From: Antedon bifida
Lineage: Eukaryota; Echinodermata; Crinoidea; Comatulida; Antedonidae
Direction: 5' to 3'
NCBI GenBank assembly: GCA_963402885.1
Contig: OY727096.1
Location: 14,489,820 to 14,553,819 of the forward strand
DNA length: 64,000 bases
In this document: positions 1 through 64,000 of the stretch, piece after piece
Position numbering within the stretch: the stretch's first letter is position 1
Layout of the letters: the number at the start of each line of letters is the position of its first letter
Program-made: the position numbers and the translations under genes
The notes under the pieces: model-generated
What the model was told of the DNA's origin: nothing
The model's input: the letters and a program-made list of their open reading frames with translations, nothing else
The model's database searches: none

Positions 1-1586
1 GTATTAATGACACTGAGTTTGTGTTGTAAAGGGTGATTTGACTTGAAATTTAAATACTGATCTGTGTGTGTCGGTTTTCTGTAGACTGAAGTAGTTAATG
101 ATCCGTTGCTTTGTAGTGTTATGAGAATGTCCAAAAAAGGAATGGTGTTGTTGGACATGCATTCGGTGGTGAATTTGATATTTTGGGTAGTGTCAATGTT
201 GTTTAAGTGAGTATTAAGATCCGTAGCTGCATGCAAGGGAATGCTGGCAAGAATGTCATCGACATAGCGATACCATATGGTGGGTTTAAATTCCATTGGT
301 GCTGTAGCAATCGCCTCCGTCTCTAACCATTCCATAAACAAATTTGCTATGATGGGGCTGATGGGACTACCCATCGCTAAACCTTCCTTTTGTTTGTATA
401 TTTTGCCTTGGAAACTGAAATAAGTGGCGTTGAGAGTCAGTGATAGCAACTCAATGATGTCAACCACTTCTAATTTTGTTCTTGTGTTGAGTTGCTTGTC
501 CTGTTTTAGGCAATGTTCTACGGTCTTTATTGCTTCTTTTACTGGTGTTTTTGTGTACAAAGAAACAACATCAAATGATATTAGTGTTTCATTAGGAGGG
601 ATGTTTAAGTTCCTCATTTCCTTCGCTAGCTGTTTGGAGTTCTCAACATGATGTTTTGAGTTGCCTACTAGGGGTTTGAGGATTTCCTTAATGTAGCGTG
701 ACACTCCGTAGAAAATGGTGTTAATACTGTCAACAATTGGTCGGATGGGCCAATTTGGTTTGTGTACTTTGGGTAAGCAATAGAGGCGTGGTACATTTTC
801 AGCTGTGGGAAACATGTCATTCTTTTCTTTTCTTGATATTTTCTTATCATTGAAATGCCTGTTCAAGATGTTGACAAGTTTTCTTTTGTGGTTTGCCGTT
901 GGATCTTTCTTCAGCTGTTCATAGGTGTTACTATCGCTAAGCATGTCATTAACTTTGCTTACATAATCAATTGTGTCTAGAATAACAGTAGCTCGACCTT
1001 TGTCGGCTGGCAAGATTGTTATGTCGCTGTTTTTCTTTAAATTGAGTAAAGCTTTTCTTTCTTCGGATGATATGTTGGAGGGTGGGATTTTAGCAGTGTT
1101 GATGGTGTTAAAGATTTTGGCACGAATGATGTCTTTTTCAGCGTACGGTACGTTGATCGATTTACATGCTAGCTCTGTCGCTACAACAATGTCCTCAATA
1201 GGTGCTGTGCGTGGGGACACTGCATAGTTTAGGCCTAGCTCTAATACCTTAATTTCTGTACTGCTAAGGTCTTTTTTGGATAGATTAATCACCCACCTGT
1301 TTTTCAACTGCCTCCCGCTCAAATCTGGTTCTTGATATAATTCATTCTGTAGATGTTTTCCTTTTTTAATCCACCATTCAAGTTTCTTCTTTTGCCGTGA
1401 TCTTACATCTGCAAACTCTCTTTCCTTGCTGTTGTTTACGAAATTCTTTATTGCGTCACGATCCCCTCTGTTCGTGATTTTTCGGTCGATGATTTCGCTT
1501 AATTCTTTTTCTTTAACGCTTAAATGCTCAATCTGCTTCGACGTTACACGGATACTCTCACGTAATAACTGCTTTTCGGTGTTTTT
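1..1586 (-). mobile_element. Penelope-like retroelement, reverse transcriptase part (partial)
   Basis: One frame is open from the in-frame stop at 1587-1589 down to the window edge with no stop, so the ORF is intact here and truncated by the window. The N-terminal part has the charged pre-RT region of Penelope-like elements. Then come LPADKGRATV (about 1,000), LYCLPKVHKP and RPIVDS (about 740-790), SFDVVSLYT, the GSPISPIIANLFME block (about 335-380) and the catalytic YRYVDD (about 260-280). The GSPISPIIANLF and YVDD pair is typical of Penelope-like RTs. The C-terminal GIY-YIG endonuclease would lie left of base 1. No start codon is assigned, because the 5' side abuts an inverted fragment of another copy. 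Function: reverse transcription of the element's own RNA. Confidence 0.9.
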
Positions 1587-1597
1587 TTAAAAACACG
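1580..1597. repeat. Palindromic junction between two inverted Penelope fragments
   Basis: GTGTTTTTTTAAAAACAC is a perfect inverted repeat. It sits where the minus-strand RT reading frame ends and the plus-strand endonuclease fragment begins. Confidence 0.75.
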
Positions 1598-1949
1598 CAT
1601 AAAAGAACATCGCACAGACACAGAAAACAACACGGAAGGGATTTTAACTAGGGCTCAAAGATCGTCTACATCTTCAATCATACATAAATCTGCAATAACA
1701 GATCATGCACTACAACACAATCACCTCATTGATTGGAACGCTGCTATCCTTGAGAAAGAATGCAACACTCAAAAAAGGCAAATAAAAGAGTCGATCAACA
1801 TCAGAAAACATGGAAAAATCATGAACAGAGATGAAGGAGCCCACGAATTATCACACATTTATGATCAACTATTGAAGAAGGAGAAGGGGGGCACGTCCTT
1901 TTGGACCTATTGGTGGCGCTATACCAACTCATCGTTGTCATGGAATTAA
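1593..1949 (+). mobile_element. Penelope-like element, C-terminal GIY-YIG endonuclease tail (fragment)
   Basis: The plus frame from about 1,593 to the TAA at 1947-1949 reads as the C-terminal end of a Penelope-like polyprotein. It has HALQHNHLIDW, then KRQIKESINIRK, then MNRDEGAHELSHIYD, which is the conserved tail of the GIY-YIG nuclease part. The GIY-YIG motif itself is missing, so this is a 5'-truncated copy. It lies back to back with the minus-strand RT fragment, an arrangement common in this class, where copies often end in inverted partial copies. Confidence 0.8.
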
Positions 1950-2797
1950 TGCTAGACGATGAAACGCCAGTTGAGAATGAAACCTGATAGGTTTCGAAAC
2001 GTACTGTAAGTTCGCTTATATATTTTTTGGTTGTTCAAAAAGAAATTTTATTTAATAACAATAGAACAGCAACGCCAAAAATACACGGGTGATTTTTAAA
2101 AGAAATAAGTTTTTTTTTTAACTACTCGTATAAAAAAAACAAATTATGTTTTAAAGTTAAAATCAAAAATTATAACTCTTGCCTCTTGTACAAAAATGAA
2201 GTTTTTTGGACAAGTAGTTCCTGAGAAAATGCAATTTCAGTTTACTTGTAACTTTAAAACTGTTTGCCGGCTTTTGACAAATTCTGTCATATCATTTAAC
2301 ACTAGCAGGTCTGAAAAGTATACTGAAAAGTGGTCCAGAATTGGGACCGTGGTCAAAAAATTTAATGGAATGGTCCTTGACCACATATCTATCTGTATTT
2401 TTATATTGGTAAAGATCTTGTAATTACTTTTTTAGTAATACAGCTAAAAAACAAACAGACAAACGCGATCGACTGCATACCTACTTGGCGAAGGTAAAAA
2501 ATAACTCTAGTTACGCCTTAAGTGTCTTTCACACTTGAAAATCACCTCTCAATATTTCGTTTTCACGACGCGCCTTGTGGTAGATGTAACTGCTTCAGGA
2601 AAAAATATTTAATATCATATCTAGTTACCGATATATTTGTTTAATTTACCGTCACCATTGTGTGAACGAATAACAAGAACAAGGACATTTTAAGTTCAAT
2701 GTTGTAAATAAATTGTGATTATTAAACATGTTTAATAATGTTATAATACTCAATTCCGGAAAATATTGTTTAAAATAATAACAGTAACGAAGTAATT
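1950..2797. other. Non-coding; Penelope 3' end then 3' flank of unit A
   Basis: No coding frame is supported. Positions 1,984-2,000 carry a CTGATAG...GAAAC string like a decayed hammerhead core, where Penelope-like elements often have one. From about 2,515 the sequence parallels 34,145-34,480 and so belongs to the repeated flank. Confidence 0.5.
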
Positions 2798-4636
2798 AGG
2801 TGATCATGTAGAATAAAATGATCACCTATTGTTATTGTACGAAATCTTTATTCTTCTTCTTTTTCTTTCTGTACACTTTTTGTGTAACAAATATCTCAAA
2901 AAGTTAAATGTCAATGATTACCAAAATGTCACAATGTCTTTCAAATACTGTAACTTAGTCCTAATAAGCTTTTCAGCGTGATCACTCATCCGTGACGTCA
3001 CGTATACGCCATTATGTGAAATCACATTGTCAATCATATCTCCATAATTCATTATGACATATAAATGAAATTCACTACACGTAAACTTCAGGTCAAGGTA
3101 AAAAATATTAGCAAATAAAAAATTACGCGTTTCAAGGTCATGTGCGTGAAATCGCGCGGTAAATTTTTAAAAAGCTCAAAATTAAGTTTTGATCAATTTA
3201 GAGCATGAATTAGGCCATTTGCGTGTTTTAAAAAATTACTGCGCAAAAACATGTTTTTGCAAGTGCGTACATAGAAAGCGTCAAAAATACAATTTTGTAC
3301 AAACTGGATTCTACTCATCTTCTTTGGTACATCCACCAAATTTGAGTCCATTTCGACTTAAAATAGTGCTATACGAGCACGTTAAAAATGACGAAATGCG
3401 CACATTAATTGTACAAAAGTGCTAAAAATGGTAAAAAATAAGGCCTTTTTAAAATGAAAATAATTCTTCAGAATGCAAGGTGACCCCTAATTTTTTTAAC
3501 TTATTATGGAAGCTGTAGATATAAATGTATATACACATTAGACGTACAAAATGGTATGACGTTATCATTTGGCCACATGAATTTTTTAAACTCATCTTCC
3601 TTGGTACATCCACCAAATTTGAGTCTATTTTGACTTAAAATAGTGCTATACGAGCACGTTAAAAATGACGAAATGCGCACATTAATTGTACAAAAGTGCT
3701 AAAAATGGTAAAAAATAAGGCCTTTTTAAAATGAAAATAATTCTTCAGAATGCAAGGTGACCCCTAATTTTTTTAACTTATTATGGAAGCTGTAGATATA
3801 AATGTATATACACATTAGACGTACAAAATGGTATGACGTCATCATTTGGCCACATGAATTTTTAAAATAGGGTTTTTTCCCCTTTTGTCATAGACCACAA
3901 TATTCAACAGAGCGCAACTCGCTTATCTGTGATCGATTTTATTTTAATTTTTAATACATTCTACCTCAACCAATTATGTTACTTATGAGTTGCCAATATT
4001 TTCTTTTGGATGACGTCATCACGTCTTAAAATTTAAATAACGGTGGTTACGTAATTTTACCTACAACGTATATTTGAATACCTTACAGCTCTTCTGAATT
4101 AAAGTTGACCTTGATAATTATAAATTATTATGAGAGCTGGTTAAATGTAGATATGAATTCATATAAAAATTAAGCCTATCGAATCTTGTGATGTTATCAT
4201 ATGGCCAGTTGAATTTAAAAAGCAATTTTTTCATCTCTTTCGTCAAAGTTAATACAAATTTTAAAGAGCGCGCACCGCGCTTCTACGTGCCAAATTTTCT
4301 TCAAATTGTTATATTTTATTGCTCAATTCATTATCTTTCGATATTGTTATCCACAAGTTTATTTTGATAATGTCATCAGTGCCAAAAAATTAGAACATGA
4401 AGTGTGTCGGTAATTTCACTAATGTTACACTGTATATAGATATACAGTATATACTGTACATAATGTATATGGCATATAATAGGCACAACTCAGCACTATA
4501 AGGGTATAATAGGATGGCATACATCAACATTTTCCGATTGTATGTTAACATACGTGCATGTTTAAAAAATATTAATGTCAATAAAATGATAAAAATGATC
4601 ACCTATAATTCGTCAAAGTGACGAATTAAATTCTAG
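2798..4636. mobile_element. Unclassified 1.84-kb insertion in the unit A flank
   Basis: The paralogous flank at about 34,480 runs straight from GTAACGAAGTAATT to TTCATATT. Here about 1.84 kb is inserted. AGGTGATCAT occurs at the left end and its complement ATGATCACCT near the right end, next to a small palindrome (AATTCGTCA / TGACGAATT). No transposase frame is seen, so a non-autonomous element is inferred. Confidence 0.5.
3313..3864. repeat. Two-copy 277-bp direct tandem repeat
   Basis: CTCATCTTC-TTGGTACATCC at 3,314 recurs at 3,591, and GTATGACGT at 3,554 recurs at 3,831. The offset is constant at 277 bp. The copies differ at only a few bases. Confidence 0.85.
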
Positions 4637-5689
4637 TTCATATTAAATTCGTACAATACACAGTAGCCTACTATTTAGACCAAACGTCTTTGTATTAACT
4701 TTTTGAAATTCTTAAAAAGTGTAGGTCCTATTATAGCAAAATATAAGGGAATAATGAAAAAAACGAGGTAATACGGAATACAAAGATTTAAAAATGTTAT
4801 TGATGAAGTTTATCAAATTGTGATGACATTAAGAATTAACAAAAATGTGATAAATAATTGTGATTTTATGTGATGACATGAAAGATAATATGAATGTGAA
4901 TAAAAGTGGTGTTTACGCCACAAAAGAGAACAAAAAAAAACATCAGGTTTCTTTCTAAATGTAGAAGATACTACTCGGAGATACTATTTACATTTACAGC
5001 ATTGGTAAATACTAAAATGTATATTAATAACATACCTTTATTTAAGTGTAGAAGTACAGAAAGAAAAAAAGAGACGAATTTCCAACAGGCCATTTTAAAA
5101 AACAATCTAACTTCACAGTCTGTTAATAAACAATGTTCAATTACGTCGTCGAAAACGAATATGCTGTATATCACACGGTCGCAATATTATAACTAACGCT
5201 ATCTTGTTGCGATTTGTTTATTAATAACGCTATATTATTCAAATTAATTAATAATTAAGACTGACATGTTAGGTACTTTATATGCACATGATAAGCACAA
5301 TAAAAAAGTAACATACACACCGATCTTTATTAATATGACTCTCTTAAACGAAGACATAATCAATAACTTAAAAGTGGATGAGTTTAATATTATCAGTATC
5401 TTTATCTTCGTGGACGGAAATATTTTAAATAACACGTCCTCTGTCGTTTCGCCAAGCATTAATTTTTATGGCGTTCACTCAACTCGGATGCATCTTTAAC
5501 TTTTCTTAGCAATAACCGTTTTTATAAAGAATATAATATGTACGTGCATGTATATGATAATAGGATAACAACAATGAGTTATTAATTTATTTTTAATTAA
5601 TTTCTAGGTTAAATTAGCAAGAACGCTAGTATTAAAAATAATTTCATACACATTGGCCTGACTAATTAAATACGTTATATGCACAAGCA

Positions 5690-7480
5690 CAACAAAACCT
5701 GTACTTTTATTTAATAACACACACAAGTGAACGTTATAGTATTTTATTACCTTAAAGAAAAGACATAATCAATAACTTAATAAACCTACATTATACTGGA
5801 TAAGTTTAGAACTTATTTATTAAATATGTATTATCCCACTGAAAAAATATCAGACTGTGTAAGCAATTTGAAAATGACAATACCAGACTGAATTTATGGA
5901 GTCACGCGACGACGGCCAACTGCTGGTTAATTATACTTTTAGCATTTTACTTAAAATTTTAGGAGAAGGAAAAAAAAAAGAAATAAAGATCTACAGTAGA
6001 CGTCCCAATATCTAGTACCAGCAGTATCACTAGATTTGTGTATTTGTCTCAAAACACCAGTTCCTGCACGGAAATTACCTTACTTAAAGATATATTGTCC
6101 ACTAAAAATGTTGGCTTTTCACGCTGCTGCTTTAGCCAGGTACGTCCCAAGAGGACTACTCATTCAGAAGCTAAAGCAAGCAGCAGTTATAGTTCCAGAG
6201 GCCGACGTGTTTGGTACTTTGTAAACTAGGACGGGTCATGCTAAAATTACAAACCCCAAAGCTAGGAGAATAGAGAGTCTGTCAACATAGGCCAGTATTA
6301 TAATAATTCACACGGTCAAATAATCAAAACATTATTTCTGGTATTTACAATGAGTCCCATTTGACTGTCAATCTAGACCGATATATATATTAACTGTAAT
6401 TCGCTGTCAGATAATCATTGAATTATTATCAAAACAGTCCATATACAGTAATAGTAAAGTTTTTGGTTGTAATAGGATACAATTTGTTGACACTTGAAGC
6501 TTGATGAAGTGACCCTTAACAATAAAATAAACGAAAATGACAGAAATTGAGTCTGTTTAGTATATTAAAGTAATATTATTTAGACATCATTTTTATTTAA
6601 ATTATTTATTATTATCATCTTTTACAGATTCAGTATTTTTTGTTTTCAATTGCACAATTATGACTTATCAAAGTATGAATTCTTGTTGTATTTTACTTCA
6701 AATACAAAAGTTATTCACTTCTGTAACAAAAAAATAATATTTATTCATGAAAACAGAAAATAAACGTTTAATTATAACCCCAAAACCATTGTCTGACAGA
6801 CAATTTAAGTATTTTTTGTTTAAATTACATTTTTTTCAGGTAAATAATTGTTTGGTTAATGTGAATAACGATTATGTGACAATAAAATGGCACATTCAAA
6901 AACAAATTTGAAATAAAAAAATATTTTTTCAGGGGGACAATATATCTTTGTTAACTGTTACGTCAACAAGCGAGCAGCGTTTTTTGTAAGAAATATTTCT
7001 TGTTTATATTTTTTGTTGAATATGCCATTTTAATGTCACATAATAGTTGACCAAACTGGATCGGAAAAGATATATATATTTTTTCTGAATGTTATTAAAA
7101 ATTAACCGTTTCTTTTGTCTTTTCATACGTGATATAATTATTTTTGTTGATTTGTAACTTTATTAAAACTGTAAAATGGCCAATCCAAAGATTTTATTAG
7201 TCTTTAATTTTCAGGTTTTTGGGGGACAATACATCTTTAACAATATCCTTTTTGGACAGATTGTCCCATAAGGCTATAAGATGTTCTTTTCAACGAGTTC
7301 TTTTTTCTAGCTTTTGCTTTAGCTTCATTCCCAGATATCCAGACTAATCTCTTTCTTTCTCCACCGTGCGTCTCCAGATTGCTTTGTGTCGACTCGGAAA
7401 CTTGAGAAATACAATTTTCGATACCCTGATCAATGGCCTGAGATGGTATTTCGAATCGACGCGTCGTCATTGGTCAAATC
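5690..7480. repeat. Duplicated block within the flank (copy 1)
   Basis: Segments such as ACTTTTATTTAATAACACAC (about 5,702) and GGCCAATCCAAAGATTTTAT (about 7,176) recur at about 8,150 and 9,031. This is an older internal duplication with different indels in the two halves. Unit B lacks the counterpart of 7,090-9,220. Confidence 0.6.
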
Positions 7481-7484
7481 ATTT

Positions 7485-7990
7485 GCACAGTGATAATAAA
7501 TCGGATTTAGATTAGCACTGTGGGGTACTGTTGGCCTACCTATTTTGGTTGTATTTGAGCACAGTGATAATAAATAGGATTTAGATTAGCACTGTGCCCT
7601 AGTATTGGCCTACCCATTTTGGTTGTATTTGAGCACAGTGATAATAAATAGGATTTAGTTTAGCAATGTGCCCTATAGTATTGGCCTACCCATTTTGGTT
7701 GTATTTGAGCACAGTGATAATAAATAGGATTTAGTTTAGCACTGTACGCAACTAAACCCATTCTGGTTGTAATTGAGCACAATGACAATAAATAGGGTTT
7801 AGTTTTTGCACTGATGTGCGCTACTGTACCCATTTTGGTTGTACTTGGGCACAGTGATAATAAATAGGATTTGGTTTAGCACTGTGCGCTATACCCATTT
7901 TGGCTGTATTATACTAGCGCACATTGATAATGAATATGTTACGATTACATTAAATCAACGATATGTTAACACTGTGAGCTACTATACCTA
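7485..7990. repeat. Tandem array of about seven 68-76 bp stem-loop units
   Basis: Units start at about 7,485, 7,559, 7,633, 7,709, 7,777, 7,849 and 7,919. Each opens with GCACAGTG or a variant. In most units about 23 bases later comes CACTGTGC or a variant, giving an 8-bp stem over an AT-rich loop. A CCCATTTTGGTTGTATTTGA-like spacer follows. The array is absent from the parallel parts of units B and C. Confidence 0.85.
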
Positions 7991-8129
7991 TTTAAGGTAG
8001 CTTGGTAGAGATATAAACAATTTTGGAATGGAACTAAAAAAAACAGCTTAAATGGTGGTTGATATTGAAACTTAAATTTTGGTAGTCAAAAGAATAATTT
8101 TAACGATCTTATGTTTTACCGAGCATGAA

Positions 8130-9400
8130 CGTAAGCACAACGAAACTGTACTTTTATTTAATAACACACACAGGTGAACTTTATAGTATTTTATTACCTT
8201 AAACAAAGACATAATCAATAACTTAATAAACCTACCTTATACTGGATAAGTTTAGAGCTAATTTATTAAAGATGTATTATCCCCCGAAAAAATAATTCTT
8301 AAAAATTGTTTGCTAAATATTCCATTTTAATAGTTATTTACTTTGACCAAAAATTGGAGCGAAAAAAGATCATTTACTTTATTTAATTTAAAGCCAAAAA
8401 ATGGTCAAATTGGCTGCCAGCCAATTTTTGGTTGAATGTAACCATTCATTTTGTCATTTTATTAGTGAAAACATTACTGAAAATGATCAACTTTATTGAA
8501 ACTACAAAATAACCTATTCAAAGTCTGATTTAATTAATCTTCATTTTCATGTTTTTTTTGATAGACAACGAATCGTTAAGCAGGCCGCTTTAAACACATT
8601 TTAGAAGACCAACACATTATCATACTGTCTAAGCAATTTGAAAATAATTAGCTACGTTAACAAAATTCAATACCAGGCTGAAATTAAGGAGTCACGTGAC
8701 GACGTCCAACTGCTGGTTAATATACTTTTAGCATTTTACTTCTAATTTTAGGAGAATGAAAAAAAAACACAAATAAAAATATAGATCTAGAGGTACCAAT
8801 ATCGAGTACCATCAATATCACTGGATTTGCTCATTTTTGTCCTCTAAAAATGTCTGTTTTTAAAAATATTTTTTTTGAATATGCCATTTTAATGTCACAT
8901 AATAGTTGACCAAACTGGATCGAAAAAGATATACATATTTTTGTGAATTTTATTAAAAATTATTCGTTTCTTTTGTCTTTTTATAAGTGAAATAATTTTT
9001 TTTTTATTTATAACTTTATTAAAACTGTAAAATGGCCAATCCAAAGATTTTATTAGTCTTTTTTCATGTTTTGGGGGACAATACATCTTTAACAATATCC
9101 TTTTTGGACAGATTGTCCCATAAGGCTACAAGATGTTCTTTTCAACCAGTTCTTTTTCTAGCTTTTGCTTTAGCTTCATTCCATGATATCCAGCCTAATC
9201 TCTTTCTTTCTCCACCGTGCGTCTCCAGATTGCTTTGTGTCGACTCGAAAACTTACTCGAGAAATGCAATTCAATGGTCTGAGTTGGTATTTCGAATCAA
9301 AATTGGTCAAATTATTTGCATTACACTTATATACAAACAGAACTGCATATTGATTGCCAGGAAAATCGATATATCGGTGACGTCATAAAAGCTTATTATA
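8130..9400. repeat. Duplicated block within the flank (copy 2)
   Basis: Partner of 5,690-7,480. It matches that block's start and end but has a shorter middle. The block near 9,220-9,390 is the version shared with unit B at about 42,835-43,020. Confidence 0.6.
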
Positions 9401-9416
9401 GTCATAAGCTCTATCA

Positions 9417-9561
9417 ACACTATCAAACTAGTTTGACAACAAATTGTGATGTGCCCAAATTATTATAGTAGTGATAATCTCAATCATTATAGTGATATGA
9501 GATTATCATGTCTATATTTGGGCACATCACCTTTTTTTTGTCACATTAAGTTTGATAGTGT
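9417..9561. mobile_element. MITE with ACACTATCAAACT terminal inverted repeats
   Basis: The left end reads ACACTATCAAACTAG and the right end reads AAGTTTGATAGTGT. Inner arms GTGATGTGCCCAAAT and ATTTGGGCACATCAC also pair. The element is 145 bp with no coding capacity. Its orthologue is at 43,048-43,187, so it inserted before the A/B duplication. Confidence 0.75.
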
Positions 9562-10541
9562 AGGGCGGATATATTAAATAACACGCCCTCTGTCGCTCTA
9601 TCTGCATTTTGCCAAGCAATACTTTTTATTACGTTAGCTTACATAAACATCTACAGCTTCATGTTTTATAGCCATGTCAGGTTTTTGTTAAAGAACAACA
9701 TATGAACGCGCATGTATGTTTATTATATATGTAAATATATTATGAAAATACGACTACAATGACTGTTTTTTCGACAACTTTATTTGAACGTTAAATTACG
9801 TTTACATTGTAGTTAAGATACCGTTGAAATAAACAATTTCAGTTACCTAGATACAGTGCGTAATCAATAATCATCTTCAATTCACTGCACCAATAACAAC
9901 AATTAGCAAGAATAAAATATTCTTCTTCTCTCAAATTCTTACCGAACATTATAAAACATAACGTGAGGAAATTTAAGCCATTTGCATGTTATATTGTTTA
10001 AACAATTATATCAGTGCCAGACTGAGCACATATCGGACGTATGCCTATCATGATTAAGAAGAATGAATTGAACATCATTGACGTTGAAAAGCGCTCTTTG
10101 CTAAAAATTGATCTTCTTGCACCAGACCCCTGACCAACGTACGCGATAACTATCAATGGTGTACGTCAAGTGATACAGATACATATTACAGTTTAATACG
10201 CGCATGCGCAATAAGTGACTTTAACTATGTAGGAATGTGTAGATTATCTTGGTTTCTAGAATAAAAGTGCTTTGGTCTGCTACACTGATAACCATATTTC
10301 ATTCGCGAATGATATACAATATTAAGAAAATTATAATTTAGTAAAAACAATTATGAAATACAATTTTAAATACATTTTTAGAATTTAAAAATACGAATTA
10401 TTAAATGTCATTATACGTAAGATAAATAGCTGTACTGTAATTATCACAATAATAATAAATATTAAGCGCAGCCAGTGGCCCGGCATTTTGTAACAAGATT
10501 TTATATATGTATGAAACGTCATGCGTGACAACAAATATTAT

Positions 10542-10547
10542 TTTATT
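10542..10547 (-). promoter_or_regulatory. Candidate polyadenylation signal, gene A
   Basis: AATAAA on the minus strand, about 315 nt past the stop codon of gene A. It is conserved in gene B at 44,177-44,182. No transcript evidence is available. Confidence 0.3.
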
Positions 10548-10861
10548 ATTACCAGGCCTAATCTCCATTAATAGTACTACACTAGGTCGAAACATTCAAA
10601 ATATTTAAAAACAATAAAAAATGATTCACTCATGTGAAAACAAAATTGAATTTTGAATAATTTATAGCAATACTTTCTGATACGCAATGCAAACATATTA
10701 CAATTAAACAATTAAGTATGAATTGAAAATATTTTCTATGTAAATTTCAAAGTTACATTTTCGATTGAATTTAAAAACCACAATAGGACGGAAATCTATA
10801 GTTGCATAATATTTGCGAAAGTTGAATATGACTTAGAATCGGGCCGCTGAAATGTTATGAT

Positions 10862-10920
10862 TTAGCAGCAGTCCTTTTTCATTTTCAAAACTCCATTATA
10901 CTTCAGGCCACTGTCATCAT
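10862..10920 (-). CDS. Gene A exon 16 (last coding exon)
   Basis: The acceptor TTCAACAG is followed by 57 in-frame bases that read DDSGLKYNGVLKMKKDCC and then TAA, ending in a Cys pair. The same exon occurs in gene B (44,483-44,541) and alone in unit C (40,532-40,590). Confidence 0.8.
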
Positions 10921-13900
10921 CTGTTGAAAAGATAGAAATGTGTTAAATGAGAAGAGTGGCATAAAACATAATCATCATTATCACAAAAGTACACTCTTGC
11001 CAGTTGATTAGTTGATTTCGCATGACGTAGAACTGGTTATTTCGTTCTATTCAATGGTCAGCCCATTTTTAACATTTAAGGCCCATTTACACTAGGCGAT
11101 AACGATCGACGATAAATAGGTAAACATACATTTTTTTTTAATAAAACAAAATAAATTAGGGTTTTCGTTCTAGAACTATAGGAAAAACATTTATGCTGTA
11201 TTTGATAAAAAACATTTTTTTTAAATCTAATCAAATGACGTCATGATCAATAAAAACAATAAAATCGTTGTATTGTAACGATATTATTGTTCTTACTAAT
11301 CATGACGTCATTTTATTGGACGTGTGGAAATATTATTGTCATCAAAGGCAGCATAGATGATAATCATATAGTTCTAGGATGAAGACTTTTTAAAATTTTT
11401 TCACAAGCTACAGTTCAGATGAGGCGTCAAATTACTCGCATTGGACGTACATGGCAGTGAGAACTTAATGGGAGCTAAATAATGATATAAACTCACACAG
11501 CCAGTTGCCCTCACTAGTTCCAGCCGTCTTGAAGTCCGGCAAACTTTTTGTCAAAGAGTCCCAGGCGTCTTTACTGATAAACACCCACGTTGCACCTTGA
11601 TCTTTACTACGCATGTAACTGCGCATGTCCATGTGAATGCCATAAATAAGTCCTGTAAGCTGGTCAGATCCAATGACATTGTGTAGGTTCATTGGTAGAG
11701 CTATTGAAGAATATTTATATTTTTATACATATTATAATGATAATAGTATAGGGATATATTGTTCATTTTGACATAAGAAAAATATTAATATATGCAATGT
11801 TCTGTTTATGTGCCTTTTTTATAAATCGAACATTATTGTGTGGACGCTAAGCATTCAAGGTAGGATGTATTGACAAAAGAAATGTAGGCACTACGCCTAA
11901 CCATTCACTGATAGTTGTCTGCAAATCCAAAAATCTCCGGGAGAAAGTGTCAGTGTTAGGCCTATTACTTATTGATGTATCAAGTTAGAGATTCCTCTTG
12001 CTGTCCATATCGATGTGTATGATGACCCGTGGCATTTAGTCTCTAAGTATGCAAGTTCTAAGTGTTTTTTATATATCAGCCAGCCTCAGGTCAGTGCTAT
12101 TCTTTGAGGGACATTACAAAAACAATCCTCATTGTTTTACCTTTCCAGCGTCCATCTGGTGGATTATCTTGTACATAGCACGACGGAACAATCTTGTCTG
12201 ATAGACGTCCAACTGAAGGGTTACAAGCAAAAATGACGTCTTTATCCGGATCATCCAACTTCTTAGTTATGACAAAACCCTGGTCATAATAATCTGTCGG
12301 AATAATAATAAAAACACATCGATAAATTAAAAGCTAATGCAATCCACAAGGCCTTATTCACCGATTAATTACATTGTGTGGAAAATATCTTGTTGATATC
12401 GTGTTGCTAAAAATTGATAAAGTCACATGGATAGAAACCAAACCATGTTAAGATGATAAAATAGGAATGAGGAGTGTCTCTTTTTTATATAGGTTACGCG
12501 TCAGTGTTTACAATGTAATTTGAGTTCATAAGCAACGGAACTTCTTGTGATATATTAGCTATACCGTCAGGACTCTTTATTCCAAACTTACCCGGAACTG
12601 GGCATTTACTAGGATCACCGACACACACAGTATGCTTCCCGTTTTCGCACTTATGAGCACCAGCCACGCAAGCATCACACTGGCTAGATCCCCCATCATA
12701 ATGGCAGACGTCTGTCTGAGATTTAGTCCATTTGCTGTACCTCATCACAGCTTCTTTTGCAGGTCCTAGTACTGGTTCTGGTGTACCCTCATCTGAATAA
12801 AATACTGGTTCTGGTGTTCCCTCATCTGAAGAAAAAAGTATATAATAATGGAAATTCTTACTTATTTTGCTGAAACTCTTTTTCTAATAGACAATATTTG
12901 TGTGCTACTTTATTACAAAATTGCAGTTGTAACTACTCTAGAGGTTTATTGTGGCGATCAAGTTTATGATAGTATGTAGTCATTATGTTGTCCTTAGGTC
13001 AAAGTTTAAAACATTATTGCATTTATCCGATAATTATCCGATTTGAATGAGATAATTATCGATTCATTTTTCTGGAGCGGAATCAGTTAAACCCCATTTA
13101 CACATGAACTTTATCGGTTAAGGTTTATCGGTTAATGTTTGGCGGCAGAAACACGGTCTTGTGCAGTACGTAAGAACCATGGAATTAGCGTACCGTGTTC
13201 AAAATCTAACATATGATACTCGCAGATAGCTGGTAGGATAGCGGTGCAGTCCATTATGTCCCAGTCACCAAGATCAGTACTGACATCCCTTGTATCGTAT
13301 ACATCTACAAAAGCCGCAGCTCCGCAGTCTTCAGTCACACTTGTTCCGGGTCTGTTTGGTAGCCATTTTGTAAAAGACGCCGATGACCCGTTTATCCACT
13401 TGAAAGTATCAGTGCCCTAGAACATATACATTGTCATAATTGAAAAGTTATAATGAGTATAATACACGGCATTTCATGTGATTGATCATAGACTTGCCCT
13501 GTCAAAGTTACGTCCCCCTTCTCGTGTAGTTAGCATGGCCAGTTCATTACGGCGATTATGAGTGACACGGGGTCTGATAGCCATACTCACCCCAACGTCT
13601 TTCAGCCCAATCCAGTATTTGTATGGCGAGAGTGCTGGAACGAGGTCGCGAAGAAATTGTTGTTCACACGTATCTTCAATCATGACTAATTGCGCATTAT
13701 CTGTTTCACAGGCCGCCTTTGCTGCATCCCAAGTTTCTAGCGTGTCGTTGAACACTTTGTAACACGTTTCTTTGTAAGGCGTGTAACCAAACCGACATAA
13801 ATCTATAAGTACAGTGTAAGAGTTATAGAGTAATTTTAATCAGCCGATTCATGTTTCTAAGAATCATAGACACACTCTTTTTTATAACGTAATAATATAT

Positions 13901-16900
13901 CAATCACATGTAAACTTGTATCAACGAAAGTTGGTTTGGTCGAGGAAGTCATCGTTATGATACACATGTGATCCTGTATCTACAACTTCTCTATGTTACA
14001 GGACAAATTGTTGGCTTAATGTTGTGAAAGAAACATTGTCAATTTTTTAGGTGCGTTATGTTTAAAAACAGCAGTTACAATAGGGGCCTACGGCACATGC
14101 AATCCTCACAACCTGGTGAGATGCGCCTAATATTCATTTAAACATGGTTAGAATATATGCAGACAATGTATAACTCTTTCAGATTAAACTGACACATGAC
14201 TATCGTACACTTACCACCACCACCAACATCTGGTCTGTCCGAATACATAAATTGAAAAGATTTTGTGCAAGAAAGAACTTTAGCGCTATTAACAGTCGAG
14301 AACCACAACAAATCAGCCACGCCAACAAAGCGACGAGTGCCCGGAGCAGTTTTTCCGTTTTTGTCGATTCCTAGGCGTACACGGAAAGTTGGTTTTGCGG
14401 CAATCTGAATGGTTCCAAGCTGTGAAATACATGAAAAGAGAAATGTTACTACGTCTGTCTTTGATTTCATTTAGAAAACCCCTGTCGACTTATATCATAA
14501 GTCATTAAAACAGAGAAAGTTAAACACACCACCCAGCGAAATAAAGGCTGTAATAATTGTAAACCTTTAATAACAAATCTAAAGACTGAAAAAATCGCAC
14601 CCAGCCAAGATGGAATTTGTTATCCTGATGCAGACATACGTTACACTTCATTAATAGGTATATTAATGTATTCTGAACTTGTTACTGAAGGTACTACACT
14701 GGCCATCCACCCGTTTCCTAATCTTTCAAAATGTATCAGCGCTGTAGGTAAATACCTAACATACTTAAAAGTACTCTTCCAAACCTTATTAACCAAGCTG
14801 ACCGTGGGCCCTACACATTGAATCTGGTTGATTGTAGAATAACTTACATTAAATCGAACAGGAGATGGTCCAGGCATGCTTGGGTTTACCGCTGGTGACT
14901 GCAACAGCTCTGTGTATTCTGATTCAAGTTTAATATATTGCACATTTTTCGACCTCAATATTGTGAAAGTTACATCTACTGCTTTTCCCGTTGAATCGTC
15001 ATCGTGCCAAATACTAATCAGTATTATTACATCATCACTGAAAATAACAACCAACAAATACTATTATCGAAATCAAATTAGAGTGGTACCACAATCACTA
15101 TATCCCAATACTTATAGGATGTCAAGAGTGATTATGTGGACGTCTCTGCCGTACTTTGAGGGCTTATCTACAAAAAACTATTTTTGAGTAATTTCATTAC
15201 ATACATTGCAGTTTTTTTGTTTGATTTTTGATCAAAATTTACCAAAACATTTAGTAACTTTACCAAACTTACCCTTTATAAAATGAATTAGTTTCGTATG
15301 TTATCTTGAACGACATCTTAGGCTTCGGAACTTCATTAATCAGCGTATAAACTGGTACTTCTCCAACCCAGATGTGAGCCCCGTCGCCAATCTGCATTCC
15401 AAGTCCTAACCAGTGCTCTGATCCATTAACCACCGCGTCTGTATCGTCTAGGACAACTTCAATTTCTAACGCCAAGATGTTATTGGAAGCATCTGGGTCG
15501 TTCACTTCAATAAATCCGTCGAAATGTGTCACCGACCAGTCTTTAAGGATGCCGAAATCATCATCGTTAGCTGCAATGTACTGCGTCTGAGGAGCGTAGT
15601 AGCAGAATTCTGTCGAATACGTACAGGATAAGGACTCACTGACATATGAAACGGACACTTGGTTGATACTCCACTGCTCGCTTGTCTTGTTAGTCGTGAA
15701 GTTGTATGGTAGTGTGACTTCAATTGTAGGATCAGCGGTACCTTTTGGAAACTCAACAATTAGGTTCATATGCACCTTTTGACCAACGTTAACATAAACA
15801 TTACCATCTGCAGACTGCTCAGTAATGTTCATCACGAAATGCGGTAGTTTACTAAAAACTGCGTTTGACACTCCTTCTGCGGTGACTAAGCCATTGAATA
15901 TGTCAGTTAATTCAGCAGTTATAGTTACACGTAAAATAACTCCAGGTTTTACATCGGCTACAAAGAAATTGATATAACAACAATAAATATAGATTATTAT
16001 TGTATATCTAAAATAATGCAAATTAGGAAGACATTAAAACTATAATGTTCACTTCAAAGACTTATTGGTGTTATATTCCTTGCCAAATACATGCCTTAAA
16101 CTACGAAAGCATAGTTTTTGTTAGCACTTGCTGACGTAATTATGATTTTGTACAACAAAGCAATGTATACGGTTAGGAACTGTTATAATGTGATATGGTT
16201 GGTTGGGGTCTGCACATTAATTCATAAAAAAAAATACTTTTACAAAAGAATATCAATTTGATAATAAATATGATCTGATACGCTAACGACATTAGTTTTA
16301 TATGAACAAGGATGTGGTAAAACTTATTTGGGTTCAACAGCTTACAGTTTAAATTATTAAAAAAAACCAAACAAAAGAATCGGTTAAAATACCATTAACA
16401 GTGGAATTGATGGTCCCTTCAAATTGAATGTCAGATGAAAATAAACTGTTATTACTAAAAGACAAAGTAATTTCTGATGCGGAGACCAGGGTGACCGTGA
16501 AGTTGCTCTGAAAAATACAATGAATCTTATAGCAAATCTGACTTAAAAACAAAACACAGTAGATCGGTCAAATCAAGAAGAAACCCAGCAATAGGTAAAT
16601 ATCTTAAGCAGTAATGTAAATAGAATCTCCGAGATTAAATTCGGATTTTCTGCTTCATTTTTTCCGCACGCCCAATTATATTATTGAGAAAATACCTATA
16701 TGGTTTGACATACCATTACATTAAGTTATATTTAATTATTTCACTGCTAAAATCACACGTCAAACCGTATAGGCCTATTAGGAAAATTTAAAACAGAACA
16801 ATACCGTCATGGTTGAGTCGGTGTTTCCGTTTCCTGTTAAAGTCCATATAAAAGGATCTGAAAACAGGTCGAACTGAAAAAGATGTTACTATATAATTAC

Positions 16901-19900
16901 CACCCGATTATCGGTGTATCATAGAATTGTTGGGTAATACAACATCACATACATACTGTATATGCAATATATGTGTTCTTTTTTAGTTAATTACCTCCAT
17001 ATTCTCAGCTGTAAGGGTGACTTTCAAGCCTGTTCCTGACCCAGTAGTGTTTACCAAGAAGTCCGTCTTCAATTCATCTCCAATTCCGTAGTAGGTTGTC
17101 GAATCTTTTACGGTTGCGCCCGCATCCATGATGATGATGGGAGCTGAAAGTATAAGTTGCTGTTATCAATAAAAAATTAGATAACAATAAAAATAAGAAC
17201 AATTATTATTCAACATAAAAGTAAAATCCACAAAAAAAAATGTATTCGTTGAAAAACTTACTGCACTATTTAACAAGGCAAAATTGACCAATACAATTGC
17301 AAGAATACAATCAGGTGTATTATAAATTTATCTATACGATGGTCTGCTATCAGATTATTTAAATTATTTGTACTCAATTACACTTTATAGCGTTTTTGAA
17401 CAGTTAAATGCATCTAAAGGATGTTTATTACTTATAACTTAATAGTTTGTTGGCAATAATGTGTAAATACAGTTGTTTGAATCTAAATCATATTGTTTTA
17501 AACAATTATTCATTATCAATTTAAAGCTTGATTCCCATTAGAAAAATACATCCTCGCGTTTTCTTTTATTTGTTGGCAGAAACGGGGAAGATCCGGTAAA
17601 TTTATTCACAATCGCCTCTATTTTGGGTTTATATTGAAACGCGAATCTGCGCGCAATGCATTCCGGTATTTAAAGCTAGCTGCTTAAATTATTATAACCG
17701 ACTTCTTTTTCAGATTTCTACCCGTTTAAAGACAACAAAAATGATCGCGCAATATAGGTAAGGCCTATTTAGGGTTCATTTTTACAAAAAAAATGTAGTC
17801 TGTGATTTTAAAATAAACCATATATATAGGGAATGCGTCTTTTATCAAAATGTACTTGATGGAACCCTTGTTCGCCAAAAATTAAACAACTTTCGCCCCA
17901 TAATATTATGATAAGGTAAACATATCTTATTTCTATCAGGTCAAAGTTTAATATGTTACTCTCCAATCCTTTACGCGATATTTCTTTTTGTTGGGGACCC
18001 CTCGTGAAACGTCTCAAAATAAACATGAATATTCATTAGTCATATCCATAAGGCTGTGGCGTCCTTTTCCACTTACCAACTTCTTTTCTTGCATTATATT
18101 ATTTATGTTCATTATCAGTTGTATATTTATTATGCTACTTTGTATTTTGCTTTATTATTTGTGGAAATAAATATTATTATCATTATTATAAGGTGTGACG
18201 TAAGAATTGAGCTAACTACAATTCGTTAATGCAAACGATTTCTGTCGAGCCGTCTGTGTAGTCGAGTGGATAAGACTATGGATTTTACATGTCGATGTAT
18301 GGGGTTCGGCTCCCATGAGCTACTTCTTTTACTTTATCGTGAGAGAGAGATTATTTAGAGGGTTAGGTTTAGTTATATTTAAGAAGTACTTCGGCTATCT
18401 TTCACATGGGGTCCCCAACTTATGCTTATGAATCACAACACGAAAATATTTCATCGACTTAAAATTATTTCGGGAACTGAACATCGCGTCCAATTTCGTC
18501 TTACATTGTTTTGTTCCAAAGAGTGTTTTTACCAGCACATTTGACTTAATTGTGAGTGTAGGTACTTAAAAATGGTAAATTAAAAATTGGCTTGTTGACC
18601 ACAAATATACTTTACTATTATACTAGGCCTAGTATACTGAAATAGAAATATAAAAGCAACGCTAATGCAATGTGTGCCATTTGCATCTTTAACTACAATT
18701 TGAGTTAGCAATTTCATTTTAATATTAAAATTGAATATTTACTTGTTAAAATATATAATCCACTTGGTCTATTAAGTCGACTATCGCTACTTTCCTTTGA
18801 TGACACTCCAGTTGTTCTATCAAGTTTATATATACCACCGAAGTAGTTTGCCCAGTACAGATAGCTTCCATAGATATTAATCCGAAGCGGGTAATTCAGC
18901 CCAGGTATAATCGTTCTTCTGTTAGTTCCGTCGAGGTTAGCTTCCTCAATTAACTCACTGACGTGATCACACCAATACATCTTTCCATCTTGAGAATAGT
19001 GAAAAACAAAATGAGAGAGAGAGAGAGACGTATACGATTGAATACTGTACTTGAATACGCCTATTAAGTTTTAACAAAACGATAATTTGAAGCACGTGAC
19101 CTTTTAGTAGGCGCGCAAAAATGGGTTATCATGCATTTAGTTCAAATGAAAAAAAGTTCTCAAGAAAATGAATCACAATGTACAACGTAAACAAAATGTT
19201 ATAACTCTGTAACTGTAAGTATAGCTTTGATTATGGGGTCTAACCAACTGTCATACTTTGTGCCCAACGAGTCAAAATATCATTCTGCGCATGCTCATGT
19301 GTTTCTGAAAGTGCGCAGGATTGTCCTTTTACTCGAAAGACGCGTGGCGCATCGTGTAAACACAAAGTCGCTAATGTCAGGAAGTAAAGTAAGACGCCGA
19401 CTCTACTACATGCAGTACATTCAATCTCAAAGTGATAGCCTAACCCCACGTACATTTGACATGATTTTGTAGTATCATGCACGAGCAATACAATGCTGAG
19501 CCAGTACATGTCACGGATGCGCACACATTGACTACATATATGGAGCGTGCACAAGGTTAGCTTCCTCAATTTCGTCAGTACATTCATCATACTACTATTC
19601 TTTTCTTTCTTGAAAATAGTATTTCAACACAGTAAGGAAAAGAGTATGAATTCAATTGAAAATGTTTGATAATAGATGTTCAAATAATTTCACTTGGCTC
19701 GTATGAATATTTTTTGATGAAGTTTCTTTTTTTTTCTAAGCTTAGAAAAACAAGGCCATATAGATGGCTGCAGTGGCGTGCTCAAGTTAGTGTTTACCGA
19801 CCGACCGACAAACCGGCTGAAATAGTGAGATGTAGAGTTCAACAAAAATGGCATGAAAAGTTAAGAGCTCACATGTCGGCCATCCTGGAAACAGCACATA

Positions 19901-22900
19901 ATATTGAGGAAGCTGTTATGTCTCTAAGCTTCTTATTTCGTTTCGTTTCCCAAGCTGAGACTCGATCTCGGTACCACCGAGCCATACACAACTGACTAAA
20001 AGTTGTAGAAAGATTCCTCCGTGTATTTACTATGCAGTAACCACTTTGGTGCAGATAGATTATTACATACCCCAATGAATTATAACTTTTTACTATGATG
20101 AAATCTTTAAAAATATAAAAAAAATGATGCACTGTCAAACTATATACTATTAAATGTAATATATGAACATTTTAAGGAAGAAAGTTAATGATAAGTTTGT
20201 TATTTCGGCCTATGAAAATGTCATAATTTGTTTGATTGTCGAAATTATTTTTTTTAAATTTAATATACAATTAGTGATGACTTAATCAACTTTTGTTCTC
20301 TTAATTTCATAATAAATCATACATATGATACACTTTAAGAAACTGAAATGCAAAATAGGTGTTCCCGAGCATTAACGATTAATTTTAAAATTTAGCATAT
20401 TTTCACCATTTTGTTAACTTACACGTACGTGCGTAGCCTGTCACTTTTATAACGTAATTTCGAGTTGAAAAGTGAATCAAAATGATGATATTATTAAAGA
20501 ATGGTTGTAAAACAGAAATCGGGCAAAAAGAGTGCATATTAACATTTACCGCGCAGTGCGCGTGCAAAAATCTGCGCACTCATGGCAATTTTTTAAACGC
20601 TTAACGCTTAAAATTGCATGAAACGTACTCTTATTTCATCGATAATAAATTTTGAAAATTTTAAGCGCGCGTACGCATGCGTTACATGCGCTACGCACGT
20701 AATTGTATTGCCATATGATGATTAATGCCCTGAAATTTTTGAGTACCATATTTTATTTAATTGTGATTCATGCTGGTGAAGATATGATTACAAACGTGAT
20801 TTCGTTAAATCGTGTGTAGACCGCGAAATTTTTGATTGCGCACCGTGAAAACATAACCACATCCTTTCCTGGCCATAATGAATATACTGTGAAAAATTGA
20901 CTTAGCTAGATGAAAGTGATATCAAGACAAAGCCATATACAAGTTAGTGTTTACCGACCGACCGACATAGTGAACTGTAGAATCGCGTTGCACGCGACTA
21001 AAAAAGAAACTTCATCTCAAAAAAAATAAAATGTACTTAGAAGGGATTAGTTGGTACCAATAGTTTCACTTATAAAGAATATATTGTGTAACATCCATAG
21101 CTATGGCAAGCCTCAGCTGTCTGAAGTATTCAAAATATTATATTATTATATCATTTTTTTATTATATTATATATTGTATTGTAATGAATTATACGTTTTG
21201 CATTATATTACTTGGTTTTAGCATTATATTATATCTATTTCTAATATATTATGTGAAAAATGTAACAAATTATTGACTTTTTGTATTATATTATTCGGTT
21301 TTGGCATTATATTATGAACATTTACTATTATATTATTAATAAAATACATTATATTATAATATAATTGTATTATATTAAACCCATTTACCTTACTTTATAA
21401 CATACAACATTATTATATTATACGGATTCGTTAGTTATATTATTATTTTGTATGATGTTTATTATACGTCACGGCTCATTTCAGTTCTTCTAACTCTTTC
21501 TCTCCCTCCCCCTGTTCACTAGCAATCAGCGGCAGAATCTGAATTGTGTGACTGTTGAAGAATAACTATACTACGTACTAGGCCTAGCCTAGGCCTACTA
21601 GGGGATCTAGCCTAGACGTAGCTAGTTAGACAAGTGACTAAGGACCACCGGACAGCTACAACTAATACTACAATACAATAATACTACTAATGCAATAACT
21701 ACTACTGCTAATACTTAGGCCTAGCTAGTAGAGTACTAGGTAGGTTAGCTACTACTAGGCTCTAGGGGGGTTAGGGCGTATGTATGATGTTAACTACTAG
21801 GCCTAGGCCTACTAGTACTAGCCTAGGCTAGGCCTAGACTTAAGTTGTAGTAGGCTAGGGCCGGGCCTGCTGCCTTAGGCTAGGCTATAGGCTACTACTA
21901 CTACTACTACTAGGCAGTCAGCCCATGATGGTTACGAGTAAGCCAAAATTTTGAATATATGTAAACCAAAATTTGGGTACGAGCGAGTTGGCATGGGTAC
22001 GGGTTGACCTGTATCCTTCTTTCTAGCTAATCGTACTAGGCCTAGGCCTCAAGTAAGTCTACGCTACCCAGTCCGGCTACAATATGGTCTATTTTGTTTT
22101 ATAGCTTTATTGATAGCTGGGTTCAAATCTGGGTTGGGACGGCTTTTTCTCATTCTAAAACAGAGTTCCTTATCATAATAAAATAATATATGAATTTATT
22201 TGTAATAGTACCTAGGCCCTAATTGCCATTGCATTTATTATTATTAATTATATATTATACGGTTACCCCTTAATTATACTATAGTATAATTTCCTTGTTA
22301 TATTTTACAATATTTTCTTTATAATTCTACAATTTTGTCTTTCACAGCACAAATTTATCATACTGTATTTGTCCAAGCTACTCCAGCTACATGGTATTGC
22401 CTTGAGGCTAAACTACACGGTATACTGGCACTACCATCATTCCTGGCTCGTCAACCTGGACCACATAAGCACAGTTTCAGTTTCAGTTTATTTACCATTT
22501 CAATTTCTGAACATAAGAGATGAACAACTTATATGGATGGATAACCATAAGAGCGAAGCTCGTTTACCGGTCACCCGTTAGTGCAGTGACATTACGGACA
22601 ACATAAAGACAGGACAAAGGTGCAATACATAACAAGACATGTGAACACTTGTGTTTGCAACCCCTTGGATAAAATAATATATTTATATAAAGGAGAAAGA
22701 TAGATATTATAATATTTCTTTTTTATCATACAATACATAGTACCTATTGGTATTATATCTAAAAATACAAAGGCGGCTAACACAGATAGTTCCATATATA
22801 CAGTACTCTCTTATAAATAGATGTATCTCTCCAATCTACCTAATCTAATAATAGTACTATTAGCATACTACTATACACTTTGTAGACAAGAAGTAAGTTG

Positions 22901-25900
22901 TATACACCTAGAGGACTTATGGTAGTACAGTCGAACGCCCTCTCACTGGCCCGGTCAACATAATCTATACCTAGATTATTACAGTAATTAAAGTACATTA
23001 TTACAGAGATTTTTTTTGTTTTTTTTGCAGAAATCAAAGTTATGTGTATAGAAAGCAGTACTCGTATTAAAAACTAAGCAGGTTGTACTCTTGAACGCAA
23101 ACTGGCAGGATATTTTGAATATTTTTTATTGTTGAAATGAATGGAATCCTAACTTCTTTGCAACAACTGGAGACGAAGACATATTATGACCCTTTTATTT
23201 AAATTTATTTGAATAGACCTTCATGTAAATTCATTAAAGGCTATATGTTTGTTTTATATTTTAATATGTGATAGTAGAAAATCATTGTGTATAATGAGGA
23301 CTAAGAATCTGATATTCACTTGCATTCTCATCTTTTAAACATTTTATTTATAATGCTGGTAATGAGTTTAAAATTTAATTATATTGACTAGTTTTGATAA
23401 TCATTATTTCTTTTGTGTAATATAGTTCATATAATTATGTATTGAATAAATTGGTAAGGCCCTATACTGTTATTATTTAAGGAAAGTTTATATACACTTA
23501 TTTTATTCCTACTTAGTATTAATTGTTTATATAAATATTTTGTCTAATTGCCTTGATTTTTTGTATAGGCCAATGGCATCAATGTTTTTCTCAACGCAAA
23601 TTAGCCTAATAATGCCACATTTAAACACATGATTCATTGATTTCTGATATTCTGTACTTGAGTAGGCATTACTAAAATAACCAAGTAGTTAATATATTTC
23701 ATTTGTAATGTATGTATAAACAATAAGTTTTTTTTCACATTTTTAAATTTAAAAATTATTACAATACCTACCTTTCTGATATTGTTACTATTGTATAATA
23801 TATTTTGAGGCAGCAATAAAAAAAAATTAAAACAATTAATTTGACTTATACTGTACTATGTTAGTTCAGGATATGAAATGTGTGTGGGCATCTGGTGTGT
23901 TGGAGGTTGGTGGTGTGAGGTGTATATTTGTCACTTTAAGACCTAAATTAGATGTTTTCTGAAGAAAAGAAGTAAGAGGATACGCTTTCAAACAATTCCA
24001 AGAAGATTCACACAAAAATAATTACTTTCCAATAAAATAGTATAACAGTGTATATTACAGTACATTGAATAAACTCGAGCGGAAAAATAACGCACATAAA
24101 AAAACACTCATATTCTTGTCGAAAAGTGCCCTCTATAGTTTTCTATTAATTTATTAATAATTATTATTAATTAATGAGTAATATGAACATATTTTTAACA
24201 TTCAATGCTGGAAACTGGTTCTACTCCTAACAAAGTTTCATACCTCCAAATTTCATCAACGTATTCAAAGCACTTCAATATTAAATATCACATTTAACAT
24301 AAAAAATTCGGGTTTTGGATAGAATTTTGCTTAAAAACATATACAAAAAACATCGATAAAAAATACTTTTCGTATTCAAAAACAGATGATACTTGGTATA
24401 AATGTTCACTATAGGTTGCTCTATTCACAGAAACAAAATTGCATTCATGAACGTTTTTTGTTGGTTGTTTTTTCAAAATAGTTATTAGCTTGAAAAAAAT
24501 GAGTTGGAATTGTATAGTCTTTCATAAGTGTACATTTTGTAAAAACGTAAATTTAAAAAATCAGTGATATGGCTTGATAGTTATTTTTTTTTTGCAATAT
24601 GGATGGAGCAACCTATATTGAACATTTATACCAAGTAGTATCAAATGTTTTTGAATACGAAAAGTATTTTTTATCGATGTTTTTTGTATATGTTTTTAAG
24701 CAAAATTCTATCAAAACCTGGATTTGTAATGTTAAATGATATTTATTTAAGTGCTTTGAATACGTTGATGAAATTTGGAGGTATGAAACTTTGTTAGGAG
24801 TAGAACCAGTTTCCAGCATTGAATGTTAAAAATATGTTCATATTACTCATTAATTAATAATAATTATTAATAAATTAATAGAAAACTAGAGAGGGCACCT
24901 TTCGACAAGAAAATGAATGTTTTTTTATGTGCGTTATTTTTCCGCTCGAGTTTATTCAATGTACTGTAATATACACTGTTATACTATTTTATTGGAAAGT
25001 AATTATTTTTGTGTGAATCTTCTTGGAGTTGTTTGAAAGCGTATCCTTTTACTTCTTTTCTTCAGAAAACATCTAATTTAGGTCTTAAAGTGACAAATAT
25101 ACACCTCACACCAGATTCTGCCCACACACACTTCATCTCCTGAACTAACATAGTACAGTATAAGTCAAAATAATTGTTTGTTAAAAATTTTTTTTATTGA
25201 AAACAATCTGCCTCAAAAAATATCATACAATAGTAACAATATCAGAAAGGTAGGTATTGTAATAATGTTTAAATTTAAAAATGTGAAAAAAAAATGAATG
25301 TTTATACATACATTACAAATGAAATATATTAACTACTAGGTTATTTTAGTAATGCATACACAAGTACAGAATCTCAGAAATCAATGAATCATGTGTCTAA
25401 ATGTGGCATTATTAGGCTAATTTGCTTTGAGAAAAACATTGATGCCATTGGCCTATACAAAAAATCAAGGCAATTAGACAAAATATTTATATAAACAATT
25501 ATACTAATATTGGTAGGCATAAAATAAGTGTATATAAACTTTCCTTAAATAATAACAGTACAGGGCCTTACCAATTTATTTAATACATAATATATGAACT
25601 ATATTACACAAAAGAAATGTAAATGAATTTATAAGGACATAATTATTATCAAAACTAGTCAATATAATTAAATTTTAAACTCATTACCAGCATTATAAAT
25701 AAAATTTTAAAAAGATGAGAATGCAAGTGAATATCAGATTCTTAGTCCTCATTATACACAATAATTTTCTACTATTAGTATCACATATTAAAATATAAAA
25801 CAATCATGTAGCCTTTAATGAATTTACATGGAGGTCTATTCAAATAAATTTAAATAAAAGGGTCATAATATGTCTTCGTCTCCAGTTCGTAGAAAATGAA

Positions 25901-28900
25901 GTTAGGATTCCATTCATTTCAACAATAAAAAATATTCAAAATATCCTGCCAGTTTGCGTTCAAGAGTACAACCTGCTTAGTTTTTAATACGAGTACTGCT
26001 TTCTATACACATAACTTTGATTTCTGCAACAAAAAAAAAATCTCTGTAATAATGTACTTTAATTACTGCAATAATCTAGGTATAGATTATGTTGACCGGG
26101 CCAGTGAGAGGGCGTTCGACTGTACTACCATAAGTCCTCTAGGTGTATACAACTTACTTCTTGTCTACAAAGTGTATTGTAGTATGCTAATAGTACTATT
26201 ATTAGATTAGGTAGTTGGGAGTAGATTGGAGAGATACATCTATTTATAAGAGAGTACTGTATATATGGAATTATCTGTGTTAGTTGCCTTTGTATTTTTA
26301 GTTATACTGTAATACCAATAGGTACTGTGTATTGGGATGCAATTCAACAGTTATGAATAAAAATAGTCCTATGTACTCTGTATGTTGGAGGAAATAAGCA
26401 TAAGAGCAAGTCTTGACCACAGGGTGTAAGTCAGTCACTATTTTGAATCAGTAGTATGACTTCTTAGGATTTAATTAATTTTAAAATTATCATTGTATGA
26501 TCGAAAAGAAATATTATAATATCTAACTTTCTCCTTTATATAAATATATTATTTTATCCAAGGGGTTGCAAACACAAGTGTTCACATGTATTGCACCTTT
26601 GTCCTGTCTTTATGTTGTCCGTAATGTTACTGCACTAACGGGTGACCGGTAAACGAGCTTCGCTCTTACGGTTATCCATCCATATAAGTTGTTCATCTCT
26701 TATGTTCAGAAATTGAAATGGTAAATAAACTGAAACTGAAACTGTGCTTATGTGGTCCAGGTTGACGAGCCAGGAATAATGGTAGTGCCAGTATACCGTG
26801 TAGTTTAGCCTCAAGGCAATACCATGTAGCTGGAGTAGCTTGGACAAATACAGTAGAAATTTATGAGACTTGGTGTGTGATGATTCAGTATGATAAATTT
26901 GTGCTGTGAAAGACAAAATTGTAGAATTATGAAGAAAATATTGTAAAATATAACAAGGAAATTATACTATAGTATAATTAAGGGGTAACCGTATAATATA
27001 TAATAAATAATAATAAATGCAATGGCAATTACTTATATTATGTATACATTACAATATTACAAATAAATTCATATATTATTTTATTATGATAAGGAAATCT
27101 GTTTTTGAATGAGAAAAAGCCATCCCAACCCAGATTTGAACCCAGCTATCAATAAAGCTATAAAACAAAATAAACCATATTGTAGCCGGACTGGGTAGCG
27201 TAGACTTACTTGAGGCCTAGGCCTAGTACAATTAGCTAGAAGGATACAGGCCAACCCGTACCCATGCCAACTCGCTCGTACCCAAATTTTGGTTTACTTA
27301 TCCAAAATTTTGGCTTACTCGTACCCATCATGGGCTGACTGCCTAGTAGTAGTAGTAGTAGTAGTAGTAGCCTAGCCTAAGGCAGCAGGCCCGGCCCTAG
27401 CCTACTACAACTTAAGTCTAGGACTAGCCTAGTACTAGTAGGCCTAGGCCTACTAGTAGTTAACATCGGTTATCAGACGATCGGGACCACGGACGATCGG
27501 GCCCAAGACGATCGGGCCCAGAAAACGTGGTCCCGATCGTCTTCAGCGTTGGGCCCGATCGTCTCATGCGTTGGCCCGATCGTCTCATGTTTTAGGAACC
27601 ATTTTGGTCCCGATCGTCTCATTCGCTGGGCCCGATCGTCTTAGCGCAGGGCCCGATAGTCTTGTGTTTGATATGGTAAAGTCGATCGCCTTTTATTTTG
27701 GTTCCGATAATATCGGGTATCGGTATTCGGTATGAAGCGTTGCTGATACGCTTTTGCGGTTGTAATTGGTTCTGGTCAATATTTGTTAGGTATAACTATA
27801 AGTATAAGGGATAAATGTTTATTTAGGCCTAATAATGTATATAATGTTTGTTTTCAATTTATTTTACAGGTGGTTGCAAAACGTTGGTGGTGAATGTGTG
27901 CTCTTTGAAAATCATTGTAAAAAAATATCAGAAATTAATAGTTAAAATAGTTTATAATTAGTAATACTAAGAGTATTTTTTACCAATGAGACGTTCTATG
28001 CATACAAATACAAGTAGGCCTGTTGATTGAGGAATGAATATAGTACCGTAGCGTATCATGACAAGACACTATGGATAGAAGAATATAAATAAAAAGGTGG
28101 GATTTACCCACAAAAGTGTACCAACCAACGGCATTACCATTATGTATAATAAAGACACACTTTTTTTTATTTGCTTTTTATTTTACTGCAACTATTTTAT
28201 GACAGAGAACATAATTTAAAAAGTGTCATAAATTCAAACTGTTTCCACTTTGGTAGGCAACTGTTACCGCTTTGATGTTTAGTTCGTAACACGCTACGTT
28301 TTATAAGGGGAATCCCCGGATTGTGGCATGATCAACAAAATCATGTGCTGAAGAACAACAGGGGAAGGTTACTCGTCTCATCTTCTACTACCACCACATG
28401 AAATTATTCGACCATTGACATTTATTATATTGATTAATAATTACATTTAAACATCAATTAGTATAATTATAAACAATCATATTTGGAAAAGCACATCGCC
28501 TCTCCTCCTCACCTGTAATAATAAAGTAAATGAAATATATAATTAGCATAATTAAATAAAAATACTCATCGTCTAAAAATATACAGACGGTAAAATAAAT
28601 AATCTACAGTAGGCATACCTATAATATAAAAACGATCACGAATATTTAGTGGGCCAAAATATACAAAGAAAATAGCGCGATGCAATAAAACCCAATCGAT
28701 TAAAAAAACACGACCGATAATATGATAAAAATTGCATAGCTAGAGTGGCGCGCGCCATAAAAAATTCCAACAGTTGGTTTAATTGCGACCAAAATAAAAC
28801 GTGCCCGATCGTCTTATTTGTTGGGCCCGATCGTCTGGGCCCGATCGTCTCTGGTCCCGATCGTCTTAAAACCTTGTTGGGCCCGATCGTCTCCCGCTTT

Positions 28901-29959
28901 GGGCCCGATCGTCTTACAATGGGCCCGATCGTCTGGGCCCGATCGTCCGTGGTCCCGATCGTCTGTTCCCCGTTAACATCATACATACGCCCTAGAGCCT
29001 AGTAGTAGCTACCTAGTACTCTACTAGCTAGGCCTAGGTAGTAGCAGTATTAGTTATTGTAGCAGTATTAGTTATTGTAGTAGTATTATTGTATTGTAGT
29101 ATTAGTTGTAGCTGTCCGGTGGTCCTTGGTCACTTGTCTAACTAGCTACGTCTAGGCTAGATCCCCTAGTAGGCCTAGGCCTAGTACGTAGTAAAGATAA
29201 TTAGTTATTCTTCAACAGTCACACAATTCAGATTCTGCCGCTGATTGTTAGTGAGCAGGGGGAGGGAGAGAAAGAGTTAGAAGAACTGAAATAAGTCGTG
29301 ACGTATAATAAACATCATACAAAATAATAATATAACTAACGAATCCGTATAATATAATAATGTTGTATGTTATAAAGTAAGGTAAATGCGTTTAATATAA
29401 TACAATTATATTATAATATAATGTATTTTATTAATAATATAATAGTAAATGTTCATAATATAATGCCAAAACCGAATAATATAATACAAAAAGTCAATAA
29501 TTTGTTACATTTTTCACATAATATATTAGAAATAGATATAATATAATGCTAAAACCAAGTAATATAATGCAAAACGTATAATTCATTACAATACAATATA
29601 TAATATAATAAAAAAATGATATAATAATATAATATTTTGAATACTTCAGACAGCTGAGGCTTGCCATACATAGCACTTATCAACCACCGCCATGCCTAAT
29701 TATTATAGGTACGTGGATGACAATATTTCCTTTAATTTTGCTGTTGTACCTTTTTATATCTGTATTTTATACTATTTTTTTATGTATCAGTAGTTTTATA
29801 TGAATTTTTTACACTACATAATGTATATTTTTATATAACTTTTAAAACTTATTCTAAGATGCTGTTTTTGCCTTGAGGAAGAATTTCAAATTATAAATGT
29901 TTTGACAATAAAGTTATCTTGTATCTTGTATGTATAAATAGCATAAATATATATATGCA

Positions 29960-29997
<38 letters not shown>

Positions 29998-32574
29998 AAT
30001 ATATATATGTATAGCATAAATATCAGCCACGATACTTAAAGCATAATTTTTGTTTTTCATTAAGCTCTGCAGGCTCAAAAGTTGGTACACATTTATTTTC
30101 TAGGTCTGACTATAGTCTACACAGTGACTCATGTTGCAGGTATAAGCAACGTAGCCCGAAATGTTGTCTATAGTAAGCGACTTTATGTACAGGCATCAAC
30201 AATCAGCATTAGCTATAGTTAGTAATAGTCTACACATATTACATACGGTAGTACTATTATATAACTTACATGCATTCATGGTCATACAGTAACTTACCGG
30301 GAACTGATAAAACAAGTCCTGTTGCATATGGTACACTTGTTACTAACACGGTCCTTGTACTCAAGTCATTTAACTTCGCTCGCTCTATCTTACGGTTGCT
30401 TGTATCAGTCCAGTACAGGTATCTAAGTATAAGTATAATATATGTTACTACATTAACGTTCCGTTACAAGTAGTTCACATCCCTTCCACGGATAAAAAAT
30501 TTATTGAAACTTACGAAATTACTGAAGCAGATAAGTGATTTACGAATATGTGAAAAGAAATGTTAACAAATCTTTATTACTTCCTTTATTGAGTGGTATT
30601 AATGTAATATTATTACGTTTTTGCTTACAAATCAAAAAGTAAGAATAAGAATGGAATGTGAAGTTCGAAGTTCATAGTTGATATTCCTCCAACGTGAAAA
30701 GAGGTTTACTGTGACATTACACGTTAGATATATCAAACATAACTAATAAGAATTGTTCTGTACGTTCCATCCAGATGTATTACTTTAATGCGGCCAGTCT
30801 TTTACTAATTTAAATTATGTTACAAGTGGCAGGAGCGGATGTAGAATTTTGATAAAGAGGGGACCCCCGGAAAAAAAATTTTCTAGACGCCCGGAGATAG
30901 CATATGAGGCGTTTTGGCCAGTCGATTCTTGTCCTATAATTATCTGAATATAGTGGGTTTTATAGACCATATTTAATATAGGCCTTTTTTTTTGCGCCAA
31001 TAGCCTAAAGCCTGTTTTCCTGTCGACGAAGCGTTACGACTAGGACTTGCATTAAATTTTCAAATTGTTAAAGTTGAAAATAAATTAACGATAACGATGA
31101 TCGAGCCGGACCGCAAATTTTTACGCGATCGTTAATGGTTTCTTGGATTTTCGATGTTGCTGTACACATGGACGTGAAGTTTTGCAAAGCCAAGGCCGTT
31201 CACGCGCAGCCAGCCGGGCCCGTGTGAAAATTGAAAATGTTACGGGTTTTGATGCTTCAACCCAACCGGCGCATAAGACATGATTTCGCTGATATATTAA
31301 TCTCGGCTTTACACTAAGATAAACATTAAATTCAATTATTTTAATTATATTAAAATTTAGTTTTACACTTGTTATTTTGAAATATCAGACTTTAAAAGAG
31401 TACAAAAAACATCGTCGCCTTGTAAAAAATCAAGAATTGTCAGCGCGTACGTATTTTTTCACAAACTATGATGACGTAATTTATGAACTAGGCCTATTTG
31501 ATCGGTCAGTCAGATTTATAGAATTGGCCTATACTGGACAGATTATATAGAAACTACTAAAGCTGAGGTATTATGAATGAAATTCAATCCATTGAATGTT
31601 TTAAACGTAAAGGCAATCATTCTTTTTTAAACAGTCTTATTATTAAATTTTAACGAATTTAAATGTATGGTTTAGATGCATTAATAATAATATACAGTTC
31701 AACCGCGATGTGATCACACAGTTCATCTCCTTTGGATGAGTAAAAAAAATAGATAGATGTACGTTAAGAGAGACAGACCCGTTAGCTGTATCTATCTCAA
31801 TTGCATGTGGATATCTTAATCCTGTGTCAAACAGAATTGTTCTGTTTGTTCCATCCAGATTGATTACTTCAATTCGGTCTTCGCCAACATCTGTCCAATA
31901 AAGTTTTTTTCCAGCTCCATCAACGGCTAAATCACGCACACCTTAAATAATGATGACAATTAAACAATTACTGCAATCCCAACCTATGAAATTGACTTTA
32001 TATGCTATAGACTAAAACTGTGTTAACACATTTCAATTGATGCTCAACCCTCTACTAGGGTTATGTATTATATTATACTAAACTTTTGCACGGCGACGAA
32101 AACGTTTACTTTAACGGATGACGTCAGCATTCTACTCATTTGTATAACAGTGTAGTTCATAATTCAGCGAACAGTTGCGTTTTAACGTACTTGTTTGTAA
32201 ATTTGATTTGAACGCAACGCATGTGTCGCGCACGCAACATACGCCACTCGCATTAAAATAATTGCCTTGGGCCGACAAGAGCCCTACCTAGCTAGGCATT
32301 TTAACTTGCATATTATTAGCTGATAAATAGCATATTGCGATAAACAAATATTATTGTTTGACTTAATTATAAACATAAAACAATTTTTTTTTTATTAAAA
32401 TAATTAAATTTACCATTTTGTTTTCTTAATTATTCTGCAGAAAAGTAATGATCTTCCATGTTTCGATACCTTTGGTTAACGTTTTTCACGTCGCTATTTT
32501 TCAGAAATAAGGTTCTCGACGCAATTAACTATATTTTTTCTTAATGCTTGCTCACGTAGACAGAAAAAAGTATG

Positions 32575-32647
<73 letters not shown>

Positions 32648-33503
32648 AAGGCGTATCTTGAAAAAGCAAGGCAGTATAATAATTGATCCGTACGATATTA
32701 TTTTTAAATGAAAAGGTGGACATTTTAATGAGGGGAACATTATAATTAGAAGTTGTGCGTTCGGTAGGCCTAAACAAATTTCTTTTATAATTATTGTAGT
32801 TCAACATCGTCAAGGCCGGTACTATTTTAGATTATAAATTTCAAGAATCTCTTTTGCAGATTTAGGTACTAACAAGTTTTAGTGGGATTCCTTAGATATT
32901 AGTGAGTGACATTGCAAGATATAGCTTGGGTTTTACAAGAACATTGATCCTATTGCAGTAAAGTAGAAATTATATTTCGTGGCAATTTATTTACAAAATA
33001 ATTAGATAATGTCTTTATTTTTACAGAGCATGATATATTGATTGTTTTCCATGTTGTTTTTAGTCGCGTGGACGCGACTCTATAGTTCACTATGTCGGTC
33101 GGTCTGTCTGTCGGTCTGTCGGTCTGTCGGTCCGGTATCACTATGCGTTTTATCGCTTTTCTGTACTTTTTGAACTGTTTTGAAGGTTAATGAAATTCAA
33201 ACAAATGCTCTAAAAATACATGATGCTTATTTTTCCTAATAAAACATGTAAAAATGAATAGAATATTACTAGCAGTTGATCCCAAAGATAAAAACACTTC
33301 ATGTTGGTTAGTAACAAGTGAAAACCGTTCAATGGTGTCCTTGCTGAAATCAGACCAATACAGTGTTGTGTAGAGAGCGAAAGGTTGGGTTAATCCGACA
33401 TTATGAATAATTGATGCTAAAATTAAAGTTGCGTTGTCACTCGAACTAATGTTTGTCATATATATTCCAGGAGGATTCTTGTTGACAACAAACATAACAT
33501 CAC
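10862..33503 (-). CDS. Gene A: secreted modular YWTD-propeller / C-type lectin protein (5' incomplete)
   Basis: Sixteen coding exons were read on the minus strand: 33503-33270, 31941-31779, 30422-30298, 18988-18743, 17143-16995, 16873-16805, 16507-16393, 15957-15273, 15037-14848, 14419-14215, 13802-13591, 13416-13194, 12825-12592, 12293-12141, 11700-11497 and 10920-10862. All junctions are AG/GT, and codon phase is continuous from the first to the TAA. About 1,087 residues are visible. YWTD blades cover about 1-256, an N-glycosylated beta-rich region 257-727, a C-type lectin domain 728-872, a Cys-rich linker 873-950 and an unrecognised C-terminal domain 951-1087. No transmembrane segment is seen, so secretion is inferred. 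The start and signal peptide exon were not located; they should lie right of 33,503. An adhesion, recognition or immune role is only a guess. The intron between exons 3 and 4 is 11.3 kb because of a palindromic insertion; in gene B it is 1.3 kb. Confidence 0.8.
11080..11400. mobile_element. Truncated copy of the GGCCCATTTACAC TIR element
   Basis: The left end (TTTAA then GGCCCATTTACACTAGG) and body match the full element at 40,750-41,139. The right terminus and adjacent flank are deleted: the sequence jumps from AAAATTTTTT to CACAAGC. It lies in the last intron of gene A. Confidence 0.75.
11497..11700 (-). CDS. Gene A exon 15 (C-terminal domain)
   Basis: Acceptor TTCAATAG and donor GTGAGT, 204 nt. 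It encodes a region with GSDQLTGLIYGIHMDMRSYM and KDQGATWVFISKDAWDSL. No family is recognised. It differs from gene B by only a few residues (for example SEGNW in A, SENNW in B). Confidence 0.75.
12141..12293 (-). CDS. Gene A exon 14 (C-terminal domain)
   Basis: 153 nt between TCCGACAG and GTAAAAC. It encodes YYDQGFVITKKL and ending DNPPDGRWK, with Cys in FACNPS and PSCYVQD. Unrecognised domain; phases agree with both neighbours. Confidence 0.75.
12592..12825 (-). CDS. Gene A exon 13 (Cys-rich linker)
   Basis: 234 nt, donor GTAAGT. It encodes two copies of DEGTPEPV followed by a Cys-rich stretch (VCHYDGGSSQCDACVAG, then HKCENGKHTVCV, then SKCPVPG) with 7 Cys in about 40 residues. A 33-bp unit that includes the acceptor is duplicated, so a second in-frame acceptor at about 12,792 could also be used. 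The gene B exon is 189 nt and lacks the repeat. Confidence 0.75.
13194..13416 (-). CDS. Gene A exon 12 (C-type lectin domain, second half)
   Basis: 223 nt from TTCTAG to donor GTACGC. It has FKWINGSSASFTKW, TEDCGAAAF, DWDIMDC and LPAICE, the C-terminal half of a C-type lectin fold. The donor is chosen by phase: the tempting earlier GTATCA after TGCGA would create a stop. The usual EPN or QPD tripeptide and WND motif are replaced (NRPG and WDI), so canonical calcium-dependent sugar binding is doubtful. Confidence 0.85.
13591..13802 (-). CDS. Gene A exon 11 (C-type lectin domain, first half)
   Basis: 212 nt between ACTTATAG and GTGAGT. It encodes CRFGYTPYKETCYKVF, WDAAKAACETDNAQLVMIED and YWIGLKD. 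The WIGL-type motif, Cys pattern and Trp-Ala-Ala helix are hallmarks of the fold. Nearly identical to gene B 46,986-47,197. Confidence 0.9.
14215..14419 (-). CDS. Gene A exon 10 (beta-rich region)
   Basis: 205 nt from TTTCACAG to GTAAGT. It encodes IQIAAKPTFRVRLGIDKNGK and ADLLWFSTVNSAKVL and ends in a Gly run (DVGGGG; DVGDG in gene B). No family is recognised. Confidence 0.75.
14848..15037 (-). CDS. Gene A exon 9 (beta-rich region)
   Basis: 190 nt from TTTTCAG to GTAAGT. It encodes DDVIILISIWHDDDSTGKAV and ends SPVRFN. The frame stays open beyond the donor, but the strong GTAAGT, conserved phase and next exon place the border here. Confidence 0.75.
15273..15957 (-). CDS. Gene A exon 8 (large beta-rich domain)
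   Basis: The largest exon, 685 nt, TTTGTAG to GTAAGT. It encodes about 228 residues of alternating hydrophobic strands (ADVKPGVILRVTITAELTD, HMNLIVEFPKGTADPTIEVT, LALEIEVVLDDTD) with N-glycosylation sites at MNIT, YNFT, NKTS and NGSE. It resembles surface-adhesin repeat folds in general style only, and no family is claimed. The gene B copy differs by about 10 substitutions and one codon. Confidence 0.85.
16393..16507 (-). CDS. Gene A exon 7 (beta-rich region)
   Basis: 115 nt from TTTTTCAG to GTATTT. It encodes SNFTVTLVSASEITLSFSNN and IQFEGTINSTVN, with several N-glycosylation sites. Conserved at gene B 50,255-50,369. Confidence 0.75.
16805..16873 (-). CDS. Gene A exon 6 (beta-rich region, small)
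   Basis: A 69-nt phase 0/0 exon, TTTTTCAG to GTATTG, encoding FDLFSDPFIWTLTGNGN. Too short to call alone. It is supported by phase, conserved borders and conserved reading in gene B (51,005-51,073). Confidence 0.7.
16995..17143 (-). CDS. Gene A exon 5 (beta-rich region)
   Basis: 149 nt from CTTTCAG to GTAATT. It encodes TVKDSTTYYGIGDELKTDFL and GTGLKVTLTAENME. About 5 of 50 residues differ from gene B, intermediate between the propeller and the lectin half. Confidence 0.75.
17990..18419. mobile_element. TIR element (GTTGGGGACCCC ends) in an intron of gene A
   Basis: The left end GTTGGGGACCCCTCGTGAAA and the complement of the right end GTTGGGGACCCCATGTGAAA match over 20 bp with two mismatches. 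Gene B lacks the segment (empty site near 53,005). Inside are a tRNA-like stretch and an AT-rich ATTATTATC-type tail. Non-autonomous; the family is unknown. Confidence 0.65.
18252..18318 (+). repeat. tRNA-Ser/Leu-like SINE head (degenerate)
   Basis: GTAGTCGAGTGGATAAGAC resembles an A box of Ser/Leu type, and GGGGTTCGGCTCCC resembles a B box. The T arm folds poorly and no acceptor stem closes. This is read as a tRNA-derived relic, not a tRNA gene. Confidence 0.45.
18743..18988 (-). CDS. Gene A exon 4 (YWTD propeller blades)
   Basis: 246 nt from TCTCAAG to GTAAAT. It encodes KMYWCD, EEANLDGTNRRTI and YLYWANYFGGIY, two LDL-receptor-type blades. The second signature is YWAN here but YWTD in gene B, and about 21 of 82 residues differ from gene B, far more than in the lectin half. 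Confidence 0.85.
19040..20399. other. Intron DNA of gene A, no gene seen
   Basis: 19,040-19,650 parallels 53,600-54,150 of gene B at roughly 95% identity. At 19,768-19,830 there is a CGACCGACCGAC short-repeat element. The remainder is AT-rich with no coding signal. Confidence 0.6.
20400..21000. repeat. Dispersed 0.6-kb repeat (inverted relative to 59,080-59,660)
   Basis: The reverse complement of this block matches 59,080-59,660, including GTGCGCAA-, TTACGTGCGTAGCGCATGTA- and GCACTCTTTTTGCCCGATTT-like stretches. One end carries CGACCGACCGACATAGTGAAC followed by GCGTTGCACGCGACTA. Confidence 0.7.
21102..29668. mobile_element. Giant palindromic (foldback-type) element in gene A intron
   Basis: The outer ends are TATGGCAAGCCTCAGCTGTC and its complement, flanked by CATAGC on both sides (6-bp target duplication: 21,096-21,101 and 29,669-29,674). 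Gene B lacks the element (near 54,300). The arms run inward to about 24,425 and 24,600 around a loop of about 170 bp. After removing the 1.5-kb insertion at 27,468-28,971, the element is about 7.05 kb with arms of roughly 3.3-3.6 kb. The outer 350 bp are AT-rich with repeated CATTATATTA motifs. A CTAG-rich tract (about 21,570-21,900) and a tRNA B-box-like relic (about 22,110-22,145) follow. No transposase was recognised; the frames present are short. The superfamily is unknown. Confidence 0.9.
27468..28971. mobile_element. MULE-like non-autonomous element built of GACGATCGGGCCC motifs
   Basis: It is nested in the right arm of the palindrome, and the left arm gives the empty site. GTTAACATC flanks both ends (9-bp duplication, 27,459-27,467 and 28,972-28,980). 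The ends share CAGACGATCGGGACCACGG. The left 200 bp hold about 10 copies, and the right 180 bp about 10 copies, of GACGATCGGGCCC or its complement; the middle is AT-rich. The apparent proteins at 28,636-29,002 are translations of the motif array, not genes. The long duplication and repeated terminal motifs suggest a Mutator-type non-autonomous element (inference). Confidence 0.8.
29675..30297. other. Intron DNA with old LINE 3' tail
   Basis: It matches gene B 54,300-54,833. The block ending GACAATAAAGTTATCTTG and TATCTTGTA (about 29,905-29,930) looks like the 3' end and short-repeat tail of a LINE inserted before duplication. A TATA microsatellite lies at about 29,945-30,010 only in this copy. 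Confidence 0.5.
30298..30422 (-). CDS. Gene A exon 3 (YWTD blade)
   Basis: 125 nt, ATACTTAG to GTAAGT. It encodes YLYWTDTSNRKIERAKL and NDLSTRTVLV. Relative to gene B about 17 of 125 bases differ, nearly all nonsynonymous and clustered just after YWTD. Confidence 0.85.
31779..31941 (-). CDS. Gene A exon 2 (YWTD blade)
   Basis: 163 nt, ATTTAAG to GTCTGT (GTATGT in gene B, so the donor is weaker here). It encodes LAVDGAGKKLYWTDVGEDRI and INLDGTNRTILFDTGL, a textbook LDL-receptor class B repeat. About 12 of 54 residues differ from gene B. Confidence 0.88.
32575..32643. repeat. (TA)n microsatellite
   Basis: About 69 bp of uninterrupted TA. In gene B the same site carries about 1.2 kb of unrelated sequence (57,445-58,655). 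Confidence 0.95.
33060..33150. repeat. Hairpin plus GGTCTGTC short-repeat element
   Basis: AGTCGCGTGGACGCGACT (a palindrome with a short loop) is followed by TATAGTTCACTATGTCGGTCG and then GTCTGTCGGTC repeats. Relatives lie at 19,768, 20,940, 35,395, 59,070 and 59,705. Confidence 0.7.
33270..33503 (-). CDS. Gene A exon 1 found (first propeller blade)
   Basis: 234 nt from ATAATACAG to GTAATA. It encodes FVVNKNPPGIYMTNISSSDN and TTLYWSDFSKDTIERFSL, a YWSD variant of the blade motif with an N-glycosylation site. The phase (two bases first) requires an upstream exon, not located. No counterpart was seen in gene B. Confidence 0.8.
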
Positions 33504-34140
33504 CTGTATTATTAAAATATAAAAAAAAACCCCTTTAGTTGAATATCAAACCTAAATAAACAATAAGAATAACAAAATTATACATTAACGCCCTAATTAT
33601 TATTCTATTAAACATTAATTATTGGGATAAAATTCTTTGCTGATTCACAAATAAACGCATGAACAAATACAATACCTATGCACAAAAACAATAGAGATTT
33701 TGCAAAGTTCCAGAGGACTAAAGCTGCTTCAAGAGGCGACTTACAGGTACCGAAAATAACATTGGAATGTTTCCGTCGTTCTTGTAGTTATTTTGCGACA
33801 TATTTATATTATATATTACCATCTGTATTAAGAGTCTTTCAATATTAATTCCTTTAAATTTAAGTTTTAAAAATATATTGTATCGTATTTATTTAAATGA
33901 ATGTTATATTGTATAGAGTTAAGTATAATAGATGTTTATATTATTTTAAAGGCCTCCGGATACTAGTTGGCCTGATGATTCAGCTAGAAGGGTTACCCTC
34001 TCTAACTAAAGTGAAAATATATAAATAAAAAAAAAACATCAAGGCCGATCTCTAGGAAATTATTAAAAGCATTTACGCCACAGTTATATTAATAAGTCTC
34101 TTTTAAGCATTATTCAGTTCCACTATCGCAATATTAAAAT
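33504..34140. other. 5' side of gene A; retroelement tail, no exon confirmed
   Basis: 33,930-34,036 ends in AAATATATAAATAAAAAAAA after GGCCTCCGGATACTAGTTGG and looks like a LINE/RTE 3' tail. A hydrophobic frame near 33,676-33,750 has a correct-phase donor but no start codon, so it is not called. No promoter was identified. Confidence 0.4.
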
Positions 34141-36471
34141 AACAGTAGTTACGCCTTTAGCGTCTTTCACACCTGAAAATTACCTCTCAAGTTTTCGTCT
34201 TCACGACGCGCCTTGCGCTGCTCGTGACGTGCCAATATTTCGATATGCGTACATGTGGTAGATTGCATAATGCCTTATGAAAATATATTTAATATCATAT
34301 CTAGTTACCGATATAATTATTTGATTAATTTACAGTCACCAGTGTGTGAACGAATAACAAGAACCACAAGGAAAATTATAATTTCAATGTTGTAAATAAA
34401 TTGTGATTATTAAAAATGTTTAATAATGTTATAATACTTAATCCCGCGAAAACATTGTTTAAAATAATAACAGTAACGAAGTAATTCATATTCAATTCGT
34501 ACAATACACAGTACCTACTTTGAAGAGCATAAACTTCAATGTTATTTAGACCAAACGTCATTGTACTAACGTTTTGAAAATTCTTTTGGAAGTGTATTAT
34601 AGCAACAACAAGGGAATTATTGAAAAATGGATGTAATGCGGAATACAAAGATTTGAAAATGTTACTGATGAAGTTTATCAACTTGTGATGACATTAGGAA
34701 ATAACAAAAATTTGATAATGTTTTGTTGACATGAAAGATAATGAATATGCATAAAAGTGGTGTTTACGCCACAAAAGAGAAAAAATATTAAGTTTCTTCC
34801 TAAATGTAATAGCAGTTAGTCTTAGATACTATTTATATTTACAACATTGGTAAATAATATTATTAAATAACATACCTTTACTTAATTGTAGAAGTACATA
34901 AAGAAAAAAACAGACGAATTTCCAACAGGCCATTTTTTAAAACAATCTAACTTCACAGTCTGTTAATAAACAATGTTCAATTACGTCGTCAACAACGAAT
35001 ATGCTGTATATCACACGGTCGCAATATTATAACTAACGCTAATGTTGTTGCGATTTGTTTATTAATAACGCTATATTATACAAATAAATTTAATACATAA
35101 TTAAGACTGACAATAAGTACTTTATATGCGCATAAGCACAATAAAACAGTAATTTTAAGACCAGATATTTTTGTTATTATTATTTAATTAATATATATGC
35201 ATATTAATTTTCAGGAAAATCGATATATTTTTGTCAAGCATTAATTGTATGGCGTTCCCTCGACTAGGATACATCTTAAAATTCTTTAGTCATGGCAGTT
35301 TTTGAAGAAGAATAAAATATGTACGTGCATGTATGTCTGTGTACAATAGGAAAAAACGATTCGTGACTTGATTTTAAATTTCTAGGTTAAAAACAAGGCC
35401 ACATACATGGCTGCACTCGCGTGCTCAATTTAGTGTTTACCGACCAACCGACCGACCAACATAGTGAGTCTTTGCACGCGACTAATAACGCTAGTTGTCC
35501 CCTACATTTTTAATTTTGTGTTAAATATGCTATTTTAATGTCACATAATAGATATTCACTTTGACAAAAAACTTGATCGAAAAAGATTCCTGAAAAAAAA
35601 TGTAATTTAAAATTAACCGTTTCTTTTGTCTTTTCATTAGTGAAATAATTATTTTTGTTGATTTTTAACTTTATTAAAACTGTAAAATGGCCTTTTTCAA
35701 AGTCTGATTTTATTAGTCTTTATTTTTCAGGCTTTTGGGGGACAATACATCTTTAACAATATCCTTTTTGGACAGATTGTCCCATAAGGCTACAAGATCA
35801 TGATGTTCTCTTCAACCAGTTCTTTTTCTAACTTTAGCTTTAGCTTCATTCCGTGATCTCCAGCACGATCTCTTTCTTTATCCACTGTGCGCCTCCACGT
35901 TGTTTTGTTACTCGAGAAATGACATTTTCGACCTCCGGATCAGTGGTCATGAGATGGTATTTCAAATCCACGCGTCGTCATTGGTCACATTATTTATTTC
36001 TTTGTGTCGCGTCGTATTGGGAACCTGGCTTTGTATATAAGTTATTTTGTTTGCAGCGTCCAGAAAGGGTTTTCTAGATAGGTATATACAAAAAAAGAAC
36101 ATGCATATTGATAGTCAGGGAAATCGATATATCGGTGACGTCATAAAAGCTTTTTATAATATTATTCTTAGTTATATTTATCTTCTTGGGCGAAATTATT
36201 AAACAACACGCCCTCAGTGTCGTTATCTGCAATGTTCCATGTAATAGTTTTATAGTGTTTGCTTACATAAACATCTACAGCTTCATGTTTTTATAGCCAT
36301 GTCAGTTTTGTTGTTAAAGAATAAAATATGCACGCGCATGTATGTGTATTATGTATGTACATAATATGAAAATACGCCTACAATGACTGTTTTTCGACAA
36401 CTTTATTTAGGCGTTAAATTAAGTTTACTTGTAACTAAGATACAGTTGAAATAAACAATTTTTTTGAGTTT

Positions 36472-39400
36472 GAGTCCATTACAAATTTTGCAGGAAACTT
36501 TGATCTAGATCCTGACCAAAATTTCTACAAAAACTGCACAAACCTTTCTAATTATTTTCTTTGTGATCAATTTGCATGTAAATTTAAAACAGTAGATACT
36601 CAAAAAAGTTTTTCTAGTATCCACTTTAATGCAAGAAGTCTCGTAAAAAATTTGGATGCTATCATGGAATTTATTGAAACTCTACATTTTCAGTTTGATA
36701 TCATTGGTATCTCGGAGACATGGTGTAATGAAAATAGTCCACCGTTAAATATACCTAACTATACATTGTTATCTAAAAATCGAAACGGTAGAGTAGGTGG
36801 TGGGGTTCCTTTGTATGTAAGTAACTTAAGATCATATACTCAACGAAATGACATTTCCTTGACAAATATTTCATGTGATTCAATTTTTATTGAAATTAAT
36901 CAAAATCATGGAAAGAATATTATTGTTGGTGTTGCTTATAAGCCACCAGATGTAAACAGTAACCACTTTGTGGACGATTTTGATAAAATACTCTATAGAT
37001 AAAGAAAATAAGCTAAACTATATCATGGGTGACTTTAATTTAGACCTTTTACGATATACGAGTATAAACTCAACGCAAGACTTTTTAAATATATTATATA
37101 GTAATTTCTATTTACCCTTAATAAATAGACCGACTCGAATCACTAGTAATACTGCTACATTGATTGATAATATTATAACTAATTAACATGATCTACCTGT
37201 CACAAGTGGTATATTATACTGTGACATTGGCGATCATCTACCAATTTTTCAAATCACTTCATTTATAAATAATTCATTTCAAAATGACGTCCCTATTCAG
37301 TCGTATCGCCTAATAAATCCTCTAAATATTGAACATTTTAAACAAGATCTGGCTACAAATGGTTGGGATGATGTAATGTCTTTGTCTAACCCTGAAATTG
37401 CTTATGATTTGTTCCAATCCAAATTGACAACAGTATACCAAAACAATTTTCCATTGCATACTGTTAAAAACAACAATAAGAGAAAATTAAAACCATGGAT
37501 GACTAATGGGATTTTACAGTCTATTAAGCATAAAAATAAACTGTATAAAAAGTTTCTTAAATATCCAACAGGCCCAAATGAGTTAAAGTATAAAACCTTT
37601 AGAAATAAATTGAATACTCTTGTAAAAACATCTAAATTAGCTTATTATAACGAACAATTTTCCAATACTAAATCGAACATAAAGAAAACATGGGATGTAA
37701 TAAATAATTTATTAAACAGAAAAGTCAAATGTAAGGAAAATACTAATTTTACTTGTGATGGTCGATCTTTGGATCAACCGCAAGATATTGCAAATGCATT
37801 TAATGACTTTTTTACACAAATTGGTCCCTCACTTGATAGAAAAATTCCCTATGGAAACACTGATTATAATGATTATTTAAAACAACCAAACAACCATTCA
37901 ATGTACTTTTTTCTAACGACCGAAGAAGAAATATGTGATATAATAAATAATTTTAAAAATAATAAAGCTGCTGGGTTTGACGGTTTATGTCCTAATGTGG
38001 TTAAAGCGGTAGCAGCCTTAATTAGCAAACCGCTCTGCCATATTTTTAACGCATCATTAGTTAAGGGTATTTTTCCCAGCCAACTAAAAATAGCTAAGAT
38101 TACACCCGTTTACAAATCTGGAGACAAAGGAGACATTAGTAATTATAGACCAATTTCTATTTTATCATGCTTCTCCAAAATTTTAGAACGTATTGCCTTT
38201 GTTAGAACTGTTTCTTTTCTAGATAAGTACGATATTCTTCATAATGGTCAATATGGTTTTCGTAGCAAATTTTCTTCTTCAATGGCTCTGGTGGATCTTA
38301 CAGATAGAATTATAAGTGCATTTGAGAACAAATCACATGCAATAGGTATTTTTTTGGATCTATCCAAAGCATTTGATACGATAAACCATAACATTTTATT
38401 ATATAAGTTAAGTTATTATGGAATTCGTGGTGTTGCTTTACATTGGTTCAAAAGTTACCTTGAAAATCGATCCCAGTGTACAAAATATGAATCTTTGCTG
38501 TCGGAACTGAAAAATATAACATGTGGAGTACCACAAGGATCGCTATTTGGACCACTATTATTTATTTTATATGTTAATGACATTTTTAAGACATCGGATC
38601 TTTTTTCATTTATACTATATGCCGATGATACAAATATATTTTACAGTAATGATGACATCTATGAATTATATCGTACTGCAAACAACCTTACTACTAACTA
38701 CAAACAAACTACATTATATTTGTGAATGGTTTAAGGCTAATAGATTATCATTAAATTCAAAGAAATGTAATTATATTATTTTTAGTAATAAGAAAAAGAA
38801 GGCTGATGATGTAGATAATTTAAAAATTGTACTTAACAATGATGACATTCAAAGAGTAGAACAAACAAAATTTCTCGGTGTCTTAATAGATGAGCAGTTG
38901 ACTTGGAAATACCATATCAACGAATTAATGACTAAAATATCTAAAAGTATAGGAGTAATCAACATAATTAAACGTTTAGTTCCTGTAAATATCCTCCGTA
39001 CCTTATATAATTCTCTTGTTCTTCCTTATTTTTCATATTGTAATGTGGTCTGGGGTAATACTTTTCAATCAAATCTTAATAAATTAACATTGCTCCAAAA
39101 AAAAATCATACGTATAATTTCAAAATCTTCTTTTACAGCTAATACGGGTCCTCTATTTAAGGAACTTAATATAATGACACTTAAAGATATAAATACTTAT
39201 CAGCAATATGTTTTTGTTCATAACTGTTTTAATCATAATTATCCTCATAGATTTTACGATATGTTTAAATTTAATGTTAATTTCTATAACTACAACACTA
39301 GGTCATCCTCTTATATTCATCTCCCAAAACACAGGACTACCATATTTCACCAAAGTATTAGATACTCCGGTGCAAAACTTTGGAATGTTTTGCTTCTTTC

Positions 39401-39730
39401 GCTACAAAACATACAAAATGTAAATAGTTTCAAAAAGAACAAGCGACCGCCCTCAATATGTTTCTAATAATGTGAACTACTGTAGTGACGTTACTAAAAT
39501 ATACGCTGTACACTTTAATAGGCCTGTAGTGTTTAATCCGCATAATTCACATAGCCCATGTGTTGTTGACGTTCCTTAATAACAGGCAAATTGCCCTATT
39601 ACAGGCTTAGTTTAGCCTTCAGCCAACTCAGAAAAGACCGAGTTTGACCTGTACTCGATCAAAGATATGCTTTATATCTACTATACGTAAGACTAAAGTA
39701 TTCACTCAATTCAACCATACGATGGATTGT
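36472..39730 (+). mobile_element. CR1/L2-like non-LTR retrotransposon ORF2 (decayed)
   Basis: The apurinic endonuclease begins at about 36,590 (FNARSL, GISETW, RVGGGVPLYV) and continues after a frameshift near 36,985 (GDFNLDL). A TAA at 37,184-37,186 interrupts before GDHLPIFQ. The reverse transcriptase at 37,376-38,725 has NKAAGFDGL, SNYRPISIL, LDLSKAFDTINH, GVPQGSLFGPLL and the catalytic YADD (about 38,620). A second frameshift near 38,700 leads into 38,710-39,467 (FLGVLIDEQLTW, thumb and C-terminal region). ORF1 is absent. It interrupts the unit C flank, with loss of about 100 bp of target. The YADD motif and endonuclease order fit the CR1/L2/Jockey group; the exact clade is not resolved. 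Confidence 0.88.
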
Positions 39731-40531
39731 GCAAATTCTTACCGAACATCATAAGACATAACGTGAAATAAAATTTAAGCCATTTGCATGTTTATTTGCT
39801 TTGTTTAAGCAATTATATCAGGGCCCGACTGAACACATATCGGACGACGTATGCCTATCATGATTAAGAAGAATAAATTGAACATCATTGACGTGTTTTT
39901 ACAAAGCGCTCTTCGCTAATAATTGATCTCCTGACCCCTGACCAATGTACGCAATAACTAGCAATGGTTTTTGAAGGTCAAGGATACAATCTGATACAGA
40001 TACATATTACAGTTTGATACGCGCATGCGCAATAAGTGACTTTAATGTAGGAATGTGTATACGTAAGATAAATAACAATAGCTGTACTGTAATTATTACA
40101 ATAATAATAAATATTAAGTATGTACAAAATCTAGCTACAAATATAAATATTCTTAATTGATATAATTCTTATTATTTTTACGCAGCGCCACCAGTGGCCC
40201 AGGCACTTTGTAACAAAATTTTATATGTATGAAACGTCATGCGTGACAAAAAAATATTATTTTATCATTATTAGGCCGAATCGCCATTAATTGTACTGTA
40301 CTACACTAGGTCGAAACATTCAAAATATTTAAGAACAATAAAAAATGATTTACTCATGTGAAAACAAAATTGAATTTTGAAAATAATAATTAAACATGAA
40401 TTGAAAATATTTTCTATATAAATTTCAAAGTTACATTTTCGATTGAATTTAAAAACCACAATAGGACGGAAATCTATAGTTGCATAATATTTGCGAAAGT
40501 TGAATATGACTTAGAATCGGGCCGCTGAAAT

Positions 40532-40590
40532 TTAGCAGCAGTCCTTTTTCATTTTCAAAACTCCATTATACTTCAGGCCACTGTCATCAT
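40532..40590 (-). pseudogene. Orphan last exon in unit C
   Basis: Same 59-nt coding exon as 10,862-10,920, with acceptor, frame and TAA intact. The preceding exons are missing, so it is a fragment unless used as an alternative 3' exon of gene A or another gene. Confidence 0.75.
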
Positions 40591-40749
40591 CTGTTGAAAA
40601 GATAGAAATGTGTTAAATGAGCAGAGTGGCATAAAACATTATCATCATTATCACAAAAGTACACTCTTGCCAGTTGATTAGTTGATTTCGTATGACGTAG
40701 AACTGGTTATTTCGTTCTATTCAATGGTCAGCCCATTTTAAACATTTAA

Positions 40750-41139
40750 GGCCCATTTACACTAGGCGATAACGATCGACGATAAATAGGTAAACATACA
40801 TTTTTCTTTAATAAAACAAAAGAAATTAGGGTTTTCGTTCTAGAACTATAGGAAAAACATTTATGCTGTATTTGATAAAAACATTTTTTTTAAAATCTAA
40901 TCAAATGACGTCATGATCAATAAAAACAATAAAATCGTTGTATTGTCACGATATTATTGCTCTTACTAATCATGACGTCATTTTATTGGACGTGTGGAAA
41001 TATTATTGTCATCAAAGGCAGCATAGATGATAATCCTATAGTTCTAGGATGAAGACTTTTTAAAATTCTTTTGTTTTAGGTATAAAAAATGCATTTTTAT
41101 CTTTTTCGTCGATCGTTATCACCTTAGTGTAAATGGGCC
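40750..41139. mobile_element. 390-bp TIR element (GGCCCATTTACAC), full copy
   Basis: The ends GGCCCATTTACACTA and TAGTGTAAATGGGCC are complementary, followed inside by CGATAACGATCGACGA and its near complement. TTTAA flanks both ends (40,745-40,749 and 41,140-41,144). Unit B has the empty site at about 44,690. Internal TGACGTCA octamers occur. The TTAA-like target suggests a piggyBac-type non-autonomous element (inference). Confidence 0.8.
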
Positions 41140-43047
41140 TTTAAGATCGTGGCACTTAAAAAACAAACAAAAAGTGTAAGCAAAGACGGGTAGCTAAAGT
41201 TTGACCAATCACAAGCGACAGTTCAGATGAGGCGTCAAATTACTCGCATTGGACGTACATGGCAGTGAGACCTTAATGGGAGCTAAATACCAATGTTCAA
41301 TTACGTCGTCGAAAACGAATATGCTGTATATCACACGGTCGCAATATTATAACTAACGCTATCTTGTTGCGATTTGTTTATTAATAACGCTATATTATTC
41401 AAATTAATTAATAATTAAGACTGACATGTTAGGTACTTTGTATGCACATGATAAGCACAATAAAAAAGTAACATACACACCGATCTTTATTAATATGACT
41501 CTCTTAAACGAAGACATAATCAATAACTTAAAAGTGGATGAGTTTATTATTATCAGTATCTTTATCTTCGTGGACGGAAATATTTTAAATAACACGTCCT
41601 CTGTCGTTTCGCCAAGCATTAATTTTTATGGCGTTCACTCAACTCGGATGCATCTTTAACTTTTCTTAGCAATAACCGTTTTTATAAAGAATATAATATG
41701 TACGTGCATATGATAATGGATAATAACAATGAGTTATTAATTTATTTTTAATTAATTTCTAGGTTAAATTAGCAAGTATTAAAAATAATTTCATACACAT
41801 TGGCCTGACTAATTAAATACGTTTTATGCACAGGCACAACAAAACCTGTACTTTTATTTAATAACACACACAAGTGAACGTTATAGTATTTTATTACCTT
41901 AAAGAAAAGACATAATCAATAACTTAATAAACCTACATTATACTGGATAAGTTTAGAACTTATTGATTAAATATGTATTATCCCACTGAAAAAATATCAG
42001 ACTGTGTAAGCCATTTGAAAATGACAATACCAGACTGAATTTATGGAGTCACGCGACGACGGCCAACTGCTGGTTAATTATACTTTTAGCATTTTACTTA
42101 AAATTTTAGGAGAATGAAAAAAAAAGAAATATAAGATCTACAGTAGACGTCCCAATATCTAGTACCAGCAGTATCACTAGATTTGTGTATTTGTCTCGAA
42201 ACACCAGTTCCTGCCCGGAAATTACCTTACTTAAAGATATATTGTCCCCTAAAAATGTTGGCTTTTCACGCTGCTGCTTTAGCCAGGTACGTCCCAAGAG
42301 GACTACTCATTCAGACATTATTATTATTATTTAGACATCATTTTTATTTAAATTATTAATTTAATAAGCACATCATCTTTTACAGATTCAGTATTTTTTG
42401 TTTTTCAATTGTACAATTATGACTTATCAAAGTATGAATTCTTGTTGTATTTTACTTCAAATACAAAAGTTATTCACTTCTGTAACAAAAAAATAATATT
42501 TATTCATGAAAACAGAAAAGAAACGTTTAATTAAAACCCCAAAACTTTTGTTGAAATTACATTTTTTTCAGGTAAATAATTGTTTGGTTAATGTGAATAA
42601 CTATTATGTGACAATAAAATGGCACATTCAAAAACAAATTTGAAATAAAAAAATATTTTTTCAGGGGGACAATATATCTTTAAAACTGTTACGTTAACAA
42701 GCGAGCAGCGTTTTTTGTAAGAAATATTTCTTGTTTATATTTTTTGTTGAATATGCCATTTTAATGTCACATAATAGTTGACCAAACTGGATCGGAAAAG
42801 ATATATATATTTTTCTGAATGTTATTAAACCAGATTGCTTTGTGTCGACTCGAAAACTTACTCGAGAAATGCAATTTTCGATCCCCAGATCAATGGTCAG
42901 AGTTGGTATTTCAAATCGGCGAATCGTCATTGGTCAAATTATTTGCATTACACTTAATTATATACAAACAGAACTGCATATTGATTGCCAGGAAAATCGA
43001 TATATCGGTGACGTCATAAAAGCTTATTATAGTCATAAGCTCTATCA

Positions 43048-43187
43048 ACACTATCAAACTAGTTTGACAACAAATTGTGATGTGCCCAAATTATTATAGT
43101 AGTGATATGCTCAATCAGTGACATGAGATTATCATGTCCATATTTGGGCACATCACCTTTTTTTTGTCACATCAAGTTAGATAGTGT
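43048..43187. mobile_element. MITE, orthologue of 9,417-9,561
   Basis: Ends ACACTATCAAACT and AGTTAGATAGTGT, with the inner GTGATGTGCCCAAAT arms. Same position relative to gene B as the other copy has to gene A. Confidence 0.75.
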
Positions 43188-44176
43188 AATGCGGATATAT
43201 TAAATAACACGCCCTCTGTCGCTCTCTCTGCATGTTGTCAAGCAATACTTTTTATAACGTTATAATAAACATCTACAGCTTCATGTTTTATAGCCATGTC
43301 AGGTTTTTGTTAAAGAACAAAATATGTACGCGCATGTATGTGTATTATAATAATATGCACATATATTATGAAAATACGACTACAATGACTGTTTTTCGAC
43401 AACTTTATTTGAACGTTAAATTACGTTTACATTGTAGTTAAGATGAAATTGAAATAAAATATATAAACAATTTCAGTTACCTAGATACAGTGCGTAATCA
43501 ATAATCATCTCCTTCAATTCACTGCACCAATAACAACAATTAGCAAGAATAAAATATTCTTCTTCTCTCAAATTCTTACCGAACATTATAAAACATAACG
43601 TGAGGAAATTTAAGCCATTTGCATGTTATATTGTTTAAACAATTAAATCAGTGCCAGACTGAGCACATATCGGACGTATGCCTATCATGATTAAGAAGAA
43701 TAAATTGAACATCATTGACGTTGAAAAGCACTCTTCGCTAAAAATTTATCTTCTTGCACCTGACCCCTGACCAACGTACGCGATAACTATCAATGGTGTA
43801 CGTCAAGTGATACAGATACATATTACAGTTTAATACGCGCATGCGCAATAAGTGACTTTAACTATGTAGGAATGTGTAGATTATCTTGGTTTCTAGAATG
43901 AAAGTGCTTTGGTCTGCTACACTGATAACCATATTTCATTCGAATGATATACAATAATAAGAAAATTATAATTTAGTAAAAACAATTATGAAATACAATT
44001 TTAAATACATTTTTAAATTTTAAAAATACGAATTATTAAATGTCATTATACTTCAGATAAATAGCTGTACTGTAATTATCACAATAATAATAAATATTAA
44101 GCGCAGCCAGTGGCCCGGCATTTTATAACAAGATTTTATATACGTATAAAACGTCATGCGTTACAAAAAATATTAT

Positions 44177-44182
44177 TTTATT
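44177..44182 (-). promoter_or_regulatory. Candidate polyadenylation signal, gene B
   Basis: AATAAA on the minus strand about 300 nt past the stop, in the same context as in gene A. Confidence 0.3.
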
Positions 44183-44482
44183 ATTATCAGGCCGAATCGC
44201 CATTAATAGTACTACACTAGGTCGAAACATTCAAAATATTAAAAAACAATCAAATATGATTTACTCATGTTAAAACAAAATTTAATTTTCAATAATTTAT
44301 AGCAATACTTTCTGATACGCAATGCAAATACCAAACATATTACAATAAGCATGAATTTAAAATATTTTCTATGTAAATTTCAAAGTTACATTTTCGATTG
44401 AATTTAAAAACCACAATAGGACGGAAATCTACAATTCGAAAGTTGAATATGACTTAGAATCGGGCCGCTAAAATGTCATGAT

Positions 44483-44541
44483 TTAGCAGCAGTCTTTTTT
44501 CATTTTCAAAACTCCATTATACTTCAGGCCACTGTCGTCAT
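44483..44541 (-). CDS. Gene B exon 16
   Basis: Same sense as gene A exon 16, ending KMKKDCC and TAA. Confidence 0.78.
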
Positions 44542-47500
44542 CTGTTGAAAAGATAGAAATATGTTAAATGAGCACAGTAGCATAAAACCTAATCATTATT
44601 AGTAGTATATTCTTGCCAGTTGATTTCGTATGACGTAGAACTGGTTATTTATTTCGTTTTATTCAATGGTCAGCACATTTTTAACATTTAAGATTGTGGC
44701 ACTCAAAAAAAAATACATTGTAGTGTAATTATTTTAGTTTTCAAACACTGAAGCAAAGACAGGTAGCTCAAGTTTGACCAATCACAAGCGACATTTCAGA
44801 TGAGGCGTCAAATTACTCGCATTGGACGTACATGACAGTGATTCCTTAGTGGGAGCTAAATAATGATATAAACTCACACAGCCAGTTGTTTTCACTAGTT
44901 CCAGCCGTCTTGAAGTCCGGCAAACTTTTTGTCAAAGAGTCCCAGGCGTCTTTACTGATAAACACCCACGTTGCACCATGATCTTTACTGCGCATGTAAC
45001 TACGCATGTCCATGTGAATTCCATAGATAAGTCCTGTGAGCTGGTCAGATCCAATGACATTGTGCAGGTTCATTTGTAGAGCTATTGAAGAATATTTATA
45101 TTTTTATACATATTATGATAATAGTATAGGGATAGATTTTTCATTTTGAAATAAGAAAAATATTTGTAAATTCAATGTTCCGTTTATGTGGAAAATAAGA
45201 GAAAGAAATTATTGTGTGGCCGCTAGGCATTCAAAGCAGGATGTATTGACAAAATATATCTAGGCATAGGCTTAACAATTCATTGCTGTCTGAAAATCCA
45301 AAGATCTCCAGGAGAAAGTGTCAGTGTTAGGCATATTACTTATTGATTTATAAAGTTAAAGATTCCTCTTGCTGTCCATCGATGTGTATGATGACCCGTG
45401 CTAGTTAGGCTCTAAGTATGGAAGGTTTTGATATATCAGCCATCCTCAGGTCAGTGCTATTCTTGGAGCGACATTACGAAAACAATCCTCATTTTTTTAC
45501 CTTTCCAGCGTCCATCTGGTGGATTATCTTGTACATAGCAGGACGGAACAACCTTGTCTGATAGACGTCTAACTGAAGGGTTACAAGCAAAAATGACGTC
45601 GTTATCCGGATTGTCCAACTTCTTAGTTATGACAAAACCCCGGTCATAATAATCTGTCAAAATAATTTTTAAAAATCGATAAATTGTATTGTGTGAAAAA
45701 TATTGTAAGTGTTGATTCTTCGACAAATTGCTAAAAGTCACACGGATAAAACCATGTTAAATAGGAACGAGTTGTGCTCGGGGATTGCTGGTAAAAGTGC
45801 GTCTCACATTTACTAGTTTCTTTTTGGGTTTTAAGGGATATTCGTTTAGACTAATTTAGATTTGTTGTATGTATTGTAGATTGAGAAGTATTATATATAT
45901 TTAAGCTCTTAGAGTTTTCTAATGATGCGACGGAACGTCTTGTGCAATATTAGCTATACTATAGTCAATTCTTTTTTTCCAAACTTACCTGGAACTGGGC
46001 ATTTACTAGGATCACTGACACACACAGTATGTTTTCCGTTTTCACACTTATGAGCCCCAGCCACGCAACCATCGCACTGGCTAGATCCCCCATCATAGTG
46101 GCAGACGCCTGTCTGAGATTCGGTCCATTTGCTGTACCTCATCACAGCTTCTTTTGCATATCTTAGTACTGAAGTTTCTGAAGAAAAACGATGTAATAAA
46201 ACAATGGACAACCTTACTTATTTTGCTGAAACCCTCTTTGTAATAGACAATTTGTGCGTTTCTTTATTACAAAATTGCAGAGGTTATTTAGTGGTTTTCC
46301 ATGGCGATCAAGTCTATGATAGTATATGTAGTAATTACCGAAAAACCAAGTGCCCAATAACAACGCAACAATTTGTCCTTAGGTCAAAGTTTAAAACATT
46401 ATTGCATTTATCCGATAATTATCCGATTTGAATGAGATAATTATCGCTTAATTTTTCTGGAGCGGAATTAGTTAAACCCCGTTTCCACATGGACTTTATC
46501 GGTTAATTATCGGTTAAGATTATCGGTTAATGTTTGGCTGCAGAAAACCGGTCTTGTGCAGTACGTAAGAACCATGGATTTAGCGTACCGTATTCAAAAT
46601 CTAACATATGATACTCGCAGATAGCTGGTAGGATAGCGGTGCAGTCCATTATGTCCCAGTCACCAAGATCAGTACTGACATCCCTTGTATCGTAGACATC
46701 TACAAAAGCCGCAGCTCCGCAGTCTTCAGTCACACTTGTTCCGGGTCTGTTTGGTAGCCATTTTGTAAAAGACGCCGATGACCCGTTTATCCACTTGAAA
46801 GTATCAGTGCCCTAGAACATATACATTGTCATAATTGAAAAGTTATAATGAGTATAATACACGGCATTTCATGTGATTGATCATAGACTTGCCCTGTCAA
46901 AGTTACGTCCCCCTTCTCGTGTAGTTAGCATGGCCAGTTCATTACGGCGATTATGAGTGACACGGGGTCTGATAGCCATACTCACCCCAACGTCTTTCAG
47001 CCCAATCCAGTATTTGTATGGCGAGAGTGCTGGAACGAGGTCGCGAAGAAATTGCTGTTCACACATATCTTCAATCATGACTAATTGCGCATTGTCTGCT
47101 TCACAGGCCGTCTTTGCTGCATTCCAAGTTTCTAGCGTGTCGTTGAACACTTTGTAACACGTTTCTTTGTAAGGTGTGTAACCAGACCGACATAAATCTA
47201 GAAGTACAGTGTAAGAGTTATAGAGTAATTTTCTTACATGGCTTCCCAACATACAAGTTTTTAATTGGAATTTTCTTTCCAATTGATCGATACTTTCTTG
47301 GGTTTTTTTGCCTCTTTCATTTTTTATATAACTGAATCATCTTTTTTTATACATTATGATTTACTGTATTATATCTCTATAAAAAAAATATTTATATATA
47401 AAATATCAGAAATTATAATGTTTTACTCAAACTTGAATATGAAAGAAATAAATGTTTATTTGATTGATTGATTGATTGATTCATGTTTCTAAGAATCATA

Positions 47501-50500
47501 GACACACTCTTAATTACAACGTAATATATCAGTCACATTTAAACTTGTATCAACGAAAGTTGGTTTGGTCGAGGAAGTCATCGTTATGATACACATGTGA
47601 TCCTGTATCTACAACTTCTCTATGTTACAGGACAAATTGTCGATACTTTACCGATATTGCAATCATAATAAACATAATTCAGATTTGATAAGAATGGCTT
47701 AATGTTGTGAAAGAAACATTGTCAATTTTTTAGGGGCCTTATGTTTAAAAACAGCAGTTAAAATACGGCACATGCAATCCTCACAACCTGGTGAGATGCG
47801 CCTAATATTCATTTAAACATGGTTAGAATATATGCAGATATGCAATGTATAACTCTTTCAGATTAAACTGACACACTATCGTACACTTACCACCATCACC
47901 AACATCTGGTCTGTCCGAATACATAAATTGAAAAGATTTTGTGCAAGAAAGAACTTTAGCGCTATTAACAGTCGAGAACCACAACAAATCAGCCACGCCA
48001 ACAAAGCGACGAGTGCCCGGAGCAGTTTTTCCGTTTTTGTCGATTCCTAGGCGTACACGGAAAGTTGGTTTTGCGGCAATCTGAATGGTTCCAAGCTGTG
48101 AGATACATGCGAAATGTTACTACGTCTGTCTTTGATTTCATTTAGAAAACCCCTGTCGACTTATATCATAAGTCATTAAAACAGAGAAAGTTAAACACAC
48201 CACCCAGCGAAATAAAGGCTGTAATAATTGTAAACCTTTAATAACAAATCTAAAGACTGAAAAAATCGCACCCAGCCAAGATGGAATTTGTTATCCTGAT
48301 GCAGACATACGTTACACTTCATTAATAGGTATATTAATGTATTCTGAACTTGTTACACTGAAGGTACTACACTGGCCATCCACCCGTTTCCTAATCTTTC
48401 AAAGTGTATCAGCGCTGTAGGTAAATACCTAACATACTTAAAAGTACTCTTCCAAACCTTATTAACCAAGCTGACCGTGGGCCCTACACATTGAATCTGG
48501 TTGATTGTAGAATAACTTACATTAAATCGAACAGGAGATGGTCCAGGCATGCTTGGGTTTACCGCTGGTGACTGCAACAGCTCTGTGTATTCTGATTCAA
48601 GTTTAATATATTGCACATTTTTCGACTTCAATATTGTGAAAGTTACATCTACTGCTTTTCCCGTTGAATCGTCATCGTGCCAAATACTAATCAGTATTAT
48701 TACATCATCACTGAAAATAACAACCAACAAATACTATTATCGAAATCAAATTAGAGTGGTACCACAATCACTATATCCCAATACTTATAGGATGTCAAGA
48801 GTGATTATGTGCCGTACTTTGAGAAAAGGGCTTATCTACAAAAAGCTACTTTTGAGTAATTGACCAAAACGTGTTTTCTGTTTTTCATTACAAAAGTCCA
48901 TGTAATATTTTATTTTCAAATGAATATATTTCAAAAGTACATTATTGAAAAATATCTGACATAATATTCAATTATTACTTTTTTTATTTTGGGGGTCAAA
49001 TTGCAGATAAAGCCTTTTTCCAAATTATTTGTAATTAATAATTGCGGGGAATACTTCGAAAACAGGGCACTTTTGCAGTTTTTTTGTTTGATTTTTGATC
49101 AATATTTACCAAAACATTTAGTAACTTTACCAAACTTACCCTTTATAAAATGAATTAGTTTCGTATGTTATCTTGAACGACATCTTAGGCTTCGGAACTT
49201 CATTAATCAGCGTATAAACTGGTACTTCTCCAACCCAGATGTGAGCTCCGTCGCCAATCTGCATTCCAAGTCCTAACCAGTGCTCTGATCCATTAACCAC
49301 CGCGTCTGTATCGTCTAGGACAACTTCAATTTCTAACGCCAAGATGTTATTGGAAGCATCTGGGTCGTTCACTTCAATAAATCCGTCGAACTGTGTCACC
49401 GACCAGTCTTTAGGGATGCCGAAATCATCATCGTTAGCAATGTACTGCGTCTGAGGAGCGTAGTAGCAGAACTCTGTCGAATACGTACAGGATAAGGAGT
49501 CACTGACATATGAAACGGACACTTTGTTGATACTCCACTGCTCGCTTGTCTTGTTAGTCGTTAAGTTGTATGGTAGTGTGACTTCAATTGTCGGATCAGC
49601 GGTACCTTTTGGAAACTCAACAATAAGGTTCATATGCACCTTTTGACCAACGTTAACATAAACATTACCATCTGCAGACTGCTCAGTAATGTTCATCACG
49701 AAATGCGGTAGTTTACTAAAAACTGCGTTTGACACTCCTTCTGCGGTGACTAAGCCATTAAATATGTCAGTTAATTCAGCAGTTATAGTTACACGTAAAA
49801 TAACTCCAGGTTTTACATCGGCTACAAAGAAATTGATATAACGACAATAAATATAGATTATTTTTGTATATCTAAAATAATGCAAATTAGGAAGACATTA
49901 AAACTATAATGTTCACTTCAAAGACGTATTGGTGTTATATTTCTGCCAAATACATGCCATAAACTACGAAAGCATAGTGTTTGTTATCACTTGCTGACGT
50001 AATTATGATTTTGTACAACAAAGCAATGTATACGGTTAGGAACTGTTATAATGTGATATGGTTGGTTGGGGTCTGCACATTAATTAAAAAAAAAAAAACT
50101 TTTACAAAAGAATATCAATTTGATAATAAATATGATCTGATACGCTAACGACATTAGTTTTATATGAACAAGGATGTGGTAAAACTCATTTGGGTTCAAC
50201 AGCTTACAGTGTAAATTATTAAAAAAAAACAAACAAAAGAATCGGTTAAAATACCATTAACAGTGGAATTGATGGTCCCTTCAAATTGAATGTCAGATGA
50301 AAATAAACTGTTATTACTAAAAGACAAAGTAATCTCTGATGCGGAGACCAGGGTGACCGTGAAGTTGCTCTGAAAAATACAATGAATCCGTAACAACATC
50401 TCATAGCAAATATGACTTAAAAACAAAACACAGCAGATCTGTCAAATGAAGAAGAACCCCAGAAATAGGTAAATATCTTAAGCGGTAATGTGAATAGAAT

Positions 50501-53500
50501 CTCTGAGATTAAAGTTGGCAAAGTCGAATCTTCTACTTCATTTTTTCCGCACGCCCAACCAACATTTATATTATAGAGAAAAGACCTATATCTATTGTTT
50601 GACATATCATTACAGTTGTTGTGAAAGGGTCTCACGCTTGAATACTCTGTCCAGTTTGCTCATTTGCATGTAAATCAGCTGGTTGAAATGCATGGATGAC
50701 CTAACCAGAATAGGCTAGTTAGGTGACTTGATGTGTGGAAACATGCTTGATGCATAGGAGTACCCTGTACTATAAACAGTATTTACTCTAGAGGAGTACT
50801 GGTACTGGACATTGGGTCTCTGTAGTGGTTGTAGTACTGCGGGACTGAATAAGGTGAGTGTATTTGCTTGCTTTAGTAGCCTAAAATCACAGCACAGTTA
50901 TATTTAATTATTTCACTGCTAAAATCACACGTCACACTATTTATTAGGACCACAACATTACCCCGTTAACCAATATTTTGAAAAAATACAAATCAAAATT
51001 ATACCGTCATGGTTGAGTCGGTATTTCCGTTTCCTGTTAAAGTCCATATAAAAGGATCTGCAGACAGGTCGAACTGAAAAAGATGTTACTATAATAAATA
51101 ACTCCCGATTATCGGTGCTGTATCATAGAAATAGTGGCTAATACAACATCACATGTGTTTCACATGTTTCTCCTGGTATCATAGCATAACCAAATATTCC
51201 TGATACTTGGAAACTATATCTCGAAGATACAGCACTGAGAATCGAGTAATAATTACACCCAATCGGTATTTAGTACTATATACATTATGTTCCGCGTGTG
51301 TTATTTCTTTGATAAACTAACGTATACGTATATTTATCCATGTCTACATACGTATAACGAATATGTTTGAATTCGTAGCTTGTTTCATTTGGCCAAATTC
51401 ATTTACGTCCGTCAGTAGGACAGACATGTGATCCATTGTTCGCAGTAGGCTTACGTTTGATTTTAGTTCTTTGTCGTTTTATTTAAACTTTTTTTTAAGA
51501 ACTCAGAACTTCAGTGATGAAATATGATATAGAAATATATTTTGAACAATTGTAATTGTTAATTTTAATTTAAAAATCTCAAAGGTATAGTTAACGTGTA
51601 AAATGCAATCCATACAAAACGCATAGAAAATCCGGATCACGCGCGGAAATACCGTCTCGCTACTACACGTACACATGTGACGTATACGCGAATTTCACCC
51701 ATTATGCGACTACGGAGTTTTCCCATTCTACTTTTTCTATAATAAACTCATAATACCCTTCATATGCATTCTCAACTGAGAATCATCGACGCACATGTCA
51801 ACGACTGTGCAAATTTTGAAAGACTAATAATCGTTATTTCCGATGCTGTATGCAACTATTGCATGAATACAGTACCACCAAAAAAAACAACGAAGTGGAA
51901 AACATTACGGCCAAAAGATTATATATAGACATTTGATATATAAATTAGTGGCATGGTCAGAAACACTGTATATACAATATATGTGTTCCTTTTTAGTTAA
52001 TTACCTCCATATTCTCAGCTGTAAGGGTGACTTTCAAGCCTGTTCCTGACCCAGTAGTGTTTACCAAGAAGTCTGTCTTTACTTCATCTCCAATTGCGTA
52101 GTAGGTTGTCGAATCTTCTACGGTTGCGCCCGCATCCACGCTGATGATGGGAGCTGAAAGTATAAGTTGCTGATATCAATAAACAATTAGATAATAACAA
52201 TAAAAATAAGAACAATTATTATACAAATATTTAATGTTTATTCGTTGAAAAACTGACTGCATTATTTAACGAGGCATAATTGACCAATAAAATGGCAAGA
52301 ATACAATCAGGTGTATTATAAATTTATCTATACGATGGTCTGCTATCACATTATTTAATTATTTATCAATTACATTTATATCGTTTTTTAATAGTTAAAT
52401 GCCTCATCTAAAGGATATTGATTAATTTTGTTTGCATAATTATTTCGTTGTGTCCAACCTAATAGTTTGTTGGCAACAATGTGTAGGCCTAAATACAGTT
52501 GTTTGAATCTGAATCATATTGTTTTAAACAATTATTCATTATTAATTTAAAGCTTGGTTCCCATTATAAAAATACATCCTCTCGTTGTCTTTCATTTTTT
52601 GGCACAATCCATTACTACAGAATGGGGAAGATCCGGTAAATTTTTTACACAATCGTCTCTATTTTAGGTTTATTATTGAAGCAAAACGAAACAATCTTCG
52701 CACAATGCATGTCGGTATTCAAAGCTAGCCGCTTAAATTGTTATAATCGACTTCTTTTTTTCAGATTTTTACCCGTTTAAAGACAACAAAAATAATGACA
52801 ATAATAGGCCCATTTATGGTTCATTAAAAAAAAAAAACCATACACAATATGTGGGGAATGCGTTTTTTATCAAAATGTACTCGATGGAACTCTTGTTCGC
52901 CCAAAAATTAAGCAACTTTCGCCCATTAGGCCTAATATTATAATCAGGTAAACATATCTTATTTCTATCAGGTCAAAGTTTAATATGTTACTCTCCAATC
53001 CTTCACTATGCTTATGAATCACAACACGAAAATATTTCGTCGATTTAAAATTATTTCGGGAACTGAGTGAACATCGCGTCCAATTTCGTCTTACCTTGTT
53101 TTGTTCTAAAGAGTGTTTTTACTAGCACATTTGACTTAATTGTGGATGTAGGTACTTAAAAAAGGTAAATCAAAAATGAGCTTTTTGACCACAAATATAC
53201 TTTACTATTATACTATGCCTATACTGAAACAAGCAACGCTAATATAACGTGTGCCATTTGCATCTTTAACTAAAATTTGAGTTAGCAATTTCATTTGAAT
53301 ACTAAAATAGAATATTTACTTTTTAAAATATATAAGCCTCTTGGATCATTATGTCGACTATCGCTAATTTGTGGTGATGATACTCCAGTTGTTCTATCAC
53401 CTCGATATATACCACCGTTCGTGTCTGTCCAGTACAGATAGTTTCCATAGATATCAATCCACATCGGGTAATTCAACCCAGTTTTAATCGTTCTTCTGTT

Positions 53501-56500
53501 TGTTCCATCAAGGTTAGCTTCCTCAATTAACTTACTGACATAGTCACACCAATACATCTTTCCATCTTGAGAATAGTGAAAAATAAGAGAGAGAGACGTA
53601 TATGACTGAATACTTTTTAACAAAACGATAATTTCAAGCACGTGACCTTTTAGTAGGCGCGCAAAAACGGGTTATCATGCATTTAGTTCAAATTGAAAAA
53701 AGTTCTCAAGAAAATGAATCACAATGTGCAACGTAAACAAAATATAACTCATTGAGAAAAAGGAAAGTGTACTCAACTGTAAGCATAGCTTTGATTATCG
53801 GATCTGAGCAACATACTCTGTGCCTAACGAGTAAAAATGTCATTCTGCGCATGCTCATGTGTTTTCGGAACGTGCGCAGGATTGTCTTTTTACTCGAAAG
53901 ACGCGTAGCGTGTCGTGTGAACGCAAAGTCGCTAATGTCAAGAAGTAAAGTAAGACGCCGACTTTACTACATGCAGTATTGACATGATTTTGTAGTATCA
54001 TGCACGAGAAATACAAATGCTGAACCAGCACATGATCCGTACACATTTGGAGCGTGCACAAGGTTAGATTCCTCAATTTCGTCAGTACAATATGCATCAT
54101 ACTACATCTTTCAACACAGTAAGGAAAAGAGTATGAATTCAATTGAAAACTGTTGATAATATAGTTTGATCATATGTGTGCTTATCCTTATTATATTATA
54201 AGTTTTAACAAGTCAAATTATGTTAAAATGTACTTAGAAGGGATTAGTTGGTACCAATAGCTTCACTTATAAAGAATATATGTTGTAACATCCATAGACA
54301 ACAGCCACCGTCATGCCTAATAGGTAGGTTTCTTGAATTTTGCTGTTGTACAATTTTATATCTGTATTTCATAGTATTTTTTATATATTTGTAGTTTTAT
54401 ATGAATTTTCTACACGACGTACTGTATATTTTTATATAACTTTTTTAACTTATTCTAAGATGCTGTTTGTTGCCTTGAGGAAGAATTTCAAATTATAAAT
54501 TTTTGACAATAAAGTTATCTTGTATCTTGTATGTATAGCATAAATATCAGCCACGATACTTAAAGCATAATATGTTTTGTTTTTCATTAAGCTCTGCAGG
54601 CTCAAAAGTTGGTACACATTTATTTTCTAGGTCTGACTATAGCCTACACAGTCACTTATGTTGCCAGTATAAATAAGCGGCGTAGCCCGAAATGATCATG
54701 TTTTTTTGTAGTAAGCGATTTTATGTATAGGCATCAACAATCAGCATTGGAAATAGTTACTAATAGTATACATATATCACATACGATAGTACTATTGCTT
54801 ACATGCATTTAACATGGTCATAGAGTAACTTACCGGGAACTGCTAAAACAAGTCCGTTTGCGTGTGGTACGCTTGTTACTAAGACGGTCCTTGTACTCAA
54901 GTCATTTACCTTCGTTCGCTCTATCCTATCTTTTCCTACATCAGTCCAGTACAGGTATCTAAGTATAAGTATAATCTATGTTACTACATTAACGTTTAAG
55001 TGGTCCCTACCACGGATAAAAATATATTGAAACTTACGAAATTACTGATGCAGATAAGTTATTAATGATTTACGAATATGTGAAAAGAAATGTTAATAAA
55101 TCGTTATTACTTTCTTTATTGAGTGGTATTAATGCATTATTATTACGTTTTTGCTTAATAATCAAAAGGAAGAATCAAACGAATGGAAATGTGAAGTTCA
55201 TATTTGATCTTCCTCCAACGTGACAAGAGGTTTACTGTGTATAGAAGATGACATTACCCGTTAGATATCAAACATAACTAATAAGAATTGTTCTGTACGT
55301 TCCATCCAGATTTATTACTTTAATACGGCCAGTCTTTTACTAATTTAAAGTATGTTACAAGTGGCAGGGCGGATGTAGGATTTTGATAAAGAGGGGACCC
55401 CGGAAATTTTTTTTTCTGGACGCCTGGAGATAGCATCTGAGGCGTTTTGGCCAGTGATTCTTGTTATAGGCCTATAGGCCTAATTATCTGAATATAGTGG
55501 GTTTTATAGACCATATTTAATATAGGCCTACGGAACTGTTTTTTTTTTTGCGCCAAACTACGACTGTTTAAAAAAAGGTATAATTTTTACAAATTTTTGA
55601 ACTTTTTCATCAAAAACGCACGTAAGTTATCCAATTCAACGTGCCCGTATGACGTAATTTTAAGTCAAAAATGTTTAAAAGTTGGTAAAATTACTAGAAA
55701 AGGCTGAAAAAACAGAAATCACGCGAAATAACATGTTTTCAACACTACGTGCGCACCGCGCGCGTAAAAATATGACTTTATCCAAATTCCCTCACTTGCA
55801 CTGATGAAGGGCTAGTGTTGCCCGAAAGCTCTGCTAACTTTTCTGGCTGTTTACTTTATCGTTTTGATTTAGCTTTTCGCTTTTTTTTTTGTATCTCCAT
55901 TGAGATCCAGCCACTGATACCCACAGCATTGTCATTTTTTCAGTAATTTGCCTTTGGATTTATATATATATATATATTTATCGTTTCAAATTAATTAATT
56001 AAATTTCAGTATATCACCGGGCGGTTTAGAATTAATGTTCTTTGCCTGATTTGTTTATATATATAAAAGTATCTCTTCGGAGATCCCGCCTCGTGAATAA
56101 AAATACTGTAAGATGAGGGCGTATCAATTTGATCTCTGGTGCGCGTGCGTACAACTGAGGACTAGTGCTGTTCCGCCGTACCACGCCGAGAATGTTAAAG
56201 AGTCGCTATCCAATCGAGTTCGAACAATACCATGAAAGCCCCAGTGGTCTAATGGTTAGGACATCTGCATATCAAGCAGGCGGTCCGAGTTCGAGTCTCG
56301 GTTGGGGCGACTTTTTCTCATTCTCACAGATTTCCTCATCTTTATCGTTTCAAATTAATTAATTAAATTTCAGTATATCACCGGGCGGTTTAGAATTAAT
56401 GTTCTTTGCCTGATTTGTTTGTATATATATATTTATATATATATATATATTATATTACAAAAGGTGGGGGCATGGTAAGTATAATCTGTAATACAGTGTA

Positions 56501-57022
56501 ATATCTGTATAACATGTGACACCTGCATAAGCCTACCCTAACTTTAACCATAGCATAGTACAGACGCCATGTGAAACATGTGGCAATGTATTTATAGAAT
56601 TGGCCTATACTGGACAGATTATATAGAAACTACTAAAGCTGAGATATTATGAATGAAATTCAATCCATTGAATGTTTTAAACGTAATGGCAATCATTCTT
56701 TTTTTAAACATTCTTATTATTAACTTTTAACGAATTTAAATGTATGGTTTAGATTCATTAATAATAATATACAGTTCAACCACGATGTGATCACACAGTT
56801 CATCTCCTTTGGATGAGTAAAAAAAATAGATAGATGTACGATAAGAGAGAGTGACATACCCGTTAGATGTATCTATCTCAATTGCATATGGCCACTTTAA
56901 TCCTGTGTCAAACAAATCTGTTCTGCTTGTTCCATCCAGATTGATTACTTCGATTCGGACCTTTTTAATATCTGTCCAATAAAGTTTTTTTCCAGCTCCA
57001 TCAACGGCTATACCACGCACAT
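44483..57022 (-). CDS. Gene B: paralogue of gene A (5' incomplete)
   Basis: Fifteen exons were read on the minus strand: 57022-56860, 54958-54834, 53565-53320, 52153-52005, 51073-51005, 50369-50255, 49821-49140, 48710-48521, 48095-47891, 47197-46986, 46811-46589, 46177-45989, 45653-45501, 45081-44878 and 44541-44483. Borders and phases equal those of gene A; only exons 8 and 13 differ in length, by whole codons. About 994 residues are visible: propeller blades, N-glycosylated beta-rich region, C-type lectin domain, Cys-rich linker and C-terminal domain. The exon for the first blade is not present up to 64,000. Similarity to the A locus ends in a GGTCTGTC repeat element at about 59,150. B may be 5'-truncated, or its start may lie right of the DIRS element. 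All YWTD signatures are intact in B. Confidence 0.78.
44878..45081 (-). CDS. Gene B exon 15 (C-terminal domain)
   Basis: 204 nt. Reads as gene A exon 15 with a handful of changes; donor GTGAGT is conserved. Confidence 0.75.
45501..45653 (-). CDS. Gene B exon 14 (C-terminal domain)
   Basis: 153 nt with YYDRGFVITKKLDNPDNDVI and RLSDKVVPSCYVQDNPPDG. Acceptor and donor as in gene A. Confidence 0.75.
45989..46177 (-). CDS. Gene B exon 13 (Cys-rich linker)
   Basis: 189 nt. Lacks the DEGTPEPV repeats of gene A; it starts TSVLRYAKEAVMRYSKW, then the same Cys-rich stretch. Single acceptor. Confidence 0.75.
46589..46811 (-). CDS. Gene B exon 12 (C-type lectin, second half)
   Basis: 223 nt. Only one residue differs from gene A in about 74 (last codon, His to Tyr). 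Confidence 0.85.
46986..47197 (-). CDS. Gene B exon 11 (C-type lectin, first half)
   Basis: 212 nt with CRSGYTPYKETCYKVF and YWIGLKD. Few changes from gene A. Confidence 0.9.
47456..47482. repeat. (TTGA)n short microsatellite
   Basis: Five to six TTGA units at the edge of a B-only intron insertion (about 47,235-47,480). Confidence 0.8.
47891..48095 (-). CDS. Gene B exon 10
   Basis: 205 nt, near-identical to gene A 14,215-14,419; DVGDG at the end. Confidence 0.75.
48521..48710 (-). CDS. Gene B exon 9
   Basis: 190 nt, near-identical to gene A 14,848-15,037. Confidence 0.75.
49140..49821 (-). CDS. Gene B exon 8 (large beta-rich domain)
   Basis: 682 nt, one codon shorter than gene A (an Ala lost before NDDDFG). 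About 10 substitutions against gene A, half of them silent. Confidence 0.85.
50255..50369 (-). CDS. Gene B exon 7
   Basis: 115 nt, same reading as gene A exon 7. Confidence 0.75.
50612..50897. other. B-only intron insertion
   Basis: About 285 bp between CATTACAG and AGTTATATTT that gene A lacks. No terminal repeats or coding seen. Confidence 0.5.
51005..51073 (-). CDS. Gene B exon 6
   Basis: 69 nt, FDLSADPFIWTLTGNGN; borders as in gene A. Confidence 0.7.
51150..51965. other. B-only intron insertion, unclassified
   Basis: About 0.8 kb with no counterpart in gene A, whose intron here is about 120 bp. No gene or terminal repeats recognised. Confidence 0.5.
52005..52153 (-). CDS. Gene B exon 5
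   Basis: 149 nt with TVEDSTTYYAIGDEVKTDFL; borders conserved with gene A. Confidence 0.75.
53320..53565 (-). CDS. Gene B exon 4 (YWTD propeller blades)
   Basis: 246 nt encoding KMYWCDYVSKLIEEANLDG and YLYWTDTNGGIYRGDRT. The complete YWTD contrasts with YWAN in gene A. Confidence 0.87.
54834..54958 (-). CDS. Gene B exon 3 (YWTD blade)
   Basis: 125 nt encoding YLYWTDVGKDRIERTKVNDL. Conserved splice sites ATACTTAG and GTAAGT. Confidence 0.87.
55801..55837 (+). ncRNA. Hammerhead ribozyme-like core
   Basis: CTGATGA is followed by a bulged A and stem GGGC, a 7-nt loop, GCCC, then GAAA and GC-TCT-GC-TA. That is the core order of a type I hammerhead with a very short stem III, as in Penelope-like elements and retrozymes. 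A convincing stem I is not visible and the bulged A is non-standard, so activity is doubtful. Confidence 0.45.
55977..56061. repeat. Direct repeat flanking the tRNA, left copy
   Basis: About 81 bp beginning TTTATCGTTTCAAATTAATT and ending CCTGATTTGTTT. Repeated at 56,341; period 364 bp. Confidence 0.85.
56238..56309 (+). tRNA. tRNA-like gene, anticodon ATC (Asp/Glu-like body)
   Basis: A full cloverleaf folds. Acceptor GCCCCAG/TTGGGGC pairs over 7 bp with one G-T. The D arm is GTC/GAC. The anticodon stem is TCTGC/GCAGG with loop ATATCAA. The variable loop has 4 nt. The T arm is CCGAG/CTCGG with loop TTCGAGT. A box TGGTCTAATGG and B box GTTCGAGTC are intact, and TTTTT follows 3 nt downstream. 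Positions 35-36 (TC) and the body recall Asp/Glu tRNAs, but A34 is unusual. It could be a functional variant or a tRNA-derived element head. Confidence 0.75.
56341..56425. repeat. Direct repeat flanking the tRNA, right copy
   Basis: Second copy of the repeat at 55,977, followed by a TATATATATA tract as in the first. Confidence 0.85.
56860..57022 (-). CDS. Gene B exon 2 (YWTD blade)
   Basis: 163 nt with IAVDGAGKKLYWTDIKKVRI, donor GTATGT. First exon found of gene B; its phase needs an upstream exon. Confidence 0.87.
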
Positions 57023-59079
57023 CTTAAATAATGATGAGCAATTAAACAATTACTGCAATCCCAACCAATGAAAATTACTTTATATTTGATTTGAACGCAA
57101 CGCATGTATCGCGCACGCAACATACACCTCTCACATTAAAACAATTGCCTTGGGCCGCCAAGAGAATTAAACCTGTCTAGCTAGGCACTTTAACTTCCAT
57201 ATTATTAGCTAAGAAATAGCATAGCGATGAACAAATCTTATTGTTTGACATAACATAACTTTAAATTTACCATTTTGTTTTCTTAATTATTCTACAGAAA
57301 TGTAATGATATTCCATGTTTCGATACCCTGTGGTCAACGTTTTTCACGTCGCTATTTTTCAGAAATTAGGTTCTCGACGAAATTAACTATATTTTTTCGT
57401 AATGTTTGCTCACGTAGACAGAAAAAAAAAGTATGTTATCATATATAAATTATTGTTAATTCTGACATAGGCGAGCACAATGGAAAAACTTCGGTACAAA
57501 TCTCTGCCTTGGATACCTACCTGATCTATCTCAGATGTACCATGAAATGTAAATTTGATAACATTAGTTTTCACTATTACGATATTGTTCCAGATGTCTA
57601 TCTTAGGAAGATATTATAAAGAGTTTTTTAACAAAATTATTGATTTCAACGGTAGATTTTCAATTCAATTTCAATTCTACGCGGTCAAAGTAATTTCTGG
57701 GTTCACCTTGAAACAACCCGGTTTCAACTAAGTTGGCCGTTAGTGGCTATAGCCAATTATAGTTGTTTATTTTAGGAAGGTACAGTAGTTATATAAAAAT
57801 TATACTGCAAATTAATAAAGATTAAATTAAATATACGCCATAAAGCATCGGAATATATTGTGGGGAATAGTATTATAAAATTACATAGGGAGATTTGATG
57901 ATAAGCATTTTGTTTAAAATCGAATGAAATCCCGATAGACGAGTTTTATTGAGTAAGCTAGCAGGAATAACTGTAAGCTATCTGTGTCCCGTTAGGAACG
58001 GGATATCTGCCCATGTTGCAAGTCGTAATGTCTTCTTTCTTGGGCCAAAACAGCCAACTCTGTCGCGGAAGTGAGTTTCAAAAGATGTTAAAATTAAATA
58101 ATGTATTAATTATTAGGATGGTATTTATTTGAATAAATGCATCTCCAATAAAACATCACTTTGAATAATAACACCCCCCACCTCCCAACCAAACTATCTA
58201 ACACACGTCCATCCACATTTAAAATAACACAATTATATACTATTTGTAGTAGAATTCATCTTACTGTTATCTACAATTTACCAAGCATTTGTTATTCTTT
58301 TTTACCACTTTTCATATCTATTAGAGGATTTCATTGATTATAAATGTTACCATATTATTAAAACTAAAAAAATAAACATATACCTCGAAAAAGCACCTCT
58401 CTCAAATGAACTCCGCCTCCCCACCTCCGCCCTATAAGGCCTTACACCAAGTAATAAACACTATACTTTAAAATATTATTAATCATCTAAGACACTGTGA
58501 AACAGAGTAGGCTTAGTTTTACGAATGTCAAGCATTTTCAATAATGGTAACCGACAAAAAACGTACAAGGAGAACGTCCTTATAAAACCTTTTTACCCGA
58601 GTCATCATTCCGAGAACCATCGTCTACACTTCCTATAGGAATTAATAATAGTATATATAATTTAAGGCGTACTTTAAAAAAGCAAGGAAGTATAATAAAT
58701 GAACCGTACGATAATTTGTTTAATGAAAAGTTGGACATTTTAATGATGGGAACATTATATAAGTTGTGCGTTCGGAAGCCTAAAAAATGTCTTATAATTA
58801 TTGTAGTTCAACATCGTTAAGGCCGGCACTATTTCAGATTATAAATTTCAAGAATCTCTTTTGCAGATTTAGGTACAAACACATTTTAGTGGGATTCCTT
58901 AGATATTAGTGACTGACATTGCAAGAGATAGCTTGGGTTTTACAAGAACATTGATCCTATTGCAGTAAAGTAGTAATTAGATTTCGTGGCAATTTATTTA
59001 CAAAATAATTAGATAATGTCTTTATTTTGAGAGAGCATGATATATTGATTGTATTCTATGTTGTTTTTAGTCGCGTGGA
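57023..59079. other. Upstream of gene B exon 2; no gene seen
   Basis: 57,023-57,430 and 58,660-59,150 match intron 1 of gene A. The 1.2 kb between (57,445-58,655) replaces the TA microsatellite of gene A and shows no coding or terminal repeats. Confidence 0.5.
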
Positions 59080-59660
59080 CGCGACTCTATAGTTCACTAT
59101 GTCGGTCGGTCTGTCTGTCGGTCTGTCTGTCGGTCCGGTATCACTATGCGTTTTATCGCTTTCTGACCTTATCTTGATATCAGTTTAATCTAGCTAAGTC
59201 AATTTTTCACAGTATATTCCTTATGGCCAGGAATCGATGTGGTTATGTTTTCACGGTGCGCAATAAAAAATTACGCGGTCTACGCACGATTTAACGAAAT
59301 CACGTTTGTAATCATATCTTCACAACCATGAATCACAATTAAATAAAATTTGGTACTCCTAAATTTCAGGGCATAAATCATCATATGGCAATACAATTAC
59401 GTGCGTAGCGCATGTAACGCTTGCGTACGCGCGCTTAAAATTTTCAAAATTTATTTTCGATGAAATAAGAGTACGTTTCAGGAAATTTTAAGCGTTTACA
59501 AAATTGCCATGAGTGCGCAGATTTTTGCGTTAAATGTTATTGCGCACTCTTTTTGCCCGATTTCTGTTTTCTTGACTTACTTTTCAACTCGAAATTACGT
59601 TATACGAGCACGTCAAAAGTGACAGGCTACGCACGTGTAAATTAAAAAAATAAAAATGTT
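59080..59660. repeat. Dispersed 0.6-kb repeat, inverted partner of 20,400-21,000
   Basis: Begins with the GGTCGGTCTGTC element and continues with sequence complementary to 20,400-20,940. Similarity between the A and B loci ends inside its first part. Confidence 0.7.
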
Positions 59661-60205
59661 TTTAAACATTTCAACATTTTTAAACATTCAGAAATTTCTG
59701 TCAGTTGGTAGGTTGGTCGGTCTGTCCGTCGGTCTGTCTGTCGGTCCGGTATCACTATGCATTGTAGCACGCGACTTAATGGCTGTTGGCCTTGTTAATA
59801 GTTACTTACTGTTTTGAATTTGTTTGTAAAATTCTGTTTATGATATTCATAATAACCGTGATCGTAATTTTATTTCTGTAGGTTTTATTATTAATTATGT
59901 TCAGTGTTTTGATTTCTAGTGTTTATTGATTCTATTATACCCTTTATTATCCAAGGTTGTTTAGTTCTTGTATGCAGAGGAAACAACAAAAGAAAGAAAT
60001 AGAAGAATAAATAAAAGATTGGCCTATACAAATTATAAATATGCTGTAAAATGGTTTAACTTCTGCTACGCATTTGGACTAGGCTCTATCTTTCCTAACC
60101 TATACATCTGTTATCAAAAATTCTAAGTCCGACCCCGTTATCTACAATTTCTGAAAAATCAGACGAATTGATAAATGGTGCTTATACCTATACCATCCTA
60201 AGCAA
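59661..60205. other. Non-coding; another GGTCTGTC element then AT-rich DNA
   Basis: 59,705-59,780 carries GGTCGGTCTGTCCGTCGG and GTATCACTATGC, then TAGCACGCGACTTA. The rest shows no gene. Confidence 0.5.
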
Positions 60206-60545
60206 AAAGAGAATTTTCCGAAGCATATAGGAAAATAGTTTTGTGTCACTTAGCAGACAGGTATAATTGTAATTCCTGATAGAGGGTGTTTCATTTGCCA
60301 AGTCATGCATAACATATCGCCGGAGGGGCTTTATAAGCGGCGGCGCATGTGGTTTAATCCTCTCCTTTGTTTTAATTAAGACTCTCACAGTTGAGATCGC
60401 TGGTTCAAGTAAGATGCTTTTCGCATTGTCCCGATCCATCCGGACGACTATCATCTGTTAGGCTTCAGTTGGGAGGGTCTACTTTACTTTGACAAGTGTC
60501 TAGCAGATCCTGCCAAATATTTGAGTCATTTAGTCGGGCAATAAT

Positions 60546-60694
60546 ATGGATCATGGGGAACAAATTCTCATTCCAAAGGCGGAGGCGGGAAAATTCCGTA
60601 TTATACAAGACCTGTCATACCCGCGGGGTGTCTCTGTAAACTCCGGTATCCCTTCCGAAGCTTCTGCGTCGCTCCTACAACGAATATCATCATT
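60546..60694 (+). pseudogene. DIRS reverse transcriptase, N-terminal remnant
   Basis: Encodes AGKFRIIQDLSYPRGVSVN, the start of a DIRS RT. It then joins out of frame to sequence beyond the catalytic region. The palm with its Asp pair is missing, so the copy cannot make active RT. Confidence 0.8.
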
Positions 60695-61474
60695 TACGGC
60701 ATTGAAGTTGATTCAATCAACATGATATGTCGCTTGCCGGAGGCAAAAGTAACGAAAATAAAATCAATTCTAGATACATTCGTAACAAGGAAAAAAGTTA
60801 CTTTAAGGGAACTACAATCGTTAATAGGGCTCTTGAGTTATGCTTGTTCAGTTGTCCTACCGGGTCGAACCTTTCTGCGAAGACTCATCAACCTCCTCTC
60901 TCTTGCAAAACACCCAAACCATTTCATTAGGATTAATTTAGAAGCCAAACAAGATCTGTACATGTGGCTTACCTTTATTAAACATTTCAATGGCAAAGCC
61001 CTCATTCTTCCGGAAAAATGGATCACCTCGGATACGATCCGATTATTTACCGACGCGGCGGGTTCAATCGGATGCGGGGCTATCTTAGGAAGTGATTGGT
61101 TTGCGTTTCCTTGGCCGTGTTCATTTTTAGGCAGGTCCATAGCTGTACTTGAATTGTTTCCAATTGTGATTGCGTTGGAAACTTGGGCACCCAGGCTCGC
61201 GAATAAGAGGATCCTATTTCGGTCTGACAACCAAGCAGTTTGCGAAATACTTAACAAAAAAACCGCGAAAGACGCTACCCTCCTGCGGCTTTTGCGACGC
61301 TTGGTGCTTTGTTGCCTAAATCACAACATTTTGTTCAAAGCAAAACACATTCCAGGCAAGGAAAATGTGTTGGCTGACCTACTGTCTAGGCTCCAAATCA
61401 ACAAAGCATTGTCATTGGATAAGTCTCTTAGCGCTCATCCTACAGAAGTACAGCATGAGCTGCTTCACATTTAA
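60695..61474 (+). pseudogene. DIRS RT thumb and RNase H
   Basis: GIEVDSINM and LPEAKVTKIKSILDTF give the post-palm part, then LRELQSLIGLLSYACSVVLP (connection). RNase H follows with LFTDAAGSIGCGAILG, LELFPIVIALETWAP, FRSDNQAVCEIL and HIPGKENVLADLLSRL. The frame is open to the TAA at 61,472. Truncated at the N side by the deletion. Confidence 0.85.
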
Positions 61475-61620
61475 ATGGTCTGGGATCATTATGCAGTACG
61501 AAAAGTTCAGCTTGGGCTGCTTCTAAGTACTCAGTCACGAACGATGAAGTCCAGCTTGGGCTGCTTCTAAATTACTTTGCACAAAACATGAAGTCCAGCC
61601 GGGAGCTGCTTCAATAACTT
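61440..61620. repeat. Imperfect short tandem repeat between DIRS ORFs
   Basis: Four spaced variants of GAAGTCCAGCTTGGGCTGCT (the first is GAAGTACAGCATGAGCTGCT) at about 45-bp spacing. Confidence 0.65.
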
Positions 61621-61661
61621 ACTTACGTTAAACAAGATTAATTTGTATAGTTTATTTTACA

Positions 61662-63444
61662 GGCTTCTCCATAGACCCACAGCAAGGAGCAGCCAATCCC
61701 GCTCTGACACCGACAGCGGTCTCCTTAATCGAATCCTCCCTTGCACCAGCCACCAGAAAGGCTTACAGACGTAGTCTGCAACTGTTGGCATCCTGGTCAG
61801 GAAAACAAGTATCCTTACCACTGGATGTAGGTACAATTTGTAATTTCCTGTCTCATTTATTTGACAAAGGTCTGGCACCAGGAACAATTTCCTCACATAT
61901 GTCTGCAATCTCGTTCGTACACAAGTTAGTAGGCCTACCGGATCCTAGCGGGTTTTTCCTCGTTCAAAAAATTATCCGCGGAATTCATTCTAGGGCGGCA
62001 AAAGTGGACTCTCGGCTTCCCATAACAAAAGGGATCTTGATTAGGTTACTCGATGCATTGCAGTTTATAGAACCATTACTCCCCCATCGTTTGTTGCTTG
62101 AAGCATTATTTCTTACAGCGTTTCAGGGTTTTTTTCGGCTCGGAGAATTGGCATCAAAAGCCAAAGATTCGAACGTAATACAGCGCAACGATTTAACTCT
62201 GAACGAAACAGGGGCCTTAATCATAATACGACACCACAAAACTGGAGTTGGAAAACCACCCGTTTCGGTATCATTTGCACCATGGGTTAGAGAAAAGTAC
62301 TGCCCAGTGGCCGCACTAACAAACTACCTCGCACATTGCCGACAGTCCACAGGTCCCTTGTTTCAGCACCTTGATGGCAAGGCGGGGGTGTGTAGAAAGC
62401 GACGACCTCGAATTGGACGACCCCAACGACCCGGGCGACCTCGAATTGGACGACCTAGAATTGGACGACCCATAAACACGAAACCGACGACCCCTATAGC
62501 CTAGCCTAGGCCTAAGTGTGGTATTAACATCCCGAAGCTGAACATAGCCAAAGATCTTTAAACCATACCTTATATAATACTCGCAAGCAAGCAATTGGTT
62601 GAAAAAATACAGAAATATCGCCATTTGATACTGAATGTGTCGACGACACGAACAAACGAACATATATGGAACGCCAAGAGTGCATCATTAAAACTGCATT
62701 TGACTCGATTGGCACACGAAATATCATAAACATGGCAAACCGGGTCAAAAAACGGCCCCTTTTTCAGCGGCGGGTAAGGTTTGCTCAGTGGATTGGACAT
62801 CGCTAACCCAAATAATCAAATCAAATCAAATCACCTTACCCGCCGCTGAAAAAGGGGCCGTTTTGACCTGATTTCCAATGTTTATGATATTTTGTGTGCT
62901 AATCGAGTCGAATGCAGTTTTAATAATGCACTCTTGGTGTTCCATATCTGTTCGTTTGTTCGTGTCGACACATTCAGTATCAAATGGCGATATTTCTGTA
63001 TTTTTTCAATCAATTGCTTGCTTACGAGTATTATATAAGGTATGGTTTAAAGATCTTTGGCTATGTTCGGCTTCGGGATGTTATACCACACTTAGGCCTA
63101 GGCTAGGCTAGGCTATAGGAGTCGTCGGTTTCGTGTTATGGGTCGTCCAATTCTAGGTCGTCCAATTCGAGGTCGCCCGGGTCGTTGGGGTCGTCCAATT
63201 CGAGGTCGTCGCTTTCTACACACCCGGCAAGGCGGTTACACAACAATTTGTGGCGTGCCGACTGAGAGCGGCAGTGTCGTTTATTGGGTTGAATCCGAGC
63301 CATTACAAGGGCCACAGTTTTCGTATTGGGGCAGCAACACATTCTGCGTCATTAGGCATGTCAGATAGCCTCATTCAACAATTTGGGAGATGGAAATCTT
63401 CTGTTTTCAAGAAATACATTCGTATTTCATCGTTCAGTTCTTAA
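61662..63444 (+). pseudogene. DIRS tyrosine recombinase, split by an insertion
   Basis: The first part, 61,662-62,385, has an N-terminal SAM-like core (APATRKAYRRSLQLLASW) and the first catalytic Arg in GFFRLGELA. The second part, 63,236-63,444, has HSFRIGAATHSA (the HxxR box) and FKKYIR (the nucleophile Tyr). Between them lies an 840-bp foldback element with a 10-bp target duplication. Apart from the insertion the frame is uninterrupted on both sides and in register, so the recombinase was intact when hit. Confidence 0.85.
62386..63225. mobile_element. 840-bp foldback element in the DIRS recombinase
   Basis: The ends are GGGTGTGTAGAAAGCGACGA and its complement, flanked by GGCAAGGCGG (62,376-62,385 and 63,226-63,235). 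The outer 110 bp repeat GACGACC and CGAATTGGACGACC. The inner arms are also complementary up to about 62,785/62,840, so the whole element is a near-perfect hairpin with a short loop of AATCA repeats. Long duplication plus long repeated-motif TIRs suggest a Mutator-type non-autonomous element. Confidence 0.88.
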
Positions 63445-63924
63445 GGGTCAGGTCCGTGGTCTTTTGTTTGGTCTGGGTGGGAACCCATCCAAGGCTGGGT
63501 TTTTGGCGCTGACACCCAGACTCATGTCTTATCTACAGCCAATTTCATATTTTATTGTATTTTAATCAGACTCAAGTAGATTTATAGATGTATATATTTG
63601 ATGCTTAAGTCAAATTTGTTAACCTAATATTAAGTACTGTTTAGTAAGTAGAGTTTAATACTTTGATTTATACCTTGTTTAAATATTCTGATTACTGATA
63701 TCCGTTATGCAGTATTTGATTTATGGTTTCAGATGACATAACCTATAGGGCGTAACCCCTTTTTATATTATGTAATATAATTAAGTTTTATACTAGAAGT
63801 GATATGTCATCTATGTTTTACCAATATACACGTTTAATATTCGTCATTTTAATAAATGACATTTCCATCCAATGATGGTTTATCTGTGTTTGTTTGTTGT
63901 CCTGTCCGGTCGCTAGCGTAACAC
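63445..63924 (+). other. DIRS 3' region, non-coding
   Basis: Between the recombinase stop and the terminal repeat. AT-rich, no further frame recognised. Confidence 0.6.
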
Positions 63925-64000
63925 AAAGAGAATTTTCCGAAGCATATAGGAAAATAGTTTTGTGTCACTTAGCAGACAGGTATAATTGTAATTCCTGATA

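Follow-up and report, generated by a model that had tools for sequence, protein, structure and literature searches.

The variable recognition domains known in animals are mostly of the immunoglobulin, LRR or fibrinogen type. Snail FREPs and the vertebrate MHC each combine a variable recognition part with a constant part, and in the MHC introns are homogenised while the binding exons remain diverse; the folds and genes of both differ from those of the family described here, which comes from the crinoid Antedon bifida and is referred to by its paralogues A and B. The YWTD propellers of LRP5/LRP6 and the LDL receptor belong to the same domain family as that of A/B, and their ligands bind the face that is variable in A/B; these receptors are not known to have a lectin body, nor their propellers to form a multigene hypervariable surface. 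The SpTransformer (185/333) protein of sea urchins is not known to be related to the A/B family. SpTransformer is reported to be multigene, extremely diverse and expressed in an immune setting (PMC8634487, PMC1988830), and the A/B genes resemble it as a diverse echinoderm multigene family.

In the fungal HNWD receptors het-d and het-e, as described in one report (PMC12222747), WD40 repeats undergo concerted evolution and diversifying selection falls on a few hypervariable codon positions of a predicted interaction surface; the A/B family likewise presents a putative beta-propeller recognition head with a few hypervariable positions on the predicted interaction surface. However, HNWD proteins are fungal NACHT receptors with WD40 repeats within one gene, whereas the A/B family has a YWTD propeller behind a predicted signal peptide, varies among paralogues and carries a C-type lectin body. 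A Pfam scan at E 0.1 of three joined gene A pieces returned Ldl_recept_b and Lectin_C, along with weaker matches to some propeller-like families, and no HET, NACHT or WD40. The A/B family would work like an HNWD receptor, but is not one.

The window is a stretch of 64,000 nucleotides in which both genes lie on the minus strand; positions are counted from its first letter. In the mitochondrial COX1 gene of the animal, AAA read as Asn and AGA and AGG read as Ser at conserved sites point to the echinoderm code. The exons of gene A are as follows.

34875..34932, minus strand: exon 0, predicted signal peptide (MACWKFVCFFLYVLLQLSK, followed by G), with a donor phase that fits exon 1
33270..33503, minus strand: exon 1, propeller blades 1-2
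31779..31941, minus strand: exon 2, propeller blade 3
30298..30422, minus strand: exon 3, propeller blade 4
18743..18988, minus strand: exon 4, propeller blades 5-6
16995..17143, minus strand: exon 5, where the constant body begins
16805..16873, minus strand: exon 6, based on splice sites and phase
16393..16507, minus strand: exon 6b, based on splice sites and phase, differing from B at 1 of 115 bases
15273..15957, minus strand: exon 7, the largest constant exon
14848..15037, minus strand: exon 8, read from sequence, A/B difference 0.5%
14215..14419, minus strand: exon 9, read from sequence, A/B difference 0.5%
13591..13802, minus strand: C-type lectin domain (Pfam Lectin_C), exon one
13194..13416, minus strand: C-type lectin domain (Pfam Lectin_C), exon two
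12592..12825, minus strand: cysteine-rich exon 3' of the lectin domain, with matches in six other copies (68-97%)
12142..12293, minus strand: additional constant exon, the last placed; the true 3' end of the gene may be further

Those of gene B are as follows.

64922-65170 in window numbering, minus strand: exon 1, outside the stretch
56860..57022, minus strand: exon 2, propeller blade 3
54834..54958, minus strand: exon 3, propeller blade 4
53320..53565, minus strand: exon 4, propeller blades 5-6
52005..52153, minus strand: exon 5, phase-consistent with GT/AG ends
49139..49819, minus strand: exon 7, the largest constant exon, placed by match
46608..47192, minus strand: lectin exons, placed by match (46986-47192 and 46608-46811)

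Exons 2-5 of both genes are consistent in phase and have GT/AG ends, and an open reading frame resembling exon 0 of gene A was found 5' of exon 1 in other family copies. A conserved open reading frame also lies at 11468-11722, beyond the last exon placed in gene A. The predicted protein would run from a signal peptide through a six-bladed YWTD beta-propeller into a constant body made up in part of a C-type lectin and a cysteine-rich portion, and may be secreted. Spliced exons 1-4 of gene A score 93 bits against Ldl_recept_b (PF00058; cut-off 21), and the joined lectin exons 62.5 bits against Lectin_C (PF00059; cut-off 22.6), both above the cut-off. For exon 7 of gene A the Pfam scan returned no family, and an AlphaFold2 model of this exon from the A and B sequences alone had a mean pLDDT of 38 and was unusable.

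Our point of departure was an initial annotation of this DNA, which held that the propeller exons of A and B diverge faster than their introns. Exons 2-4 do lie far apart, differing at 77 of 534 bases (14.4%), or 21/163 (12.9%), 17/125 (13.6%) and 39/246 (15.9%) in exons 2, 3 and 4, close to the 11-15% first estimated, and the residue differences of 22.2, 23.8 and 25.6% fall within the range of 22-26% given at the outset. Propeller-side introns differ at 267 of 3960 bases (6.7%; Fisher p 1e-8 for exon versus intron), although the introns nearest the exons span 3.5% (exon 2) to 8.4% (exon 3) rather than 4-6%, and the NG86 method gives about 19 silent and 57 replacement changes where about 12 and 65 had been counted. 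The excess over introns stands. Pairwise dN/dS is 0.84 (NG86) or 0.90 (maximum likelihood; likelihood-ratio test against 1, p=0.72), so that positive selection is not visible from two copies alone, and in the loops of this pair pN/pS is 0.96. An assembly or allele artefact is unlikely to lie behind the contrast, because A and B share one contig and more copies occur on other chromosomes.

Exon 7 differs between A and B at 10 of 684 bases (1.5%), in line with the figure of about 1.5% given at the outset, but other downstream exons are less close (exon 5, 4.7%; the first lectin exon, 3.8%; the exon near 12.7 kb, 7.9%; the exon near 12.2 kb, 4.6%). Since introns at 13.2-16.6 kb also differ little (35/1734, 2.0%), a whole tract has been homogenised and not the exons alone; the suggestion that the lectin half is homogenised is supported, with introns included.

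Exon 7 is present without stops at 36 loci on nine contigs, a count made on that constant exon alone; at 32 of the 36, the match covers 227 or more of the 228 residues with an identity of 89-100%. All 29 exon 4 copies collected are open and have GT/AG splice sites. One family copy has two exon 4s.

With these copies in hand, site models (purpose-written code; 9-25 distinct copies per propeller exon) rejected the model without positive selection in exon 4 (n=25, LRT 148, omega2 6.7), exon 2 (n=16, LRT 93, omega2 11), exon 3 (n=9, LRT 39, omega2 9.8) and exon 1 (n=9, LRT 26, omega2 4.1). The dN/dS check proposed at the outset gives a positive class in four propeller exons once family copies are added, which the A/B pair does not. 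In the constant exons used as controls, exon 7 (n=8) and the two lectin exons (n=7 and n=8), the same comparison gave LRT values of 0.01, 0 and 0.02, with M0 omega of 0.22, 0.39 and 0.09; a single exon 7 site above 0.9 is meaningless given omega2 of 1.09 and an LRT of 0.01. Recombination among copies, with 209 of 528 site pairs failing the four-gamete test, inflates the site-model tests. With separate trees, the exon 4 signal persists in codons 1-21 (LRT 21.9), 22-41 (60.4) and 42-62 (32.7), and codons 63-82 alone gave none (0.48). A tree-free comparison of 48 motif-defined loop codons gave pN 0.358 and pS 0.197 (ratio 1.82, bootstrap 1.34-2.72), against 0.062 and 0.150 in the 211 other propeller codons (ratio 0.42, 0.32-0.54), which are under purifying selection; pooled across all pairs, pN/pS is 1.50 and 0.31 respectively.

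The first residue after the YWTD-like motif has an entropy of 2.6, 2.4, 3.1, 2.5, 1.6 and 2.2 bits in blades 1-6, and its codon is in the selected list for all six, so that the early impression of many changes after this motif is borne out family-wide. One selected position, codon 26 of exon 1, is outside the two loops. The propeller has PDB matches to LRP2, LRP4, LRP6, nidogen and others, its six motif positions are in register, and it aligns in sequence with LRP6 E1; this homology suggests a six-bladed fold with one variable face. Eight of 12 LRP6 ligand-face residues, taken from two papers, fall on hypervariable columns (p 6.6e-5), and four miss them, as does R28, which we take to be a further ligand-face residue. 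The selected codons sit in loops bearing these residues, and this placement, together with the family site models, supports the proposal of diversifying selection on the propeller face.

Across the copies, a positively selected variable region is joined to a constant region, as in germline-diversified recognition families; immune and self-recognition receptors show the same pattern, though not on a propeller fold. We consider it probable (roughly 70%) that A and B represent such a family, in which diversifying selection and concerted evolution maintain a YWTD propeller as the variable part and a C-type-lectin body as the constant part. A and B would be members of a germline family with its constant exon at 36 loci, and the propeller would be the variable recognition head. 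Diversifying selection would repeatedly alter one propeller face, at the post-YWTD-like loop and, in blades 3-5, also at the loop preceding the next strand, while strands and core would remain conserved. Either gene conversion or unequal exchange, including between chromosomes, would homogenise introns and the constant half and reshuffle exon segments, so that exons would end up more different than their introns.

Selection may be driven by the need to recognise ligands that vary and are foreign or non-self, and the family may have an immune role. A fuller version, which we regard as tentative and at slightly less than even odds, is an innate receptor repertoire in an echinoderm: a six-bladed YWTD propeller, each blade contributing selected positions to a single binding face, would be the variable domain and a lectin body the constant one, with diversity arising from interchromosomal exon-scale exchange and possibly from alternative use of exon 4. 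If true, a propeller that sits on a constant lectin stalk and has its ligand face diversified in blade after blade would be a new scaffold for variable recognition and a parallel to the fungal WD40 sensors, as well as a clear case of introns homogenised and exons held apart; the matches listed from the open-licence literature include no description of such a family. Alternatively, the pressure might come from reproduction or from telling self from non-self (gamete recognition or allorecognition) and not from antimicrobial defence. The layout of head and lectin would fit either role, and sea-star bindin, which acts in fertilisation in an echinoderm, is reported to be under positive selection (PMC3605852); yet dozens of paralogues with different faces would seem to resemble a repertoire more than one mating key, and we regard this alternative as the less likely one.

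The exon-intron contrast holds widely for exon 4, which differs more than its flanks in 159 of the 172 copy pairs (25 distinct copies, 300 pairs) for which both 150-base flanks could be aligned, and does not exceed them in 13; the other 128 pairs were set aside with flanks more than 20% different. Silent divergence in the exon 4 framework, with further variable codons dropped, is 0.20 against 0.087 in the flanks, and non-loop silent divergence is 0.17 in exon 1, which makes replacement selection only part of the contrast. In exon 4 the contrast thus owes something to older exon lineages that stayed separate during homogenisation of the introns. This is also what would be expected if old, diverged exon lineages were moved without selection by conversion tracts ending at exon edges, leaving homogenised introns that look younger, and the extent of four-gamete failure agrees with such exchange. 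So too do the relatives of A and B, the nearest of which switch between exons and between exon and intron. Near-identical intron stretches join copies on different chromosomes: gene A differs from the C10 copy at 31 of 667 bases 5' of exon 4 while the exons differ at 38 of 246, and from a C16 copy at 15 of 693 bases 3' of it. Gene conversion may be the homogenising process. However, exchange without selection leaves unexplained why an excess of pN over pS is confined to loop codons and why variable positions recur from blade to blade, and non-loop silent divergence in exons 2 and 3 (0.08) is about that of the exon 4 flanks, the flanks measured family-wide. As a sufficient account it is improbable; exon-confined exchange probably works jointly with selection.

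The idea that relaxed constraint lets the propeller decay in many of the copies, with replacements piling up while conversion keeps introns alike, is largely refuted and very improbable. In its favour are a dN/dS that averages near 1 between A and B and the lack, in exon 1 of gene A, of five codons that the eight copies aligned with it all have, but it conflicts with the uniformly open exon 4 copies, the low pN/pS of non-loop codons, the excess of pN over pS in loops and the clustering of changes in loops that recur in register. Least credible is a targeted mutation process speeding change at loop codons. Differences at two or three bases of a codon are common there, but silent divergence is only modestly above that of the other codons, whereas replacement divergence exceeds theirs nearly sixfold.

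Two adjoining genes, A and B, lie on the minus strand of the window (C9:14489820-14553819, where C9 is contig OY727096.1, in a genome of 315.6 Mb). Exon coordinates are predictions from splice signals and conservation between copies, that is, other members of the A/B gene family, except where another basis is given.

34932-34875, minus strand, gene A, predicted signal-peptide exon, read from the sequence
33503-33270, minus strand, gene A, e1, YWTD propeller
31941-31779, minus strand, gene A, e2, YWTD propeller
30422-30298, minus strand, gene A, e3, YWTD propeller
18988-18743, minus strand, gene A, e4, YWTD propeller
65170-64922 in window coordinates, outside the window, minus strand, gene B, exon 1, by match

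On the 3' side of e4, gene A continues with e5, further exons, a large exon 7 (to which a Pfam scan matched no family), two C-type-lectin exons (lectin a and b) and cysteine-rich exons; reading phase is kept across its joints, computed for e1-e5 and judged by eye for the remainder. Counterparts of e2-e5, exon 7 and the lectin exons were found in B by match to A, and retroelement ORFs in intron 1 of B separate its exon 1 from the rest of the gene. A's e1 (33270-33503) is five codons short relative to the other eight aligned copies. An 85-codon open frame at 11468-11722, 96-100% identical in six other copies, is probably, judging by sequence, a further constant exon; its SKDQGATW stretch resembles an Asp-box.

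Divergence between A and B is 12.9% in e2, 13.6% in e3 and 15.9% in e4 (77/534 bases pooled), against 267/3960 (6.7%) in propeller-half introns (odds ratio 2.3, Fisher p 1e-8), which bears out the initial annotation's claim that the propeller exons diverge faster than their introns. Its exon range of 11-15% holds for e2 and e3 and is slightly exceeded by e4; its intron range of 4-6% is too low overall and too narrow for flanks of <=200 bases (3.8, 8.4 and 6.7% at e2, e3 and e4), and its count of about 12 silent and 65 replacement changes becomes about 19 and 57 under NG86. With dN/dS for e2-e4 at 0.84 (NG86) or 0.90 (maximum likelihood; indistinguishable from 1, p 0.72), A and B alone give no proof of positive selection. 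The largest downstream exon, exon 7, does differ by the 1.5% originally estimated; its surrounding introns are almost as close (35/1734, 2.0%), so that the low-divergence part is a homogenised tract. The proposed homogenisation of the lectin half is upheld, and it takes in introns as well. Beyond the tract divergence is higher, at 4.7% in e5, 7.9% in the exon near 12.7 kb and 4.6% in that near 12.2 kb; lectin a differs by 3.8%.

A genome search returned at least 131 propeller-exon matches. Exon 7, counted by itself, has 37 matches at 36 loci on nine contigs, none containing a stop codon; 32 of the 36 loci match A with 89-100% identity across no fewer than 227 of 228 residues, another three reach 77-80%, and the match on contig C11 is split into pieces of 94 and 79% identity. 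Eight copies were read across exon 7 and the lectin exons (five on C9, including A and B, two on C16 and one on C10) and are 91-100% identical to A there, the propeller exons of the seven besides A being 70-91% identical. The 29 copies of e4 that were read (25 distinct) are the best-scoring ones for which DNA was retrieved, and all have an open frame, GT/AG ends and a length of 240-246 bases. One copy, L005, has two e4 versions 1.15 kb apart (C9:14612815 and C9:14613970), both open with GT/AG, which from their sequence are possible alternative exons.

Codon models run exon by exon on these copies upheld diversifying selection on the propeller. Comparing M1a with M2a in our own Python implementation, M2a was preferred in e4 (n=25, LRT 148, omega 6.7 at 13% of codons), e2 (n=16, LRT 93, omega 11), e3 (n=9, LRT 39, omega 9.8) and e1 (n=9, LRT 26, omega 4.1), and was not preferred in the constant-half controls exon 7 (n=8), lectin a (n=7) and lectin b (n=8), with LRT of 0.01, 0 and 0.02. 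One-ratio omega is 0.75, 1.36, 1.65 and 0.65 for e4, e2, e3 and e1, and 0.22, 0.39 and 0.09 for the controls. Since exchange between copies can mislead such tests, segments of e4 were also analysed on separate trees. The test remained significant for codons 1-21, 22-41 and 42-62 (LRT 21.9, 60.4 and 32.7) and showed no signal of selection for codons 63-82 (LRT 0.48).

Diversity within e4 is concentrated in few codons, so that a minority accounts for most of the exon's excess over introns: 18 hypervariable codons have nucleotide diversity of 0.38, 0.48 and 0.37 at positions 1-3, 50 nearly fixed framework codons have 0.019, 0.008 and 0.126, and 14 are intermediate, while diversity in the introns on either side lies between 0.008 and 0.139 depending on the distance bin, based on 19 copies for the upstream side and 24 for the downstream side. 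As initially suggested, changes follow the YWTD-like motif; the residue directly after it varies in every one of the six blades (1.6-3.1 bits), the motif and following strand being mostly fixed. A second variable loop, preceding the next strand, is selected in blades 3-5; in blade 6 it is variable, yet without selection in the full-exon test. Posterior probability exceeds 0.9 at 23 codons, 22 of them within the two loops; codon 26 of e1 lies outside both. Tree-free, 48 loop codons give pN 0.358 and pS 0.197 (ratio 1.82, bootstrap 1.34-2.72) and 211 non-loop codons 0.062 and 0.150 (ratio 0.42), the loops being motif-defined, but only after variability had been seen. An independent check comes from 12 LRP6 E1 residues assigned to the contact site or top surface in passages of PMC7585440 and PMC10089208: on alignment to E1, eight of these 12 coincide with hypervariable columns (hypergeometric p 6.6e-5), and E51, L95, D98 and T240 miss them.

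Relationships among copies change over short distances. The upstream flank of A's e4 differs by 4.6% from a C10 copy, against 15.4% for the exons themselves, and the downstream flank by 2.2% from a C16 copy; B's e2 has its nearest counterpart on C16, and the flank downstream of that exon is most similar to another copy on C9. Within e4, 209 of 528 two-state site pairs fail the four-gamete test, and linkage decays weakly with distance (permutation p 0.009). Silent divergence is 0.20 in the e4 framework against 0.087 in its flanks, a more than twofold difference; at non-loop codons of the other propeller exons it is 0.17 (e1) and 0.08 (e2 and e3). The flank value is family-wide and covers e4. 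These sequence patterns fit selection that keeps exon lineages apart, combined with homogenisation of introns and of the constant half, probably by gene conversion.

As to function, the predicted signal peptide would export the protein, the propeller would present a ligand face with loops differing among copies, and the constant lectin body would do shared work, whether multimerising, sugar binding or effector linking. Its targets may be self markers, gametes or microbes. Among known systems, the closest parallel in mode of action is offered by fungal HNWD receptors: in their WD40 propellers a few hypervariable codons evolve under diversifying selection, and concerted evolution keeps the remaining sequence uniform (PMC12222747). 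The likeness lies in the propeller, the few hypervariable codons and the homogenised background.

Intron 3 of A contains a long inverted repeat (21102-22734 and 26492-29668, matched stretches about 90-93% alike), and a 278-base tandem duplication, 98% identical, lies at 3313-3867. The ORFs at 60545-62504 and 63157-63444, in intron 1 of B upstream of exon 2, resemble the reverse transcriptase/RNase H and tyrosine-recombinase parts of a DIRS-like element; those at 36439-39467, between A and B, are presumably the endonuclease and reverse transcriptase of a non-LTR retrotransposon. A tRNA-Asp call at 56238-56309, in intron 2 of B, whose anticodon (atc) is unusual, is perhaps a tRNA-derived repeat. 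On the 15,844-base mitochondrial contig, COX1 has AAA at sites expected to encode Asn and AGA/AGG at sites expected to encode Ser, which is the echinoderm code.
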